Assembly: GCF_002802875.1 (NCBI RefSeq)
Contig: NZ_PEBI01000001.1
Location: forward strand, 521,830-585,829
From: Bifidobacterium primatium
GTDB taxonomy: Bacteria; Actinomycetota; Actinomycetes; Actinomycetales; Bifidobacteriaceae
Length of the DNA: 64,000 nt
Direction: 5' to 3'
This document shows positions 1 through 64,000 of this stretch, in pieces; position 1 is the stretch's first letter; each line of letters begins with the position of its first letter. Made by a program: the position numbers and the translations under genes. Below the pieces are notes generated by a model, which saw only the letters and a list, made by a program, of their open reading frames with translations, did no database searches and was not told the DNA's origin.

Positions 1-2
1 AA

Positions 3-1043
3 TCAGTCCCTGTCCACGGTGATTTGCAGCTTGATGTCGCCCGGGCGACCCTCGTCCATACGGTCGAAGGCGGCCTTGGCGTCCTTCATGGCGAACGTGT
101 CGGTGATGAACGGCTTGAGGTTGAGCTTGCCGCTGGCGACCAGGTCGATGGCCTTCTGATACACGTTGGCGTAGCGGAACACGTTTTCGATGCGGACCTC
201 GGTGGCCTGCAGCTCGGTGATGTCGATGGACACCGGGTTCACGGGGATGCCGACGAGCACTGCGCAGCCGCCGGGGGCGATGAGCTTCCAGAAGGTCTCG
301 AACGCCTTGGGGGCGCCGGAGCATTCGAACGCCACGTCGGCGCCCCAGCCGCCGGTCTCCTCGCGCACGCGCTCGACCAAGTCCTCCTTGGTGAGGTCGA
401 CGGGGATGATGCCCGGAATCTGGCCGATGATGCCGAGCTTGACGTCGGAGACGTCGGAGATGATGACCTTGGAGGCGCCGCCGGCGAGCGCGGCGGAGGC
501 GGTGAGCATGCCCACCGTGCCGGAGCCGGTGACCACGCACACGTCGCCGGGCCTGATGCGCGCCTTGGTGGCGGCCCACATGCCCACGGCGGTGGGTTCG
601 AGCAGCGCGCCCTCGCCGAAGCTCATGTTGTCGGGCAGATGGTAGGTGAAGGCGGCCGGGTGGATGACCTCCTCGCACAGGCAGCCGTCGACCGGCGGGG
701 TGGCGAAGAAGCGGACGGCCGGGTCGACGTTGTACATGCCGAGGCGGCTGGCGCGGGAGGTCATGTCGGGGATGCCGGGTTCGAGGGCCACGCGGTCGCC
801 GGGCTTGAAGCCGGTGACGCCCTCGCCCACTTCGATCACGGTGCCGGCGGCCTCATGACCGAGGATCATCGGCTGCTCGACCACGTACTTGCCGACGCGG
901 CCATGCGTGTAGTAGTGCAGGTCGGATCCGCAGACGCCCACGGTGTGCGGGGCGATACGCAGCTCGCCGGGGCCGGGGGCCGGAACGTCTGGGACCTCGC
1001 GCACATTGATGACGCCCTGCTTCTCGAGAACTACTGCCTTCAT
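3..1043 (-). CDS. Zinc-dependent polyol dehydrogenase (sorbitol/xylitol dehydrogenase type, MDR family)
   Basis: A 346-residue medium-chain dehydrogenase/reductase that probably oxidises a polyol such as sorbitol or xylitol to the ketose with NAD+. The N-terminal GroES-like catalytic domain carries the zinc ligands: Cys38 in [11 protein letters not shown] and the His63-Glu64 pair in ILGHEAAG. The Rossmann domain has the dinucleotide-binding stretch [10 protein letters not shown] near residue 168. The four cysteines of the structural-zinc lobe are absent, as in animal sorbitol dehydrogenases. The start at 1043 is preceded by AAAGGAG. The MFS permease gene lies 25 bp upstream on the same strand, so the two form a likely polyol uptake and oxidation operon. 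The exact substrate cannot be read from sequence. Confidence 0.88.
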
Positions 1044-1068
1044 GGTGATACTCCTTTGTTGTTGGGGT

Positions 1069-2553
1069 TTATAGGGTTGGTTTGTTGTTGTTGAGGTTCG
1101 GGTCTATCGGGTCTGCCGGGGTCGCCGGATTCGCCGGAACACGGCCGAACGATCGTCGGTCATTCGGCCGGCCGGTTTCACTGCCAAGCCGGGTCAGGCC
1201 CGCCGCCGCGGTGATGACGGACTCGGCGCCGCCATCGATGGCTGCGACACGACCACGCTGTTCGCCCGGCTTATCAGTCGAATCGTCGGCAGTCTGCGCC
1301 ACGGCGAGGCAACGACCATGCTCGTCGAATCCGGGCTGCTTCGGTCGGATGAAGAGCGAGATGGCGGAGCCGCCGATGTAGCAGATTGCGTAGGCCCAGC
1401 ACACGCCGGCGAAGCCGACCGTCTCCAGCAGGATCGTCGCGATGAACGGACCGCAGAACGTGGTCAGTCCGGAGGCGAGGTTGTGTGCCGAGACCGCCGC
1501 ACCCTTGTGCTCGGGCTCCAAGGCGGGGAAGATGGCGCCCATCGGCACGAATGCGGAGATGCCCATGCCCAGCACCACGGCGCACACATACATGACCGGC
1601 AGATTATGGCCGAGGAACTGCGGCACGTAGTACATGGCGAGCGTGCCGATGGCGGAGAGCCAGCAGCCCCACCAGCGCATCTGGCGCATCCAGCCGAAAC
1701 GGTCGCCCATACGGCCCCAGAACACGTTGCCGAACACGGTGACGACGAAGAGCAGCCCCCAGATGGTGGACCATTCGGTGACCCGGAACCATGCACCGCC
1801 GCCGTTGTTGTGCGTGGCGAGGTACAGCGGCATGATGACCGGGAAGCCGTACAGCGTGAGGTTGCAGATGACGCGCAGCACCGCCGCGAGGGCGATCTGC
1901 CGGTTCTGTCCGAGGATGGTCACGCCGCGGGAAAGCTCCTGCAGCTTCTCCGTGGTGCTCATGGTATCGAGATTCTCATTGGTGGTCTTCGGCACGAAGA
2001 ACAGACAGATGAGCATGCCGGCGATGGAGAACGGCAGCGATACCCACAGCGAATAGTATTCGCCGATCACCGGGGTGATGAACGCCGGCAGATAGGCGCC
2101 GAACACGCCGATGCCGAACGAGTAGGCCGTCCAGAACCATCCCATTGCCGAGGCCAGCTTGCCGGGGTCCACGGTCTGCGCCAGCAGCACCACGAACGAG
2201 TAGATGAACAGCGGGTAGCCCATGCCTCGCAGCGCATACACCAGCAGCATCAGCGGATACATATGGCTGGGAAGCGCCACGCCGATGAACACCAGGTGCA
2301 GTCCGATCCACGAGACGGCGCCGATGAGCATGATGCGCTTGGCGCCGAAGAGTTCGGCCAGCACGCCCGACGCCCATCCGGCCAAGGCCGCCACCAGTCC
2401 GTACATGGTGAACAGCATCGACGCCTGCGCCGAGGTGAATCCCTGATCGACCACGTACTTCGAAAGGAACGTCAGTTCGAATCCGTCTCCCGTCATGAAT
2501 ACGCCGATTGCCAGGAATCCTGGCAACAGTCTTCGCATCAGCCCCTGCGCCAT
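1069..2553 (-). CDS. MFS transporter, polyol permease type
   Basis: A 494-residue major facilitator with about twelve hydrophobic segments, resembling polyol:H+ symporters of the RbtT/DalT group. The first loop reads FMTGDGFELTFLSKYV and the loop between helices 2 and 3 carries a GAKR-type MFS signature. I chose the start at 2553 (MAQGLM) because AAGGAG lies 6 nt upstream; the longer frame from 2586 would place this ribosome site inside the coding region. The last ~75 residues form a hydrophilic Pro/Asp-rich tail. The gene sits directly upstream of the polyol dehydrogenase and is probably co-transcribed with it. Substrate assignment is inferred from that neighbour. Confidence 0.85.
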   Translation of the reverse strand: MAQGLMRRLLPGFLAIGVFMTGDGFELTFLSKYVVDQGFTSAQASMLFTMYGLVAALAGWASGVLAELFGAKRIMLIGAVSWIGLHLVFIGVALPSHMYPLMLLVYALRGMGYPLFIYSFVVLLAQTVDPGKLASAMGWFWTAYSFGIGVFGAYLPAFITPVIGEYYSLWVSLPFSIAGMLICLFFVPKTTNENLDTMSTTEKLQELSRGVTILGQNRQIALAAVLRVICNLTLYGFPVIMPLYLATHNNGGGAWFRVTEWSTIWGLLFVVTVFGNVFWGRMGDRFGWMRQMRWWGCWLSAIGTLAMYYVPQFLGHNLPVMYVCAVVLGMGISAFVPMGAIFPALEPEHKGAAVSAHNLASGLTTFCGPFIATILLETVGFAGVCWAYAICYIGGSAISLFIRPKQPGFDEHGRCLAVAQTADDSTDKPGEQRGRVAAIDGGAESVITAAAGLTRLGSETGRPNDRRSFGRVPANPATPADPIDPNLNNNKPTL

Positions 2554-2860
2554 GCTCGTCTCCTTACCGTGGAACTTCGTTGTCATCCGCCCGTCTTTGA
2601 AGCGTTAATACAAGTTTCGTTCCGAAAAACCACGGTTTTATGGCTGTCCACGGTAAAGAATTGATACTTTTTTGCAATGAGCGTGACTACATGCCCGGTA
2701 TCTCATCGATGAGGATGCCACGTCTTCCGTCTCAACAACCACGAGAAGTGACACGGAATAAGAATCTTCGACAATTCCGTACTCCGTGCCACTTTTCTTA
2801 GCCGTATGTCTTTCGGAATCGTTGAAAAATCAACGATTCACATATCTCTGCGTACGTGAG
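2554..2860. promoter_or_regulatory. Upstream region of the polyol permease gene
   Basis: Non-coding region of about 300 bp before the MFS gene. It contains the inverted repeat AAAACCACGGTTTT at 2626-2639, about 75 bp before the start codon, which could be an operator. Two inverted GTGRCACGGA motifs flank 2747-2799. No convincing promoter boxes were identified. Confidence 0.35.
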
Positions 2861-3057
2861 TTCCGGCACGGAACGCAACAACGCGGCATGTACGCATTCC
2901 CTGCCATAGAGGCCGGCCACGGAACACAACATGCGACGAAATACCACTTCCGTACCAAAATCCCCGCCATGGAACGACATATACGGCAGGATGACACTTC
3001 CCTGCCAAAACGTCCGGTCAGGGAACACCGATATTGACGAGAAATATGTTCCCTGCC
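2861..3057. repeat. Imperfect tandem repeat with 50-51 bp period
   Basis: Four degenerate units begin at 2867, 2918, 2968 and 3019. Each starts with CANGGAAC and, about 27 nt later, contains TTCC(C/G)TRCC (at 2897, 2948, 2998 and 3049). Neighbouring TTCCNTG and CANGGAA motifs are partly complementary; TTCCCTG at 2998 and CAGGGAA at 3019 match perfectly. The remaining bases are not conserved. The 83-codon plus-strand frame over this stretch has no ribosome site and looks spurious. Confidence 0.6.
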
Positions 3058-3066
3058 GCGCACAAC

Positions 3067-4437
3067 CTACCGTATGACGAGATACAGCAGCATGGCGGCC
3101 ACGATGACCACCAGTCCGATGACGATCACCACCGCCAGACCCGCGCGGATGCCGAACACGCGTCCGCGTTTCGGTTCGCGCGGGTCGGTCGCACGCCCGC
3201 TTTCCAGCAGCGTGGAGAACGCGCCGAACGCCACGAGCAGCGATCCCATGAGGATGAGCACCATGAGGGCGCGTGTGGGGAAAGCCAACCCGTCGCCCAA
3301 CTGGATGGACGCGATGACGAACGAGATGATGCCGGCGAAGAAGCCGATGAACTCGAGCATGTCGATGCGTTCGTTGTCGAACCGGCGGCCGAGTTCGTCC
3401 ATCTTGTCGTCGAGTTCGTGGGCGCGTTCCCGCTGCGCGGACTGCGCGTCGTCGATGACCGACGACAGCGAGCGCATGTTCGACAGCATGTTGCAGGTGT
3501 TGCGCGCGTCGAAGATCTCGTTCATCTCGGTCACGTACGTGCTTTCCTTGATGGTCCTGCCGCCGCCGGCCGAACCGTCCGTTCCATCCCCTGCCGAGTC
3601 GCCGTTCCCGCCGAGAGATTCCCGCCATGCGTTGTATCGTGCGTTTTCGATGTCGACGGCCTGCGAGAACTCGCGCTGCGCCTCGCCGTATCGGCCGAGG
3701 CAGGCGAGGATTCGCCCGTAGCTCACGTGGAAGATGGGATGCCAGCCTTCGCGCGGCCGTTTGTCGAACGCGGCCAGCAGTCCGTTCAGCGCCGCGATGT
3801 CGTCGTCCTCGGGCATCTGCCGGCCGGAGGAGATGAGTTCGCGTTCCACTCGGTCGAGGATCTGCTCGGTGTAGGTGTTGAGGAAGCCGATGTGGTCGGG
3901 CGCGATGTCGAGCGCCCGTCGCGCGGCCTGTTCGGCGCGCGGCTCGTCGCCGCCGTACAGGTGGAACATCGACAACGCGTACTGATACAGCGAGAATTCG
4001 CCGAGACAGACGTTCATCAACGGCACGAACCGACCCCAATAGCGCAGTCGCCGTTCGGCGTCGAATTCGCAGCGGTGGAACCATTCGAAGGCGATGAAGA
4101 ACGCGGGCAGCAGCGCAAGGTCGTTCTTGTGGCGGGCACTGACGTCGAGCACGGAGTCGCTGATGTCGATGGCGTCGGCGCGGTCGAACGTCTCGTGTTC
4201 GATGACGTCCTCGCGCAGGTAGCGTTCGAATTCGGGATCGTCGGGCGAGACGCCGGCGAGATGGCCGTAGATGCCGCGCAGTCGTTCGATGACGTCCGTC
4301 GACACCGGAAATTCGGAGCCGGCGAGCTCACGCAGCAGGGCGTCGGCTCCGGGGAAGGCCGACGCCGACGCGGATATGTTGTCTTCGACGGAAACGCCGT
4401 CGTTCCTGGAACCGTCCGTCGCGGGGTTGTCGGTCAT
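3067..4437 (-). CDS. TPR-like protein with three C-terminal membrane helices, function unknown
   Basis: A 456-residue protein not recognised as a named family. The N-terminal ~300 residues are mostly helical with tetratricopeptide-like stretches (for example SMFHLYGGDEPRAEQAARRALDIAPDH and GRILACLGRYGEAQREFSQAVDIEN). A charged, possibly coiled-coil segment (QRERAHELDDKMDELGRRFDNER) follows, then three hydrophobic helices at the C terminus. This suggests a cytoplasmic domain tethered to the membrane. The start at 4437 is chosen because GGAGGG lies 6 nt upstream; longer frames lack one. It is divergent from the amidotransferase gene with a short shared promoter region. Confidence 0.7.
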   Translation of the reverse strand: MTDNPATDGSRNDGVSVEDNISASASAFPGADALLRELAGSEFPVSTDVIERLRGIYGHLAGVSPDDPEFERYLREDVIEHETFDRADAIDISDSVLDVSARHKNDLALLPAFFIAFEWFHRCEFDAERRLRYWGRFVPLMNVCLGEFSLYQYALSMFHLYGGDEPRAEQAARRALDIAPDHIGFLNTYTEQILDRVERELISSGRQMPEDDDIAALNGLLAAFDKRPREGWHPIFHVSYGRILACLGRYGEAQREFSQAVDIENARYNAWRESLGGNGDSAGDGTDGSAGGGRTIKESTYVTEMNEIFDARNTCNMLSNMRSLSSVIDDAQSAQRERAHELDDKMDELGRRFDNERIDMLEFIGFFAGIISFVIASIQLGDGLAFPTRALMVLILMGSLLVAFGAFSTLLESGRATDPREPKRGRVFGIRAGLAVVIVIGLVVIVAAMLLYLVIR

Positions 4438-4560
4438 CGAAGGCCCTCCACTCATGTGCCCATACGCTTGTGCGACCCATATAATCGCAATTGACATCAG
4501 TGTATCGCCGCGAAAGCGACGTCGGGGCATTGATGCGGGAACGACAGGAAAGGAATGCCG

Positions 4561-5286
4561 ATGAAGCCCGTGGTGGCGTTGATGATGCAGTATTCGGAGA
4601 CCGTGGACGGCGCGTTCGACATCGACCCCGGCTATCTGCGGCTGCTGGAGTTCGCGGGGGCGAACATGCTGACCGTGGACCCGTCGGATGACGACGACTA
4701 TCTGCTGGCCATGCTCGACCGCGCCGACGGCCTGCTGATTCCCGGCGGCAACGACATCGATCCTGCGCTGTACGGCGGCAAGACGCTGCCCGGCATGGAC
4801 GAGCCGGTGCCGCTACGCGACCATGCCGAGGCGACGCTGCTGCGCGCCGCCTACGAGAAACATATGCCGTATCTGGGCGTATGCCGCGGATTGCAGATGA
4901 TGTGCGTGCTGGCGGGCGGCAATCTCTACCAGCAGATCGCGGATGATGTTCCCGGCTCGCTCGACCATTGGCAGAAGACGCCGTTCGCCGAGCCGTCGCA
5001 TGACGTGCGGCTGCTGCCGGGCACTCCCCTGCATCGCATTCTCGGCCGTGATTCGCTGCCGGTCAACAGCGTGCACCATCAGGCCGTGCATGAGACCGGT
5101 GACGGCGTGGAGATTCAGGCCGTCGCACCGGACGGCGTCGTCGAGGCCGCGTACCGCCCGGACCGCGAGTTCTTCATGGCCGTGCAATGGCATCCCGAGC
5201 AGACGCCGGCCGATGAGCCGAGCCGCCATCTGGCCCGTGCGTTCGTCGAGGCGTGCGACGGGTATCGGCGGGGACGGGCCTCGTAG
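4561..5286 (+). CDS. Class I glutamine amidotransferase, gamma-glutamyl-GABA hydrolase (PuuD) family
   Basis: A 241-residue C26-type peptidase that likely hydrolyses a gamma-glutamyl amide bond. The nucleophile is Cys108 in YLGVCRGLQMM; the oxyanion glycines are in LLIPGGNDIDP and the catalytic His-Glu pair in VQWHPEQTP near the C terminus. The start at 4561 is preferred over 4555 because AAGGA is then 6 nt upstream. Members act on gamma-glutamyl-GABA, glutamylpolyamines or other isopeptides; no polyamine genes are nearby, so the substrate is unknown. Confidence 0.85.
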   Translation: MKPVVALMMQYSETVDGAFDIDPGYLRLLEFAGANMLTVDPSDDDDYLLAMLDRADGLLIPGGNDIDPALYGGKTLPGMDEPVPLRDHAEATLLRAAYEKHMPYLGVCRGLQMMCVLAGGNLYQQIADDVPGSLDHWQKTPFAEPSHDVRLLPGTPLHRILGRDSLPVNSVHHQAVHETGDGVEIQAVAPDGVVEAAYRPDREFFMAVQWHPEQTPADEPSRHLARAFVEACDGYRRGRAS

Positions 5287-5308
5287 ACGACGCGCGCCAT
5301 CGTTCGCC

Positions 5309-5366
5309 TGCCGTCACACGGGCCGTCTGCCGTCACACGTGACGAGGGGCGGACCACGTGACGGCA
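5309..5366. terminator. Hairpin after the amidotransferase gene
   Basis: A direct repeat TGCCGTCACACG (5309-5320, 5328-5339) is followed by GTGACGGCA (5358-5366), complementary to TGCCGTCAC. It could form a hairpin 3' of the hydrolase gene. There is no T-tract, so terminator function is uncertain. Confidence 0.35.
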
Positions 5367-5526
5367 CGACGCCTTTGTATTCGCATACAACGTCGCGCGG
5401 GGAAGTTGTGGGGCAGGACAATACACCGGACGCCACGGCACCGTACCATGGAAACGGATTGTCATAATTTTCGCCGGAATCGCGGGCGCGCAACGAAACG
5501 CATGGAGCGCCGAGAATCGAGGACCT

Positions 5527-7344
5527 ATGAAGGAATACACGGAACCGGGAACCATCGAGGTGGCCGACGACGAGACCCTGTACTCGCTGCTCACCGACCG
5601 CATCGAACGCACGGGCGAGGACACGGTGATCGCCAGCCGCAAGACCGGCCCCGGCTCGTGGGCGAACATCACGACCGGTGAATTCCATCGGCTCGTACTG
5701 GCCTGCGCGAAGGGATTCATGGCGTTCGGCGTGAAGAAGGGCGATGCGGTGACGCTGTTCTCCGCCACCCGCTGGGAGTGGGGCGTGCTGGATTTCGCAC
5801 TGGCGGCCATCGGCGCGGTGAACGTGCCAATCTACGACACCGATTCCGCCGCCCAGGCCAAGCGCATCCTCAATGACTCCGATGTGAAGATCGCCATCGC
5901 CGACGACGCCGAACGCTTCGACCGTCTGCATTCGGTGATGGACGAATGCCCGGCGCTGCAGCGCATCCTCATGCTCGACTCGAACGCGCTCGGCGCCTTG
6001 GAGGGCCTTGGCGTTTCGGTGAGCGACGAGGCATTGCAGGAGCGCATCGACTCCGTGCACGCCGACGACCTGGCGACCATCGTGTACACGTCCGGATCGA
6101 CGGGCGCACCGAAGGGCGCGGAGCTCACGCACCGCAACTTCCTTTCCATCGTGCGTGCGGGATTCATCTGCATGAAGGAGATGATCTGCGACGACCATCC
6201 GCGCCTGCTGCTGTTCCTGCCGCTTGCGCACTGCTTCGCCCGATACATCCAGTACTGCTCCATCGGCTCCGACGACGGCGTGGTCGGCTACCTGCCCGAC
6301 ACGCATTCGCTGCTGCCCGACCTGCGTTCGTTCCGCCCGACGTATCTGCTCGGCGTGCCGCGCGTGTTCGAGAAGGTGTACAACGCCGCCTCGCGCAAGG
6401 CCGGCATGGGCATGAAGGGCCGTCTGTTCGCGAAGGCCGCCGAGGCCGCCCGCGATTGGTCACGCACCGCGCAGGAGGGCCGTCGCCATACGCTGAGGCA
6501 GATCTCCGAGCACGCGATGTACGAGTCGGCCGTGTATCGCACGGTTCGCGGCGCATTGGGCCCGAACATCAAGTACGTGGCCTGCGGCGGCGCGCCGCTC
6601 AACCCCGACCTGGCGCACTTCTTCGCCGGCATAGGCCTGCCGATGATCCAGGGCTACGGCATGACGGAGACGGCGGCGCCGTTCACCGTCACGCGTGTGG
6701 ACGACAACCGCATCGGCACGGTCGGACGCTGCGCCCCCGGATCCTCGGTGCGCATCTCCGACGACGGCGAGGTGCAGGTCAAGGGCGCGAACGTGTTCCG
6801 CGGCTACCACAACCTGCCCGAGAAGACCGCCGAGGCGTTCACCGAGGACGGCTGGCTGAGGACCGGCGACCTCGGTTCGCTCGACGACGACGGCACGCTG
6901 ACGATCACCGGCCGCGCGAAGGACATCATCATCACGGCCGGCGGCAAGAACGTCTCCCCCATCCCGATGGAGGAGATCATCAACACCTGCCCGATCGTGG
7001 ACCATGCCGTGGTCGTGGGCGACGGCCGGCCGTTCATCGCCGCCGTGGTGACGCTGGACGTCGAGGGACTGGCCGCATGGCTGCCCGCCCACGGCCTGCC
7101 GGCGTCGACGCCGCTCGCCGAACTCGTCGACAACACGATGATCCGCAACGAAATCCAGGTGTATGTGGACCGCGCGAACGCGCAGGTCTCCCGCGCCGAA
7201 TCCGTACGCAAGTTCGTCGTATTGGCCGACCATTTCACACAGGACAACGGCTGCCTGACGCCGTCGCTGAAGGTCGTGCGTCCGAAGGTCCTGAGCGTAT
7301 TCGCCGACGTCATCGACCACGACATCTACGCCAACAAACGATGA
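5527..7344 (+). CDS. Long-chain fatty acid-CoA ligase (AMP-binding, FadD15-like)
   Basis: A 605-residue adenylate-forming enzyme that activates fatty acids to acyl-CoA through an acyl-AMP. The core motifs are all visible: the phosphate-binding loop IVYTSGSTGAPKG, YGMTETAAP, the hinge-region RTGDLGSLDDDG with GRAKDIII, and a C-terminal lysine in LTPSLKVVRPK. Length and motif spacing fit the actinobacterial FadD15 group. The start at 5527 has GAGG 7-9 nt upstream. It is monocistronic and ends 1 nt before a palindromic repeat. Confidence 0.92.
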   Translation: MKEYTEPGTIEVADDETLYSLLTDRIERTGEDTVIASRKTGPGSWANITTGEFHRLVLACAKGFMAFGVKKGDAVTLFSATRWEWGVLDFALAAIGAVNVPIYDTDSAAQAKRILNDSDVKIAIADDAERFDRLHSVMDECPALQRILMLDSNALGALEGLGVSVSDEALQERIDSVHADDLATIVYTSGSTGAPKGAELTHRNFLSIVRAGFICMKEMICDDHPRLLLFLPLAHCFARYIQYCSIGSDDGVVGYLPDTHSLLPDLRSFRPTYLLGVPRVFEKVYNAASRKAGMGMKGRLFAKAAEAARDWSRTAQEGRRHTLRQISEHAMYESAVYRTVRGALGPNIKYVACGGAPLNPDLAHFFAGIGLPMIQGYGMTETAAPFTVTRVDDNRIGTVGRCAPGSSVRISDDGEVQVKGANVFRGYHNLPEKTAEAFTEDGWLRTGDLGSLDDDGTLTITGRAKDIIITAGGKNVSPIPMEEIINTCPIVDHAVVVGDGRPFIAAVVTLDVEGLAAWLPAHGLPASTPLAELVDNTMIRNEIQVYVDRANAQVSRAESVRKFVVLADHFTQDNGCLTPSLKVVRPKVLSVFADVIDHDIYANKR

Positions 7345-7345
7345 T

Positions 7346-7422
7346 CCAAAATCGAAACTTGGTAAAAACGGTCATAAGGACCTCGAAAATCCGTCCTTCA
7401 TGACCGTTTTCACCAAGTTTCG
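7346..7422. repeat. 77-bp palindromic repeat, copy 1
   Basis: The sequence from CCAAAATCG to AAGTTTCG recurs at 12342-12418 with one substitution. Arms beginning CGAAACTTGGT form a 28-bp near-perfect hairpin. It starts 1 nt after the acyl-CoA ligase stop codon and lies between convergent genes. Read on the minus strand the hairpin is followed by ATTTTGG, so it may terminate the arabinofuranosidase transcript. Confidence 0.85.
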
Positions 7423-7456
7423 TTACGACACGTCGTCGAGGCAGACTCTCGCGCGG

Positions 7457-10400
7457 TCAGGTGCGACGCCTGCGCAGGAGGACCACACCGGCTCCGGCGA
7501 GCGCGAGGGCCATGAAGGCGATGACGCCCACGGCCGTGCCCGTCCGGCTCAGCATGCCGGTCTGCTTCTGTCCATCGGCCCCGTTCCGGTCCGAGACCCC
7601 GCCGATGTCGGTCTGGCCGTCGCCATTGGCCGAACCGCCGTTGCCATTACCGTTACCGCTGGCTGAGATGCCGCCGTTCCCGGAACTGCTCGGACCGGGG
7701 TTCGGCTTCGGCTGCTCGCCGCCTCCCGTCTTCATCAGCGCCTTGCGGGCGGCGGTAAGGGCGTTCAGCGCGGTCGTCACCTGTTCAGGCGTGGCGTTCG
7801 GGTCGGCGAGCGTCTTCTCGGCGGTGGCGAGTGCCGTCGTATAGGCTTTCCACGTCGTTGCCGTGTAGTCCTTTTCGTTCAGTCCCTCGGCCTTGACCGC
7901 GGCGATGGCGTCCTTGAGCGGTTTGCGCTGCTCGTCGGTGGCCGGCTTGCTCGGCTCCGGCTTTTCGACCGGGTGAACGGCGGCCATCGCGGCCTTGAGG
8001 TCGGCGGTGGCCTTGGTCACCGCCGCCTGTGTGGCGTCGGCCACATCGACGGTCTTTTCGGCGGCGGCGAGCGCATCCTTGAACGCATCCCACGCGTCGT
8101 CGGCCTTGTAGTCGTCGGCGTTCATCTTCCTGGCCTCGTCCACGGCGGCCTTGAGCGCGGTCTTGTCGACCGTGGCCGTGCCGGCGACCTTCGCCCAGGT
8201 GACCATGCCGGTGGAGTTGCTGGCGGTCACGTAGGTCTCGCCGTCGCTACGGTTATTGGTCGCGTAGAACGGGATGGCCTGGATGCTGATGTCCTGCGAC
8301 GAGTCGCCGTCGACGTACTTGGCCTTGCCGGTGATGACCATGGTTCTGCTGGCTTCCATGCCGGAGACGATCTCGCGGTATTCGGCCTTAAGCGTGTTCT
8401 TCCGGTCGCGTTGCAGCACGATCTTGCGCGGGTCGAAGTTCGCGATGCCGGAGTTGGCCTGCCTGTTGCCGGCCTTCTCCATGGAGAAGACGAGCGGTCC
8501 GCGTTCGATGACGGCCTTGCCCTGCTGGTCGACCACCTTCTCGTTGCCTTCGGTGAGCTTGATCTCCATCGGGAATCCGAGCTTGATGACGTCGCCCTTC
8601 TTCCATTCGCGTTCGATGGAGACGTAGCCCTTGGTCGCGGCGGCGGAGATCTTCTGCCCGTTGACGGTGATGGTCGGCGTCTCGTCGGTCTGTCCCTTGA
8701 GCCAGCTGGGGATGCGCACCTTGAAGGTGAACTTCCTGGCCTGTGCCGGGTTCACGGTCATCTCGACATTGCCGTCGTTCGGGTAGGCGGTCTTCTGCGT
8801 GACCTCCACCTTGGTGCCGTTGACGTTGATGTTCGCCTGACTGCCGATGTACATGTTCACGAACACGTCGTCGCCGTGCGTGGTGTACATGTATTCGCTC
8901 AGTCGGGCGAGCGTGCGCATGAGGTTCGGTGGGCAGCAGGCGCAGGCGAACCAGCTGGAGCGTCCGAGCGTGCCGCCGTTCTTGGTGGGCAGTTCGAGCC
9001 TGTTGGCGTAGTAGAAGCGGTCGCCGGTCATGTTCACGCCGTCGAGGATGGCGTTGTACATGGCGCGTTCCACCACGTCGGCGTATTTGGCGTCCTCATG
9101 CACGAGGTTCATACGCAGGTTCCAGTTCGCCAAGGCGATGGAGGCGCAGATCTCGGCGTAGGAGTCGTTGTTGGGCAGCTCGTAGTCGGCGCCGAAGTCC
9201 TCGCCATGGCTGGCCACGCCGATCGATCCGGTGACGTACATCTTGCGGTTGGCGACGGAATCCCACACGGCGTCGAGCGCGCTGAGGTATTCCTTCTCGG
9301 TTTCGCCGCCGACGAGCCTGGCCACGTCGGTCGCACCCGCGTACAGGTAGTTGGCGCGTACGGCGTGGCCGACGGCGTCCTTCTCCTGGGTGAACGGCAG
9401 CTTGTCCTGCGAGTATTCGCGCTGGCCCGGCGTGTAGCCGTCGTACTGGCTGTCGCGCAGCTTCGGGTCCTCGCCGCGGCGGTCGATGAGCGTCTGCGCG
9501 GTCTTGACGTACGGGGTGCCGGCGCCGGCGCCCTCATGCTGTTCGACGAGTTCGGAGAATTTGGCGAGCGCGAGCTCAATCTCCTCATGTCCGGGCACTT
9601 CGTGGCGCTTGCCGTTGGGGCCGAACAGGTTCACGATCTCGTCGGCGTAGCGTTTGGCGGCCACGTACATGCTGTAGTCGGGCTTGCCGATGCCTTCGCG
9701 GTAGCGGGTGTATGCCACGGCCGATTCGATGAAGTGGCCGGCGTTGTACATCTCATGATTGTTGAAGTTCCTCCAGCGGTGGGTACCGGGGGCGCGGCCG
9801 CCCGCATAGTCGGAGGAGCGCAGGGTGAAATGCGTGTTGATGTAGCCGTCGGCGTACTGCACCTTCTGGATGAGGTCCACCCATTCGGCGACCTTCGCCT
9901 CAAGTTTGGCCTTTTCGGCCACGACGTCGGGGTCGGTGTCGCCGTCCATGGAGGCGAGCGTGTAGCTGATGGCCTCAAGCGACTTGTAGATGTCGGAGTC
10001 CTGGAACACGTATCCCTTGAACGCCGAATACTCCTCGCCGTTGAGCTTCCTGACCGCGTTCCTGAAGTTGGGCTCACCGCCGGACGCCTCTTCGATGTGG
10101 CCGATGGACACCTCCAGCGACTTCATCATGTTGACCTTCTGCTTCGGAGACCAGAAGTCGTCGGTGAGCTTGACGTTCTCGAACGTGACGGATGTGTTCG
10201 CCGTGGAGGCGGCGGCCTTCTCGTTCACCTTCACCTCGGCCTTGGCCGGCAGCTGCACGCCGTTGACCGACACGGTGCCGTTCACTTCGAAGGACTTGCC
10301 CACCTGGTCGGCGGCGTATTTGGCGGCGTCCACCTTGTCCCACGTGACGGGCATGAGCTTGGAGTCGAACGTCTCGCCGAAGTCGTAGGAGACGGTCTTC

Positions 10401-11980
10401 TGCCCGGTGTTGTGCGTCGATGGGGTCGGATCGTCGAACTGGATGCCGTTGACGACGACGGTGTTGGGCAGAATCGGCGCGGCGCCGGCCACAGTGGACG
10501 TCGTGTAGGTGTCGACGCCGGTGACCTCCTCGACGGTCACGGGGAAGGTGGCGTTGCGCACCTCGCCGGTCTTGATGTCGGTGATGGCCACCTTGACGGT
10601 GCCGTCGCCCTTCTTCTGGCCGGTGATGGTGGCCTTGGCGGAGTCGGCGCCGGCCGTGACCTTGAGGGCGTCGCCTTCGGTGCTCCACGCGTACGTGAAG
10701 TTGCCGTTGTAGTCGTCAGGCAGCGCGGAGGCGGTGTAGGTGGCGTTCTCGCCGTTGATGATCTTCTTCTTGCCGGTGATCTTTCCGGCGATGAACTCGT
10801 TGGTGACGGTGGTGCCGTAGACCTCCCATTCGCCGATGCCGATGCCGGTCTTGGCGTCGACGCCGTCGGGACGGTCGACCATCAGACGGATCTTCGTGGT
10901 CTTGATGGGGCTCTTGGCATTGATGGCCACGCCGTTCCACATGCGGTTGTCGCCGTTGACCTTGCCGTCGGTGGCCTTGACGCCCACTTCGTCGGTCGTG
11001 TTGCCGTCGGCGTCGACCATGCCGGTGACGTCGGCCCACTGGCCGGTCCTGTGGTCGAAGTACTGCAGTCTGGCGCTCTTCGGATATCTGACGCCACCAC
11101 CGTCGGCCCACCACATGACGCGCATGCTTTGGATGTTGCGCGGCTCGTCCCACTGCAGTTCGACCGGTTGCGGATAGTCGAGGTCGCCGGCCTGCTTCCA
11201 CGTGTTCCAGGAGGTGTCGCTCTTGCCGGCGAGCGTCCTGTTGTTGATGTTGGCGGCGCTGGTGCCGGAGTTCGTGTATGTCACGTTGGCGGTGGCTTCG
11301 GGCGCGATGTTCTTGCCTTCGGCGATGCCGGGCTGGTAGTCGGCCGACTGGGCGCCATAGGCCTCCCATTCGCTGATGCCGATGCCGTTCCTGCCAGTGC
11401 CGTTGCGCTGAATCTGCATACGCAGCGCCGTGGTTTCGATGTCGCCGTCGAACAGCACCTCGTTCCAGTACTTGTTGGCGCCGTTGAGTCCGTTGCCGTC
11501 GGACGTGTCGTATTTGACGCCCATCTGGTCGGTGCTCTTGCCGTCCTCGTCCTTCATGCCGGTGAGCCGGGCCCAGGTGCCGTCGTCCTTGAGGTATTCG
11601 ATGGTCGCGGACTTGGGGAACGTCACATGGTCGCTACTGGAGATGTCGTTGCTGTCTGCCCACCAGATCACACGAGATCCGGAGAGCTTCTGCTTGCTTT
11701 TCCACGTCAGCTGGACCTTGGTCGGATAGTCGACGGTGCCCTGCGACCAGGTGTTCCATGATGTCGCCGCCGCGCCGGCCTCATAGCCGTCGTTGACGTT
11801 GGATGCCGGGGTGTTTTCCTTCTCGGCGCTCGCGGTGGCGTAGATGGCCAGATTGGTGAGGTTTTTGTTCACCCAGTCGACCGCGGCCTGGGCCGGCGTG
11901 ACCGAGAACACCATGGCCATGCTGACCAGTATGCCGGCCACCGCCATCAGCAGCCGACTCTTCAGTACGGGTTTTCGCAC
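7457..11980 (-). CDS. Secreted, cell-wall-anchored GH127-type beta-L-arabinofuranosidase
   Basis: A 1507-residue surface enzyme. In order: signal peptide (ends near AQAA, residue 33); two F5/8-type-C-like carbohydrate-binding modules (about 40-185 and 215-395); Ig-like domains (about 395-590); a DUF1680/GH127 catalytic region (about 600-1240); two FIVAR-like helical repeats (about 1280-1430); a Gly/Asn/Ser linker; and a sortase signal LSRTG, hydrophobic helix and RRRR tail. The catalytic region has ACACCPPN near residue 1010 and YAEICAS near 942, matching the cysteine/zinc site of HypBA1-like enzymes. It likely trims arabinose from plant arabinans or glycoproteins. GTG start at 11980 with AAGGAG upstream. 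A LacI-type operator lies 75 bp upstream, linking it to araBDA. Confidence 0.9.
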   Translation of the reverse strand: MRKPVLKSRLLMAVAGILVSMAMVFSVTPAQAAVDWVNKNLTNLAIYATASAEKENTPASNVNDGYEAGAAATSWNTWSQGTVDYPTKVQLTWKSKQKLSGSRVIWWADSNDISSSDHVTFPKSATIEYLKDDGTWARLTGMKDEDGKSTDQMGVKYDTSDGNGLNGANKYWNEVLFDGDIETTALRMQIQRNGTGRNGIGISEWEAYGAQSADYQPGIAEGKNIAPEATANVTYTNSGTSAANINNRTLAGKSDTSWNTWKQAGDLDYPQPVELQWDEPRNIQSMRVMWWADGGGVRYPKSARLQYFDHRTGQWADVTGMVDADGNTTDEVGVKATDGKVNGDNRMWNGVAINAKSPIKTTKIRLMVDRPDGVDAKTGIGIGEWEVYGTTVTNEFIAGKITGKKKIINGENATYTASALPDDYNGNFTYAWSTEGDALKVTAGADSAKATITGQKKGDGTVKVAITDIKTGEVRNATFPVTVEEVTGVDTYTTSTVAGAAPILPNTVVVNGIQFDDPTPSTHNTGQKTVSYDFGETFDSKLMPVTWDKVDAAKYAADQVGKSFEVNGTVSVNGVQLPAKAEVKVNEKAAASTANTSVTFENVKLTDDFWSPKQKVNMMKSLEVSIGHIEEASGGEPNFRNAVRKLNGEEYSAFKGYVFQDSDIYKSLEAISYTLASMDGDTDPDVVAEKAKLEAKVAEWVDLIQKVQYADGYINTHFTLRSSDYAGGRAPGTHRWRNFNNHEMYNAGHFIESAVAYTRYREGIGKPDYSMYVAAKRYADEIVNLFGPNGKRHEVPGHEEIELALAKFSELVEQHEGAGAGTPYVKTAQTLIDRRGEDPKLRDSQYDGYTPGQREYSQDKLPFTQEKDAVGHAVRANYLYAGATDVARLVGGETEKEYLSALDAVWDSVANRKMYVTGSIGVASHGEDFGADYELPNNDSYAEICASIALANWNLRMNLVHEDAKYADVVERAMYNAILDGVNMTGDRFYYANRLELPTKNGGTLGRSSWFACACCPPNLMRTLARLSEYMYTTHGDDVFVNMYIGSQANINVNGTKVEVTQKTAYPNDGNVEMTVNPAQARKFTFKVRIPSWLKGQTDETPTITVNGQKISAAATKGYVSIEREWKKGDVIKLGFPMEIKLTEGNEKVVDQQGKAVIERGPLVFSMEKAGNRQANSGIANFDPRKIVLQRDRKNTLKAEYREIVSGMEASRTMVITGKAKYVDGDSSQDISIQAIPFYATNNRSDGETYVTASNSTGMVTWAKVAGTATVDKTALKAAVDEARKMNADDYKADDAWDAFKDALAAAEKTVDVADATQAAVTKATADLKAAMAAVHPVEKPEPSKPATDEQRKPLKDAIAAVKAEGLNEKDYTATTWKAYTTALATAEKTLADPNATPEQVTTALNALTAARKALMKTGGGEQPKPNPGPSSSGNGGISASGNGNGNGGSANGDGQTDIGGVSDRNGADGQKQTGMLSRTGTAVGVIAFMALALAGAGVVLLRRRRT

Positions 11981-12054
11981 GTTTTCTCCTTACTTCCTCA
12001 TAAGAGAAACACACATCATCGTGAGATGTCATGTATGCGCCTTCTCTCCGTAGA

Positions 12055-12066
12055 GTGAGCGCTCAC
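12055..12066. promoter_or_regulatory. LacI-type operator before the arabinofuranosidase gene
   Basis: Perfect 12-bp palindrome GTGAGCGCTCAC, typical of LacI-family sites, 75 bp upstream of the start codon. Close variants precede araB (20875) and the LacI gene (22279). Confidence 0.8.
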
Positions 12067-12128
12067 ATATCATTATAACAATTTCATATACAATGTAACC
12101 GATTTCACATAAAATTGGGAAAATATAC

Positions 12129-12161
12129 CCATTTGTTGCGAAATATTTTCGCAACAAATGG
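12129..12161. promoter_or_regulatory. Perfect 33-bp palindrome upstream of the arabinofuranosidase
   Basis: Arms CCATTTGTTGCGAAA and its exact complement are separated by TAT. It lies about 150 bp before the GTG start and 265 bp after the preceding gene's stop. On the minus strand it is followed by a T-rich stretch, so it could be a terminator or attenuator; an operator is the alternative. Confidence 0.5.
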
Positions 12162-12190
12162 TCGTCCAAGGGCCTCGACCTTCCGGATCC

Positions 12191-12306
12191 CATCCCGCCA
12201 GATTCTCTCAACCCAATCCTCCGCCAAGTCATCCCGCCAGACTCCCTGACCCAATCTTCCGCCAGACCATCCCACCGGCCCCGTCCGACATTCCCCCTCC
12301 CACTGA
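12191..12306. repeat. Imperfect 38-39 bp tandem repeat
   Basis: Units start CATCCCGCCAG at 12191 and 12230, and a diverged CATCCCACCGG begins at 12268. The first two share CCCAATCYTCCGCCA. C-rich and apparently non-coding. Confidence 0.45.
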
Positions 12307-12341
12307 TTTTCTCGTCCGCCCCACTCACTCAATCCCGCCGC

Positions 12342-12418
12342 CCAAAATCGAAACTTGGTAAAAACGGTCATAAGGACCTCGAAAATCCGTCCTTCATGAC
12401 CGTTTTTACCAAGTTTCG
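12342..12418. repeat. 77-bp palindromic repeat, copy 2
   Basis: Same element as 7346-7422. In this copy the outer 23-bp arms (12349-12371 and 12396-12418) are perfectly complementary. It lies 8 nt beyond the stop codon of the minus-strand nucleotidase gene. Confidence 0.85.
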
Positions 12419-12426
12419 GGTAAGGA

Positions 12427-13371
12427 TCACGACCCGTCGTTGCGGATGCCGAAGGGGATGTGCACAGCGGGGATCTTCAGTGACGGATTCTCGAGATTCG
12501 ACAATTGGTCGTCGAAGAAGATGTGCGGCTGGACCTCGTTGAGGAACGGGGTCTTGTTGAGGCCGCCGAGGAAGAACGCCTCGTCGACGGCCAGCCCCTT
12601 CTCCTCGAGCGTACGGATGGCGCGTTCGTGCGCCGGTGCGCTTCTAGCGGTCATCAGATACACGCGCAACGACGGCTTGTGTTCGGCCGTGCTGGCGCGC
12701 GCGGCCCGCTGCAGCCGGTTCAGTCCCTTGAGCAATTGCTCGAGCGGGCCGTTCTCGAGCGGCCGGTCGGCGTTCATCATCTCGTGTTCGCCGTACCGTT
12801 TGGTCGCGTGTTCGGGGTCGATGGCCTGGACCTGCTGGAACAGGCGTTCGGAGGAGTCTCCGGCGAGCACGCCGTCGAAATCGAAGGCGACACGCAGTTC
12901 GCCGTCGTCGGCGATGTGCTGGCCGTTGAACGGCAGCACGAGTCCGGCCGGCAGCCCCTTGCCCACGGCGTTCTTGACCTCGTCGGCGTTGGCCGACAGG
13001 AACAGCGCCATGTTGAATTCGCGCATCAGCGGGAACGTGGACGCGCCGCCGCGGAACACGGCCCGCGTGATGTCGAGGTCGTAGTGACGGATGCTGTTCA
13101 TGATGCGAAGGCCCGTACGCGGACTGTTGCGCGACAATACGACGACCTCGACGCCTTCGTCGGGATCGTCGAACAACGTATTGAATTTCAGGAGTCGCGA
13201 TACGAACGGGAATGCGGTGCCGGGCTCGAGCGGGTCGTCGACATGCTCCTGCTGGTATCGCTCGTATGGTCCGACGCCGTCGCGGTCGTAGATGCCGTTG
13301 GCCTCCTCGAGGTCGAACAGCGCGCGCGACGATACGCCGATGACCAATGCCTTGCGTGATAGATCGGCCAT
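12427..13371 (-). CDS. Cytosolic 5'-nucleotidase (NT5C1-like)
   Basis: A 314-residue protein matching the cytosolic 5'-nucleotidase family, which dephosphorylates nucleoside monophosphates. Visible features are an N-terminal ALVIGVSSRALFDLEEAN segment, VVVLSRNSPRTGLRI, the HAD-like motif RVAFDFDGVLAGDSSE and IFFDDQLSN. The DFDGV motif would supply the catalytic aspartates. The start at 13371 is chosen for AGGGGGA 7 nt upstream; a longer frame to 13413 has none. It is preceded by the terminator of the surface-protein gene and followed by the 77-bp palindromic repeat. Confidence 0.85.
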   Translation of the reverse strand: MADLSRKALVIGVSSRALFDLEEANGIYDRDGVGPYERYQQEHVDDPLEPGTAFPFVSRLLKFNTLFDDPDEGVEVVVLSRNSPRTGLRIMNSIRHYDLDITRAVFRGGASTFPLMREFNMALFLSANADEVKNAVGKGLPAGLVLPFNGQHIADDGELRVAFDFDGVLAGDSSERLFQQVQAIDPEHATKRYGEHEMMNADRPLENGPLEQLLKGLNRLQRAARASTAEHKPSLRVYLMTARSAPAHERAIRTLEEKGLAVDEAFFLGGLNKTPFLNEVQPHIFFDDQLSNLENPSLKIPAVHIPFGIRNDGS

Positions 13372-13452
13372 GATGTCCCCCTGCCGTCGATGCCGATATG
13401 CCGGTTCCCTCATTATCGGCCATTGCCGAACATTGTATCGGCCGAGACGAAA

Positions 13453-13478
13453 AAGCCTCCCTCATCGGAGGGAGGCTT
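13453..13478 (-). terminator. Rho-independent terminator of the VWA surface-protein gene
   Basis: Perfect 11-bp stem AAGCCTCCCTC / GAGGGAGGCTT with a 4-nt loop, followed on the minus strand by a run of T. It lies 124 bp past the stop codon of the surface-protein gene. Confidence 0.88.
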
Positions 13479-13601
13479 CGGTGGTCGATGGTCGGCCGAC
13501 ATGATTGCCGGTCGACCGCCGAGGTCACGGGTCGGTTCGTGTAATCATCGGACGGTGTGCACTCTCCGGCCGATGACCACACGAACCGCAGTTACCGCGA
13601 A

Positions 13602-16133
13602 TCAGGCCTTGCGACGGCGGACGATGGCCGCGCCGGCAAGGGCCGCGATGGCGGCGAACACGGCGATGCCTGCCACGGCTGCGCCCGTGCGACCCAGCTG
13701 CTTGGCCGGGGTCTTGGGCTGCGCCTGCGGCTTGGCGGCCGGGGTCGTCGGCTTTTCGGCCGGCTTGGACGGCTCGACGGGCTTGGCCGGGGTGAGCGGC
13801 GTGGCGGGGATTGAGGTGTGGTTCACGAACGCGATGGCGTCGACAGCGGTCTTCGTGCCGTCGGCGGCGGTCTTCTCGATCGCGGTCTTCTCGATGGTCA
13901 GTCCGCCCTTGGTGTCGTCGACCACGGTGTACGTGACGGCGTAGGTGGTGTCGTCGTACTTGACGTTCTTCTGGGCGTCGTTGGTTTCGGCCACCTTGTA
14001 GGTGTAGGTGCCGGCCTTGTCGAAGGTGACGGTGCCGAAGTTCACGCTGCCGTCGGCGTCGTTCTTCGCTGTCGGGTGCTGGAACTTCGGGGCGTCCTCA
14101 TCGTCGGAGGCGGCGGTGAAGGTGAACTGGTCGTCGGCGAGCTTGGTGCCGGTGAGGGTCTTCTTGGCGGTGAGCGGGTCGGAGGTCACGTCGCCGGTGA
14201 CGGCGTACGTGTTCTTGAACTCGCTGCTGGCGGTGCCGGGCGTGGCGACGGCCACGAGCTGGCCCTTGCCGTTGTCGGTGACCTTCACGTTGACCACGTA
14301 GGCGTGGGTGTCATAGGTGACGCCGGGGATGTCGCCCTTGATCTCGTAGATCTTGAACGAGTAGTCGCCGGCCTTGGCGAAGGTGATGTCGCCGAAGTTG
14401 AAGGCGCCGTCGGCGGCGGTCTTGTCGACGGTCACGGTGGTGTCCTTGGGCAGCGTCACGTCGCCGGCCTTGACGGCCGCGGCGGTGTCGTCGTTGTTGG
14501 CGTCGAGGGTGAAGGCGAACTTGTCGGTGTCGAGCCACTTGTCATCGGCACGGCCGGTGAACGTCTTGGTGCCCTTGAGGTTGTCCTTGCCGCTCAGGGT
14601 GACGGGCTTGACGCTGTAGGTGTTGGTCACGGTGATGGTGCCGGAGTCGGCCTTGCCGGCGGCGAACTTCTTGTTGTTGTCGCCGGAGATGGCGACGGTG
14701 TAGCCTTCGGCCACGGTCGGCTCCTTGACGCTCCACGTGTAGGCGTCGAGACCGGCGGGGACGATGACGTCCTTGGTCCAGTTGCCGGCCTCGTTGAGGA
14801 TGACGTCGGCGTACTTGGCGCCGTCCTTGTCGAGTTCGACGGTCACGTCGGACTTGGGGCCGCTGCCGGCCCAGACCTTCTTGACGGTCACCTTGGAAAC
14901 GGGCACGTCGATGTTGCCGTGGGGCAGCGGGAACGGAGTGCCGGACTTCACGGTCTCCTTGCCGTTGACGGAGGTGACGACGTCGTAGCTTACCGTGGCG
15001 TCGTCGTTGGACGGCAGCGTGGATTCCTTGCCGTTCTCCACGGCCTTGTCGTAGGCGGCCTGCGTGGGCTTGAGCGTCACGGACAGCTCGTACTTGACGG
15101 CGTCAAGGTTGGTGGAGCCGAGGTTCCAGGTGATGTTCTTGCCGTCGACGGTCGGGACGGGCGCCGCGGCCCATGCCTTGCCGTCTTTGGTGGCGGTGAA
15201 CTTCGGGGTGCCGTCGGCGAAGGTCACGTAGTCGGAGAGCGTGTCCTTGATGACGACGTTGCGGTAGGCGGCGGAGGTGGTGATCTTCTCGAAGATGCTG
15301 TTGAACGCATCGTTGAGCTTGGCGGAATCGCTGCCGTCGAAGAAGGTGCCCTCGGCCTCACGGGCGAGGTCGTCCATGCGTGCGTTGGCGTCGCGGTCGG
15401 CGCTCACGGAGTACAGCACGGCGTTGCCGCGTCGGTTGGCCTCGGCGAGAGCGGCGGCGTAGTTGAGGCCGCGCGGGTCGTCCTGACCATTGCCGGTGTA
15501 TCCATTGCGGCCGTCGTTGCGGAAGGTGGGCAGGCCGTCGGAGAGGAACACGATGTACTTGGTGGCGCCGGGACGGGCGGATACGGCGTTGGCCTTCTCG
15601 AGGGCGTCGTCCCAGTTGGTGCCGCCCCTGTTGTTGCCGTTATAGTTCGGCTGGCCGCCGATGGCTGCGGCGACGCCGTTGGCGCTGGTGGTCCAGTTCG
15701 TCGCGTCCTGCGCGGTGGTTTCGAACGTTACGACGGACATGCGCACGGCATCGGCCTTGGCGTTGTCGGCGGTGAGCAGCTTGTTCGCCAGGTCGGTGGC
15801 GGCCTTCTTGGCGGTGTCGAAGCGTTTGCCCTTCATGCTGTTGGACTTGTCGACGACGAGTACGATGTCGGCCGGCGTGGTCTTGACGGCGCTGTCTTCG
15901 GCGGTCTTGCCGGTGACGCTGAGCTTCATCGTGTAGGTGCCGTCGCCGTTCGGCGTGACGGTCTTGGAGCTTTCGGGCTGCGGCAGCGTGGCCGTGGTTT
16001 CGGTGGCCGAGGCGACGCTGGCGCCGGCGATGGCCATGGTACCGAAGGTGGCGATGGATACGACCGCCGCCACGGCTGCCTTGGCGATGCCGCGCAGGCC
16101 GCGTTTCTCGGCATGCGTACGCAAAGGACTCAT
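13602..16133 (-). CDS. VWA-domain pilin-like surface protein with sortase anchor
   Basis: An 843-residue surface protein. A signal peptide (to about residue 44, ASVASA) is followed by a von Willebrand A domain (about 85-300) with a complete MIDAS motif DKSNS and DGLPT. Next come a Cna-B-like domain (about 410-505), two Spy0128/FctA-type pilin domains that usually form isopeptide bonds (about 515-770), a Pro/Lys-rich spacer, and a C-terminal LGRTG sortase signal, helix and RRRKA tail. The layout resembles tip adhesins of Gram-positive pili. No sortase or backbone pilin gene adjoins it, so it may be anchored directly to the wall. The start at 16133 has AGGGGAG upstream and a terminator follows at 13453. 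Confidence 0.88.
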   Translation of the reverse strand: MSPLRTHAEKRGLRGIAKAAVAAVVSIATFGTMAIAGASVASATETTATLPQPESSKTVTPNGDGTYTMKLSVTGKTAEDSAVKTTPADIVLVVDKSNSMKGKRFDTAKKAATDLANKLLTADNAKADAVRMSVVTFETTAQDATNWTTSANGVAAAIGGQPNYNGNNRGGTNWDDALEKANAVSARPGATKYIVFLSDGLPTFRNDGRNGYTGNGQDDPRGLNYAAALAEANRRGNAVLYSVSADRDANARMDDLAREAEGTFFDGSDSAKLNDAFNSIFEKITTSAAYRNVVIKDTLSDYVTFADGTPKFTATKDGKAWAAAPVPTVDGKNITWNLGSTNLDAVKYELSVTLKPTQAAYDKAVENGKESTLPSNDDATVSYDVVTSVNGKETVKSGTPFPLPHGNIDVPVSKVTVKKVWAGSGPKSDVTVELDKDGAKYADVILNEAGNWTKDVIVPAGLDAYTWSVKEPTVAEGYTVAISGDNNKKFAAGKADSGTITVTNTYSVKPVTLSGKDNLKGTKTFTGRADDKWLDTDKFAFTLDANNDDTAAAVKAGDVTLPKDTTVTVDKTAADGAFNFGDITFAKAGDYSFKIYEIKGDIPGVTYDTHAYVVNVKVTDNGKGQLVAVATPGTASSEFKNTYAVTGDVTSDPLTAKKTLTGTKLADDQFTFTAASDDEDAPKFQHPTAKNDADGSVNFGTVTFDKAGTYTYKVAETNDAQKNVKYDDTTYAVTYTVVDDTKGGLTIEKTAIEKTAADGTKTAVDAIAFVNHTSIPATPLTPAKPVEPSKPAEKPTTPAAKPQAQPKTPAKQLGRTGAAVAGIAVFAAIAALAGAAIVRRRKA

Positions 16134-16416
16134 TTCATTCTCCCCTCATGCGGACTCGCGTCGTGGTAGCCTCGATGACGCGGAGTCCGCGAATCAGTGA
16201 AATATCCGTGGATATAGTTCAATGAGTCACGCTAGCTTTTGAATCCCCGGCGGATGAACCCCCTGACGACCCCTCGAAAATAAGGGAACGCTCCCCTGTT
16301 TGACGATGCCGCATTGTGATTGCCTGATGGATGACGATCAGTCGAAATCCCCCGTTTTCAACAAATCATCACATAGTGTTCTTCGTCACGTCATCCCCGA
16401 TGCGCCAAAAACAACA
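16134..16416. promoter_or_regulatory. Upstream region of the surface-protein gene
   Basis: About 280 bp without a gene. It contains the palindrome ATATCCGTGGATAT at 16202-16215, about 70 bp before the start codon, a candidate operator. No clear promoter boxes or coding potential were seen. Confidence 0.35.
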
Positions 16417-16446
16417 AGCCCCATTCGGAATATTCCGAACGGGGCT
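16417..16446 (-). terminator. Terminator of the araBDA operon
   Basis: A 30-nt near-perfect inverted repeat with AGCCCC / GGGGCT outer arms around TTCGGAATATTCCGAA. On the minus strand it is followed by TTGTTGTTTTT. It lies about 120 nt after the araA stop, beyond the hairpin element at 16487. Confidence 0.85.
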
Positions 16447-16486
16447 GACAAATCCGTCAATCAGTGACGAAATCATTACATAACGC

Positions 16487-16561
16487 GTGTGGCTTCGGTA
16501 CGCTGGAAGATGAAGGCGTACGAAGGTACGTCGATTCTTCCAGCGTGCCGAAGACACTCCG
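16487..16561 (-). repeat. Constant-core covarying hairpin element, araA copy
   Basis: An 18-bp stem (16493-16510 with 16536-16553, one mismatch) encloses GCGTACGAAGGTACGTCGA, which itself folds as CGTAC-GAAG-GTACG. The outer flank matches the family consensus GTGYGG...GACRCTCCRTYA. It begins 5 nt after the araA stop codon on the transcribed strand. There is no T-tract; a separate terminator follows. Confidence 0.85.
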
Positions 16562-16565
16562 TTAT

Positions 16566-18083
16566 TTAGTGACGGTTGTTGAGGCGGTGGTACATCTCGG
16601 ACAGCTCCAGCTCCTTCTCGAACTGGCGCGTGGTGGTGTTCTCGTCGATGACGGCGAGTTCGACGCCGGCGATGCGGGCGAAGTCCTCCCAGGCCTCACG
16701 ACCGACGGAGGTGGTCATGCAGGTGTGGTGGGAGCCGCCGGCGGTAATCCAGCACTGGACGGCGGTCTTCAGGGACGGCTGCGGCTTCCAGACGGCGCGG
16801 GCGCACGGGAGCTCCTTGAGGGAGCCCTGCGGCTCGACGACGTCGACGACGTCCATGAGGAGGCGGAAGCGTTCGCGCTCGTCGGCCATGGAGACGACGA
16901 CGGCATCCTTCTTGGGGGCGCCGGAGAAGACGAGGCGGACGGGGTCGGCCTTGCCGCCGATGCCGAGCGGGTGGATCTCGAGCTTCGGCTTGGCGATGGT
17001 GCCGATGGACGGGGAGACCTCGAGCATGTGGGAGCCCATGTCGAGCTCGTTGCCTTCGGTGAAGTTGTAGGAGTAGTCCTCCATGAGGGAGGCACCACCT
17101 TCGAGGCCGTAGCCCATGACGGCGCCGATGCGGACGAGGACGGCGGTCTTCCAGTCGCCTTCGGCGGAGAAGCCCCAGCCGTACTCGGCGGGGAAGCGCT
17201 GCGGGCCGACGCCGGGGAGCTGCGGGAGGGCGCCGAGGTCTTCGAAGTTGTCGACGCCGGCGGTGCAGCCGTTGGCGCGCATCATGTTGACCATGGCGGC
17301 CTCTTCCTTGGCGGCGATGAAGAGGGAGTCGTACTTGGCGTCGAGGAGGGCCGGGTCGATGTCGTACTTGGCCTTGTAGTCCTCGATGATCTCCTTGACC
17401 TGGTCGTCCTTGACGGCGTCGTAGGCGGCGACGAGCTCGTTGACGGCCCAGGTGTTGATGGAGGCGCCGAAGACGCGCTCGGCTTCGGTCTTGTCGCCTT
17501 CGGTGACGGCGACGTTGCGCATGTTGTCGCCCCAGCGCATGACCTTCATGTTGTTGGAGGCGTCCCAGCCGGCGCAGGCGCGGGCCCAGGTGCCGACCTT
17601 CTCGGCGACTTCGGGGTCGGTGTAGTGGCCGACGACGATCTTGCGCGGGATGCCGAGGCGGGAGACGATGTAGCCGAACTCACGGTCGCCGTGGGCGGCC
17701 TGGTTCAGGTTCATGAAGTCCATGTCGATGGTTTCCCACGGGATTTCCTTGTGGTGCTGGGTGGCCAGCTGCAGGAGCGGCTTGGTGAGCACTTCGAGGC
17801 CGCGGATCCACATCTTGGCCGGGGAGAAGGTGTGGCACCAGGTGATGACGCCGATGACGTTGGGGTTGGCGGAGGCTTCGACCATGAATTCCTTGACGCC
17901 GTCGGAGGACTTCAGGGTGGGCTTGAGGACGATCTTGGCCGGGATCTTGCCGGTCTTGTTCAGGTAGTCGACCATTTCGCCGGAGTGGATGGCGACCTGG
18001 CGAAGGGCTTCCTCACCGTAGAGGTCCTGCGAGCCGACGCCGAACCAGATTTCCTTGCCCTCGAAGGGGTTTTCGAATGCCAT
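16566..18083 (-). CDS. araA: L-arabinose isomerase
   Basis: A 505-residue enzyme converting L-arabinose to L-ribulose in the cytoplasm, full length for AraA. Recognisable segments are FGVGSQDLYGEEAL at the N terminus, VIGVITWCHTFSPAKMWIRG, QHHKEIPWETIDMDFMNLNQ, a metal-site region around GFSAEGDWKTA and MEDYSYNFTEGN, and the C-terminal AGGSHHTCMT. The start at 18083 is preceded by AAGGAG. It is the last gene of araB-araD-araA, separated from araD by about 320 bp holding three hairpin elements. It is followed by a fourth element and the operon terminator. Confidence 0.97.
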   Translation of the reverse strand: MAFENPFEGKEIWFGVGSQDLYGEEALRQVAIHSGEMVDYLNKTGKIPAKIVLKPTLKSSDGVKEFMVEASANPNVIGVITWCHTFSPAKMWIRGLEVLTKPLLQLATQHHKEIPWETIDMDFMNLNQAAHGDREFGYIVSRLGIPRKIVVGHYTDPEVAEKVGTWARACAGWDASNNMKVMRWGDNMRNVAVTEGDKTEAERVFGASINTWAVNELVAAYDAVKDDQVKEIIEDYKAKYDIDPALLDAKYDSLFIAAKEEAAMVNMMRANGCTAGVDNFEDLGALPQLPGVGPQRFPAEYGWGFSAEGDWKTAVLVRIGAVMGYGLEGGASLMEDYSYNFTEGNELDMGSHMLEVSPSIGTIAKPKLEIHPLGIGGKADPVRLVFSGAPKKDAVVVSMADERERFRLLMDVVDVVEPQGSLKELPCARAVWKPQPSLKTAVQCWITAGGSHHTCMTTSVGREAWEDFARIAGVELAVIDENTTTRQFEKELELSEMYHRLNNRH

Positions 18084-18149
18084 AATTGGCTCCTTTTGTG
18101 TTGTGGTTACTTCTTTGTGTAAGTGTTTGAGTTATTGCACGGCCCGACG

Positions 18150-18404
18150 TGTGCGGATTTGGCACGGCGGGAGGCGAAGGCGTACGAGGGTACGTCGAGT
18201 CTCCCGCCCCCGCCGTGCCGGAGACGTTCCGTCAGGTCTGACGCGTGCGGCCGCAAGGCGCGGACAACGAAGGCGTACGAAGGTACGTCGGGTCTCCCGC
18301 AACGCCGCGGATGTTCCGTCGATGCGTGTGTCATCAAGGCGCGGGAGGCGAAGGCGTACGAAGGTACGTCGAGTCTCCCGCAACGCGGATGACACTCCAT
18401 CGAA
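18150..18404 (-). repeat. Three tandem constant-core hairpin elements between araD and araA
   Basis: Copies at about 18150-18235, 18245-18320 and 18324-18400 share GCGTACGARGGTACGTCG. Their stems differ but are complementary: in copy 1, 18161-18173 pairs with 18201-18219; in copy 3, GCGGGAG at 18341 pairs with CTCCCGC at 18375, plus an outer GTGTCATC pair. Copy 2 has a poorly matched stem. The array begins 5 nt after the araD stop. Apparent reading frames on both strands are artefacts of the repeats. Confidence 0.85.
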
Positions 18405-19097
18405 TCAGTGCTGGCCGTAGACGTTCTGGTAGCGGTCGTTGAGCTTGTCGATGTCGGCCTGGTCGATCTCGATGATGTCGCCGAGCTGCCTGGCGGCCCA
18501 CATCGTGTGCGCGACCTCCTCGGTCATGGCGGCCGCCTTGACGGCGGCCTCCGCGTCCCTGCCGATGGTGAACGGGCCGTGGTTCTGCATGAGCACGGCC
18601 GGCGACTTCGGGTACTTGGCGAGGGTCTCGACGACGCCCTTGCCGATGGCCTCGGAGCCGATGAGGCGGAACGGGCCGACCGGCACGGGGCCGCCGAACT
18701 CGTCGCCCATCATCGTCAGGCCGCACGGGATGTCCTGGCCCGTGGCCGCCCACGCGGTCGCGTACGTGGAGTGCGTGTGCACCACGCCGTACACGTCGGG
18801 CATGTGGCGGTAGATGTACGCGTGCGAGGCGGTGTCCGAGCTGGGGGCCTCGGAGCCGTCGACCACGTTGCCCTCGAGGTCGGTGACGACCATGGAGTTC
18901 GGGGTGAGGTTCTCGTAGCGCACGCCGGACGGCTTGATGACCATCAGGTCGGCGGTGTGCAGGCGCTGGGACACGTTGCCGGCCGTCCACACGACCAGGT
19001 TCCACTTGATGAGCTGCTGGTGGAGGTTGGAGACCACCTCGCGCACCTGCTTGACCTCGGCACGCACTTCGGGACCATAATCAGCCAGAGTTGCCAT
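18405..19097 (-). CDS. araD: L-ribulose-5-phosphate 4-epimerase
   Basis: A 230-residue class II aldolase-like epimerase converting L-ribulose-5-phosphate to D-xylulose-5-phosphate, which would feed the bifid shunt. Motifs include TAGNVSQR, VIKPSGVRYENLT, the zinc-binding GVVHTHSTYATAWA and MQNHGPFTIGRDAEAAV. The start at 19097 has AAAGG upstream. It lies 44 bp downstream of araB on the same strand, so the two are co-transcribed. Confidence 0.96.
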   Translation of the reverse strand: MATLADYGPEVRAEVKQVREVVSNLHQQLIKWNLVVWTAGNVSQRLHTADLMVIKPSGVRYENLTPNSMVVTDLEGNVVDGSEAPSSDTASHAYIYRHMPDVYGVVHTHSTYATAWAATGQDIPCGLTMMGDEFGGPVPVGPFRLIGSEAIGKGVVETLAKYPKSPAVLMQNHGPFTIGRDAEAAVKAAAMTEEVAHTMWAARQLGDIIEIDQADIDKLNDRYQNVYGQH

Positions 19098-19141
19098 GTT
19101 CGGCTACCTTTCTTCGTTGTTTGTTGACGTTGTGGGAAAAA

Positions 19142-20773
19142 TCACTTGCTTTCGAGGTCGATGTTGCGCACGGCGCTCTTCTCGATCGCCAGGCCGGCCT
19201 GGAAGCGGGCGAAGAAGTCCTCGAAGCCTTCGACGTCCTTGGGGTCGGGCGTCTCGGTGGTGGACTGGGCGTCCTTGAAGACGCGCTGGTCGAGGTACTC
19301 GTCGAGCGGCCACGGGGTGTGCCACAGGTAGTCGGCGAGCACGGCCATGCCCCAGGCGCCGCCTTCGGCCGCGGTGGTCATCACCTTGATGGGGGTGTCG
19401 AACGCGGCGGCGAGGATCTTCTGCGCGACCTTCGGGGTGGTGAAGATGCCGCCGTGGCCCACGAGGGAGTCCACCTTGACCTCTTCGTCCTTGGTCATGA
19501 CGTCCATGCCGATCTTGACGGGGCTGAACGCTGAGAACAGCTGGGCGCGCATGAAGTTGGCGAGGTTCATGTTGGCTTCGGGGCTGCGGGCGAAGAGCGG
19601 GCGGCCCTCCTCGAGGCCGGCGAGGAATTCGCCGGAGCGGAACGGATAGTTGAGCAGGCCTCCGGCGTTGGCGTCGGCCTGGTCGCTGATGGCGAGGCGG
19701 AACAGGGTGCCGTAGAGGGCGCCGGTGTTCACGGGCTGGTCGATGGCCTTGGCGAATTCGCCGAAGAGGCCGACCCAGGCGTTGAGGTCGGAGGTGAAGT
19801 TGTTGGCGTGGCTCATGCCCGCGAGGTCGCCGGCCGGGGTGGTGACGAGGTCGACTTCGGGGTGCAGGCGGGCGAGCTTCTTCTCGAGCACGACCATGGC
19901 GAAGATGGAGGTTCCGGCGGAGACGTTGCCGGTACGCACGCGCACGGAGTTGGTGGCGACCATGCCGGTGCCGGCGTCGCCTTCCGGCGGAGCGAGCACG
20001 ATGCCGGGCTGGAGCTTGCCGGAGGGATCGAGCAGCTTGGCGCCTTCGGCGGTCAGCTCGCCGGCGGGGGTGCCGGCGACGAGCGGTTCGGGCAGCAGGT
20101 CCTCGATGTTCCACGGCTGGGCGGCGACTTCGGGCAGGGCGGAGAACTTGGCGAGCAGTTCCTTCTCCCAGGTGTGGGTGGTGGGGTCGATGGGGAACAT
20201 GCCGGAGGCGTCGCCCACGCCGAGCACCTTCTTGCCGGTGAGCTTCCAGTGCACGTAGCCGGCGAGGGTGGTGAAGTAGGCGACCTTGCCGACGTGCTCC
20301 TCCTTGTTGAGCACGGCCTGGTAGAGGTGCGCGATGCTCCAGCGTTCGGGGATGTTGTACTGGAACAGGTCGGAGAGCTTGAGGTGGGCCTCGTGGGTGT
20401 TGGTGTTCTGCCAGGTGCGGAACGGCACGAGCAGTTCGCCGTCCTTGTCGAAGGCGAGGTAGCCGTGCATCATGGCGGAGAAGCCGATGTGGCCGATGCG
20501 GGTGAGTTCCACGCCGTAGGCCTGATTGACGTCCCATGCCATGGCGCCGTAGGCGCTCTGCAGGCCCTTCCAGATCTCCTCGACGGAGTAGCTCCACAGT
20601 CCGTCCTCGAGGTGGCTGGCCCACTGGTAGTCGCCGGAGGCGATGGTGTTGTAGTTGTCGTCGATCAGCACGGCCTTGATTCGGGTGGAACCGAACTCAA
20701 TGCCCAGCGAGGTCTTGCCCGCACGGATCTTTTCGACGATTCCCGAGATGTCCATATCGGAGGCGTCGCTCAT
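19142..20773 (-). CDS. araB: L-ribulokinase (FGGY family)
   Basis: A 543-residue FGGY carbohydrate kinase phosphorylating L-ribulose. The N-terminal phosphate-binding motif is SLGIEFGSTRIKAVLID. Conserved blocks IGFSAMMHGYLAFD, GVGDASGMFPID and GTGMVATNSVRVRTGNVSAGTS follow, with VGHGGIFTTPKVAQ in the C-terminal domain. I chose the start at 20773 (MSDASDMD) for AAGGAG 7 nt upstream. First gene of araB-araD-araA. A LacI-type operator lies about 100 bp upstream. The kinase specificity is inferred from the araD and araA neighbours. Confidence 0.93.
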   Translation of the reverse strand: MSDASDMDISGIVEKIRAGKTSLGIEFGSTRIKAVLIDDNYNTIASGDYQWASHLEDGLWSYSVEEIWKGLQSAYGAMAWDVNQAYGVELTRIGHIGFSAMMHGYLAFDKDGELLVPFRTWQNTNTHEAHLKLSDLFQYNIPERWSIAHLYQAVLNKEEHVGKVAYFTTLAGYVHWKLTGKKVLGVGDASGMFPIDPTTHTWEKELLAKFSALPEVAAQPWNIEDLLPEPLVAGTPAGELTAEGAKLLDPSGKLQPGIVLAPPEGDAGTGMVATNSVRVRTGNVSAGTSIFAMVVLEKKLARLHPEVDLVTTPAGDLAGMSHANNFTSDLNAWVGLFGEFAKAIDQPVNTGALYGTLFRLAISDQADANAGGLLNYPFRSGEFLAGLEEGRPLFARSPEANMNLANFMRAQLFSAFSPVKIGMDVMTKDEEVKVDSLVGHGGIFTTPKVAQKILAAAFDTPIKVMTTAAEGGAWGMAVLADYLWHTPWPLDEYLDQRVFKDAQSTTETPDPKDVEGFEDFFARFQAGLAIEKSAVRNIDLESK

Positions 20774-20874
20774 GTGTCTACTCCTTGTTGTTCCGGTCAG
20801 TATGTGATTACCAACGTCGTTGTTGCGCATCAGAACCTGCGGACCTTCTGGAAGTGACCATCGAACCCGTGGTT

Positions 20875-20886
20875 GTGAACGCTCAC
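20875..20886. promoter_or_regulatory. LacI-type operator before araB
   Basis: GTGAACGCTCAC, one base from the perfect palindrome at 12055, lies about 100 bp upstream of the araB start. On the minus strand it sits just downstream of a possible promoter (TTGTCG, 16 bp, CATAGT), a repressing position. Confidence 0.78.
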
Positions 20887-21086
20887 ATTCTAGTTACTAT
20901 GGTACAACCCGCCACGCCGACAACGCAACGTCTGACGTCAATTTATTTGATTTGTTATGAAACCCCTCCCGTCCCCGTCGGCGGAGGAGCCGATGCATCG
21001 CATCGGACTCCATCCTACCGCCGGCGGGACGACCCGAGGGGAGCCACGCGCCGCGGAATGCCATCGACGGCGCCACCGGCGCCCGG
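20887..21086. other. Region between araB promoter and LacI gene
   Basis: About 200 bp without a gene. A short inverted repeat CCGATGCATCGCATCGG near 20991 could help end the LacI-gene transcript; it lacks a strong T-tract. Nothing else identifiable. Confidence 0.3.
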
Positions 21087-22190
21087 TCAGCGGGTCGGTG
21101 CGGCCGTCGACTTGCGCACGATGAGCGGGGCGACGATCGTGGCGACGCCGTGATGCCGCGGCAGATCGAGCTTCGGCGCCGCAGTCGTCTCACCCTTCGT
21201 TCCGAGGAGTGAGAACAGCGTCCTCATGGCGGCCACGCCCAGCGCCGAGAAATCGGGACGGATGGTGGTCAGCGGCGGAATGGCGTTGTCCACGCCGGGC
21301 ATGTCGTCGAATCCGACGAGGCTGACATCCTTCGGCACGTAGAATCCATGCTCGTACAGCGAGCGCCGGATGCCCGTGGCCTGCAGGTCATTGGCGGCCA
21401 CGATGGCGGTGGGCAGCTGCGTCTTCGGGTCGTCGAGCCCGGCGAGATAGCGTTCGAAAAGATCATATGCCGACTGCGCGGACCAGTCGCCGACCTCAAG
21501 CGTGCGCGATTCGATGCCGGCGGCGGCGCTTTCCTTCTCCCATGCGAGGCGACGGGTCGCGGCGTCGCGCCAGTCCTGCGGACCGGCGAAATAGATCGCC
21601 CGGCGATGCCCCTGTTCGGCGAGATGGTCGACGATGGAGCGGATGGCCGACCACTGGTCAACGCCGAGGCACACGGTGGTCGGATCCTTGGCGATGATCT
21701 CCTCGATGTCGACGTCGGACGACCCGTGCGACGACGTGAGGATCACGCGCGGCACCTTCAGTCGGGCGGAGAGCGCGGCCTCGACCATCGGTTCGGTCGG
21801 GGCGACGAACACGAACGCCTCCACGCCCTGGTCGAGGCAGGCGTTGGCCACCTCCTCGAAGGCCTTCTGGGTGTATTCGTGGTCGTTCATGATGGAGATG
21901 GACACGTACAGGCCGTGCTTGCGGGCCATGGCCTCGATGGACGAGATGGTGGAGAGCGGGCCGTGGTAGCTCATGCCTCCGGCGATCAGCGCGATGGTGC
22001 GCGTGCGCTGCGTGGCGAGCGCGCGGGCGGCGCCGGACGGACGGTAGCCGAGCTCGTCGATGGTCGCCTGCACCTTGGCCCGCGTGGTCGGCGACACGTT
22101 CGGGGAATGATTGATCACGCGCGACACGGTCTGGTGGGAGACCCCTGCCGCACGGGCAACCTCGAAGATGGACACGCGCTTGCTCGACAT
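21087..22190 (-). CDS. araQ: LacI-family transcriptional regulator (probable AraQ)
   Basis: A 367-residue LacI/GalR regulator. The N-terminal helix-turn-helix reads VSIFEVARAAGVSHQTVSRV, with the hinge helix segment GYRPSGAARALA, then a periplasmic-binding-type sensor domain (about 60-340). It lies upstream of and co-directional with araBDA, an arrangement matching the AraQ locus of bifidobacteria, from which the symbol is taken. Operators of one type lie before this gene, araB and the arabinofuranosidase, suggesting autoregulation and control of arabinose use. AraQ is described as a wider carbon-metabolism regulator. A pathway-specific paralogue cannot be excluded. Confidence 0.85.
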   Translation of the reverse strand: MSSKRVSIFEVARAAGVSHQTVSRVINHSPNVSPTTRAKVQATIDELGYRPSGAARALATQRTRTIALIAGGMSYHGPLSTISSIEAMARKHGLYVSISIMNDHEYTQKAFEEVANACLDQGVEAFVFVAPTEPMVEAALSARLKVPRVILTSSHGSSDVDIEEIIAKDPTTVCLGVDQWSAIRSIVDHLAEQGHRRAIYFAGPQDWRDAATRRLAWEKESAAAGIESRTLEVGDWSAQSAYDLFERYLAGLDDPKTQLPTAIVAANDLQATGIRRSLYEHGFYVPKDVSLVGFDDMPGVDNAIPPLTTIRPDFSALGVAAMRTLFSLLGTKGETTAAPKLDLPRHHGVATIVAPLIVRKSTAAPTR

Positions 22191-22278
22191 ACCTCAAAAA
22201 CCTCCGGCCTCGTCGTTCGTATCTCGCCGTGTCTCGTCGTCGTCCGATCGCCTTCGGAAAATCGTTTGACATATCTCC

Positions 22279-22290
22279 GTTAGCGCTCAC
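22279..22290. promoter_or_regulatory. LacI-type operator before the LacI regulator gene
   Basis: GTTAGCGCTCAC, one half-site perfect and one substitution from the 12055 palindrome, about 90 bp upstream of the regulator start. It may also affect the divergent AEC transporter gene. Confidence 0.6.
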
Positions 22291-22469
22291 GGCTTCTTGT
22301 GACCAATGGTAACGGCAATTCCCTACGACACGGCGCTGCAACCCGAATTCCGTCCTCGAATTTCACACTCCTCCCCCTATGCCCCCAAACCGCGATGCGA
22401 GCGTCGGGACGCGGTTCATGATACGGGGCCTGTGGCAGTATTGACGCGTACCAAACGGAGGGGAGCATC

Positions 22470-23411
22470 ATGCCAGGCCTGTTGAGCGCAATGCAGGGGT
22501 TCTGTGTAATCGGCATCGTCATCGCGGTGGGATACGTCGCCGCGCGCATGCATATCGGAGGGCCGCAGGGCCAGATGGTGCTCAACCGCTTCAGCTTCTT
22601 CGTCTCGAGTCCATGCCTCATGTTCGCGATCCTCTCGAAGGAGCCGATCTTCGAGATCTTCCACTCGTCGATCGTCGTGGCGTTCTTCTCGGCGGCGCTC
22701 GTCGGCCTGCTGTTCGTCATCCTCAACCGTCTGTTCTTCCATATGGGCGCGGCCGACACGACGATCGGCGCACTCAATTCGCTGTATCTCAATTCGAACA
22801 ACATCGGCCTGCCGATCGCCACGTACATCCTCGGCAATCCGGCGCTGGTCGCGCCCATCCTCGTGATGCAGCAGGCCATCTTCACGCCCGTGGGCCTCAC
22901 CGTGCTCGACGTGACCACCAAGGGCAAGGTATCGCTCAAGGAGATCGCCAGGCAGCCGCTGCACCAGCCGCTGCTCATCGGCTCGCTGCTGGGCATCATC
23001 CTCTCGGCCGTGAACGCGAAGACCGGCTGGTTCCTGCCGAACTTCCTCTTCGACCCCATCAAGATGATCGGCGACTCCGCCGTGCCGATGATCCTCATGG
23101 CGTTCGGCATGTCGCTGCACGGCACGCGGCCGATGCAGCAGAAGTCGTCACGTCCGGCGATCCTCACCGTCGCGATTCTGAAGAACATCGTGATGCCGGT
23201 CATCGCGTTCCTGCTCGCCTACTTCGTGATGGGCTTCCGCGGCGCGACGCTGTACGCATGCGTGGTGCTCGCCGCGCTGCCGACCGGCCAGAACGTGTAC
23301 AACTACGCGGCGCGATACAACGTCGGACTCACGTTCGCCCGCGACGGCATCCTGCTGTCCACGATGACGTCGCCGGTGTTTATTGCGGTCATCGCAGCAC
23401 TGCTGAGCTGA
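22470..23411 (+). CDS. AEC-family transporter (auxin efflux carrier fold)
   Basis: A 313-residue membrane protein with about ten hydrophobic helices and the AEC layout: an N-terminal half with LNRFSFFVSSPCLMF, LNSNNIGLPIATYILG in the middle, and LPTGQNVYNYAARYN near the C terminus, the conserved re-entrant-type segment. Family members export or exchange organic acids and amino acids; the substrate here is unknown. The start at 22470 follows GGAGGGGAG. Its stop codon directly abuts the stop codon of the convergent acyltransferase gene. Confidence 0.85.
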   Translation: MPGLLSAMQGFCVIGIVIAVGYVAARMHIGGPQGQMVLNRFSFFVSSPCLMFAILSKEPIFEIFHSSIVVAFFSAALVGLLFVILNRLFFHMGAADTTIGALNSLYLNSNNIGLPIATYILGNPALVAPILVMQQAIFTPVGLTVLDVTTKGKVSLKEIARQPLHQPLLIGSLLGIILSAVNAKTGWFLPNFLFDPIKMIGDSAVPMILMAFGMSLHGTRPMQQKSSRPAILTVAILKNIVMPVIAFLLAYFVMGFRGATLYACVVLAALPTGQNVYNYAARYNVGLTFARDGILLSTMTSPVFIAVIAALLS

Positions 23412-25652
23412 CTACTGGCCGCAGACGGCCTGGCGCAGCATCGTGGCGTAGGCCGCAGCGCCGGTCATGCCCGGGTGGATGCCGTCGTCGCCGAAGTATT
23501 CGCTGTGGCCCTCGCTGTAGCCATGCCAGTCGATGATGCCGACGTTGGGGTTCTTCGCGGCGGCCTGGCGCAGCATCGTGTTGTTGTTCGTCTCCTGCCA
23601 CGGGTACGGCATGCGGATGGTCACGAAGAACGTCGGCTTGCCGCCGGTCGCGTCGATGAGCTTCTGCACCTCCTGCTCGTTCTCGATGATGCCGTTCGTG
23701 CCGAGGCCGAAGATCACCACGCTGCCGTTGTGCCCTGCGGCGACGTCGGCCTGATAGATGCCAACGGCCTCGGGCATCTGACGGTTCGGCTTGCCGTCGA
23801 TGAACCCGTTCGGGAACGTCTCCTGGATGAACTCCGACGTGCCGGACGTCACGGAGTCGCCGACCATCATGATGTCGGCGCTGCAGCTCTGCGTGGCGGG
23901 ATCGTAATGGTATTTCGAGATGTCGAAGTTGTTCGGCACCTTCTCCGCCTTCGATGTGACCGTCGGCGTGGGCTTCGCGGAGGCGGCGGCGCTGGCCGAC
24001 GCCGACGCCGTCTTCTTGGGTTTCGGCTTCGGCTTGGGTTTCAGCGGCCTGCCGGTCGTCTGTTCGGCGAGTTCCGGCCGCAGTTGGACGGCGCGGGACT
24101 GCGCGATCTGCGCCCAGTTGACCGGCGCCCATGTGAGTGCGATGACGACGATGACGCCGAGCGCCGACATCACCCACGCACCGGGACGAAGACCGGAGGA
24201 GCGGAGGAAACCGAACGGCGAACGACGTGGGGCGGAAGCGACGGCGGGCGTCACAACCGCCGTGGCCGGAGATTCCACCGGCAGCGGCGACACATCCGGC
24301 ACCGGCAGCCCCGGTATCGGCCTCCCCACGGGAGCGGGGGCCTTGTCGAGGTCGATTGATTCCGAAGAGGCCGGCCCCGACGTCTTCGGTTCCGCCGCCA
24401 CAACCGGCTTCGCCGTATGCTTCCTCGCGGCCTCGACCAGCTGATAGAACACCTCGCCGGCCGCGATGATAATCGCGAACTGCACGAGCCATCCCCACCA
24501 CGGCAGCGCCTCGGTGCGCGTGGCCGGGTTCATGATCTGCAGCAGCGGATAATGCACGAGATACAGGCTGAATGAACGCGACCCTATGTAACGCAGGGGC
24601 GCGCAGCCAAGCACCTTCGGCCAGATGGCGCGTTCCTGCACCGTACAAGACAGCGCGATCAGCGACACCACGGCGGCCACGGCATAGCCGCCCCGATACA
24701 TATACGACAGATAGCCGTTGGCGAACCAGAATCCGGCGAGCAGGGCCACGAGCGCCACGGCGCCGAACACGTCGGCGAGGATGACGGCGACACCGCGACG
24801 AGACGCAGACGCAGACGCCGTATCGGAGGCGGAAGCCGGGGCGATGGCGGACGGCACGGGCATCGTCGACGCACCGGCCGGCAGCGGCACGGATGGCAGG
24901 CCGTCGACGGTCCGCGCGGGCATCGATATCGGTCCGACAGCGGGGATCGCGGGCTTTCCTGCCGTCTTCGGCGCCATCCAGATGGCGAGCAGCGCGCCGG
25001 CGGCGAGCTCGGCGAAACGGGTGTCGGTGCCGTAGTAGACGCGGGACGTGCTGGCCGGATCGAACAGCAGGAACATCGCCGCGGACGAGGCGATCATGAT
25101 GACGACGACCACGATGGAACGAATCCATTTCGATTTCGTCAGACGGCCGAGCACCATGAGCAGCAGCGGCCAGAGGATATAGAACTGCATGGTGACGCCG
25201 AGGAACCACAGATGGGTCAGCGGCGACGGCAGGCCGGCGGCCTGGAAATACGGGACCTTGCGGAAGATGTACACCCAGTTGCTGGCGAACAGGGCGCCTG
25301 GCAGCGCATCGGAGACGACCTTCTGCAGCAGGCTCGGCGCGAACAGCCATACCAGCGCCGGGGTGACGGCGATGATGGCCAGCGTCGGCGGCAGCAGCCG
25401 CTTGACGCGGCGCACAAGATAACGGCCGTATCCGAACGTTCCGTCGGCGTCGACGACGCCGAGCACGGAACGCGTGGCCAAAAATCCGGTGATGACGAAG
25501 AACAGCGTGACGCCGATGAAGCCGCCCTGCAATAGCGACGGCCTCGTATGGAACGCGATGACGCCGATGATGGCCAATGCACGCAGGCCGTCGATGCCGG
25601 CGAAATGCGTATGCCTCGCCGGCGAGCCGCTCTTCTCTCTGATTTCGCTCAC
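23412..25652 (-). CDS. Membrane O-acyltransferase (acyltransferase-3 plus SGNH domain, OatA-like)
   Basis: A 746-residue protein. The N-terminal half is an acyltransferase-3 domain with about ten membrane helices (GIDGLRALAIIGVIAFH, then GGFIGVTLFFVITGF). A Pro/Ala/Lys-rich linker leads to an extracellular SGNH hydrolase-like domain (about 595-746) with MVGDSVTSG, GLGTNG and the catalytic DGIHPGMTG. Such proteins O-acetylate peptidoglycan or surface polysaccharide, moving acetyl groups across the membrane. The start is GTG at 25652. The nearest ribosome site (GGAGG) is about 15 nt away, with a 6-bp hairpin GGGTAC-GCT-GTACCC between it and the GTG. Confidence 0.87.
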   Translation of the reverse strand: MSEIREKSGSPARHTHFAGIDGLRALAIIGVIAFHTRPSLLQGGFIGVTLFFVITGFLATRSVLGVVDADGTFGYGRYLVRRVKRLLPPTLAIIAVTPALVWLFAPSLLQKVVSDALPGALFASNWVYIFRKVPYFQAAGLPSPLTHLWFLGVTMQFYILWPLLLMVLGRLTKSKWIRSIVVVVIMIASSAAMFLLFDPASTSRVYYGTDTRFAELAAGALLAIWMAPKTAGKPAIPAVGPISMPARTVDGLPSVPLPAGASTMPVPSAIAPASASDTASASASRRGVAVILADVFGAVALVALLAGFWFANGYLSYMYRGGYAVAAVVSLIALSCTVQERAIWPKVLGCAPLRYIGSRSFSLYLVHYPLLQIMNPATRTEALPWWGWLVQFAIIIAAGEVFYQLVEAARKHTAKPVVAAEPKTSGPASSESIDLDKAPAPVGRPIPGLPVPDVSPLPVESPATAVVTPAVASAPRRSPFGFLRSSGLRPGAWVMSALGVIVVIALTWAPVNWAQIAQSRAVQLRPELAEQTTGRPLKPKPKPKPKKTASASASAAASAKPTPTVTSKAEKVPNNFDISKYHYDPATQSCSADIMMVGDSVTSGTSEFIQETFPNGFIDGKPNRQMPEAVGIYQADVAAGHNGSVVIFGLGTNGIIENEQEVQKLIDATGGKPTFFVTIRMPYPWQETNNNTMLRQAAAKNPNVGIIDWHGYSEGHSEYFGDDGIHPGMTGAAAYATMLRQAVCGQ

Positions 25653-25781
25653 GGGTACAGCGTACCCCCTCCCCCACCGCCGTGGGTTACGGAATCTTGA
25701 ATTATCGCGGCCAAATCAACTCGTCGGGATCACGGTCATCGCCGTGAGACCACCGTCGCCCGAGGAAACGTGAACGGAAAA

Positions 25782-27113
25782 CTACCGGTCGAAGGTGGTG
25801 GCGGCGATGCGGCGCAGACGCTCCTCGAACCGAGGCCAGTCGGTCTTCATGGCGGTCAGGAGCTTCAGGTTCCTGACCTCGTCGAACGGCACCCATGCAA
25901 TCTCAAGGCTCTCATCGTCGTTGGCGCGCGGCTCGACCGTGTGCCCCGGCTTCTCGAACGCGAAGACGGTGGTGTAGCCCCACGGGCCGTGGTCCTCGAG
26001 ATACGAGCCGACGACGGTGATGTTCTCGGGGCGGATGTTCGCCTCCTCGAAGCTTTCGCGCAGCGCGCCCTCGAGCGGGCTCTCGCCGTCGGCGATGGCG
26101 CCGCCGGGAATGCCCCACGTGCCGCCCTCGGCGCTCCACAGGGCGCGATGCTGCATGAGCACGTCGGTGATGATGCCGGTCTCGGCGTCGCGACGGGCCA
26201 GCAATACGCCGGCGGCGCCGTTGAGACCCCAGTGCTTGTGCCCGCACGCGCAGTCGATGAACCCGTCGCCCGGCTGCAGCACGTTCTCCTTGGGGGTCTC
26301 CCACTCGGAGTTGATGGTGCCGCCGTTCTGCTGGGTGTCGCGGTCGAGGTTCCACAGGTCGGTCCAGTCGATATCGAGCTCCTCGACCAGCTGCCGGGTG
26401 AGGGGCAGGCTCAGGCCGATGATGCCGCTCGGATCGCCCTGGATGCCGTCGATGAACGCGCCGCCGAAGCCGTCGAGCGTGAAGGAGCCGGCCACCTCGA
26501 GCGGCTCGCCGGTGGCGATGTAGCGTTCGATGTCGGAGTCGGAATAGTTCGCGAACGTCACCTCGGCGTGGCTGGCACGGCTGACCATGCGGCCGGTGGC
26601 GGCATCGATCACGCAGTGGCCCGTCCACAGGGTGCCGGTGCGGCCGCGCATGAGGTGCAGGCGCTCGCGGGCGTGCTCCACCGTGTGCGGCTTGCCGTAG
26701 GGCACGCCGTCGAGCTCGAACATGGAGTCGCAGCCGATGATGAGCGGACCGGCCATGGCATTGGTCATGCCGCGGTGCTGTTCGAGGGCCTCCTGGATGG
26801 TGGAGGTTTCGCAGACCGTTCCGAATCCGTCGGAAAGCGGGTGGGAGACGTGCTGCTCGCCGACCGCGGTGGCGGCGGTGGCGGCGATGGCGAGATAGTC
26901 GCGGTACACGGCGGCGGCCTTGGCGCGCGCCAGCAGCGGCACGCGCTCCTGCGTGGTCATGTCGTCTGGGCTGATGCCCTGCTGCGCCGCAGTGTTGACC
27001 ACGACGGCCGCCTCGTCGACATGCGACACGCGAATCGTCGGGCGGATGCCCGCGTGGAACAGCACATCACGGCGCGCCTTGGACTTGGACGCGAGAATCA
27101 CCGGAATCGCCAA
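25782..27113 (-). CDS. Fusion of Maf nucleotide pyrophosphatase and Nudix hydrolase
   Basis: A 443-residue bifunctional protein. Residues 1 to about 225 form a Maf/YhdE-like nucleoside triphosphate pyrophosphatase (start VILASKSKARRDVL; IIGCDSMFELDG; core DGFGGAFIDGIQGDPSGIIG). Residues about 280-440 form a Nudix hydrolase with a complete Nudix box beginning GAIADGE and ending RESFEEA. Both halves remove non-canonical or damaged nucleotides. The start codon is TTG at 27113, with AGAGG about 8 nt upstream. It follows thrB by 41 bp, suggesting the same transcript as lysA-hom-thrB. Confidence 0.88.
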   Translation of the reverse strand: MAIPVILASKSKARRDVLFHAGIRPTIRVSHVDEAAVVVNTAAQQGISPDDMTTQERVPLLARAKAAAVYRDYLAIAATAATAVGEQHVSHPLSDGFGTVCETSTIQEALEQHRGMTNAMAGPLIIGCDSMFELDGVPYGKPHTVEHARERLHLMRGRTGTLWTGHCVIDAATGRMVSRASHAEVTFANYSDSDIERYIATGEPLEVAGSFTLDGFGGAFIDGIQGDPSGIIGLSLPLTRQLVEELDIDWTDLWNLDRDTQQNGGTINSEWETPKENVLQPGDGFIDCACGHKHWGLNGAAGVLLARRDAETGIITDVLMQHRALWSAEGGTWGIPGGAIADGESPLEGALRESFEEANIRPENITVVGSYLEDHGPWGYTTVFAFEKPGHTVEPRANDDESLEIAWVPFDEVRNLKLLTAMKTDWPRFEERLRRIAATTFDR

Positions 27114-27154
27114 CGGAAAAACCTCTCCTCAACTACAGGACGTTCAAGAAACCG

Positions 27155-28201
27155 TCAGGCTTCTTCCGGTCCGAACAACACACCCTGGCGGTCGATGGCC
27201 GGATGCAGCATACGCCAGTGGCCGGCCGACAGCCAGTTCTCGAACAGCAGATTCGTCAGGGCCGCGGAATCGTCGCCCTCGTGCAGCACCAGCACGCACG
27301 GGCCGGCGCCGGAGATTGTGGAGGCGTATCCGTGGGCGCGCAGGAACGTCATCAGCTCCCACGACTGCGGCATCAGCGAGCTGCGGTAGTGCTGATGCAG
27401 TGTATCGCCGGTGGCCGAGAACAGCAGCGCATTGGTGTCGCGGCCCGAGGCACCGCTCATGGCGGCGGGCAGCAGGGCGACGCGAGAGACGTTGAACAGG
27501 GCGTCGGTGCGGGGCACCTCAAGCGGCAGCGCCTTGCGCGCCTCCTCGGTGGAAAGCTTGTAGTCGGGAACGAACACCCATGCGTTGATGAGGTCGCCGA
27601 CCGGATAGTTCACGGTATGGTAGCCGCCCTTGAACGGCTCGGCGGAGCCGGGGAACAGGGCCGCGTCTCCGGAGACGGGCACCACGTTCGATTCCTTCGA
27701 CGACGGGGCATCGGTGATCGGCACCTCGGTCTTCGGCTCGAAATCCCACGAAACGGTCATGCCGCCGTATACGGCCGGCGCCACGTTGTCGGGATGCCCC
27801 TCGATGTGCGCCGCCAAGTCGAAGATGAAGTCGCGGGCCTCATCGCCGTAGCCGGCGAAGGCGACCGCGGCGGATACGCCGGCCACGATGGCCTCGGCGG
27901 AGGAGCCCATGCCTCGCTCCTGCGGGATGCGGTTGTGCGCCACCAGATCGACGCCCGCCTGCGGCAGGCCGAGCTCGTCGAGTGCACGGCGGAACGTGCG
28001 GACGACCAGATGCGATTCGTCGCGCGGCAGCGTGTCCTCGCCCTCGCCATGGATCTCGATCTGCGCGCCGGCCGTCGGCAGCAGACGGAAACTCAGCTCG
28101 TCGCGCACGCCAAGGGCGAGGCCTGCGGCGTCGAAGCCGGGGCCGAGGTTGGCGCTGGTGGCGGGAACGGATACGCGCACGGCATCGGTGGCGAACTTCA
28201 T
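27155..28201 (-). CDS. thrB: Homoserine kinase
   Basis: A 348-residue GHMP kinase that phosphorylates L-homoserine for threonine synthesis. Motifs are VSVPATSANLGPGFDAAGLAL at the N terminus (motif 1), the ATP-binding PQERGMGSSAEAIVAG and a C-terminal ASTISGAGPCVLVL. The start at 28201 has AAGGAG 6 nt upstream. It lies 76 bp downstream of hom in the same direction. A 13-bp hairpin occupies that gap. Confidence 0.95.
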   Translation of the reverse strand: MKFATDAVRVSVPATSANLGPGFDAAGLALGVRDELSFRLLPTAGAQIEIHGEGEDTLPRDESHLVVRTFRRALDELGLPQAGVDLVAHNRIPQERGMGSSAEAIVAGVSAAVAFAGYGDEARDFIFDLAAHIEGHPDNVAPAVYGGMTVSWDFEPKTEVPITDAPSSKESNVVPVSGDAALFPGSAEPFKGGYHTVNYPVGDLINAWVFVPDYKLSTEEARKALPLEVPRTDALFNVSRVALLPAAMSGASGRDTNALLFSATGDTLHQHYRSSLMPQSWELMTFLRAHGYASTISGAGPCVLVLHEGDDSAALTNLLFENWLSAGHWRMLHPAIDRQGVLFGPEEA

Positions 28202-28218
28202 AATGCTCCTTAGTCGCA

Positions 28219-28254
28219 ATGTCGTCCCGCACGGCATTCCATGCGGGACGACAT
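28219..28254 (-). other. Intercistronic hairpin between hom and thrB
   Basis: Perfect 13-bp stem ATGTCGTCCCGCA / TGCGGGACGACAT with a 10-nt loop, ending just before the thrB ribosome site. No T-tract follows. It may stabilise or process the hom-thrB messenger or partially reduce read-through. Confidence 0.6.
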
Positions 28255-28277
28255 CATCGGATGATGATTGGTGCGGA

Positions 28278-29588
28278 TCAGGCCATGACTCGCAGGATGG
28301 TGGCCTCGCCGGTCACGAAGTCGAGCTTGCTCACGGCGTCGACGGCCTCGCGCAGCGTGACCTCGTCGCACAGGTGGGTGACGAGGCGAAGCTGCTGCAG
28401 CTCGCCGCTGTATCCCGGTTCGTGCAGCGTGGGCTTGAGGTCCTGGTTCACGCCGTTGATGGAGAGTCCCCGCTTGGCGAACTCCTCGGCGATGGCGGCG
28501 AGCGTGCCCGGCTTGTCGTGGATCACGAAGCGCACGGCGAACGCGGAACGCGAGGCGTTGAGCGGAGCCTTCGGCAGGTTCGCGTACATCGGGATGGACG
28601 GGCCGGTGCAGCCGTGCGTGATGTGGCGGGCCTCGGTGACGACGTCGCCGACCACGGCGGAGGCGGTCGGGTCGCCGCCGGCGCCACGGCCGTAGAACAT
28701 GAGGTCGTCGGCGGCCTCGGCCTTGACGAACACGGCGTTGAAGCTGCCGCGCACGCTGGCGAGCGGATGCTCGTTCGGGATCAGTGCCGGGTACACGCGG
28801 GCGGAGACGCCGGCCTCGGAGTTCTCGCACACGGCGAGCAGCTTGATGACCTTGTTCTCGGCGGTGGCGGCGGCGATGTCGTCGGACGTGATCTTGGTGA
28901 TGCCTTCGACGGAGACGTCGTCGATGCGCACGTCGGTGTGGAACGCGAGAGACGCCATGATGGCGGCCTTGTTCGCCGCGTCCTCGCCCTCGATGTCGCC
29001 GGTCGGGTCGGCCTCGGCGTAACCCTTGGCCTGCGCGTCCTTGAGCGCCACGTCGAAGTCGAGGCCCTTGGTGGTCATCTCGTCGAGGATGTAGTTGGTG
29101 GTGCCGTTGACGATGCCCATGATGCTGGTGATCCTGTCGCCGACCATGGATTCGCGCAGCGGGCGCACGATCGGGATGGCACCGGCCACGGCGGCCTCGA
29201 AGTAGAAGTCCACGCCCTTGGCCTCGGCGGCCGCGTAGATCTCCGGGCCGTACTTGGCGATGAGGGCCTTGTTGGCGGTGACGACGGACGCGCCGGATTC
29301 GATGGCCTTCATCACGAACGTGTGCGCGGCGGTCGTGCCGCCGATGAGTTCGATGACGATGTCGGCCTTGGTGCACAGGTCGGCGGTGTCGGTGGTGAGC
29401 AGCGACTTGTCGATCCACGGCACATTGACCTCGTCCGGGTCGAGGCAGGCGACGCCGACGAGCTCGATCGGGCGGCCGATGCGGTGCGCGAGCTCCTCGC
29501 TCTGTTCGACGATCAGGCGGGCGGTGGCCGAGCCGACCGTGCCGGCGCCCAGCAGTGCTACGCGAATCGGGCTTTCGTTCTGTGCCAT
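28278..29588 (-). CDS. hom: Homoserine dehydrogenase
   Basis: A 436-residue enzyme reducing aspartate semialdehyde to homoserine. The N-terminal nucleotide-binding motif is VALLGAGTVGSAT; the catalytic region includes GIVNGTTNYILDEM and EADPTGDIEGEDAANK; the C-terminal ~80 residues form an ACT domain (FVIHDKPGTLAAIAEEF) that usually mediates threonine inhibition. The start at 29588 (MAQNESP) is the likely one, with AAGGA/AAGG just upstream; a longer frame reaches 29636. Part of a lysA-hom-thrB cluster. Confidence 0.95.
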   Translation of the reverse strand: MAQNESPIRVALLGAGTVGSATARLIVEQSEELAHRIGRPIELVGVACLDPDEVNVPWIDKSLLTTDTADLCTKADIVIELIGGTTAAHTFVMKAIESGASVVTANKALIAKYGPEIYAAAEAKGVDFYFEAAVAGAIPIVRPLRESMVGDRITSIMGIVNGTTNYILDEMTTKGLDFDVALKDAQAKGYAEADPTGDIEGEDAANKAAIMASLAFHTDVRIDDVSVEGITKITSDDIAAATAENKVIKLLAVCENSEAGVSARVYPALIPNEHPLASVRGSFNAVFVKAEAADDLMFYGRGAGGDPTASAVVGDVVTEARHITHGCTGPSIPMYANLPKAPLNASRSAFAVRFVIHDKPGTLAAIAEEFAKRGLSINGVNQDLKPTLHEPGYSGELQQLRLVTHLCDEVTLREAVDAVSKLDFVTGEATILRVMA

Positions 29589-29751
29589 ATCCTTGCGTCC
29601 TTCCCAAAGACGGTGCGTTTGCGTATTCGTCTGCATATCACGTCTGCGTTATGCAGCTCCAACCACCATAATCCTACGGTCCCAAAGCGACAGGGCCCGA
29701 TGGCGGTCTTCCTCCGATATCGACCGGTCGATTCGGGTCCCGGTTGACCAT

Positions 29752-31350
29752 TCAGTCCTGGTCGAGGTCCAGCAGGTCGTCGACGGTCTGGCGGCGCAGC
29801 ATCACGCTGGCGCCGGACTCGCTCACGCCCACGACGGCGGGGATGAGCGCCTGGTTGTAGTTGCTGGCCATCGTACGGCCGTAGGCTCCGGTGACGGGCA
29901 CGGCGAGGATGTCGCCACGCTTCGTGTCGGCGGGGAGCCTCACCTCGTGCACCACGATGTCGCCGGACTCGCAGTGCATGCCGACCACGCGGGCGAGCAT
30001 GGTCTCGGCGGAGCCGGCGCGGTTGGCGAGACGGGCCGTGTAGTCGGCGCCGTAAAGGGCCGGACGGATGTTGTCACTCATGCCGCCGTCGACGGAGACG
30101 TACACGCGCTCGTCGATGGGGTTGCCGGCGGAATCCTTGGCATCGGTCAGATGCACGGGCTTGATGGTGCCCACACGGTACAGGGTCACGCCGGCCGGCG
30201 CCACGATCCAGCGGCCGGGCTCGAACGAGATGGCGGGCGCGGGCATGCCGAGCGCGCGGTTGACGGAGGCCACGGCGTCGGCGAGACGCTTGAGCTCGAC
30301 GCGCACATCCATGGAATCCTCACCGTCGGTGTAGGCCACGGAATAGCCGCCGCCGAGATCGACCTCGGGCAGCGTGTAGGCGTCGGTGGCGTAGAAGGTC
30401 TTGCGCAGCAGCATCATGCGCTTGGCGGCCTGGATGAACGCATCGGCGTCGTGGATGTTGGAGCCGATGTGCGAATGGATGCCCACGAGCTCGAGGTCGT
30501 CGCCGAACGAGGCGATGCTCTTGAGCACGGCGAGCGCGGGGCCGTCGGCCACGACGGTCATGGCCTCGGCGAGCGCCTTGTCGGCGTCGGAGACCTCCTC
30601 ATGACTCAGGTCGTACGGGTATTTGATGTCGTAGCGCAGTTCGCGTTCCGGCTTGCCGTCGGCGGCGGCCGAATCGGCATCGCCGGCAGCCGCAGTGGAG
30701 AGCCGGGCGTTCGTGGCGGCGGGCGTCACGTCGCCGAGGTCGTCGAGCACGCCGAGCGCGGCGGCGTCGGCGCCCGCGGGCAGCAGCGGCACGCCGAACT
30801 TCTGGTCCTCGTGCGCGGTGGAGATGTATTCGTGGCCGCCGGCGTGAATGCCGGAGGTCACGCGCAGCATCACCTTGGCGCGCTTGCCGAGTCGGTGGGC
30901 GATTTCGGCGATGCGTGCGGGTTCGTCGGCCGAGTCGATGACGATCTTGGCGAAGTCGTTCTTCACGGCGAGTTCGATTTCGGCGTCGGTCTTGTTGTTG
31001 CCGTGCAGCACGAGGCGGCGTCCCGGGGCGCCAGCGGCGAGCGCGATGCGCATCTCGCCCATGGTGCAGGTGTCGACGTGCATGCCGGCGTCGATGACCT
31101 CGCGCACGATGCGCTTGGAGAGGAACGCCTTGCCTGCGAAGCTCACATGCGTGATGGAGTTGGTGAAGGCGTCGGCGGCGGCGCGCACGAAGTAGCGCGC
31201 GCGTCCGGCGACCTCATCGGTGTCGATGAGGTAGAGCGGCGAGCCGAATTCGGCGAGCAGGGATTCGGCGGCGCGGCCATGGAATTCGATGGCTCCGTCG
31301 TCGTCGATCGTCGTGGCCGACGGCCAGATCGGCGTGATGCCCTTGCCCAT
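29752..31350 (-). CDS. lysA: Diaminopimelate decarboxylase
   Basis: A 532-residue PLP enzyme making lysine from meso-diaminopimelate. Motifs are the PLP-lysine HVSFAGKAFLSK, HGNNKTDAE, GIHSHIGSNIHD, VDLGGGYSVAY, and HCESGDIVVHEV, which holds the active-site Cys. A low-complexity Ala/Asp-rich insert (roughly residues 205-245, around AAAGDADSAAADGKPE) makes it longer than most bacterial LysA proteins. I prefer the start at 31350 (GAGAAGGA 7 nt upstream); 31383 also has a GGAG. It lies 163 bp upstream of hom. No lysine riboswitch was found upstream. Confidence 0.94.
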   Translation of the reverse strand: MGKGITPIWPSATTIDDDGAIEFHGRAAESLLAEFGSPLYLIDTDEVAGRARYFVRAAADAFTNSITHVSFAGKAFLSKRIVREVIDAGMHVDTCTMGEMRIALAAGAPGRRLVLHGNNKTDAEIELAVKNDFAKIVIDSADEPARIAEIAHRLGKRAKVMLRVTSGIHAGGHEYISTAHEDQKFGVPLLPAGADAAALGVLDDLGDVTPAATNARLSTAAAGDADSAAADGKPERELRYDIKYPYDLSHEEVSDADKALAEAMTVVADGPALAVLKSIASFGDDLELVGIHSHIGSNIHDADAFIQAAKRMMLLRKTFYATDAYTLPEVDLGGGYSVAYTDGEDSMDVRVELKRLADAVASVNRALGMPAPAISFEPGRWIVAPAGVTLYRVGTIKPVHLTDAKDSAGNPIDERVYVSVDGGMSDNIRPALYGADYTARLANRAGSAETMLARVVGMHCESGDIVVHEVRLPADTKRGDILAVPVTGAYGRTMASNYNQALIPAVVGVSESGASVMLRRQTVDDLLDLDQD

Positions 31351-31568
31351 CGTGAATTCCTTCTCCTCGGTCTTCCCGCTCATCGTCGCTCCATTCTCTG
31401 CTTGTCGGTGTTCGCGTATCGGTGTCTGCGGCTCCGTGTTGCACGCCGGTGTTTTACGCACCCATTGTCGTCCACGAACCCGCCGTTGTTCATAAATTAC
31501 GTACGGTACCGTCAATTCTGCCAGATGCCCCGCCGACCGGCCCCCGCCGTCCCATAACGGGTGACGAT

Positions 31569-32345
31569 TCAACGCCGAACGACGAGGCCGGACCAGGGCG
31601 TGTAGGTGACATCGAAGGTCCGGATGCGGCAGCCGTCGTCGCCGTGGGCGGTTTCGACGCCGTTGACGAGTATCGTGCAGACGCCGGGTTCGGCGCGTTT
31701 GATGGAGTCGATGTCAGACGTCGTATCGCTGCCTCGATGCGGCGACGCGACACCGTTGTTCATACCGCCGCCATCGGCCGGGACGATGTCGAAATCCGCA
31801 TGAACGCCTTTGGAAAGGTCGGTCGTTCCCCGCCAAATGACGGCGTCGTCATCGTTGATATGACGTCCGCCGTCGACATTCCATTGGGCGGATTCGATGG
31901 CGTACCGGACGTCGTATTCGCGGGTCGTCGCATAGGCCGGCGGCGTATATCGGATTTCGACGTCGGTCGGGACGCCGTAACCGTCGAAATACAGCGAGGA
32001 ATACGTGACGATGGAGATGACGGCAAGCACGATCATGGCCACGACGCCGTTGCGGTAATAGTATCCCCAGGTGGCGCGTTTGCCGCGGCGTTGCACGATT
32101 CGCGCGGCCCGCCACCATGACAATACGACGACGAAATTGATGGGGATCCATGCGGGGAAGCCGTAGTGGAAGATCTGCGCGGCGATGATGTGGCGGCCGA
32201 GGCCGCTGACATCCTGTATCGCGGGCCAGAGGACGAGGATGAAGGCGAGAACGCCCGCGGGAATGTCGAGATAGTGGTCGGCGAGCCACGCGCCGATACG
32301 GTCGAACGGCGCGATGAACCGCTGCCAGCGTGTACAAAGGCTCAT
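31569..32345 (-). CDS. Hypothetical membrane protein
   Basis: About 258 residues, no family recognised. Three hydrophobic helices lie in the N-terminal half (GVLAFILVLWPAIQ, AWIPINFVVVLSWW and VVAMIVLAVISIVTY), followed by an extracellular-like soluble C-terminal half of about 130 residues with no known motif. The start is ATG at 32345 or the GTG one codon before. The repeat-rich region of 32349-32635 separates it from argS. Confidence 0.6.
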   Translation of the reverse strand: MSLCTRWQRFIAPFDRIGAWLADHYLDIPAGVLAFILVLWPAIQDVSGLGRHIIAAQIFHYGFPAWIPINFVVVLSWWRAARIVQRRGKRATWGYYYRNGVVAMIVLAVISIVTYSSLYFDGYGVPTDVEIRYTPPAYATTREYDVRYAIESAQWNVDGGRHINDDDAVIWRGTTDLSKGVHADFDIVPADGGGMNNGVASPHRGSDTTSDIDSIKRAEPGVCTILVNGVETAHGDDGCRIRTFDVTYTPWSGLVVRR

Positions 32346-32423
32346 CACCGCACCACCCTCTCAGACCGCCTGCGGCAGACCTCATTGTTATCCTGAGCGG
32401 AGCCGCCTGCGATAAACACCCAC

Positions 32424-32512
32424 TGTCATCCTGAGCGGAGCCGCTTGCGGCGGAGTCGAAGGTCTTACGATCCTCAAGACCCTTCGACTCGCTGCGCTCG
32501 CTCAGGATGACA
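32424..32512. repeat. Widespread TGTCATCCTGAGC-type palindromic repeat
   Basis: A long imperfect palindrome running from TGTCATCCTGAGCGGAG to CGCTCAGGATGACA with inner arms GTCGAAGGTCTT / AAGACCCTTCGAC. It resembles an interspersed repeat seen in many bacterial genomes. A partial copy of its left end lies at about 32388-32411. Reading frames over it are spurious. Confidence 0.75.
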
Positions 32513-32524
32513 AGGGACGGAACA

Positions 32525-32651
32525 ACGGATGCCCGAAGGGCATCACATCTTTTCCGGACGAACAGTCCAGTGGACTGTTCGTAGCAGGGGCGATTTATCG
32601 AGCCCCGTCGCGAAACGACGGATGCCCGAAGGGCATCACATCTTTTCCGGA
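32525..32651. repeat. Twin-hairpin element flanked by duplicated argS 3' end
   Basis: A 34-nt direct repeat (32525-32558 and 32618-32651) contains the last codons and stop of argS plus the hairpin GATGCCC-GAA-GGGCATC. Between the copies lie three stems: 12-bp arms ACGAACAGTCCA / TGGACTGTTCGT (32558-32582), GGGGC-GATTTATCGA-GCCCC (32587-32606) and CGTCG-CGAAA-CGACG (32606-32620). A covarying relative lies at 47917-47969. Confidence 0.8.
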
Positions 32652-34414
32652 GCGGTGACGCCGAGGAGGTCGAGGCCGTTGGCGATGACCTGCTTGGCGG
32701 CATCGTTGAGGCGCAGTCGGGCGGCGGCGCGGGCCGGTTCGGGGTTCTTGGCGATCTCCAAAGCAGCACGCTCGGCTTCGGGCAGACGCTGTTCGGCGTC
32801 GGTCAGGGCCATGGGGGCCACGCGCTCGGCGGCATACCACTTGTGGTAGCGACCGGCCAGGTCCTCGAGGTAGTGGGCCACGCGATGCGGCTCGCGGCCG
32901 TCGCCGGCCAGCGAGATCATGCTCGGGTACTGGGCGAGGGCGGCGAGCAGGTCGCCGTCGGCCTCGGTGTCGAGCAGCGCGAGGTCGGCGCCGTCGACGG
33001 TCACACCGGCGGCGGCCGCGTTGCGGTCCACGTTGCAGCTGCGGGCGTGCGCGTACTGCACGTAGTACACGGGGTTCTCGTTGGTGTGGCTGGCGAGCAG
33101 GTCGAGGTCGATGTCCACGCTCTGGTTGTAGTCGGTGCGGGCCAGCGAGTAGCGGGCGGCGTCCACGCCGATGGCCTCGACGAGGTCGTCGAGCGTCACG
33201 ACGTTGCCGGCGCGCTTGCTCATGCGCACGGGCTTGCCGTCCTTCATCACGTTGACGAGCTGACCGATGAGAATCTGCATGTTCTCGCCCGGCTTGTCGC
33301 CGAACGCGGCGCACATGGCCATCATGCGGCCGATGTAGCCGTGGTGGTCGGCGCCGAGCATGTAGATGGCCACGTCGGCGGGGTTCACGTCGCGATGACG
33401 CTTGTTGCGGTAGTAGGCGATGTCGGCGGCGAAGTACGCGGCGTTGCCGTCGGACTTGATGATCACGCGGTCCTTGTCGTCACCGTGCTTGGTGGAGGCG
33501 AACCAGGTGGCGCCGTCCTTCTCGTAGATGTCGCCGCGCTCACGCAGGTCGGCGATGGCCTTCTCGACCTCGCCGTCCTGGTAGAGGCTGTTCTCATGGA
33601 ACCAGACGTCGAAGTTCACGCGGAACTCCTTCATCGACTTCTGGATTTCGGCGAACATCATCGGCACGGCGCGCTTGCGGAACTCCTCGCGCTGTTCGGA
33701 ATCGCCTTCGGAACCGTCTTCGGCGGTCACGCGCGGCAGGGAGAGCACGTCGATGCCGTCGGCCTTGGCCTCGTCGATCACGCGCTGGGCGATCTCGTCG
33801 ATGTAGGCGCCCTTGTAGCCGTCGGCCGGGGTCTCCTCGCCGTGGGCGGCGGCGACCAGCGAACGGGCGAAGCGGTTGATCTGCTCGCCGTGGTCGTTGA
33901 AGTAGTATTCACGCACGACCTTGGCGCCGTTGGCCTCGAGCACACGGGCCATGGAGTCGCCGACGGCGGCCCAGCGGGTGCCGCCGATGTGAATCGGGCC
34001 GGTGGGGTTGGCGGAGACGAATTCGAGGTTGAGGGTCTTGCCGTTCAGATGCTCGTTGCGGCCGAACGCGGCGCCGGCCTCGAGCACGGTGTCGACGATG
34101 CCGGCGGCGGATGCGGAGTCGAGCGTGATGTTGATGAAGCCGGGGCCGGCGATCTCCACGGACTTGACGCCGTCGTTCTTCTCGAGTTCGGGGGCGAACA
34201 GTTCGGCGAGGTCGCGCGGCTTCATGCCGGCCTTCTTGGCCAGCTGCATGGCGATGTTGGTGGCCCAGTCGCCGTGCGCGCGATCCTTCGGACGCATCAC
34301 GGCGATCTTCTCGACCGGGGGGATCAGGTCCGCGGTCAGCTCGCCTGCGGTGCCGGCCGCGGCGAGGTCGTGGGCAATTGCGGAAATCAGTTCACTAAGC
34401 GCTTCAGGACTCAT
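32636..34414 (-). CDS. argS: Arginyl-tRNA synthetase
   Basis: A 592-residue class I tRNA synthetase charging tRNA-Arg. It has the HIGH-type signature NPTGPIHIGGTRWAAVGD, a KMSKS-equivalent PVRMSKRAGNVV and a C-terminal DALR anticodon-binding domain (from about NENPVYYVQYAHAR). An N-terminal Arg-tRNA-synthetase domain covers the first ~110 residues. No ribosome site is visible at 34414, but TAGACT lies 7 nt before the ATG, so translation may be leaderless. The final codons are duplicated downstream around a hairpin element. Confidence 0.96.
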   Translation of the reverse strand: MSPEALSELISAIAHDLAAAGTAGELTADLIPPVEKIAVMRPKDRAHGDWATNIAMQLAKKAGMKPRDLAELFAPELEKNDGVKSVEIAGPGFINITLDSASAAGIVDTVLEAGAAFGRNEHLNGKTLNLEFVSANPTGPIHIGGTRWAAVGDSMARVLEANGAKVVREYYFNDHGEQINRFARSLVAAAHGEETPADGYKGAYIDEIAQRVIDEAKADGIDVLSLPRVTAEDGSEGDSEQREEFRKRAVPMMFAEIQKSMKEFRVNFDVWFHENSLYQDGEVEKAIADLRERGDIYEKDGATWFASTKHGDDKDRVIIKSDGNAAYFAADIAYYRNKRHRDVNPADVAIYMLGADHHGYIGRMMAMCAAFGDKPGENMQILIGQLVNVMKDGKPVRMSKRAGNVVTLDDLVEAIGVDAARYSLARTDYNQSVDIDLDLLASHTNENPVYYVQYAHARSCNVDRNAAAAGVTVDGADLALLDTEADGDLLAALAQYPSMISLAGDGREPHRVAHYLEDLAGRYHKWYAAERVAPMALTDAEQRLPEAERAALEIAKNPEPARAAARLRLNDAAKQVIANGLDLLGVTAPEKM

Positions 34415-34500
34415 TCTTCAAAGTCTACCGGCAGCGCTGACAGCCCACGACCTAAGCTGCCGCAGCCCACGACCCGAGAGGCCGCCGCCCACGCCGCGCC

Positions 34501-35997
34501 CTATGCGGCGTCATGCCTGCGCCGCCACGCCTCGCGCCCATAGTGGAACGCGTAGCAGAGCGCCACGAACGGAATCATGTAGTACAGCGTCGAACGCTGC
34601 GATTCGTCGAGCACCACCAGCACCAACGCGAGCACGCACATCACGATGGCGGCCCATGGCACAAATGGATATCCGGGCGCCCTGTATCCCAGTTCGTCCA
34701 CGCTGTGCCCGTCGGCGATCCACTGACGACGGAAGCGAATCTGGCACACGGCGACCGACGCCCACACGACGATGGTCGCCAGTCCCGAAACGGCCACCAG
34801 CGCCAGATACACGGTGCTGGCCGCGATCACCGAGGAAAGCAGCGCCAGCAGGCTGCCGGCCATGCTCACCATGACGGCGAACACGGGCACGCCACGGAAG
34901 TTGGTCTTGGCGAGCTTCATCGGCAGCATCCGCTCCTTGGCCAGCGACCACACCATGCGCGAGCACACGTAGAGTCCCGAGTTCGCGGCCGACAGCACGG
35001 CCGTGAGCACCACGAAGTTCATCACATCGCCGGCGAACGGCATGCCGATGGACTGGAACACGAGCACGAACGGGCTGGTCTCCACGCCGGACTTATGCCA
35101 TGGAATCAGCGCGGCCATCACGGCGATCGAGCCGATGAAGAAGATGGCGAGACGCAGCACCGTGGTGTGCACGGCCTTCGGGATGGCCGAGCCCGGGTCC
35201 TTCGTCTCACCCGCGGCCACGCCCACGACCTCGGTGCCGGAGAATGCGAACACGACCGTAAGCAGCGTGGAGAAGATCGGCGCGATGCCGTTGGGCAGCA
35301 GGCCGTCGGACACGAAGTTGCCGAACAGCGGCGCATGATCGTATCCGGCGATGGGAATCGCCCCGAAGATCGCGAGCAGGCCGATGATGATGAACGCCAC
35401 GATGGCGAACACCTTGATGGATGCGAACCAGAACTCCGATTCGCCATACAGACGTACGGAAAGAATGTTCAAGGCGAAGACGACCACGATGAACACCGCG
35501 CTCCACACCCACGCCGGACTGCCGGGGAACCAGCGTTGCATGAGCAGGCCCGCCGCCGTGAATTCGGAGGCGAGCGCCACGGCCCAATTGAGCCAGTACA
35601 GAATCGCGATGGTGAATGCCGTGCCCGGTCCGATGAACCGGTTGGCGTACAGATGGAAGCTTCCGGCGTACGGCATGGCCACGGAAAGCTCGCCGAGGCA
35701 CAGCATCACGAAGTACACGAGCATCGAGCCGATGGCGTAGGCGAGGATCGCGCCGAGCGGTCCGGCCTGCTGAATCGTGTATCCGGAGCTCAGAAACAGT
35801 CCTGTGCCGATGACGCCGCCGAGCGAGATCATGGTCAGGTGGCGGGATTCCATCTTGCGTTCGAGACCGTTGGCCTCGGGCTCCTGCGTCTGCGTCGTCG
35901 CGGTGGTTCGGGCCCCTTCGGCGTTCTGCGGCTTCGCGGTATCGTTCGATTCCGCAGTATCATGCGGCTCTGCCTTGCGCTGCTGTTCTTTCGTCAC
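34501..35997 (-). CDS. Amino-acid permease (APC superfamily, AAT family)
   Basis: A 498-residue permease with about twelve helices and a hydrophilic 45-residue N-terminal extension. Signature elements are MISLGGVIGTGLFLSSGY in helix 1, LGELSVAMPYAGSFH, and AFSGTEVVGVAAGETKDP, all typical of proton-coupled amino-acid transporters such as LysP, GabP or AroP. Specificity is not predictable. The GTG start at 35997 has no ribosome site, but TAGTCT lies 6 nt upstream, suggesting a leaderless messenger; a shorter start at MESRHL is possible. Confidence 0.85.
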   Translation of the reverse strand: MTKEQQRKAEPHDTAESNDTAKPQNAEGARTTATTQTQEPEANGLERKMESRHLTMISLGGVIGTGLFLSSGYTIQQAGPLGAILAYAIGSMLVYFVMLCLGELSVAMPYAGSFHLYANRFIGPGTAFTIAILYWLNWAVALASEFTAAGLLMQRWFPGSPAWVWSAVFIVVVFALNILSVRLYGESEFWFASIKVFAIVAFIIIGLLAIFGAIPIAGYDHAPLFGNFVSDGLLPNGIAPIFSTLLTVVFAFSGTEVVGVAAGETKDPGSAIPKAVHTTVLRLAIFFIGSIAVMAALIPWHKSGVETSPFVLVFQSIGMPFAGDVMNFVVLTAVLSAANSGLYVCSRMVWSLAKERMLPMKLAKTNFRGVPVFAVMVSMAGSLLALLSSVIAASTVYLALVAVSGLATIVVWASVAVCQIRFRRQWIADGHSVDELGYRAPGYPFVPWAAIVMCVLALVLVVLDESQRSTLYYMIPFVALCYAFHYGREAWRRRHDAA

Positions 35998-36106
35998 CCC
36001 AGAAGACTACCGCAAGCCATCCAAAAACGGTAATCCACCCAGCCAAAGCCGAAATCCGCATGCCGATGGCCTGAGTCTTGTGATTCTCTCGGACGAATGT
36101 CGGCAT

Positions 36107-37093
36107 TCATCGATGTCCGTCGACGTCATATCGGCGTTTCCTTCGTTCCGCTTTCGTCATCACGCGGCGCACCAGCATGAACGGTCCGACGAATGCGGCC
36201 GCGTTCATCGCAATCGCGGTCGCCGCCACCGGCGCCACCCACCGGGCGTCGACCGTCGGCAGACCGACCGCCATGAACGTGCAGGATACGAATACGCACA
36301 ACACCATCAGGAACAGTACCTTGGGATGCTCGTAGATACGGTCGAACGGCCGAGTCGTCCTTATGTCATCGTGTTGTATGTCGTCGATGCGCATACCTCC
36401 GGATTCCACGACCCCCGGCTGCGATTCATCCCGATTCGTCATCAGGATGAACGCGCACAGCAACATCAGCAGTGCGACGACCACAGCGAACAATGCGATG
36501 AATCCCAGCGAGAACCATATGGACTCCACGTGCGGGGCCATGCTGCCGTGGAAATCCCCCTGATAGACGACGGCCTGGCCGTTCAGCAGCTTCACGCCGC
36601 CCGCAACCCGCCGACCGTCATACACGAATGTGATGTCGCCATACGAGGAGACGCCGCGATACATCGGATAATCAAGATCCTCCAGCGCCTGGAACATGCG
36701 GCCGTCGGAGCGGATGTCGCTGATGCCGCAAGCCGATTCCAGCATGTTCGGTGTAACGCTTTTCCTCGGCTCCCCCGCCGCACTGGATGCGGCCACAAAC
36801 GTGCCGACAACCGCCGTGATGCCGTACCACAGCACGAAACTCGCGATGCACGAGGCCATCGGCGTCATACCGACCGGCATCATGACGCCGCGACGCACCG
36901 GTTTCTCCGCCAAGGACGCCTGGCCTGCGTAATACGCCGGTTCGCGCGAAAGCCGCGTAAGCCATCGCGCGAGGCATCCCACCGCGGCCAATGCACCGAT
37001 GGCGCCGACCACCACATAGGCCAGATTCTGAAGGTTGCCTTGGCTCAGCATCGATACCGATGCAGGCAGCGTGCAGATTTGTCGTATGCCCAT
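36107..37093 (-). CDS. Hypothetical multi-pass membrane protein
   Basis: A 328-residue protein of unknown function with about five hydrophobic helices: one near the N terminus (YVVVGAIGALAAVGC), one near residue 85, one around residue 205 (FIALFAVVVALLMLLC) and two at the C terminus. A soluble extracellular-like loop (about 105-190) contains two cysteines. It follows the small membrane protein at 37122 by 28 bp and is probably co-transcribed. The ribosome site is weak. Confidence 0.6.
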   Translation of the reverse strand: MGIRQICTLPASVSMLSQGNLQNLAYVVVGAIGALAAVGCLARWLTRLSREPAYYAGQASLAEKPVRRGVMMPVGMTPMASCIASFVLWYGITAVVGTFVAASSAAGEPRKSVTPNMLESACGISDIRSDGRMFQALEDLDYPMYRGVSSYGDITFVYDGRRVAGGVKLLNGQAVVYQGDFHGSMAPHVESIWFSLGFIALFAVVVALLMLLCAFILMTNRDESQPGVVESGGMRIDDIQHDDIRTTRPFDRIYEHPKVLFLMVLCVFVSCTFMAVGLPTVDARWVAPVAATAIAMNAAAFVGPFMLVRRVMTKAERRKRRYDVDGHR

Positions 37094-37121
37094 ACGTCAT
37101 CCGATCATGTCGTCCATGTCG

Positions 37122-37304
37122 TCATCCGATGGCGTAGACGATGAAGATCACGAGGAACGCGACCGTCGCGACGCCGCCGACCACGGCAAGCGCGAGGCCG
37201 AGCGGATATACGGGAATCCTCGTCCTGGCACGCATGAGCTTGACGCCCGCCATCAGCACCGATGCCGATATGAGCGTCAAAACGAACATCAACACGAGAA
37301 ACAT
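37122..37304 (-). CDS. Small two-helix membrane protein
   Basis: A 60-residue protein with two hydrophobic helices (MFLVLMFVLTLISASVLMAG and LALAVVGGVATVAFLVIFIV) joined by a basic loop RARTR. I place the start at 37304 because the frame upstream (to 37430) lies in repeat sequence. No ribosome site is present, but TACAAT lies 6 nt before the ATG, consistent with a leaderless messenger. Function unknown; likely an operon with the membrane protein at 36107. Confidence 0.5.
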   Translation of the reverse strand: MFLVLMFVLTLISASVLMAGVKLMRARTRIPVYPLGLALAVVGGVATVAFLVIFIVYAIG

Positions 37305-37344
37305 GGTTGTATTGTAGGCCGATTGTACGGGTGTGGCGGTGGGA

Positions 37345-37503
37345 TGCCCATTCGGTTCCCGTTGGTTGCACTCACTGCGACGGATGGGAATCGACGCCAT
37401 CGCACGGTTCCCGTTCGTCGCATCCCACACAACAAGCCGGAATATAGCAACGTCCCCGGTTCCCGTCCGTCATGTATCGAACAACGGATGGGAACCAGGG
37501 ACG
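37345..37503. repeat. GGTTCCCGT repeats ending in a long hairpin
   Basis: GGTTCCCGT occurs at about 37355, 37399 and 37458, with complementary GGATGGGAA near 37382 and 37486. The last pair makes a 13-bp stem (37458-37470 with 37484-37496), extended by CGTCCC / GGGACG. It lies 30 nt after the ridA stop and could end that transcript, but has no T-tract. Confidence 0.55.
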
Positions 37504-37532
37504 TAAGCAGCAGGCAATCAGTCGACGTCCGA

Positions 37533-37934
37533 TCAGTCGACGTCGTTGAGCACGGCGATGGCGTCGATCTCCACCAGCGCGCCCTTGGGGATGTTGTTGC
37601 CGCCGAACGCCACGCGGGCCGGCTTCACGGAACCGATGAACGCCTTGGCGTACTCGCCGTCGATCTCCTTGAAATCATCGACGTTCTTCATGTAGATGGT
37701 GGCGCGCACCACGTTCTCGATGCCGCTGCCGGCGGCGTCGAGGATGTGCTTGATGTTCTTCAGGGCCTGCGCGGTCTGCTCGCCGGCGGTCGTACCAGCA
37801 AGCTCGCCGGTGTGCGGGTCGATGCCGAGCTGGCCGGAGACGAACACGAAACCGTTGGCCTTCACCGCCTGGCTGTAGGCGCCGAGCGCGGCGGGCGCGT
37901 ATGCGGTCGCGACTTCCTCAAGCTTGTCTACCAT
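37533..37934 (-). CDS. ridA: RidA-family enamine/imine deaminase
   Basis: A 133-residue YjgF/YER057c/UK114 protein that hydrolyses reactive 2-aminoacrylate-type enamines from PLP enzymes. Family features are LGAYSQAVKANGFVFVSGQLGID, EQTAQALKNIKHILDAAGSG and the C-terminal PARVAFGGNNIPKGALVEID with the conserved Arg and Glu. Length fits exactly. The start at 37934 has GAAGGGA upstream. Monocistronic. Confidence 0.92.
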   Translation of the reverse strand: MVDKLEEVATAYAPAALGAYSQAVKANGFVFVSGQLGIDPHTGELAGTTAGEQTAQALKNIKHILDAAGSGIENVVRATIYMKNVDDFKEIDGEYAKAFIGSVKPARVAFGGNNIPKGALVEIDAIAVLNDVD

Positions 37935-38204
37935 GATGATTCCCTTCTATGCGAATAGCACGAACATACGAAGTATCGAAGTATTTCGTAGTCACGGATT
38001 GTACGGCGTATGGCGTGCCGTCAACGATGAACGACCGCCATATGGGCGGGAAAATGCGAAAGGGCCCGTTCCCCATGTCCCGCATGGAAAACACGAAAGA
38101 CAAAACCCATACCATTCGCATCATTCATGTACCCGATGAGTGCCCAGATTACGGCACACATCGGCGCTAGACACCATAGAAACGTTGGAATTCCAACAGT
38201 CTTG

Positions 38205-38277
38205 TGGGCTCGATGGGATTCGAACCCACGACCTTCTGTTCCGGAGACAGACGCTCTATCCACTGAGCTACGAACCC
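38205..38277 (-). tRNA. tRNA-Arg (anticodon CCG)
   Basis: A complete 73-nt cloverleaf on the minus strand: acceptor GGGTTCG pairs with CGAGCCC (one G-T), D-arm GCTC/GAGC, anticodon stem TCTGT/ACAGA with loop CTCCGGA (anticodon CCG), and T-arm GTGGG-TTCGAAT-CCCAT. CCA is not encoded. It reads CGG. Confidence 0.96.
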
Positions 38278-38319
38278 GAACACCTGTCCGCGGGACCTCC
38301 CGCGAACATGCACCCCATT

Positions 38320-38347
38320 AGTTTACACATACATCGGACGAAAACAA
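38320..38347 (-). promoter_or_regulatory. Probable promoter of tRNA-Arg
   Basis: On the minus strand TTGTTT and TAAACT are separated by 16 bp, placing transcription start about 35 nt before the tRNA. Confidence 0.5.
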
Positions 38348-38510
38348 GCGATCCGACAGATCAAAAATCAAAAACGATCCCGATACGGGTTTTGCGGCTT
38401 TGTTCGCCGCATAAGGGACGTCCTCATGCACCGCGGCATCCCAAAACAGGGAAATCACGCCGGGGATTTTCGGCGTTCCACGGCAAAGCCACAAAACTCG
38501 CGATTATGCC

Positions 38511-38541
38511 TCCGGATTCGCGACCCAGCCCCGAATCCGGA
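38511..38541 (-). terminator. Hairpin after the ABC transporter operon
   Basis: A 10-bp stem TCCGGATTCG / CGAATCCGGA lies 27 nt past the ABC ATPase stop. No T-tract follows directly, so function is uncertain. Confidence 0.4.
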
Positions 38542-38567
38542 ATCTGCAGACCGTTACGCAGCCCTTT

Positions 38568-39383
38568 CTACAGCACCTTGGAGAGGAAGGAGCGCAGGCG
38601 CGGGCTCTGCGGGTTGCCGAAGATCTGGGCCGGGGTGCCCTCCTCCTCGATGATGCCGGCGTCGGTGAAGATCACGCGCGTGGAGACCTCGCGGGCGAAC
38701 GCCATCTCGTGGGTCACGAGCAGCATGGTCATGCCCTTGTTGGCCAGATCGCGGATGACCTGCAGCACGTCGCCCACCATCTCGGGGTCGAGCGCGGACG
38801 TGGCCTCGTCGAACAGCATGATGTCGGGGTCCATGGCCAGCGAACGCGCGATGGCCACGCGCTGCTTCTGGCCGCCGGAGAGCGAGTCGGGATTGGCGTC
38901 GATCTTCTCCTCGAGTCCGACGGTGCGCAGCAGTTCGAGCGCGCGGGCACGGGCCTGGTCGACGGGCACCTTCTTGATGAGCGTGGGCGCGAGCATGATG
39001 TTCTCGGCCACGGTCATGTTCGGGAAGAGGTTGAAGTGCTGGAACACCATGCCGATCTGGGTGCGCACCTTGTCGATGTCGGTCTTCGGGTCGGCGATGT
39101 CGTAGCCGTTGACAATCACCGAGCCGGAGGTCGGGGTGTCGAGGCCGTTGAGGCAGCGCAGGAAGGTGGACTTGCCGGCGCCGGACGGGCCGATGATGGA
39201 GATCACCTCGCCGGCGTGCACCTGGCAGTCGATGCCCTTGAGCACCTCGGTCTTGCCGAAGGTCTTGCGCAGGTCGCGCACGTCGATGACGACCTGGCCC
39301 TTGTGCTCGGGAACCGCGGGGGCGGCCGAGGCGACCTCGGGCTGGTGCGTTTCGTTCACCGTGGTTTCGTTCGTCGTGCTCAT
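38568..39383 (-). CDS. Polar amino-acid ABC transporter ATP-binding protein
   Basis: A 271-residue ABC ATPase of the GlnQ/GlnP-partner type. Walker [11 protein letters not shown]-loop FQHFNLFP, signature LSGGQKQR, Walker [13 protein letters not shown] and the H-loop VTHEM are all present. About 25 extra N-terminal residues precede the domain. The start at 39383 overlaps the fused binding protein-permease gene by ATGA, indicating translational coupling. Confidence 0.94.
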
Positions 39384-40900
39384 CGCTTGTTCATCCTCCG
39401 ATCGACGATATTGGCCAGCCAGGTCAGCAGGGTGATGGCCACGAAGTAGATGACGCCGACCATGAGCAGCGTCTCGGTGACACGGAAGTTGGCCGCGTAG
39501 ATCTGCTGGGCCTGGTACAGCAGTTCGCCGAAGCCGATGGCGAGCAGCAGCGAGGAGTCCTTGAGCATGATGACCAGCTGGTTGATGATCGCCGGCGTGC
39601 CGATCTTCACGGCCTGCGGCAGGATCACCTTGCGCATGGCCTGGTTGTAGCTCAGGCCGAGCGAACGCGCGCCTTCCATCTGGCCGTTGTTCACGGACTC
39701 GATGGCGCCGCGCACGATCTCCACAAGATACGCACCGGCGTTGAGCGACAGCGTGAGCGCGCCGGCCACCCAGATGTTGATGCTGTGGCCGATGATCTGC
39801 GGGATGCCGAAGTAGAAGAAGAACGCCCACACCAGGATCGGCGTGCCGCGGAACACGGCCACGTACACACGGGCGACCCAGGACAGCGGCTTGTTCGGCG
39901 AGACGCGGACGAGGCCGAGCACGATGCCGAGCACAAGCGCGATGACGAACGAGATGGCCGTGATGAGCATCGTGTTCTTCAGACCGGTCATAAGCGCGGG
40001 GAACGCGTCCTTCGCCAGGTCGATGAAGCTCTTCTTCGCGGTCGAGTCGGCGGTGGCCGGCTTCACGCTGGAGTCCTCGCCGAGGTACTTCGCGAGGATC
40101 TTGTCGTATTCGCCGGACTTCTTGAGGTTGGCGAGGCCGGCGTTGAACGCCTTGAGCAGGTCGGCGTTCTGCCCCTTGTTCACCGCGAAGCCGTAGTCGC
40201 CGCCGGGGACCTTCGGCGTGACGGTCTTGAGTCCGTTGCCCTGCTGGATGCCGTAGGCGAGCACCGGATAGTCGTCGACGACGGCGTCCGCGTTGCCGGA
40301 CTTCACCATTTCGTACATCGTCGCCGACTGGTCGACCGACTTGACCGTGTAGCCGTATTTGGAGGCGTTCTTCTTGGCGAACATCTCGCCTTCTGCGCCG
40401 GTCTTCGCCACAACGGTCTTGCCCTTGAGGTCCTCGTAGCCCTTGATGGCGTCGTTGTTCTTGGCGATGGCCATCTGCACGCCCGACTGGAAGTACGAGT
40501 CGGAGAAGTCATAGATGGCCTTGCGCTCGTCGGTGATGGTCATGCCGGCGATCACGCCGTCGGCCTGGCCGGACGACATCGCCTGCAGTGCGGCGTTGAA
40601 TCCAAGGGACTGAATCTGCACGTTGAATCCCTGGTCCTTGGCGATGGCGTGCAGCAGGTCCATGTCGATGCCGACCATCTGGCCGCTGGAGTCGCGGAAT
40701 TCGAACGGTGCGAACGTGGTGTCGGTGGCGACCTTGAACGTCTTGCCCTGCACTTCGGAGACCTGTGCGGCCTGCGCCGAGGAGACGCCGACGGTGCCGA
40801 GGCCGGCCACGCACAGCACGAGGGCCAGCAGCATGCCGAATGCGCGCCGCCACTGTGTGGCGCGCCGCATAACGGCAGCATTGAACTTCTCAATATGCAT
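39380..40900 (-). CDS. Amino-acid ABC transporter: substrate-binding protein fused to permease
   Basis: A 506-residue fusion. A signal/anchor sequence (residues about 20-45) precedes a family-3 solute-binding domain (about 52-275; motifs [16 protein letters not shown] and [20 protein letters not shown]). A HisM/GlnP-type permease domain (about 290-506) follows, with the EAA loop [20 protein letters not shown]. Fusions of this type occur in Firmicutes and Actinobacteria for glutamine, glutamate or cystine uptake; the ligand is not determined here. The start at 40900 has AAGGAG upstream. Confidence 0.9.
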
Positions 40901-41254
40901 ACATTGAGCTCCTTTACAAAACGAGGTAATCCTACTCTCCCGTAGTTTTCGGTTCTGTAACCAATCCTTCGGCGCCGTTCGTCCGCCGCGTCATACGTGC
41001 CGTGTGAGCCGTGGTTCCACATGCATGCGGCGTATCGGGCCGCATGGCCTTGTGAGACGTCGCGCCTGTTTTCGAGGATCCTCGGGAGGCCGTCCGCCGA
41101 CCGTCATGCGGTCATGATGCGGACGTCACGAAAAGACAAGGATTAAGAAGACTGATTCTACACAAGCCCGTGGAATCCGAACGGGGGCATTCCGAGGCCA
41201 CAGTCCTTGCAAAAATTTTTCGCAAATATTACACGGTTTTCGTAAGATGGTGTC
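40901..41254. promoter_or_regulatory. Intergenic region between the ABC transporter and the CYTH gene
   Basis: About 350 bp holding divergent promoters. TAAGAT at 41243-41248 lies 6 nt before the CYTH start with no ribosome site, a probable -10 box of a leaderless messenger. No RNA gene or operator is evident. Confidence 0.4.
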
Positions 41255-41872
41255 ATGTCCGACGATTTTCAGTATGAGCGCCGTTTTTTCTGCCGTGAAT
41301 TCCCCGTGGAATACGACGACGGGGACGCCCCCACGCTGATTGTGCAAAGCTATTTCGTGCATCAGGACGGATTCGCGCTGCGCATTCGTCTGCGATCACG
41401 CGACATCCGCGTGCCGATGGGGCCGCAGACCGATGGCCTGACCACGCTGATGCAGTATCGCGAGCATTTTTCGGAGGCGTTCGTCACCGTGCAGGGGAAC
41501 GCGGTCGGGGGAACCCGCTATGAGGCGGAACGCACGATAGACGCGAACATCGCCATTGAGCTCGTGCTTCGCGGGGGAACGCCCATCATCAAGAACCGCT
41601 ACAGCGTCTGGCTCGGCGAGGATGGCTGGGAGATCGACGTGTTCGGCGCGAACAACTCGGGATTGATTCTGGCGCAGGTGGAACGCTCCAGCCCGGTGAC
41701 GAATCTGACGATTCCCTCGTTCTGCACCGCCGAGGTGACGGAGGACCAGCGTTTCTACAACGACGGGCTGGCGTCGAAGCCGTTCATCACCTGGCGGGAC
41801 GACTACTACGAAGAGCTGGAGCGCTACGGCGCGCATTTCTCCCAGCTCTTCGGTCGCAATCGTATGGAGTAG
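41255..41872 (+). CDS. CYTH-domain protein (triphosphate tunnel metalloenzyme-like)
   Basis: A 205-residue protein with the CYTH pattern: an N-terminal basic/acidic strand, IRLRSRD, alternating charged strands (WEIDVFGANNSGLILAQVE) and the C-terminal EVTEDQRFYNDGLASKPF block. Such tunnels bind tripolyphosphate, thiamine triphosphate or nucleotides. The signature ExExK is degenerate: residues 6-10 read QYERR, so the first Glu is Gln and the Lys is Arg. Activity may be altered or absent. Convergent with the YbbN-like gene, 2 nt apart. Confidence 0.72.
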   Translation: MSDDFQYERRFFCREFPVEYDDGDAPTLIVQSYFVHQDGFALRIRLRSRDIRVPMGPQTDGLTTLMQYREHFSEAFVTVQGNAVGGTRYEAERTIDANIAIELVLRGGTPIIKNRYSVWLGEDGWEIDVFGANNSGLILAQVERSSPVTNLTIPSFCTAEVTEDQRFYNDGLASKPFITWRDDYYEELERYGAHFSQLFGRNRME

Positions 41873-41874
41873 CC

Positions 41875-42843
41875 TCAGTACATCAGCGTGGCGAGACGAC
41901 GACGGGCACGCGCCACGCGGGCGTCGTCGGCGGCGGGGATGGCGAAGTATTCGAGCAGACGCTTGCGCACCGGTTCGACGTCGGCCTTGTGCCCGGCGAG
42001 GAAGTCGAGCAGGCGGCTGAACGCGTCCTCGATCTGACCGCCGATCATGTCGATGTCGGCGACGGCAAGCTGCGCCTCCACGTCGTCGGGGTTGTCGGCC
42101 GCGGCGGCGCGCACGGTACGCACATCGGCTTCGGCGGAGCGGGCGAGCAGCAGGGCCTTGGCGTGTTCGCGGGCGGCGCGGGCGTCGTTCGGGTCGGCTT
42201 CCATGAGTTTCGCGTATTCGACGGCAGCGCCGGCGTAGTCGCCTTCCTGGGCGAGCTGGTGGGCCTTCTGGTGTTCGGGCGGAATCTGTTCCTCGGCGCT
42301 CTTGCCGGCTGCGGCGTCGGCGCCCTCGGATGCGGCGCCGGCCTCCTGGTACGGCGCGGTGCCGGTGACGCCGGCCTGCTGCGCCATCTGGATGATCTGC
42401 GGAATCAGCGTGCCGGTGATCTGCTCCATCTCGGCGTCGGAGGGCACGCCCTGCATGATGGGCATCGGACGGCCGCCGACAAGTCCGTAGATGGCGGGGG
42501 CTCCCTGAGCCTGCAGCGCCTGGGCGATGGTCGGGCTCTTGGCGATGTCGATTCGAGACAGCTGGATCTTGCCTTCGAGCTTGTTGACGGCGTCGCCGAG
42601 CTTGCGAGCGACGTCGAAGCATCGGTCGTCGTTCGTCACCCACAGCAGCAGGAGGATGGGGAACGTGGCCGAGGTCTGCACCATGGCCTGGAACGTGCTT
42701 TCGTCGGTGTCGATGACGTAGCCGCCGGCGGCCGGCGCGCCTCCGGCCTCGCCGGCCTCGGCGTCGACCTTATGCTTCAACGCTTCGAGGTCGACCGCGC
42801 CCGCCAATGAAAGACCGGGATTGAACTTCGGCTGCTCCGCCAT
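41875..42843 (-). CDS. Thioredoxin-domain/TPR co-chaperone (YbbN/CnoX-like)
   Basis: A 322-residue protein with an N-terminal thioredoxin-fold domain (about 45-155: TFQAMVQTSATFPILLLLWVTNDDRC) lacking a CxxC motif, then a TPR half (AHQLAQEGDYAGAAVEYAKLM, AVADIDMIGGQIEDAFSRLL). This matches actinobacterial tetratricopeptide thioredoxins that hold unfolded proteins for chaperones. The start at 42843 has AAGGAG upstream. It probably acts as a redox-inactive holdase, which is an inference from the missing cysteines. Confidence 0.82.
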   Translation of the reverse strand: MAEQPKFNPGLSLAGAVDLEALKHKVDAEAGEAGGAPAAGGYVIDTDESTFQAMVQTSATFPILLLLWVTNDDRCFDVARKLGDAVNKLEGKIQLSRIDIAKSPTIAQALQAQGAPAIYGLVGGRPMPIMQGVPSDAEMEQITGTLIPQIIQMAQQAGVTGTAPYQEAGAASEGADAAAGKSAEEQIPPEHQKAHQLAQEGDYAGAAVEYAKLMEADPNDARAAREHAKALLLARSAEADVRTVRAAAADNPDDVEAQLAVADIDMIGGQIEDAFSRLLDFLAGHKADVEPVRKRLLEYFAIPAADDARVARARRRLATLMY

Positions 42844-42979
42844 GATGATGCTCCTTACGCGATTAATCGCACGATGGTCGTCTTGCTACTGATTAGTATT
42901 ACCAACGTTTGCGACAGCATGCCCCGTTTTCGCGCGTTTTTTCGGACGAATGGCGAAATATCCCCATATCCGACGATTC

Positions 42980-43345
42980 ATGCACGCCGAAGACGCTCCA
43001 TCCATGCGGTACGTACGGCCTGCGTGGAACGCAAGGTGAAGACGTACCGCCTCCCAATGATATGTGCGGCTTCGGGCCGGAGGAAGGCGAAGACGTACGA
43101 CCTTTCCCCTCAATGATGCGTGCGGATTTCGTCGTGCGGAAGGCGAAGGCGTACGACTTGTACGTCGAGTCTTCCGCACGGCGAAAGACGCTCCGTCATG
43201 AAGTAATGCGTGTGTCCTGCGTGGAACGCAAGGTGAAGACGTACGACCTTCCCCTCTCAATGATGTGTGCGGATTTCGTCGTGCGGAAGGCGAAGGCGTA
43301 CGACTTGTACGTCGAGTCTTCCGCACGGCGAAAGACGCTCCATCA
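42980..43345 (-). repeat. Composite array of constant-core hairpin elements
   Basis: Two complete copies are nearly identical over 88 nt (about 43112-43198 and 43260-43345), with stems 43126-43142/43171-43187 and 43273-43289/43318-43334 and the core variant GCGTACGACTTGTACGTCGA. Around them lie left-half copies at about 43006, 43057 and 43205 and a right end at 42981-43005. The array starts within 2 nt of the stop codon of the lipoprotein gene. Confidence 0.85.
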
Positions 43346-44350
43346 TTGGGCTTCGACCTTGATGGGCTGGCGCTCGGCGCCGACAGCCTGTATCTTCGCG
43401 TCCGTTCCCTGCTTGGGCACGTACAGCGCGACGACGTTCACGTAGGTGACCTTCATGGTGCTGGTGGCCTTGCCCTTGCCGAAGAGGGCCTTTTCGGCAT
43501 CGGATGCGGGGAGGGATTCGCGACCTTCGCCGGCGGCGCGGACCCATTCGGAGTTGATTTGCGCGACGACGAGGTCGCCGTTGTCGCCGGCGGCCCTCAT
43601 GATGCGGATCTGGTCGGGTTCGACGGTGAATTTCTGGGATTGGGTGCCTTTGTTGGCGGCGATTCCCTTCTGCACGGTGGCGGTGAGCTCGGTGAGGTCG
43701 TCACGCAGCTGGTCGTCGCCGAATTCCTTGGCGTACTGGCTTTTGGCGCCGTTCTGGAGGACGTCGGCGTAGTGGGCGACGGCGTCTTCCGGGGTGGCGA
43801 CGAGGCCGGTGTCCTTGGCAGTGCCCATGGAGGAGCCGAGCTTGGGGACCTCGAAGGCGGGCAGCTGGGCGCCCTGGAAGAGTCGTGCGACGGCCCAGAG
43901 CTTGTAGTTGCTGCGGGCGTCCTCCTGGTTGAGGACGAGGAGTCGCTGCGACTGCTGGTCGTCGGTGGTGGTGGTGATGGTGAAGACGGAGCGCGGCCAG
44001 CTGGAGTCGGTGGGGATCACGGTCTGGCTGATCTTCGAGGGGATGGTACTGCGCTTGTCGAGCGAGTTGGTGGCCTTGGCGATGGTGAGCTGGCTGGTGC
44101 GTACGGCGAGCTCGGGGCCTTCGACGCGTTCGGAGAGTCCGCTGGCGTCCTTGGCCTGATCGGCCTTGGTGAGGGTGTCGAGCACCGAGGTGCGGATCTT
44201 GCGTTCCTTGGCTTCGGTCATGACGGGCGCGGACGCGGTGGCGGTCGGTGTGGTCACCTGCGGCACGCGTTCCTCGCATGCGGCGACCATCGGCAGCATG
44301 GCCACGATGAGGGATGCCGTGGCGACGCGGCGCAGTTTCGAGGCGTTCAT
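43343..44350 (-). CDS. Hypothetical lipoprotein
   Basis: A 335-residue protein with a lipoprotein signal peptide ending in the lipobox MVAAC (Cys near residue 25). The remainder is an extracytoplasmic domain of unknown family, predominantly strand and helix with no catalytic motif I recognise. The start at 44350 overlaps the stop of the upstream membrane-protein gene by one base (TGATG), so the two are translationally coupled and probably work together at the envelope. Followed immediately by the hairpin array. Confidence 0.7.
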   Translation of the reverse strand: MNASKLRRVATASLIVAMLPMVAACEERVPQVTTPTATASAPVMTEAKERKIRTSVLDTLTKADQAKDASGLSERVEGPELAVRTSQLTIAKATNSLDKRSTIPSKISQTVIPTDSSWPRSVFTITTTTDDQQSQRLLVLNQEDARSNYKLWAVARLFQGAQLPAFEVPKLGSSMGTAKDTGLVATPEDAVAHYADVLQNGAKSQYAKEFGDDQLRDDLTELTATVQKGIAANKGTQSQKFTVEPDQIRIMRAAGDNGDLVVAQINSEWVRAAGEGRESLPASDAEKALFGKGKATSTMKVTYVNVVALYVPKQGTDAKIQAVGAERQPIKVEAQ

Positions 44351-46701
44351 CACTTGCCCTCCTTGGTTGTCTCGTCGGTTTCGTCGGTGTTCTCGTCGGC
44401 GCTGCCATCGGCTGCGGAATCGTTCGCTTCGCTCGATTCCTCGCCGGCGTTCGCGGCGGCCTGGTTGGCGGCGTTCTCCGCGGCCAATCGGGCGAAGTAG
44501 TCCTGCAGTTCGTCGGCGGTGATCTGCGATGTCGAGGTTCCGACCTCGGTGTCATCGCCGCTGCCGCCCGCGTCGGCACCGTTCGGTTCGACGGTATCGA
44601 CGCCGTGGGCGTCGGTCTCCCCCGGCGTGAATTCGATGCTCGGGCCGCTTGCGGCGTCGGAGCCCGGCGTCTGCTGTTCGAGCATGTTGACGGCGGTGAC
44701 GTCGAGGATGGCCGGACCGGAGGCGGACTCGCCGACCGCCGCCGTTGCGTTTTCGGTGGCTTCGACAGCCGCTTCGGCCTCGCGGTTCCTGTGTCGGCGA
44801 GAACGGCGATGGGAGTGACGGCGTTCACCTCGGCGTCGCGACGACGATTCGGAACGGCCGTGCATCCAGTGCGGACGCTCGCCGGGTTCCGGTTCCGGCT
44901 CGGGTTCGGCCGGGGACTCGACCTGCTTCTTGCGGCGACGATGGTCTTCGATGGAGAAGATGGTGGCGACGAGCACGGCCATGATGACGAGCAGACCGCC
45001 CACGAAGTAGAACGGCGTGGCGAAATCAGGCACCTGCGCACGCGTCCAGCTCATGGTGACGGTGGCGTCGGCTGCGGCGTTCGCGTCGGTCGAGCCGGCA
45101 TTGGCGTCGATGAGCACGACGCGATCGCTGCCGGCGCCCTTCCACTTGAGCGTGGCGGAGCCCTGTCCGCACTGCACGGACTCCCACATGTCGGAGTCCT
45201 GGAATGCGACGCCCTGGCTATCGTTCTGACCGTTGGACGCGGATGCGGAGGACGACGAGCCGCTTCCCGAATCGTCGGCGTCGATCTTCGTCTGCTGCGT
45301 GGAGAACTTCTGCCAGGTCTCCAATCCGCTGATTCGCGTGTACTGCTGGCCGGAGAGCCAACCGGTCGCGTCGCGCGGCGCGGCGACGGCGACGCAGACC
45401 TGTGCGTCGGATGCGCTCTTGACGGTGATGTCGACGGTGTTGTCGGCGAGCGCCAGCACGCCGGGGTCGCTGACAACGTACTGGGTGGTCGTCTGCGCCG
45501 AGGCGGCGACGTGCGGGTTCGGCTTCCAGACGGTCATGTTGAGGGCGCCGAACACGAATGATGCGACGGCCAGCACGGCGAGGATCGGCGTGACGATGCC
45601 GCGCAGGATCTTCTTGCGCTTGGCGTGACGCTGCTTGGCGATCTGCGCGAGTTCCTCGTCGCTCAGCTTCGGCGCGGGCTGCTCGCCGGCGGCGGGCGCA
45701 TTCGCGTCACCGGATTCGCTGCCGTCGGCGACGCCGGTCGCAGGCTCAACACCGGTCACCGGGGCGATCGTCGTGGTGGCGAGGTCGGCGACGTCCGACG
45801 GCTTGAACACCGTCGTCGCTTCGGCGTCGGTGTTCGTTTCGGATGCGGTGTTGGATTCGGGCGCGACGTTCGGCTCGGCAGCGGCCGGGCTCTCGCCGGC
45901 CGACTGCGTTTCGTCCGACGGCTGCGCATCGGCCGATGCTTCGGCGTCGCGTCCGTGGCGCCTCCTGCGACGACCGCCGAACGCGAAGGCGAACAGTCCC
46001 CTGTGCTGTTCGACGTCGTCGCGGCTGACGGTGTCGTCGTCGAGGTCCTTGTCGGATTCGTCGGATTTCGCAGCGGCCGCATCGGCGTTCGCGGCCGGGG
46101 TCGGGCCACCGTCATGAGGATGCTCGCCGCCCGACGTCGCGGGAACGGCGAAGACGCTGGAATCGTAGACGGACGGGAAATCGGCGGTCGCCGAGAATTC
46201 CGGCGACACGGTCGGCACGTCGGCTTGGGCAGCATCGGCATGTGCAACGGCGTCATGCGAGTCATCGTCATGCGTTGTCGCCGTCCGCTTGTCATCGGTC
46301 TTCGATCCGTCGGCGGAATCGATGCCGGAAGCGGCGGCGGAGGCGGCCCCGGCATCACGCGTGCCGGCGGGACGGTTCGTCCGCTCGCCGCGGACGCCGG
46401 CCAGATCGAACAGGCTCAGCTCGCCCGTGGAACGGACCTTGTCGTCGGATTCCCCCGAATCGTCCGGCGAGGCCGCGCCGAGCACGATATCGTCCAGCGA
46501 CGGCGGACGATACAGTTTGTCGAACGGCGAATTTCCAACGCTTTCGGGTATGCCGACGCCATCGGCGGAGGCGTCCGTCGAGAAAGAAGAATGCTGTGAG
46601 GATGATGCTGCGGCCTGCTTCGCGTCCTGTTCGCGGGCGGCCGTCGAGTTCCTGTCGTCATCCTGATGCTGCAGGTTCATGTCACTCATATTGTCTGCCA
46701 T
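44350..46701 (-). CDS. Large membrane protein with disordered cytoplasmic region, function unknown
   Basis: A 783-residue protein. Residues 1 to about 350 are a low-complexity Asp/Ala/Ser/Glu-rich region. A hydrophobic helix follows (GIVTPILAVLAVASFVFGAL), then an extracellular domain of about 200 residues, a second helix (FYFVGGLLVIMAVLVATIF), and a charged low-complexity C-terminal tail. Both tails would be cytoplasmic. It is coupled to the downstream lipoprotein gene and divergent from the FKBP gene with 75 bp between. The start at 46701 lacks a ribosome site; an internal ATG five codons on is also possible. Confidence 0.65.
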   Translation of the reverse strand: MADNMSDMNLQHQDDDRNSTAAREQDAKQAAASSSQHSSFSTDASADGVGIPESVGNSPFDKLYRPPSLDDIVLGAASPDDSGESDDKVRSTGELSLFDLAGVRGERTNRPAGTRDAGAASAAASGIDSADGSKTDDKRTATTHDDDSHDAVAHADAAQADVPTVSPEFSATADFPSVYDSSVFAVPATSGGEHPHDGGPTPAANADAAAAKSDESDKDLDDDTVSRDDVEQHRGLFAFAFGGRRRRRHGRDAEASADAQPSDETQSAGESPAAAEPNVAPESNTASETNTDAEATTVFKPSDVADLATTTIAPVTGVEPATGVADGSESGDANAPAAGEQPAPKLSDEELAQIAKQRHAKRKKILRGIVTPILAVLAVASFVFGALNMTVWKPNPHVAASAQTTTQYVVSDPGVLALADNTVDITVKSASDAQVCVAVAAPRDATGWLSGQQYTRISGLETWQKFSTQQTKIDADDSGSGSSSSASASNGQNDSQGVAFQDSDMWESVQCGQGSATLKWKGAGSDRVVLIDANAGSTDANAAADATVTMSWTRAQVPDFATPFYFVGGLLVIMAVLVATIFSIEDHRRRKKQVESPAEPEPEPEPGERPHWMHGRSESSSRRRGERRHSHRRSRRHRNREAEAAVEATENATAAVGESASGPAILDVTAVNMLEQQTPGSDAASGPSIEFTPGETDAHGVDTVEPNGADAGGSGDDTEVGTSTSQITADELQDYFARLAAENAANQAAANAGEESSEANDSAADGSADENTDETDETTKEGK

Positions 46702-46776
46702 TCTACAATCCCCTATGCACCTCGATTCCGCCCGAGGCCTCGGAACGGTCAGGAAATACCGTTAGAGTAGTGGTTT

Positions 46777-47763
46777 ATGCGCGATTACTTCTCAATCATT
46801 CGTAGCCACTCCCGTCGTATTCTGGCAGTGGCCTGTGCCGCGGCGATGACCGTTTCGCTGGCCGCCTGCGCGGACGGCTCGGAAAGCAAGGATTCGTCCT
46901 CGTCGTCGTCCACCTCGAAGACCGTTTCCGGTCTGACCAAGATGACCGGCATCACCGCCACCGGCGAGCTCGGCAAGAAGCCGAAGGTCACGTTCAAGAC
47001 CCCGTTCAGCGTGAAGAACAACTCCTATCAGATTCTGCAGGAGGGCAACGGCGAGGCCGCGACCGACGGCGACCGCCTGTGCACGCAGCAGATCATCCTC
47101 GACGCGAAGAGCGGCGAGGAGGTCGCCAGCACGTGGTCGGACGATGCTCCCGAGTGCGGCATCCTCATCGGCAAGAACTCCATCGACGAGGCGTACTACA
47201 ACCTGTTCAAGGGTCTGAAGGTCAACACCACGCTGGCGATTGGCGTGAACAACTCCTCGTCGTCGAGCTCGTCGACGTCGTCCACGCTGGAGCAGTACAT
47301 CAACGTGATGACCATCGTCTCGAAGTCGAAGTCGCTCACCCGTGCCGAGGGCGACAAGGTGACGAACATCCCGTCGAACCTGCCGAAGGTCACGCTCGAC
47401 AAGAACGGCAAGCCGTCGCTTGATCTCAACGGCTACAAGCCGGGCGACAAGCTCGTGGTGCAGACGCTTATCAAGGGCAAGGGCGCGAAGGTCAAGGAGT
47501 CGAACACCGTGAGCGCGAACTACACGGGCTGGCTGGCCAGCAACGGCAAGCAGTTCGATTCGTCGTGGGATCGCGGTTCGGCCTCCGACTTCGCGTTGAA
47601 CGCCGTGGTCAAGGGCTGGACGCAGGGTCTGACCGGGCAGACGGTCGGCTCGCAGGTGCTGCTCATCATCCCGCCGAGCCTCGGCTATGGTTCGGAGGAG
47701 CAGAACGGCATTCCGGCGAATTCCACGCTGATCTTCGTGGTCGACATCCTCGCCGCGTACTAA
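46777..47763 (+). CDS. FKBP-type peptidyl-prolyl isomerase lipoprotein
   Basis: A 328-residue lipoprotein: signal peptide with lipobox SLAAC (Cys near residue 30), a Ser-rich spacer, a poorly conserved middle region (about 60-215) and a C-terminal FKBP domain (about 225-328; VSANYTGWLASNGKQFDSSW and LLIIPPSLGYG). It likely assists folding of secreted proteins outside the membrane. No ribosome site; TAGAGT at 46763-46768 lies 8 nt before the ATG, suggesting leaderless translation. A strong terminator follows. Confidence 0.9.
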   Translation: MRDYFSIIRSHSRRILAVACAAAMTVSLAACADGSESKDSSSSSSTSKTVSGLTKMTGITATGELGKKPKVTFKTPFSVKNNSYQILQEGNGEAATDGDRLCTQQIILDAKSGEEVASTWSDDAPECGILIGKNSIDEAYYNLFKGLKVNTTLAIGVNNSSSSSSSTSSTLEQYINVMTIVSKSKSLTRAEGDKVTNIPSNLPKVTLDKNGKPSLDLNGYKPGDKLVVQTLIKGKGAKVKESNTVSANYTGWLASNGKQFDSSWDRGSASDFALNAVVKGWTQGLTGQTVGSQVLLIIPPSLGYGSEEQNGIPANSTLIFVVDILAAY

Positions 47764-47783
47764 ACGCCGGGTCCGCTATAACG

Positions 47784-47822
47784 AAAGAAGCTCCCTCGCG
47801 ACACTCGTGAGGGAGCTTCTTT
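47784..47822 (+). terminator. Terminator of the FKBP gene
   Basis: Perfect 14-bp stem AAAGAAGCTCCCTC / GAGGGAGCTTCTTT with an 11-nt loop, 20 nt after the stop. T-rich ends on both strands could allow bidirectional function. Confidence 0.9.
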
Positions 47823-47867
47823 ATGCCGTAAATGCCCATGGCGACCGTCTCACCCAATCGTCGAATA

Positions 47868-48030
47868 ATGCGTGCGGCATTGGTCGAGTGGGGAACGAAG
47901 GCGCTGAGCCGTCAAGCGGACGGTCCAGTGGACCGTCCGTAGGCGATGCGAGCGCGATTTATCGAGCGCGAGGACGCATAGTTCAAATACGTCGAGTTCA
48001 CCAGTCGGCCAATGACGCTCCATTATTCGG
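47868..48030 (-). repeat. Constant-core hairpin element with a twin hairpin nested in its loop
   Basis: Outer flanks GTGCGG and GACGCTCCATTA, the 14-bp CATTGG.CGA.TGG stem and half-cores GAAGGCG (47897) and TACGTCGAG (47988) belong to the constant-core family. About 84 nt in between hold 11-bp arms CGGACGGTCCA / TGGACCGTCCG (47917-47939) and GCGC-GATTTATCGA-GCGC (47952-47969), the same module as at argS. It begins about 13 nt after the nucS stop. Confidence 0.82.
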
Positions 48031-48035
48031 CGATT

Positions 48036-48743
48036 TCAGAAGAGGCGGAGGGTGTCATCCTCAGTCCCCTTCATCTCGTCGTAGTCGAGGATAAGACATT
48101 CGAAGCCGCGGTCCTTGGCGAGGACCTGCGCCTGGGGGCTGATGGTCTGGGCGGCGAAGATGCCGCGTACGGGGGCGAGCAGCGGGTCGCGGTTGAGGAG
48201 TCTGCAGTAGCGGGTGAGCTGTTCGACGCCGTCGATGCCGCCGTTGCGTTTGATTTCGATGGCGACGTGGGTGCCGTCGGCGTCGATGGCCATGATGTCG
48301 ACGGGGCCGATGGCGGTGGGGTATTCGCGGCGGACGAGCTTGGCGCCTTCGCCGATGCGTTCGATCTGCTCGGCGAGATAGCGCTGCAGATGGTCCTCCA
48401 CGCCGTCCTTGACGAGGCCGGGGTCGATTCCGAGATCGAAGTCCTGGTCGGAGTAGACGTGGTAGAGGGAGACGACGAGTACGTCGGAGCTTTTGTCGGC
48501 GGCGACGCGCAGTTTTTTCACCGGCTGGTGGATATCGCTGGGGATATCCTCGTCGGGTTCGACGTCGAGCTCCTTGATGGTGCAGGGGGCGGCCATCCAG
48601 TTGAGCGGCTTGTAGGAGCCGAGCTCGGAGAAGATGAGGCAGCTGGAGTCGGCCTTGATGAGGATGACTCGCCTGGCTTCGGGAAGTGAGGCGTTGAGCC
48701 GGCCGGAGTATTCGGCCGAGCAGTCGGCGACGATAATACGCAT
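48036..48743 (-). CDS. nucS: Mismatch-specific endonuclease NucS/EndoMS
   Basis: A 235-residue nuclease that cuts mismatched DNA in Actinobacteria lacking MutS/MutL. The N-terminal DNA-binding domain starts MRIIVADCSAEYSGRL; the C-terminal RecB-like nuclease domain has GPVDIMAIDADGTHVAIEIKR with the catalytic Asp, Glu and Lys. The C-terminal LRLF resembles a sliding-clamp-binding motif. There is no ribosome site: TATTCT ends 7 nt before the ATG, inside the T-tract of the ATP-operon terminator. The gene may be leaderless or depend on read-through. Confidence 0.93.
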   Translation of the reverse strand: MRIIVADCSAEYSGRLNASLPEARRVILIKADSSCLIFSELGSYKPLNWMAAPCTIKELDVEPDEDIPSDIHQPVKKLRVAADKSSDVLVVSLYHVYSDQDFDLGIDPGLVKDGVEDHLQRYLAEQIERIGEGAKLVRREYPTAIGPVDIMAIDADGTHVAIEIKRNGGIDGVEQLTRYCRLLNRDPLLAPVRGIFAAQTISPQAQVLAKDRGFECLILDYDEMKGTEDDTLRLF

Positions 48744-48758
48744 ACGGCACAGAATAGA

Positions 48759-48800
48759 AAAGGACGCGGACCGTGCATAGGCGCACGGTCCGCGTCCTTT
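48759..48800 (-). terminator. Terminator of the ATP synthase operon
   Basis: Perfect 18-bp stem (48759-48776 with 48783-48800) with a 6-nt loop, followed on the minus strand by TTTTCTATT. It lies 18 nt after the atpC stop and only 15 nt before the nucS start codon. Confidence 0.92.
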
Positions 48801-48818
48801 ACGGCGCGATAGGCGAAA

Positions 48819-49114
48819 TCACTCGCCTTCGGTCACGGGCTGGGCCTCTTCGCAGGTCTCCACGGCCACGGTGAGCTTGTTGGAGTCGAACGAGATGAAG
48901 CCGTCGGTCACCTTGAAGCCGAGGACGTTGCCGTCCGGCTCGGTAACCTTGACCAGTCCGTCGTTGGTGGCGGTCAGCACCGGCTCGTGGTCGGCGAGGA
49001 TACCCATGGAACCCTCGGAAGCCGGTAGCGAGACCATCGTCGCCTCGCCCGACCAGACCGGTCGGTCGGCGGCGACGATGTTCACCTTCAGCGTTGGCTT
49101 GTTGGAGGCGGCCA

Positions 49115-49115
<1 letters not shown>
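48819..49115 (-). CDS. atpC: ATP synthase epsilon subunit
   Basis: A 98-residue F1 epsilon subunit, consisting mainly of the N-terminal beta-sandwich (LKVNIVAADRPVWSGEATMV, GSMGILADHEPVLTA). The usual C-terminal helical hairpin is absent or very short, so inhibition by an extended C-terminus is unlikely. The ATG at 49115 overlaps the atpD stop by one base (TGATG). Last gene of the operon. Confidence 0.93.
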
Positions 49116-51524
<2,409 letters not shown>

Positions 51525-51527
51525 GGA

Positions 51528-53177
51528 TTACTCCTCTTCCGCCTTGGTGGAAGCCTTGCGTGCGACCAGCTTCTCCTGCTCGACCGGGGTGTCGGTCTTC
51601 TCGACCGGCTTCTCGGCGACGAGCGGGGTGCCGTCGTGCTGCACGAAGGTGCCGCGGAACTCCTCGACCGCCTTGTCCAGGGCGGCTTCGGTCTCGTCGG
51701 TGAACTGCTCGGTCTCGCGGATGGTCTTCAGGATGTCGGTGTTGTGGTCGACGTAGTCCAGCAGGCCATGCTCGAACGGCAGCACGTCCACGAGGTCGAG
51801 GTCATCGAGCTTGCCGTGGGTACCGGCCCACACGGAGACGACTTCCTGTTCCATCGAGTACGGGGAGAACTGCGGCTGCTTGAGCAGCTCGGTCAGGTGG
51901 GCGCCTCGGTTCAGCTGGGCCTTGGATGCCGCATCCAGATCGGAGGCGAACATGGCGAAGGATTCCAGCGAACGGTACTGCGCCAGCGAGATCTTCAGCG
52001 TACCGGAGACCTTCTTCAGCGCCTTGGTCTGGGCCGCGCCACCGACTCGGGACACGGAGATGCCGACGTCCACTGCAGGACGCTGGTTGGCGTTGAACAG
52101 GTCGGACTGCAGGAAGATCTGGCCGTCCGTGATGGAGATGACGTTGGTGGGGATGTAGGCCGAGACGTCGTTCGCCTTGGTCTCGATGATCGGCAGGCCC
52201 GTCATCGAGCCGCCGCCGAGATCATCGGATACCTTCGCGCAGCGTTCGAGCAGACGCGAATGCAGGTAGAACACATCGCCCGGGTAGGCCTCACGCCCCG
52301 GCGGGCGACGAAGCAGCAGCGAAATCGAACGGTAGGCTTCGGCCTGCTTCGACAGATCGTCGAAGACGATGAGCACGTGCTTGCCGTGGTACATCCAGTG
52401 CTGGCCGATGGCCGAGCCGGTGTACGGCGCGATGTACTTGAAGCCGGCGGAGTCGGAAGCCGGGGAGGCCACGATCGTGGTGTACTCCATGGCGCCCGCC
52501 TCTTCGAGGGACTGGCGCACGGAGGCGATGGTGGAACCCTTCTGGCCGATGGCCACGTAGATGCAGCGGACCTGCTTCTTCGGGTCTCCGGACTCCCAGT
52601 TGGCCTTCTGGTTGATGATGGTGTCGATCGCGATGGCGGTCTTACCGGTCTGGCGGTCGCCGATGATGAGCTGGCGCTGGCCGCGGCCGATAGGCGTCAT
52701 GGCGTCGATGGCCTTGAGGCCGGTGGACAGCGGCTCGTCGACCGGATGACGGTGCATCACGTCCGGGGCCTGGGCCTCGAGGATTCGACGACCTTCACTC
52801 TTGATTTCCCCCAGGCCGTCGATGGGCTGGCCCAGCGGGTCGACGGTGCGGCCGAGGTAGCCGTCGCCGACCGGCACGGAGAGCACGTCGCCGGTGCGGC
52901 GCACTTCCTGGCCTTCCTCAATGCCTGCGAAGTCACCGAGAACGACCACGCCGATTTCGCGGGCATCCAGGTTGAATGCCAGGCCGAGCGTGCCGTCTTC
53001 GAACTTCAGCAGCTCGTTGGCCATGCATCCGGGGAGACCCTCCACGTGCGCGATGCCGTCGCCAGCGGTCCGGACGGTGCCGACCTCTTCGGTCGGAGTC
53101 TCGGACGGCTTGTAGGACTCGACGAAGTCGTCGAGCGCCTGGCGTATCGCCGCGGGATCGATGGTCAATTCTGCCAT
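51528..53177 (-). CDS. atpA: ATP synthase alpha subunit
   Basis: A 549-residue regulatory F1 subunit with Walker [25 protein letters not shown] and the alpha/beta signature [14 protein letters not shown]. The C-terminal ~40 residues form an acidic/Lys extension ([17 protein letters not shown]) seen in actinobacterial AtpA. The start at 53177 has AAGGAG upstream. Confidence 0.98.
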
Positions 53178-53241
53178 TGATCACTCCTTTTGTTGTTTGT
53201 ATTCAAGAACGTTCTTTCAGCTTGCCGGAGCCGACCGAAGG

Positions 53242-54060
53242 TCAGGCGACGGCTCGCTTGAGATGCTGCAGTTGGGCCGCAACGGTGTTGTCGGTGACTT
53301 CCGACCCCACCTGGATGCGCATGCCTCCGAGGACGCGCGGATCGACCACGCTGTTGACGAACACCTGACGACCAAGCTTCTTGGCGTAGACCGCCTTGAT
53401 CTTCTGGAACTGTTCGTCCTTCAGCGGGATCGCGCTCGTCACCGTGACCATGGAACGGTCGCGGTGGGTCGCCACGACGTCGATCAGCCAGTTGATCGTC
53501 GACAGGAATCGACGGTTGCGCAGATCGCGGGTGGCGTGCTCCGCCAGGTCCATGGTGATCGGGTCGAGGGCCTGCCCCTTGAGCAGGTTCTTCAGGAACC
53601 TCACACGTACTTCGGGCTTGGCGTGCGCGTCGGACAGACGCTGACGCACGACCGGAAGGGTGAGCAGCGCGGAGGCCAGCTCCGACAGCTCGATGGACAC
53701 GGTCGAGCACGCATTGCGCACATCGGCGGCGCACAGCAGTGCGTCGACGGCCAGGTCCTCGGTGGCGTCCGCGATGTCGGCGGGCTTGCTCCAGCGCTGG
53801 GCTGCGAGACCTTCGGCGATCTCGACGGTCAGCGGCGTTGCCTTGCCCTGCAGAATCGTGGAGACCAGCTTCACCTTGCTCTCGGCCGGGTACGCGGGAT
53901 CGGTCAGCGCGCGGGAAAGCGCACGGTTGTCGTCGAACGCCGCGGCGAGGTCGAACAGCTCGTCGCCCACGGTCTTCGCCTCGGCGCCGGCCTTGGCCAG
54001 CTTGTCGGCGAAGGACTCACGCAGTGCCTTCACCGAGCTCTTTGAAGTCTCTCCATACAT
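53242..54060 (-). CDS. atpH: ATP synthase delta subunit
   Basis: A 272-residue stalk subunit, longer than the roughly 180 residues of E. coli, as is usual in Actinobacteria. The C-terminal conserved block includes TVTSAIPLKDEQFQKIKAVY and VDPRVLGGMRIQVGSEV. The start at 54060 follows AGGAGG. It joins F1 to the b-subunit stator. Confidence 0.95.
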   Translation of the reverse strand: MYGETSKSSVKALRESFADKLAKAGAEAKTVGDELFDLAAAFDDNRALSRALTDPAYPAESKVKLVSTILQGKATPLTVEIAEGLAAQRWSKPADIADATEDLAVDALLCAADVRNACSTVSIELSELASALLTLPVVRQRLSDAHAKPEVRVRFLKNLLKGQALDPITMDLAEHATRDLRNRRFLSTINWLIDVVATHRDRSMVTVTSAIPLKDEQFQKIKAVYAKKLGRQVFVNSVVDPRVLGGMRIQVGSEVTDNTVAAQLQHLKRAVA

Positions 54061-54114
54061 CGAAAGTTCACCTCCTGCCCTTTGCTTCGCGAGTTTTCAC
54101 CTGTCCAGCCATGC

Positions 54115-54657
54115 TCACTTGGCCTTTCCGGCGGGGTCCTTGTCGATGCCGTCGATCATGGAATCGATCATCGAGGACTGCACGTCGGCGTCCGAGAGCT
54201 TGCTGCCCAGGATCTTGCCGGCCAGGGCCGTCGCCAGAGCGCCGACCTCGCCCTTGAGGCTCACGAGAGCCTGCTGCTGCTGAGATTCGATGGACTTCTG
54301 CGCGTTCGCGGTGATCTGCGCCGCATCGGCCTCCGCCTTGGTGCGGGCGTCCGCGATGATGTGCGAGGCCTCGGTGCGCGCGTCGTCGCGAATCTTCGCG
54401 GCGTCGACGCGGGCCGTGTTGAGCTGGTCCTCGTACTTCTTCTTGGCGGCGTCGGCATCGGCCTGGGCCTTCTCGGCCTTGGCGATGCCACCCTCGATCT
54501 TGGCGGCCCTTTCGTCGAAGATCGCCTGGAACTTCGGCAGGAAGAACTTATAGAAGAATATGGCGACGACGATCAGGATGACCGTGGACCAGATGATGTC
54601 ATAGTCCTCCGGAAGGAACAGCGCGATGCCGCTCTTGCTTTCCGCAAATGTCTCCAT
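54115..54657 (-). CDS. atpF: ATP synthase b subunit
   Basis: A 180-residue stator subunit: one N-terminal membrane helix (TVILIVVAIFFYKFFLPKF) and a long Ala/Lys/Glu-rich coiled coil. The start at 54657 has AAGGAGG upstream. It lies between atpE and atpH in the standard order. Confidence 0.96.
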   Translation of the reverse strand: METFAESKSGIALFLPEDYDIIWSTVILIVVAIFFYKFFLPKFQAIFDERAAKIEGGIAKAEKAQADADAAKKKYEDQLNTARVDAAKIRDDARTEASHIIADARTKAEADAAQITANAQKSIESQQQQALVSLKGEVGALATALAGKILGSKLSDADVQSSMIDSMIDGIDKDPAGKAK

Positions 54658-54709
54658 ATCCGCCTCCTTTCACTTCACTCGTCTGGATTACTTACCGTGG
54701 TCCAGAGGA

Positions 54710-54973
<264 letters not shown>

Positions 54974-55125
54974 CTACGAATCAAAAAAATCCTTTTAGAG
55001 AACCGTATTGAATTATGAAAACTGATTGTGCCGCGACGGTGCCGCACGATAGGGAATCCTTGACGCCACGCGCACCGACGTTGTGCGTTGGCCGTTCAAA
55101 GGCGACGGGGATTCGGAATCGTCGG

Positions 55126-55950
55126 TCAGTCGACCTCGGGGTAGCTCATGTTGATGTACACCGACGAGAGCGTGGCGAAGATGAACGCCTGCAGGTAGGC
55201 CACGAAGGCCTCGAACAGGGTCATGATGAAGCCGAACGCGAAGGTCACCACGCCGGCGGCCATCATCATCTTGTTCTCGGTGAGAATCAGGAAGAACTGC
55301 GTGGCCGAGAAGCACAGCGCCACGATGAGGTGGCCTGCGATCATGTTGGCCAGAAGTCGCAGCGTCAGCGATGCCGGGCGGATGATCAGGATGTCGATGA
55401 GCTGCATCGGGACGAGCAGGATCAGCACCGGGAACGGGACGCCGGGAGGGGTGCATTCCTGCTTGAGGTAGCTCAGCAGGCCCTGCTCACGGCAGGCCGC
55501 GATCCAGTACTGCACGAACGTCCACGCGGCGAAGATCAACGGCATCATGATGGTTGCCGTGGCCGCGATGTTCATGCCGGGGATGATGCCGCACAGATTG
55601 AATAGGAAAATGGTGAAGAAGATCGTGGTGATCATCGGGACGTAACGCTTGCCGCGCAACTCACCCATGACCTCGTAGACGATCTTGTCTCGAACGTAGT
55701 CGAGTCCCCATTCGACGAATCCTTGCCAGCGGCCGGGAATCAGCTTCGCACGGGATGCCGTGATTCCGAGAATCAGCAGCATCACGACCGTCATGATCAC
55801 ACGGACCATGATGATCCTGTTCATGGCGAACGGCGTGCCAGCGAAGATGATCTCCGGAGGGAGGAATTCATCGATAGAGGGGATTTCAGGGCCTGACTGC
55901 GCGGCCAACACCGCGCCTGCAGCCCCTGTAAATGCTGCAACGCCTGCCAT
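55126..55950 (-). CDS. atpB: ATP synthase a subunit
   Basis: A 274-residue Fo subunit forming the proton half-channels, with about six helices. The essential Arg is in SLTLRLLANMIAGH. The start at 55950 has GAGGAGG about 8 nt upstream. First gene of the operon; no atpI homologue lies upstream in this window. The 180-bp gap to atpE contains no evident gene. Confidence 0.96.
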   Translation of the reverse strand: MAGVAAFTGAAGAVLAAQSGPEIPSIDEFLPPEIIFAGTPFAMNRIIMVRVIMTVVMLLILGITASRAKLIPGRWQGFVEWGLDYVRDKIVYEVMGELRGKRYVPMITTIFFTIFLFNLCGIIPGMNIAATATIMMPLIFAAWTFVQYWIAACREQGLLSYLKQECTPPGVPFPVLILLVPMQLIDILIIRPASLTLRLLANMIAGHLIVALCFSATQFFLILTENKMMMAAGVVTFAFGFIMTLFEAFVAYLQAFIFATLSSVYINMSYPEVD

Positions 55951-55981
55951 ACTGCGTGCCTCCTCTTAATCGAACCTGAAC

Positions 55982-56009
55982 CAATATAGCGCTTTTTGCG
56001 CAGATATTG
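55982..56009. promoter_or_regulatory. Inverted repeat in the atp operon leader
   Basis: CAATAT-A-GCGC-TTTTT-GCGC-AG-ATATTG forms a compact hairpin about 32 bp upstream of the atpB start. It could be an operator or 5' untranslated structure. Confidence 0.45.
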
Positions 56010-56340
56010 TGTCACGAACGTTAACGCGCAGTATGTCTTCTTTGCATGCCTGCGCGCGCCTCCAATCACATACAGACTACCGGAATTTCGACGTTTATAA
56101 AGCGTTCGTTTTCGGGTGTCGCGCGAGGGTTTTTCCTTTTCGAGGCGGGCCGCAAATCGCGTGCATACGTCGTCGTTGCCTGATTTTGCGCCGTTTCTCG
56201 CGTTTCATGACATGCGAACGGTCTCAAAACCACGCCCATTATTCGGGCATTCAAACCCGGCAATATGGTCATTATGTGGACGCTTCGGCGAGAACGAGGG
56301 CGGCTGACTTGCGCATGGAGGTGCACCGGTACACGTCGCT
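56010..56340. other. Intergenic region upstream of the atp operon
   Basis: About 330 bp between the atp promoter region and the metA 3' region. No convincing gene or RNA; it presumably includes the atp promoter, which I could not pinpoint. Confidence 0.3.
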
Positions 56341-56446
56341 ATAACGACACGAACGGGCGGTGGTGTCGGATTTCATCGCCGACACCGCCGCCCGAAACGT
56401 CGGATATTTCGATGCGCGGCCCGTCTCGCCAACGGCGTGTCGTTAT
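56341..56446 (-). repeat. Nested inverted repeats 3' of metA
   Basis: Outer 11-bp perfect arms ATAACGACACG / CGTGTCGTTAT (56341-56351, 56436-56446) enclose a 15-bp hairpin (56355-56369 with 56379-56393) whose loop contains GATTTCATCG. It starts 13 nt after the metA stop. The loop resembles the GATTTATCGA module at argS, but the relation is weak. Confidence 0.6.
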
Positions 56447-56459
56447 CGAAAAGAGACGC

Positions 56460-57494
56460 TCACCGCTCGATCACGCCGTAGCCGCAGCCGTCGAACGTAT
56501 GGAAATCGTCACCGCGCGGGCCGGCGGGCGAACGACGATAGCGGCGGTCGGTGCCGAGGCGCTTCTCGGCGCGAAGCTGCGGCACCTCCGTCAGGTCGTA
56601 CGGCGTGGTCTGGTACACCCAGTTCAGCCAGTTGCGCCACAGCAGGTTCGCATGGGAGCGCCACGCGAACAGCGGCTCCTGGCTCGGATCGTCGTGCGGG
56701 AAGTAGTTCGTCGGGAACGGCACGTTCTTCAGGCCCCGCGCCATGTCGCGCTCGTATTCCTCGGCGAGCGTCCACTTGCCGTATTCCCAGTGGCCGAGCG
56801 CGAACACCTCGGAGAAGTCACGCGTGGCGACCAGCCCCGGGCCGCTCTCCGGCCCCCAGGTGAGCACCTGCAGGTCGGGATTCTCGCGGATGTCGTCCAT
56901 GTCGACGTCGGCGAGACGCGAATGCGGCTGCAGCGCGATCTCGTCGAATCCGTTCGTGATGAAGCAGTATTCGTCCTGCAGACGCTGCGGGAACACGCCG
57001 AACGTCTTCTTCTCCAGCAGATGCTTCCTCACGCCATAGCGATGGTAGAGGGCGCCCATCGCACCCCAGCACAGATACATGGTGGAGAACACGTGCGTGC
57101 TCGCCCAGTCGAGGATGCGCTTGAACTCGTCCCAATAGTCGACTTCCTCGAACGGCATATGCTCCACGGGAGCGCCGGTGACGACCAGACCGTCGTAGTA
57201 GTTGTGCTCGAAGGCGTCAAGATTCTCGTAGAACTTCAGCAGATGGTCGCGGCTGGTGTGCGTGGCCTCATGCGTCGACGTCTTCATGAAGTCGACGTCC
57301 ACCTGCAGCGGGGACTTGGAGATGAGCCTCAGCAGCTGGGTCTCCGTCTCGATCTTCTTGGGCATCAGATTGAGGATGACCAGACGCAGCGGACGGACGC
57401 GCTGCTTGACCGCGTCGTCGCTTTCCAGCGCGAAGATGCGTTCGGAGTCGAGTATCGCACGGGCCGGCAGACCCTTCGGAATCTTGATAGGCAT
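56460..57494 (-). CDS. metA: Homoserine O-acetyltransferase (MetA family)
   Basis: A 344-residue MetA/HTS-fold enzyme activating homoserine for methionine synthesis. The catalytic Cys142 is in MYLCWGAMGALY, with the His-Glu pair in ALGHWEYGKWT. Residue 111 is Glu (GAPVEHMPFEEVDYW); Glu at this site gives acetyl-CoA preference, whereas Gly gives succinyl-CoA, so the name homoserine O-succinyltransferase would probably be wrong here. It draws on homoserine made by hom. No SAM riboswitch and no clear ribosome site were seen upstream. Confidence 0.93.
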   Translation of the reverse strand: MPIKIPKGLPARAILDSERIFALESDDAVKQRVRPLRLVILNLMPKKIETETQLLRLISKSPLQVDVDFMKTSTHEATHTSRDHLLKFYENLDAFEHNYYDGLVVTGAPVEHMPFEEVDYWDEFKRILDWASTHVFSTMYLCWGAMGALYHRYGVRKHLLEKKTFGVFPQRLQDEYCFITNGFDEIALQPHSRLADVDMDDIRENPDLQVLTWGPESGPGLVATRDFSEVFALGHWEYGKWTLAEEYERDMARGLKNVPFPTNYFPHDDPSQEPLFAWRSHANLLWRNWLNWVYQTTPYDLTEVPQLRAEKRLGTDRRYRRSPAGPRGDDFHTFDGCGYGVIER

Positions 57495-57663
57495 GTATCC
57501 AATTATTGCAGTGTTGTATGGCGGATGTCATGTCGTGGACGCATTATCGCCGCCGGCCACAACGTTTTCCCTTATGCCCCGCCATCGACTCCGGCTATCA
57601 CCACCAAGACCCGACATTTTCGACACGCCGATAAAACCCAATGATTACAACGATTATTGACTT

Positions 57664-57687
57664 GATATTCCCCATATGGCGAATATC
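57664..57687. promoter_or_regulatory. 24-bp palindrome upstream of the tRNA-fMet promoter
   Basis: GATATTC and GAATATC flank CCATATGG, giving near-perfect dyad symmetry. It ends 3 bp before the tRNA -35 box and about 170 bp upstream of metA, so it could serve either gene. Confidence 0.45.
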
Positions 57688-57690
57688 GAA

Positions 57691-57718
57691 TTGACTTCCC
57701 TCAGAAAGTACGTATAGT
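57691..57718 (+). promoter_or_regulatory. Promoter of tRNA-fMet
   Basis: TTGACT and TATAGT separated by 16 bp, about 30 nt before the mature tRNA 5' end. Confidence 0.8.
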
Positions 57719-57747
57719 AATACAGGTTGCCCGAGATAACGGGCCGA

Positions 57748-57824
57748 CGCGGGGTGGAGCAGCTCGGTAGCTCGCTGGGCTCATAACCCAGAGGTCCATG
57801 GTTCAAATCCATGCCCCGCTACCA
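57748..57824 (+). tRNA. Initiator tRNA-Met (anticodon CAT)
   Basis: A 77-nt tRNA with encoded CCA. Initiator hallmarks are an unpaired first acceptor position (C1 against T72) and three G-C pairs next to the anticodon loop (CTGGG / CCCAG). Anticodon CAT is at 57782-57784. Confidence 0.97.
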
Positions 57825-57828
57825 AGTA

Positions 57829-57863
57829 AAAGACCGTCGCAGTAATGCGACGGTCTTTTTTTA
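57829..57863 (+). terminator. Terminator of tRNA-fMet
   Basis: Perfect 12-bp stem AAAGACCGTCGC / GCGACGGTCTTT with a 6-nt loop, followed by TTTTATTT, starting 4 nt after the tRNA. Confidence 0.94.
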
Positions 57864-57884
57864 TTTCATATCAGCCCGATGTCG

Positions 57885-60248
57885 TCAGCTGCGGCGACGG
57901 ATGGCGGCGAGCATGAGGCCCACGGTGACGAGCGCGGCGGCGCCGGCCCCCATCAACGGGATCGCCTGCCCCACGCCGGTGACCGGCAGGGAGCCCGGCC
58001 GTTCGGGCTGCGGCTCCTGCGGCTCCTCGGGCGCCGGCTCCTCGGGCTCCTCCTCCACGGTGGTGATCTCGCCGTCGATACCGAGCGGATGGGAGTCGAT
58101 GACCTCGCCTTCGGGGCTCCACAGCGTGGCCTTCCAATACACCTTGCCGGGCTTGTCGGCCTTGACGCCGGGACTGACCACGGTCTGCGCCGTCTTTCCT
58201 GCGTCGAGTTCCACACGCGCCTCGTCGAGGATGCGCGATCCGGTTCCGGGCTCCACGCCGTCGGCCACCGGTTCGTAGGCGGTGAATGTCACGTATGATC
58301 CGGATTCCAATCGTCCGGTCACCTTGGCGCTGTCGAGGAATTCCTTGCCCACGGTGGTGACCGGTGGAATCACGGCGGTGGTGATGTTGGGCGAGTGCCG
58401 TTCGCCATCCGGTTCGATGTATACGCGCTCCCATGCGTCGTCGTAGGCGCTGGTCACCGCCTGCACGCGGTCGTCGCCGGAGAACGAGTAGACGAATACG
58501 TAGTATCCGGCCCGTTCGGCGGTGATGGTCACCGGCTTGCCGTCGGCGTCGGCCACTCCCCCGCCGACCTTGATGCGCCCGTTTTTCGCAGGGTATTCCC
58601 ATGTGCCGATGCGCCTGTGGTGGTCGTCCTCCTTGGGAACGGTCGCTCCGCTTGGCTTGTACTGCTTGTTGTTCCCGGGATTCTCGGCGTCGCCGGCCCA
58701 CCATACGCTCACCTGCGCGCGTTCGACGTCGGCGCCGAAGCCGTATTCCTCGCTCCCCTTGAATTCGCCGTGGTCGTCGGGGAATCCGGTGACGGTTATC
58801 TGGTCGCTGAGTTCGGAGCCGATCACTCCGGTGTGTTCGGTGGCGGTGGAGTCCACGGCGGCGGGAGTGCGCACGGAGAGCGTCTCGGGCTGTTCCATCA
58901 GCGCGCTGGAGAAGTCGGCGCGCACCCATTCGCGCACGGACGCGTCCTGCCGCTCCCTATCCACCGTCCATACCCAGGTGCCGAAGCCGGTGTGTCCGTT
59001 TCCGCCGGATCGGTATGGCTCGTCGCCGTCGGGCGCGGTCACGGCGCGGACCTCCCTGCTTTGCCCGGCGCCGGTGAATTCCGCCGTGCCGTATGCGGCC
59101 GGCGAATATCCGGCGGCCTTAAGACGGGCGAGGAAGTCCTTGGACGTTTCCCCCGTCTTCGGTGCGATTCCCTGTCCCAGCGCCTTGGGCTTGATGCCGG
59201 CGAAATAGTAGCCGTCGGCTTTTATGGTCGCACCGCTTTTCCATGTGTCGCCGTCGGCGATCGTCGACGTTACCCTATCGGTCACCTCGTCGCCCGCATC
59301 GACGACCTTGCCGCCGACCACGGTGGTGAGCCCCGGCTGGAAGGTCTTGACCACGTCGAAGGTCACGACGTCCTTCTTCTCGCTTGCCGAGGTGCCGTAG
59401 CGCAGATAGTCCTGGCCGCTGGTCAGCCGTTCGATCGTGCCGTGGTCATAGGAGACGTTCGTGGTCACGGATCCGGCGTCGGTGGCTTTCCACGCGAGGC
59501 GTATGGTCTTGGCCGCGGTTTTGCCGCTCGCCGTGTTCCTGCCATTGTCGAAGGTCGCCGGTCCGGTGAGTTTCACGGTGTAGGGCACGCCCGTCACCTT
59601 TGCTCCGCCCGAGCCGGTAATCTCGATGTCCACGTATCCGCTGCGCTTGCCTTCGAGATATGTGACCGTCGCCGACGTCGTCGTGGCCACCCGGCCGGCG
59701 GCCTCCTTCCACAGGGCGTCGGCCCGGGCCTGCACGGTCGGATGCTCCTTGAGGAACGCGGCCTTGCGCTGCTGCCACAATGGTTTGTCGAGTGCTTCGA
59801 AGTGGTCGTGGATCAGCATGGCGATGGCGGCCTGGGTGGTCGGGTCGGTGTTCGACTGGTAGGCGTCGGCCAGGTACGCGACCTGGCGCGCCGCCGTGGA
59901 ATCCTTGATGGCCGTGGCTTCGCCGTATTCGTATGATGCGGGCACGCCGGTCTCGATGCAGTAGGCGTTCCGTCCGTTCGGCGCGACGGCGATGACGCCG
60001 ATGTTGTACCGCTCGCCGTCGAAGGTGTACCACAGCTGACTGTCGACGGGCGCGTGCATGGTGGCCGCCGAGGCCAGCCCGACGGAGCCCAGGCCCATCA
60101 TCACGACGACGCCGGCGATGAGAGACCGGCATATTCTCCGCCGCATGGCCCCCATTGCCCCCGGCTTTCGCCGATATCGACGCGGCCGCTGCCGAAATAT
60201 CCGTCCCCGAATCGTGTTCGGGGAATCTGCGAGTGTGTGGTTCGGCAT
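57885..60248 (-). CDS. LPxTG-anchored thioester-type surface adhesin
   Basis: A 787-residue surface protein. A long basic n-region and hydrophobic signal (to ASAA, residue 62) precede a thioester-like domain: Cys97 in NAYCIETG and Gln139 in DPTTQAAIAML would form the internal thioester used for covalent host binding. Further beta-rich domains (about 170-720) with repeated isopeptide-type segments (VTDRVTSTIADGDTW, SGSYVTFTAYEP) follow. A Pro/Glu spacer leads to LPVTG, a helix and RRRS. It resembles VaFE-repeat surface proteins. The start at 60248 has AAGGAAGG 9 nt upstream; longer frames exist. No sortase gene is adjacent. Confidence 0.82.
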   Translation of the reverse strand: MPNHTLADSPNTIRGRIFRQRPRRYRRKPGAMGAMRRRICRSLIAGVVVMMGLGSVGLASAATMHAPVDSQLWYTFDGERYNIGVIAVAPNGRNAYCIETGVPASYEYGEATAIKDSTAARQVAYLADAYQSNTDPTTQAAIAMLIHDHFEALDKPLWQQRKAAFLKEHPTVQARADALWKEAAGRVATTTSATVTYLEGKRSGYVDIEITGSGGAKVTGVPYTVKLTGPATFDNGRNTASGKTAAKTIRLAWKATDAGSVTTNVSYDHGTIERLTSGQDYLRYGTSASEKKDVVTFDVVKTFQPGLTTVVGGKVVDAGDEVTDRVTSTIADGDTWKSGATIKADGYYFAGIKPKALGQGIAPKTGETSKDFLARLKAAGYSPAAYGTAEFTGAGQSREVRAVTAPDGDEPYRSGGNGHTGFGTWVWTVDRERQDASVREWVRADFSSALMEQPETLSVRTPAAVDSTATEHTGVIGSELSDQITVTGFPDDHGEFKGSEEYGFGADVERAQVSVWWAGDAENPGNNKQYKPSGATVPKEDDHHRRIGTWEYPAKNGRIKVGGGVADADGKPVTITAERAGYYVFVYSFSGDDRVQAVTSAYDDAWERVYIEPDGERHSPNITTAVIPPVTTVGKEFLDSAKVTGRLESGSYVTFTAYEPVADGVEPGTGSRILDEARVELDAGKTAQTVVSPGVKADKPGKVYWKATLWSPEGEVIDSHPLGIDGEITTVEEEPEEPAPEEPQEPQPERPGSLPVTGVGQAIPLMGAGAAALVTVGLMLAAIRRRS

Positions 60249-60389
60249 TGTTCCCATCCTTCCTTGTGAATGTTCCGCCTCGCGGGCGGGAGCGGATGAG
60301 AACGACGATGCCAGAGCGGCGTATGCCAAGGCCAGTCATACGGGCAATGTTGACGAACGTGGCCGGAAACGGGTCCGACGACGGCCCGA

Positions 60390-60499
60390 TGTGGACGGGC
60401 CGACGGCCTTCCACAATCCCGCGGTTTCCCGAGTCCGTTCGTTCACGAGAATGTGGACGGCTTCACCGGCATCCACAACGTTCGCCCCGAAAACGAACA
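60390..60499. repeat. Two short covarying hairpins TGTGGA...TCCACA
   Basis: At 60390-60415 and 60452-60477, TGTGGA and TCCACA flank inner stems of different but complementary sequence (GGGCC/GGCC; CGG/CCG). The terminator at 60500 is a third, longer member. All lie between copA and the surface-protein gene. Confidence 0.55.
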
Positions 60500-60540
60500 T
60501 CGGCGGTGTGGATGGCCCGAACGGGCGTCCACACCGCCGA
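60500..60540 (-). terminator. Terminator-like hairpin after copA
   Basis: 13-bp arms TCGGCGGTGTGGA / TCCACACCGCCGA plus inner GCCCG-AA-CGGGC, starting 22 nt after the copA stop and followed on the minus strand by ATGTTCGTTTTC. Likely ends the copper operon. Confidence 0.7.
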
Positions 60541-60562
60541 CGATGGATTCCACGGCTCCGGA

Positions 60563-60787
60563 TTACTTGACGAACTCCTCGGGATGCTTGGCGAAGGCGG
60601 CGGCGCAGCCGGCGCCGCAGAAGTAGTAGGTCCTGCCGTCGTAGTCGTGGCTGGCGGCGGCCTTGGCCGGGTCCACGCTCATGCCGCACACGGGGTCGGT
60701 TTCCGATCCGCCGTGATGCATCCGCATGCCGCCCATATCGTGTCCCACATGTCCTTCGTGCTCGTTCTTGCGGCTGAACAATGCCAT
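60563..60787 (-). CDS. Possible internal start for a separate YHS-domain protein
   Basis: Inside the copA frame, an ATG at 60787 ([12 protein letters not shown]) is preceded by AAAGGA at optimal distance. It would give a free 74-residue product with a His/Met-rich N terminus and the YHS motif CGM...CGAGC. The sequence just before it (about residues 860-875) looks like linker. Whether the cell makes the fusion, the short product or both is not visible. Confidence 0.45.
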
Positions 60788-63418
60788 GATGGTTCCTTTC
60801 TGTTGGTTCCGTTGACGATTCCTTTGAATCGAAATCCTATAGGGCTTCACGCGTTCGGGGTCGAAACCGTTCAGGCGTCCGGCGTTCGTCACCACCGACA
60901 GCGACGAGCAGGCCATGGCCGCGCCCGCGATCATCGGATTGAGCAGCATGCCCACGAACGGGTACAGCACGCCGGCGGCCACCGGAATGCCGATGCCGTT
61001 GTAGCCGAATGCGAAGCCGAGGTTCTGACGGATGTTGCGCATGGTGGCGTGCGCCAGGTCGATGGCCGTGACGACTCCCTGCAGCGAGCCGTTCATCAAT
61101 GTGATCTGCGCGGATTCGATGGCCACGTCGGTGCCGGTGCCGACGGCGAAGCCGACGTCGGCACGCACCAACGCCGGCGCATCGTTGATGCCGTCGCCGA
61201 CCATGGCGACCACGCGGCCCTCGGCCTTCAGCCGCGCCACCTCGTCGGCCTTGTTCTCCGGCCGCACTTCGGCCACCACATGTTCGATGCCGACCTCGCC
61301 GGCGACGGCCTTGGCCGTGCGTTCGTTGTCCCCGGTGAGCATGACCACGTCGACGCCTCGCGAACGCAGCGTCGCGACGGCCGCCTTCGACGTCGGCCGC
61401 ACGACGTCGGCCACGGCCACGACGGCGGCGAGCAGCCCGTCGACGGCGACCAGCACCGGCGTCTTGCCTTCGGCGGCGAGCCGGTCCATGGCGAAGAATA
61501 CGTCATCCACAGTCTCGCCGGCCGCGTCGGGCATGCCGATGTCATGGTCGTCCATATATTCCGCATTGCCCACGAGTACGCGCCGTCCGTCGGCGAGCGC
61601 CTGCACGCCTCCGCCGGCGGACGACCGGAATTCCGACGGCTTCGGCATGTCGACGCCACGCGAGCGGGCGCCGGCGACGATGGCCGCGGCCAGGGGATGT
61701 TCGGAGTCGTGTTCGGCGGCCGCAGCGAGACGGAGCACATCGTCGTCATGACCATGCCATGCGCCGAACGCGACGATGTCGGTCAACTGCGGCCGACCTT
61801 CGGTGATGGTGCCGGTTTTGTCGAGTACGACGGTGTCGATGCGCGCCGCGGTCTCCAACGCTTCGGCGGATCGGACGAGCACGCCGTATCGCGCGGCCTT
61901 TCCGGTGGCGATGGTGATGGACAGCGGCGTGGCGAGTCCGAGCGCGCAGGGGCAGGCGATGACCAGTACGGAGACGGCGGCGACCAGCGCGTGGGTGATG
62001 CGCGGTTCGGGGCCGAATGCGTACCAGAGCGCACACGCCCAGATGGCGATCAGCACGACGACGGGCACGAATATGGACGAGACCTTGTCGGCGAGGCGCT
62101 GCACCGGCGCCTTCGAGCTTTGCGCCGCCTTGACCAAGGCCACGATCTGCGAGAGCACGGTGTCGGCGCCGGTCGTCGTCACGCGGTAGCGCAACGATCC
62201 GGCGCCGTTGACGGTCGCGCCGGTCACGGTGTCGCCGGTGGTTTTGCGTATGGGCATGGATTCGCCGGTGATCATCGATTCGTCGACCGATGATTCACCG
62301 GAGACGACCGTGCCGTCGGCCGGCAGCTGTTCACCCGGCCGCACGACGACGATGTCGCCGACGACGACCCGTTCGGCGGGGATTTCGATTTCCTCGCCGC
62401 CGCGTTCGACGCGCGCGGTCTTGGGGCGTAGCGCGACGAGGCTTCTCACCGCCTCGTCGGTGCCGGCGCGGGCGCGGGCCTCCAGCACCTGGCCGACCAG
62501 CATGAGGGTGATGATGGTGCCGACGGCTTCATAGTACGGTTCGCGCGAGGCGACGGGCAGAATCCGCGGCGCAAAGGTGACGACGAGGCTATAGGCCAGC
62601 GCCGCCATGGTGCCGACGGTGATGAGCGCGTTCATTTCGGCGCTGCGATGGCGGATGGCCGCCCATCCGCTGACGTATATGGGCCGGCCGGAGTAGAACA
62701 CGACCGGCAGCATGAGCAGCAGCTGCACCCATGACTCGAGATGGTACAGGTGGAACATCGCCGCCATGAACACCGGCAGCGTGCAGACGGCGGCGACGAT
62801 GAAGCGCCGCACGAGGGTGCGGAACTCCTTGCGGGCTGCGGCGTCCGCGGTATCGTCTTTGGCGGCCGTCGAATCGTCGTTCCGCACAATATCGGCCGTA
62901 TCGGCGGCGTCAACGTCGGCGGAGTCCATGTTGGTCGCATCTGCGGAACGTGAATCATTGCGAGACCCCATCGTGCCGACGGCGACGCTTTCATTCGCGG
63001 AATCATCCGCCGGCGCATCGCCGTTCCTCGGCGCCGCCGCACCACGCCTTCCCGGCAATACGCGCAGCGTGCCGTGCAGCATGTTCATGCCGCAGGCGAA
63101 GCCGAAGTCACCGGATTCGGTCGGCGTCAATCGGACGGTCGTCGTGCGGAACGGCGGCAGTTCCCTGTCGATGCCGAAATCGGGAAACACGACATGCGAC
63201 GAGCATTCGCCGGTCTCCTTGCGGTCGAAGACCAGATTCACCGGCACGCCGGCCTCGACCTCGATGACCGACGGACTGTATCCGCCCTGCACGGCGATGA
63301 CGGCCTCCTGCTCGCCGTCGTTCATCGTCGCACGATACGCCTTGCGCGGCGCGAGGAAGAACCAGATGACGCCCGCACTCAACACGAGCGCCAGCACCAA
63401 CGCCACGATAGTTCCCAT
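60563..63418 (-). CDS. copA: Copper-exporting P-type ATPase with N-terminal cupredoxin-like and C-terminal YHS domains
   Basis: A 951-residue P1B-ATPase. An N-terminal helix and cupredoxin-like domain (about 20-115, with ECSSH and [10 protein letters not shown] as likely copper ligands) replace the usual HMA domain. A charged linker follows, then eight membrane helices. The transport motif is CPC in [14 protein letters not shown], the phosphorylation motif DKTGTITEG and the nucleotide-binding hinge [10 protein letters not shown]. The last ~75 residues are a His/Met-rich segment and a YHS domain (DPVCGM...YYFCGAGC). It exports Cu+. The start at 63418 has AAGGAG 6 nt upstream. A CsoR operator lies 30 bp upstream. 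Confidence 0.93.
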
Positions 63419-63447
63419 AGTCATCTCCTTGCATCCACGGACCACCA

Positions 63448-63466
63448 TATACCCCATAGGGGTATA
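63448..63466. promoter_or_regulatory. CsoR operator
   Basis: Perfect 19-bp palindrome TATACCCCATAGGGGTATA, the classical copper-repressor site, between copA and csoR. TATAAT at 63463-63468 overlaps it and may be the csoR -10 box, so CsoR would control both directions. Confidence 0.9.
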
Positions 63467-63577
63467 ATGCAATCAGCAATTCACCCAAGGCAGACACCAC
63501 ACGGCCCGGTCGCATATAGGGCGACCCTCGGCTACGGGGAGCATACATTGGGGGAACATATATTAAGGAGCGATCCC

Positions 63578-64000
63578 ATGAGACGAGCCTCATCGGCCCC
63601 GCCCACCTCGCGGGCCACGAAGACGCCAGCGGCAGCGTCGCCGACGACAGAGACGACGGAGCCGTCGGCATCGTCAGGTGCGACCCGCCCGACGGAGCGT
63701 CTTTGCACCCACTGCCACGACAACGGAACGCATGACGCCGACGCCGACGCCGCCGCACCACACGACGCCCACCATGACGCAGTCGACGGCGCCCACAACG
63801 GATATGACGCCGACCAGAAGAAGATCCTCGCCCGGCTCAGCCGCATCGAGGGGCAGATTCGCGGCATCAGGCAGATGACCGAGAACGGCGAATACTGCAT
63901 CGACATCCTCACCCAGATCGCCGCGGCGAACAGCGCGCTGAAATCGGTGGCGATGCTGCTGCTCGACGACCATCTCAACCATTGCGTGCGGCAGGCCGCC
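63578..64000 (+). CDS. csoR: CsoR-family copper-sensing repressor (3' end outside window)
   Basis: 141 codons are visible and the frame is open at the window edge. The CsoR domain begins about residue 78 (DQKKILARLSRIEGQIRGI). The copper ligands Cys107, His132 and Cys136 have the exact CsoR spacing. The first ~77 residues are an unusual extension: a Ser/Thr/Ala-rich part, then a Cys/His-rich part with LCTHCHDNGTH (Cys43, His45, Cys46, His47) and four more His. The start at 63578 has AAGGAG 7 nt upstream. Divergent from copA with the operator between. Confidence 0.88.
   Translation, partial: MRRASSAPPTSRATKTPAAASPTTETTEPSASSGATRPTERLCTHCHDNGTHDADADAAAPHDAHHDAVDGAHNGYDADQKKILARLSRIEGQIRGIRQMTENGEYCIDILTQIAAANSALKSVAMLLLDDHLNHCVRQAA

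Follow-up and report, generated by a model that had tools for sequence, protein, structure and literature searches.

Behind several genes of the window analysed here (the whole stretch of Bifidobacterium primatium DNA, 64,000 nucleotides) stands a hairpin whose core is shared between copies and whose stems differ, and the question is whether such an element is kept as an RNA structure at the end of a message or arrives as DNA, by an insertion process that creates palindromes.

Copies in the window and their place behind genes

The initial annotation had placed hairpins behind araA, araD, a lipoprotein-like gene and nucS, each oriented like its gene, and our model R1 recovered copies at all four loci. 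The core, GCGTACGAAGGTACGTCGA, occurs four times in the window with up to three mismatches, against 0.03 expected in shuffles. The four loci thus stand, but they hold more copies than four: tandem runs follow araD (three) and the lipoprotein-like gene (two, with additional degenerate pieces at ~42985-43100), which brings the total to seven, one of them weak. The elements and the genes upstream of them are:

16471..16574, minus strand: element behind araA; R1 90.7 bits and core match; araA stop codon 16566-16568 within the outer arm
18310..18412, minus strand: first element behind araD; R1 91.1 bits; outer arm TCGATG/CATCGA after the stop codon 18405-18407
18229..18331, minus strand: second tandem element of the araD-araA gap; G000:C1:540058-540160 in the whole-genome list; core 18273-18291
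18143..18236, minus strand: third tandem element of the araD-araA gap; R1 53.7 bits; longer inner stem
43251..43355, minus strand: element behind the lipoprotein-like gene; R1 76.1 bits; stop codon inside the outer arm
43104..43208, minus strand: second element of the lipoprotein-gene cluster; R1 72.8 bits; 97% identical over 94 nt
47880..48028, minus strand: divergent element behind nucS; weak R1 match at 47946-48023, 21.2 bits, E 0.03
16566..18083, minus strand: araA, L-arabinose isomerase
18405..19097, minus strand: araD-like L-ribulose-5-phosphate 4-epimerase
43343..44353, minus strand: lipoprotein-like gene; weak SCO2278 family match, below cut-off
48036..48743, minus strand: nucS, with NucS domains; stop codon 48036-48038

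The copy at 18229..18331 was taken from the whole-genome list; it overlaps its neighbour and is missing from the window model list. The nucS element has an additional hairpin nested within it. As had been noted, three copies lie inside the ara operon, all of them in the araD-araA gap, and a true terminator is visible after araA at ~16410-16440. Rfam covariance models matched only tRNAs in the window and left the element unmatched there and at 18 other loci; a permissive Rfam scan of 18130-18420 returned a single chance-level miRNA match.

The position behind genes is not particular to the window. The model has 46 matches in the B. primatium genome, and 26 of the 27 non-tandem copies start no more than 30 nt from a stop codon, compared to 14% of random positions. 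In a set of 134 bifidobacterial copies, enriched in araD by design, a stop codon lies within 30 nt in 104, and the outer arm extends to it in 81 of these. The bifidobacterial copies stand directly behind stop codons in the orientation of the gene, and the genes upstream of them have ordinary roles in metabolism and housekeeping. Among facing copies, a reading frame of at least 60 codons is present on both sides only in the L028 pair.

Covarying arms and the strand that folds

The inner module measures ~75 nt and ends in an apical hairpin, which, read antisense to the upstream gene, has the form stem-GAA-GGCGTAY-NNNN-RTACGTC-GA-stem; the bifidobacterial consensus, drawn by eye, is TRAYGGAG...ACGCRTYA. 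That stems differ between copies yet remain complementary was borne out in alignment A1, which omits two partial copies, one false match, the divergent nucS copy and the copies missed by the core pattern: 85.8% of the alignment cells are paired, against 65.4% after shuffling and 25-45% after sliding. Covariation over many copies, a check that the initial annotation had proposed together with stop-codon distances and a model search of bifidobacterial genomes, scored 0.544 vs 0.188 for shuffled and at most 0.136 for slid alignments. Pairing runs further than the stems as first drawn: it takes in the TRAY/RTYA flanks and usually also the stop codon. In bifidobacteria, these outer arms are locus-specific and complementary (median arm score of 12 vs 3 for swapped arms). 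The arms are unique, and no fixed outer ends or terminal inverted repeats were found in bifidobacterial copies.

A new observation concerns the strand: the structure is kept up on the one antisense to the upstream gene. The strand printed at first (GAAGGCGTAC...GTACGTCGA) is indeed the one that folds better, with the correction that it is antisense to the gene. The antisense fold was the more stable one in 126 of 134 bifidobacterial copies, in all 88 other copies and in two further sets (15/15 and 15/15), and this bias was absent from control positions behind other stops (126/300 and 105/229). It persisted when the core was replaced (100 to 33). A.C mismatches, which are G.T on the opposite strand, also outnumbered G.T by 111 to 53 in bifidobacterial copies and by 130 to 41 in other named loci; the near-identical copies of one genome, G196, run counter to this trend (14 to 1) and genome G190 is neutral (9 to 11). 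A structure carried by the antisense strand argues against an element of the sense mRNA and for a DNA module that acts as a folded bottom strand. The strand bias also makes it directly testable which nucleic acid folds.

Filled sites, dispersed units and the search for an enzyme

The element is present at 38 of 68 araD sites. Filled and empty orthologous sites with the same flanks can be paired (L276/L291 and L277/L286), and the empty ones have no palindrome; together with the local outer arms, these empty sites favour insertion. Covariation is also seen at orthologous araD sites. Between the window copy and L278 the inner module is identical and two spacer bases differ, on both arms. Such paired changes of the arms at a single orthologous site make the element a test case for the origin and upkeep of perfect palindromes. 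A direct repeat of the gene end (at least 8 nt) suggested a target duplication at araD, but it was rejected as a general feature, being found in 13 of 104 bifidobacterial copies, nine of which are araD copies.

Two processes were first proposed, selection on RNA structure and a palindrome-creating insertion. Covariation and position at gene ends are strongly supported; the antisense structure speaks against an element of the sense mRNA, and insertion is favoured. On balance, we favour the reading that the copies are dispersed members of a non-autonomous DNA hairpin module. A putative enzyme would copy or insert this module as a folded single strand, the bottom one, and the folded end would then be extended by copying of the adjacent host sequence, yielding the outer 3' arm. 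Because host sequence would be copied, the arms would be local, would include the stop codon and would vary together, pair by pair, with few intermediate states. Consequences for the ends of mRNAs or for translation termination, if any, would be secondary. Covariation, stop-codon position, strand bias, filled and empty araD sites, near-identical copies and the patchy distribution over phyla support this module; counting against it are that no enzyme was found, that gene-end duplication is not general and that G196 and G190 make exceptions.

An unlikely alternative is a cis-acting RNA structure of the 3' UTR, passed on vertically and preserved by compensatory mutation, which would protect mRNA ends or slow ribosomes at the stop. 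Conserved elements at orthologous araD sites, with their covariation, are also expected from vertical inheritance under structural selection; position and orientation at gene ends, the ordinary functions of the upstream genes and the fact that the sense strand folds too are also in line with it. However, the antisense strand keeps the structure better, whether or not the core is included, and few of the spacer cells at araD (7 of 162) are wobble intermediates; the patchy distribution and the near-identical copies also speak against such an RNA.

This distribution extends from 73 of 189 Bifidobacteriaceae genomes to Clostridia, Synergistaceae, Phycisphaerae, Vicinamibacteraceae, Helicobacteraceae and others, where the apical core is mostly multi-copy and embedded in palindromes; in the phylum of B. 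primatium outside the family the core is nearly absent. Genome G155, of the same genus as high-copy genomes, has one match. The core itself served as the pattern of the cross-phylum scan, so its conservation across phyla is by construction, and the resulting counts mean at least that many; what counts independently of the pattern is the number of copies, their palindromic flanks, their position and the strand bias. Copy number was checked in 26 genomes picked for having a match, four of which (G192, G209, G210, G213) have a single match that may be due to chance. In the whole collection, ~4 matches would be expected by chance, by arithmetic assuming equal base composition. Among loci L097-L212, 24 of 116 are bifidobacterial, with L177-L212 assigned to bifidobacteria or others by reading the sequence. 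Phages as carriers of the element were rejected: viral contigs hold five core matches, and the four long enough for the test all read inside ORFs. In unrelated phyla a single conserved tip usually occurs in several copies and at gene ends, yet it is rare in the rest of the phylum of B. primatium; this points to a dispersal system, for which we found no name in the open-access literature.

Clean units were found in G196, which has 22 exact cores in near-identical units of 183 bp with ends CTAGCCCGCAAATT/AATTTGCGGGCTAG and CTAG at both ends, beyond which the flanks differ. Units without a core (93 and 95 bp) also occur in G196; considered at first as possible empty sites, they read as palindromes that have lost their inner part. 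Within G196, and likewise within G190, all copies share their outer arms, and locus-specific arms are therefore a bifidobacterial finding. In G190, the stop of a long ORF lies within 40 nt in 6 of 15 units vs 170 of 1080 random positions (short flanks). The G196 units, with their fixed terminal inverted repeats, would fit MITEs moved by the classical cut-and-paste transposases of each host, the common apex coming from an old ancestor. As an account of the whole, this is quite improbable: bifidobacterial copies have unique arms and no fixed outer ends, the invariant apex and the strand bias have no classical reason, and the G196 ends that were read yielded no autonomous partner.

Profile searches for a mobilising enzyme detected the Y1 transposase (PF01797) in 1 of 16 high-copy family genomes (G029) and in 14 of 48 overall, and reverse transcriptase (PF00078) in 0 of 16 and 13 of 48. 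Integron integrase (TIGR02249) was over the cut-off in none of the 48, with weak matches in 47 of them and in 14 of 14 control genomes. All three candidates were rejected, as none was over the cut-off in the high-copy family genomes, G029 excepted. Clustering of 805 proteins near cores (L097-L247) gave, by eye, no transposase-like family among the 25 clusters listed.

Comparison with known systems

No description of the element was found in the open-access literature; two of the four core strings are printed in 13 papers, none of which has a title on bacterial repeats. REP/BIME sequences, as far as excerpts describe them, are likewise small interspersed extragenic palindromes of several phyla, some near stop codons and some clustered. 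REPs within 15 nt of stop codons are reported to protect mRNA ends or slow ribosomes there (excerpts of PMC12306157); the GTAG- and CGTC-tagged superfamilies are 20-40 bp hairpins with the tag at one end, and CGTC repeats have no dedicated transposase (excerpts of PMC3733652 and PMC12306157, in which bifidobacteria and clostridia are unmentioned). Compared to these descriptions, our element is longer, has an apical core common across phyla, is tied to stop codons in one orientation and, in bifidobacteria, carries locus-specific complementary arms. If a Y1 transposase (RAYT/IS200-type) moved the copies as REP-like sequences, they would also be interspersed behind genes and at times tandem, but the near absence of Y1 from high-copy family genomes already disfavours this explanation, which we regard as very improbable.

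MITEs, as described in the excerpt of PMC2229807, resemble the element in being non-autonomous and palindromic, with near-identical copies in some genomes, as in G196; they differ from the bifidobacterial element, which is without fixed terminal repeats and has arms that match the end of the host gene. Stable stem-loops at a distance of up to ~50 bp behind prokaryotic stop codons, read as transcribed and in many cases terminator-like, are described in part of PMC1590033, where 'bifidobacter' is absent; the likeness is a stable hairpin closely behind a stop codon, and the difference is that our structure is carried by the antisense strand. Intrinsic terminators, or parts of them, are, like REP-like sequences, a very improbable explanation. 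The outer arms are A/T-rich in a few copies (L001, L010, L021), and in clostridial units they look terminator-like. The first claim that these are not ordinary terminators fits the copies in the window; read by eye, they have no sense-strand T tract beside a GC-rich stem, the antisense strand folds better, three copies sit in the araD-araA gap and araA has a separate terminator. Elements in bifidobacterial metabolic operons could be misread as terminators or regulatory RNAs.

Integron attC sites carry conserved base boxes. They lie behind a stop codon, their bottom strand folds and their sequence varies while pairing is kept (partly in an excerpt of PMC6393395). The element shares this position, polarity and variability of complementary arms, a functional likeness and not a membership: it has a conserved apex in place of such boxes, no integron integrase passed the cut-off in the 48 genomes, and, as far as the araD sites show, where the same gene occurs with and without it, it is not part of a moving gene cassette. 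That the copies are attC sites or their relics is the least probable explanation of all. More tentatively, and as a possibility to which we give less than even weight, the element may belong to a further, so far undescribed class of mobile modules that move as a folded single strand, beside integron cassettes and IS200/IS605-type elements: the bottom-strand hairpin with its GAA/GA apex would be the substrate of a widely exchanged or universal enzyme (e.g. a Xer recombinase), would be delivered behind stop codons and would gain its outer arms by fold-back copying of the host gene end. If true, every insertion would bring the matched palindrome of its own target.

Hairpin copies and their paired changes

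In the window, the core (the conserved apical tip of a nested hairpin behind stop codons) occurred four times at up to three mismatches (0.03 expected), and a model search brought the total to seven element copies, one of them weak. Read in gene orientation, the strand of the upstream gene, and folded, these loci form long nested hairpins with the stop codon usually within the outer arm. Across the whole genome (2.70 Mb), the core pattern at up to three mismatches gave 40 matches, the last few of which appear unrelated, and the reversed pattern gave none. We aligned 39 copies: 85.8% of cells were paired in the stated 39-pair structure, against 65.4% when shuffled and 25-45% when slid, 347 cells were changed on both sides (123 shuffled), and the covariation score reached 0.544, against 0.188 shuffled and at most 0.136 slid. 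The constant core with covarying stems described in the initial annotation is thus borne out. The model search that it had proposed, run with a model built from this alignment, returned 46 own-genome matches at E ≤0.1 and copies in 73 of 189 Bifidobacteriaceae genomes, belonging to 4 of 16 genera.

In gene orientation the consensus reads TRAYGGAGYGTC-nnCnGCGTTG-stem-TCGACGTAYnnnnRTACGYCTTC-stem'-CGCCTTG-nnGnCACACGCRTYA, with a GGAG-to-ACGC spacing of ~75 nt in most copies. Outside this module the arms are locus-unique and complementary: across 134 distinct bifidobacterial copies (from the own genome, family genomes and named Bifidobacterium loci, with araD deliberately enriched) arm scores had a median of 12, vs 3 for swapped arms, and 80 copies scored at least 10, vs 2% of 2000 swaps. 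The inner stems of bifidobacterial copies recur as a few modules, of the GGAAGAC/GTCTTCC and CTCCTCGG/CCTCGGTG types, which differ between orthologous sites sharing an outer arm, as if exchanged whole (loci L248 and L249, for example). A further hairpin (GGACGGTCCACTGGACCGTCC...TTGACGGCTCAGCG) is nested in the nucS element (window 47880-47945), and similar inserts lie inside the araD elements L265 and L287.

Two other features of the window were recorded:
7346-7422 and 12342-12418, a 77-nt palindromic repeat with 23-nt arms, 99% identical, flanking a large ORF (7457-11980)
13602-16133, encoding a protein of 843 aa that contains streptococcal pilin isopeptide linkage domains; it is an upstream neighbour, on the same strand as the araA region

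Gene ends and the history of the araD site

Placement at gene ends, also claimed initially, holds: of 36 distinct own-genome copies, 26 had a long-ORF stop within 30 nt, nine were downstream members of tandem runs and one was neither, while random window positions satisfied the same loose stop criterion in 553 of 4000 trials. Of the 104 bifidobacterial copies whose stop was no more than 30 nt away, 81 had an arm extending into the stop codon. At one locus (L028) two facing copies lie between convergent ORFs, one 215 and the other 71 codons long. Twenty upstream-gene proteins were scanned; they included glutamine synthetase, an antiterminator-like protein, EPSP synthase, NusG, ribonucleotide reductase, class II and class I tRNA synthetases, lactate/malate dehydrogenase, GMP synthase, uracil phosphoribosyltransferase and aconitase. 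None of the 20 matched a transposase and one, upstream of L011, had no Pfam match.

Outside bifidobacteria, the matches listed held 95 occurrences, 23 of them too close to a contig end and 5 within an ORF call; among the remainder the upstream gene lay on the same strand in 52 cases and on the opposite strand in 13 (p 1e-6), and downstream genes were not significantly biased in orientation (25 same, 39 opposite, p 0.10). Among these listed matches, stop-to-core distances peaked at 140-180 nt (23/52), a class consisting mainly of a larger, branched form in Clostridia, and at up to 62 nt (14/52).

The araD gene, for which 141 of the 189 family genomes had a match, provides a site history. We read 69 araD ends and aligned the C-terminus in 68, of which 38 carried the element by a scripted core test (recount). 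By eye, the other 30 comprised four with a variant-core element (L272, L277, L287, L289), three apparent remnants (L299, L303, L311) and 23 without any, several running directly into the araA leader. Filled site L276 and empty site L291 have both flanks in common; the insertion consists of the element with its inverted arm, then a short loop and the end of the gene copied in direct orientation, and L277 compared with L286 is consistent with this. The direct copy is not general: a repeat of at least 8 nt was found in 13 of 104 copies (controls 0.8%), nine of them at araD. At six spacer positions, 27 distinct araD arm pairs gave 139 Watson-Crick, 3 G.T, 4 A.C and 16 other cells, some of the latter being rows with slipped automatic placement. 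Relative to the window copy, L278 has identical inner modules and two spacer bases changed on both arms (6/64 upstream coding differences); between L258 and L260, one arm pair has changed with compensation, along with one inner base (1/64 coding differences). These matched changes indicate rapid turnover of the arms, with both sides changing together. A second araD in the own genome (G000:C2:452593-453479) encodes an identical protein and has the same first element plus a tandem copy.

Dispersal and recent copies

Eight of nine own-genus genomes had at least 21 model matches; the ninth, G155, had one and is also the only one there with a Y1 transposase match. Among 295 other genomes of the phylum, a single one-mismatch core match was found in 6, vs 3 for the reversed control. 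A core scan of 84,980 species genomes yielded at least 116 stretches, vs about four expected by chance by our own arithmetic. Titles among the matches listed (L097-L176) comprise Bifidobacterium, many Clostridia and Oscillospiraceae MAGs, Synergistaceae, Phycisphaerae, Vicinamibacteraceae, Helicobacteraceae, Nitrospirota, Verrucomicrobia, Kiritimatiellae, Bacteriovoracaceae and single cases of others; L170 and some others are located inside a called ORF and could be chance matches. Core flanks are lineage-specific and mostly palindromic among these matches. Of the 88 listed non-bifidobacterial cores with enough flank, 87 formed the 7-bp apical stem when the best fold of the antisense strand was taken, the apex being part of the search pattern, and two folded more weakly than -25 kcal/mol. 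In 26 carrier genomes, picked for having a match, we counted 1-26 core matches each at up to two mismatches (four with a single one; reversed control 0-2). Viral contigs had five core matches, and Rfam gave no match to the element in the window and other loci scanned.

Two carriers outside bifidobacteria, G196 and G190, have copies that look recent. G196 has 22 exact cores; the units read are near-identical, with ends CTAGCCCGCAAATT/AATTTGCGGGCTAG (183 bp in the single unit measured), their flanks diverge beyond CTAG, and in 9 of 14 cases the upstream frame ends at a TAG belonging to the unit itself. Core-less G196 units of 93-95 bp (L411 and L416, for example) have the same ends and were interpreted as palindromes with an internal deletion. 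All G190 units have common arms, and behind most of them stands a terminator-like hairpin with a 5' half similar to the 5' arm of the unit; a long-ORF stop lay within 40 nt of 6/15 units, vs 170/1080 random positions.

Folding strand and interpretation

An A.C mismatch on one strand is a G.T pair on the other. Within helices, in gene orientation, A.C exceeded G.T in outer arms (69 vs 31), inner stems (46 vs 24), all bifidobacterial copies (111 vs 53) and other named loci (130 vs 41), and stood at 11 vs 9 in G190; the near-identical G196 copies oppose the trend (1 vs 14). Folding energies agree with the mismatch bias in pointing to the antisense strand, which was more stable with 45-nt flanks in 126/134 bifidobacterial copies, 88/88 others, 15/15 in G196 and 15/15 in G190, and also with 70-nt flanks (85/87, 13/13 and 15/15). 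As controls we used the 100 nt after other stop codons where folds lay below -30 kcal/mol; there, antisense was more stable in 126/300 and 105/229. With the core swapped for a neutral loop, bifidobacterial copies still favoured antisense (100 vs 33), and 43 of 44 representatives had the same antisense apex, in which GGCGTAY/RTACGTC sits on top of a GAA/GA internal loop.

Structure, strand, position and dispersal are matters of observation; what they mean is less direct. A 3' UTR element would fit gene-end position and covariation taken alone. Of the two readings offered initially, the antisense bias disfavours selection on structure in the sense mRNA, and empty sites and local arms favour a palindrome-creating insertion process. 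Together with the patchy phylogeny, these features suit a DNA module acting as a folded bottom strand. Such a module would move as single-stranded DNA, its outer arms may arise through fold-back copying, and a novel or universal enzyme could mobilise it. Y1_Tnp was found in 1 of 16 high-copy family genomes (14 of 48 genomes overall) and RVT_1 in none of the 16 (13 of 48), and, by eye among the protein clusters listed for loci L097-L247, no shared neighbour gene was recognised near cores. Membership among attC sites fails, as no integron integrase scored above cut-off in the 48 genomes. The element resembles attC in polarity and position, at the level of working principle.
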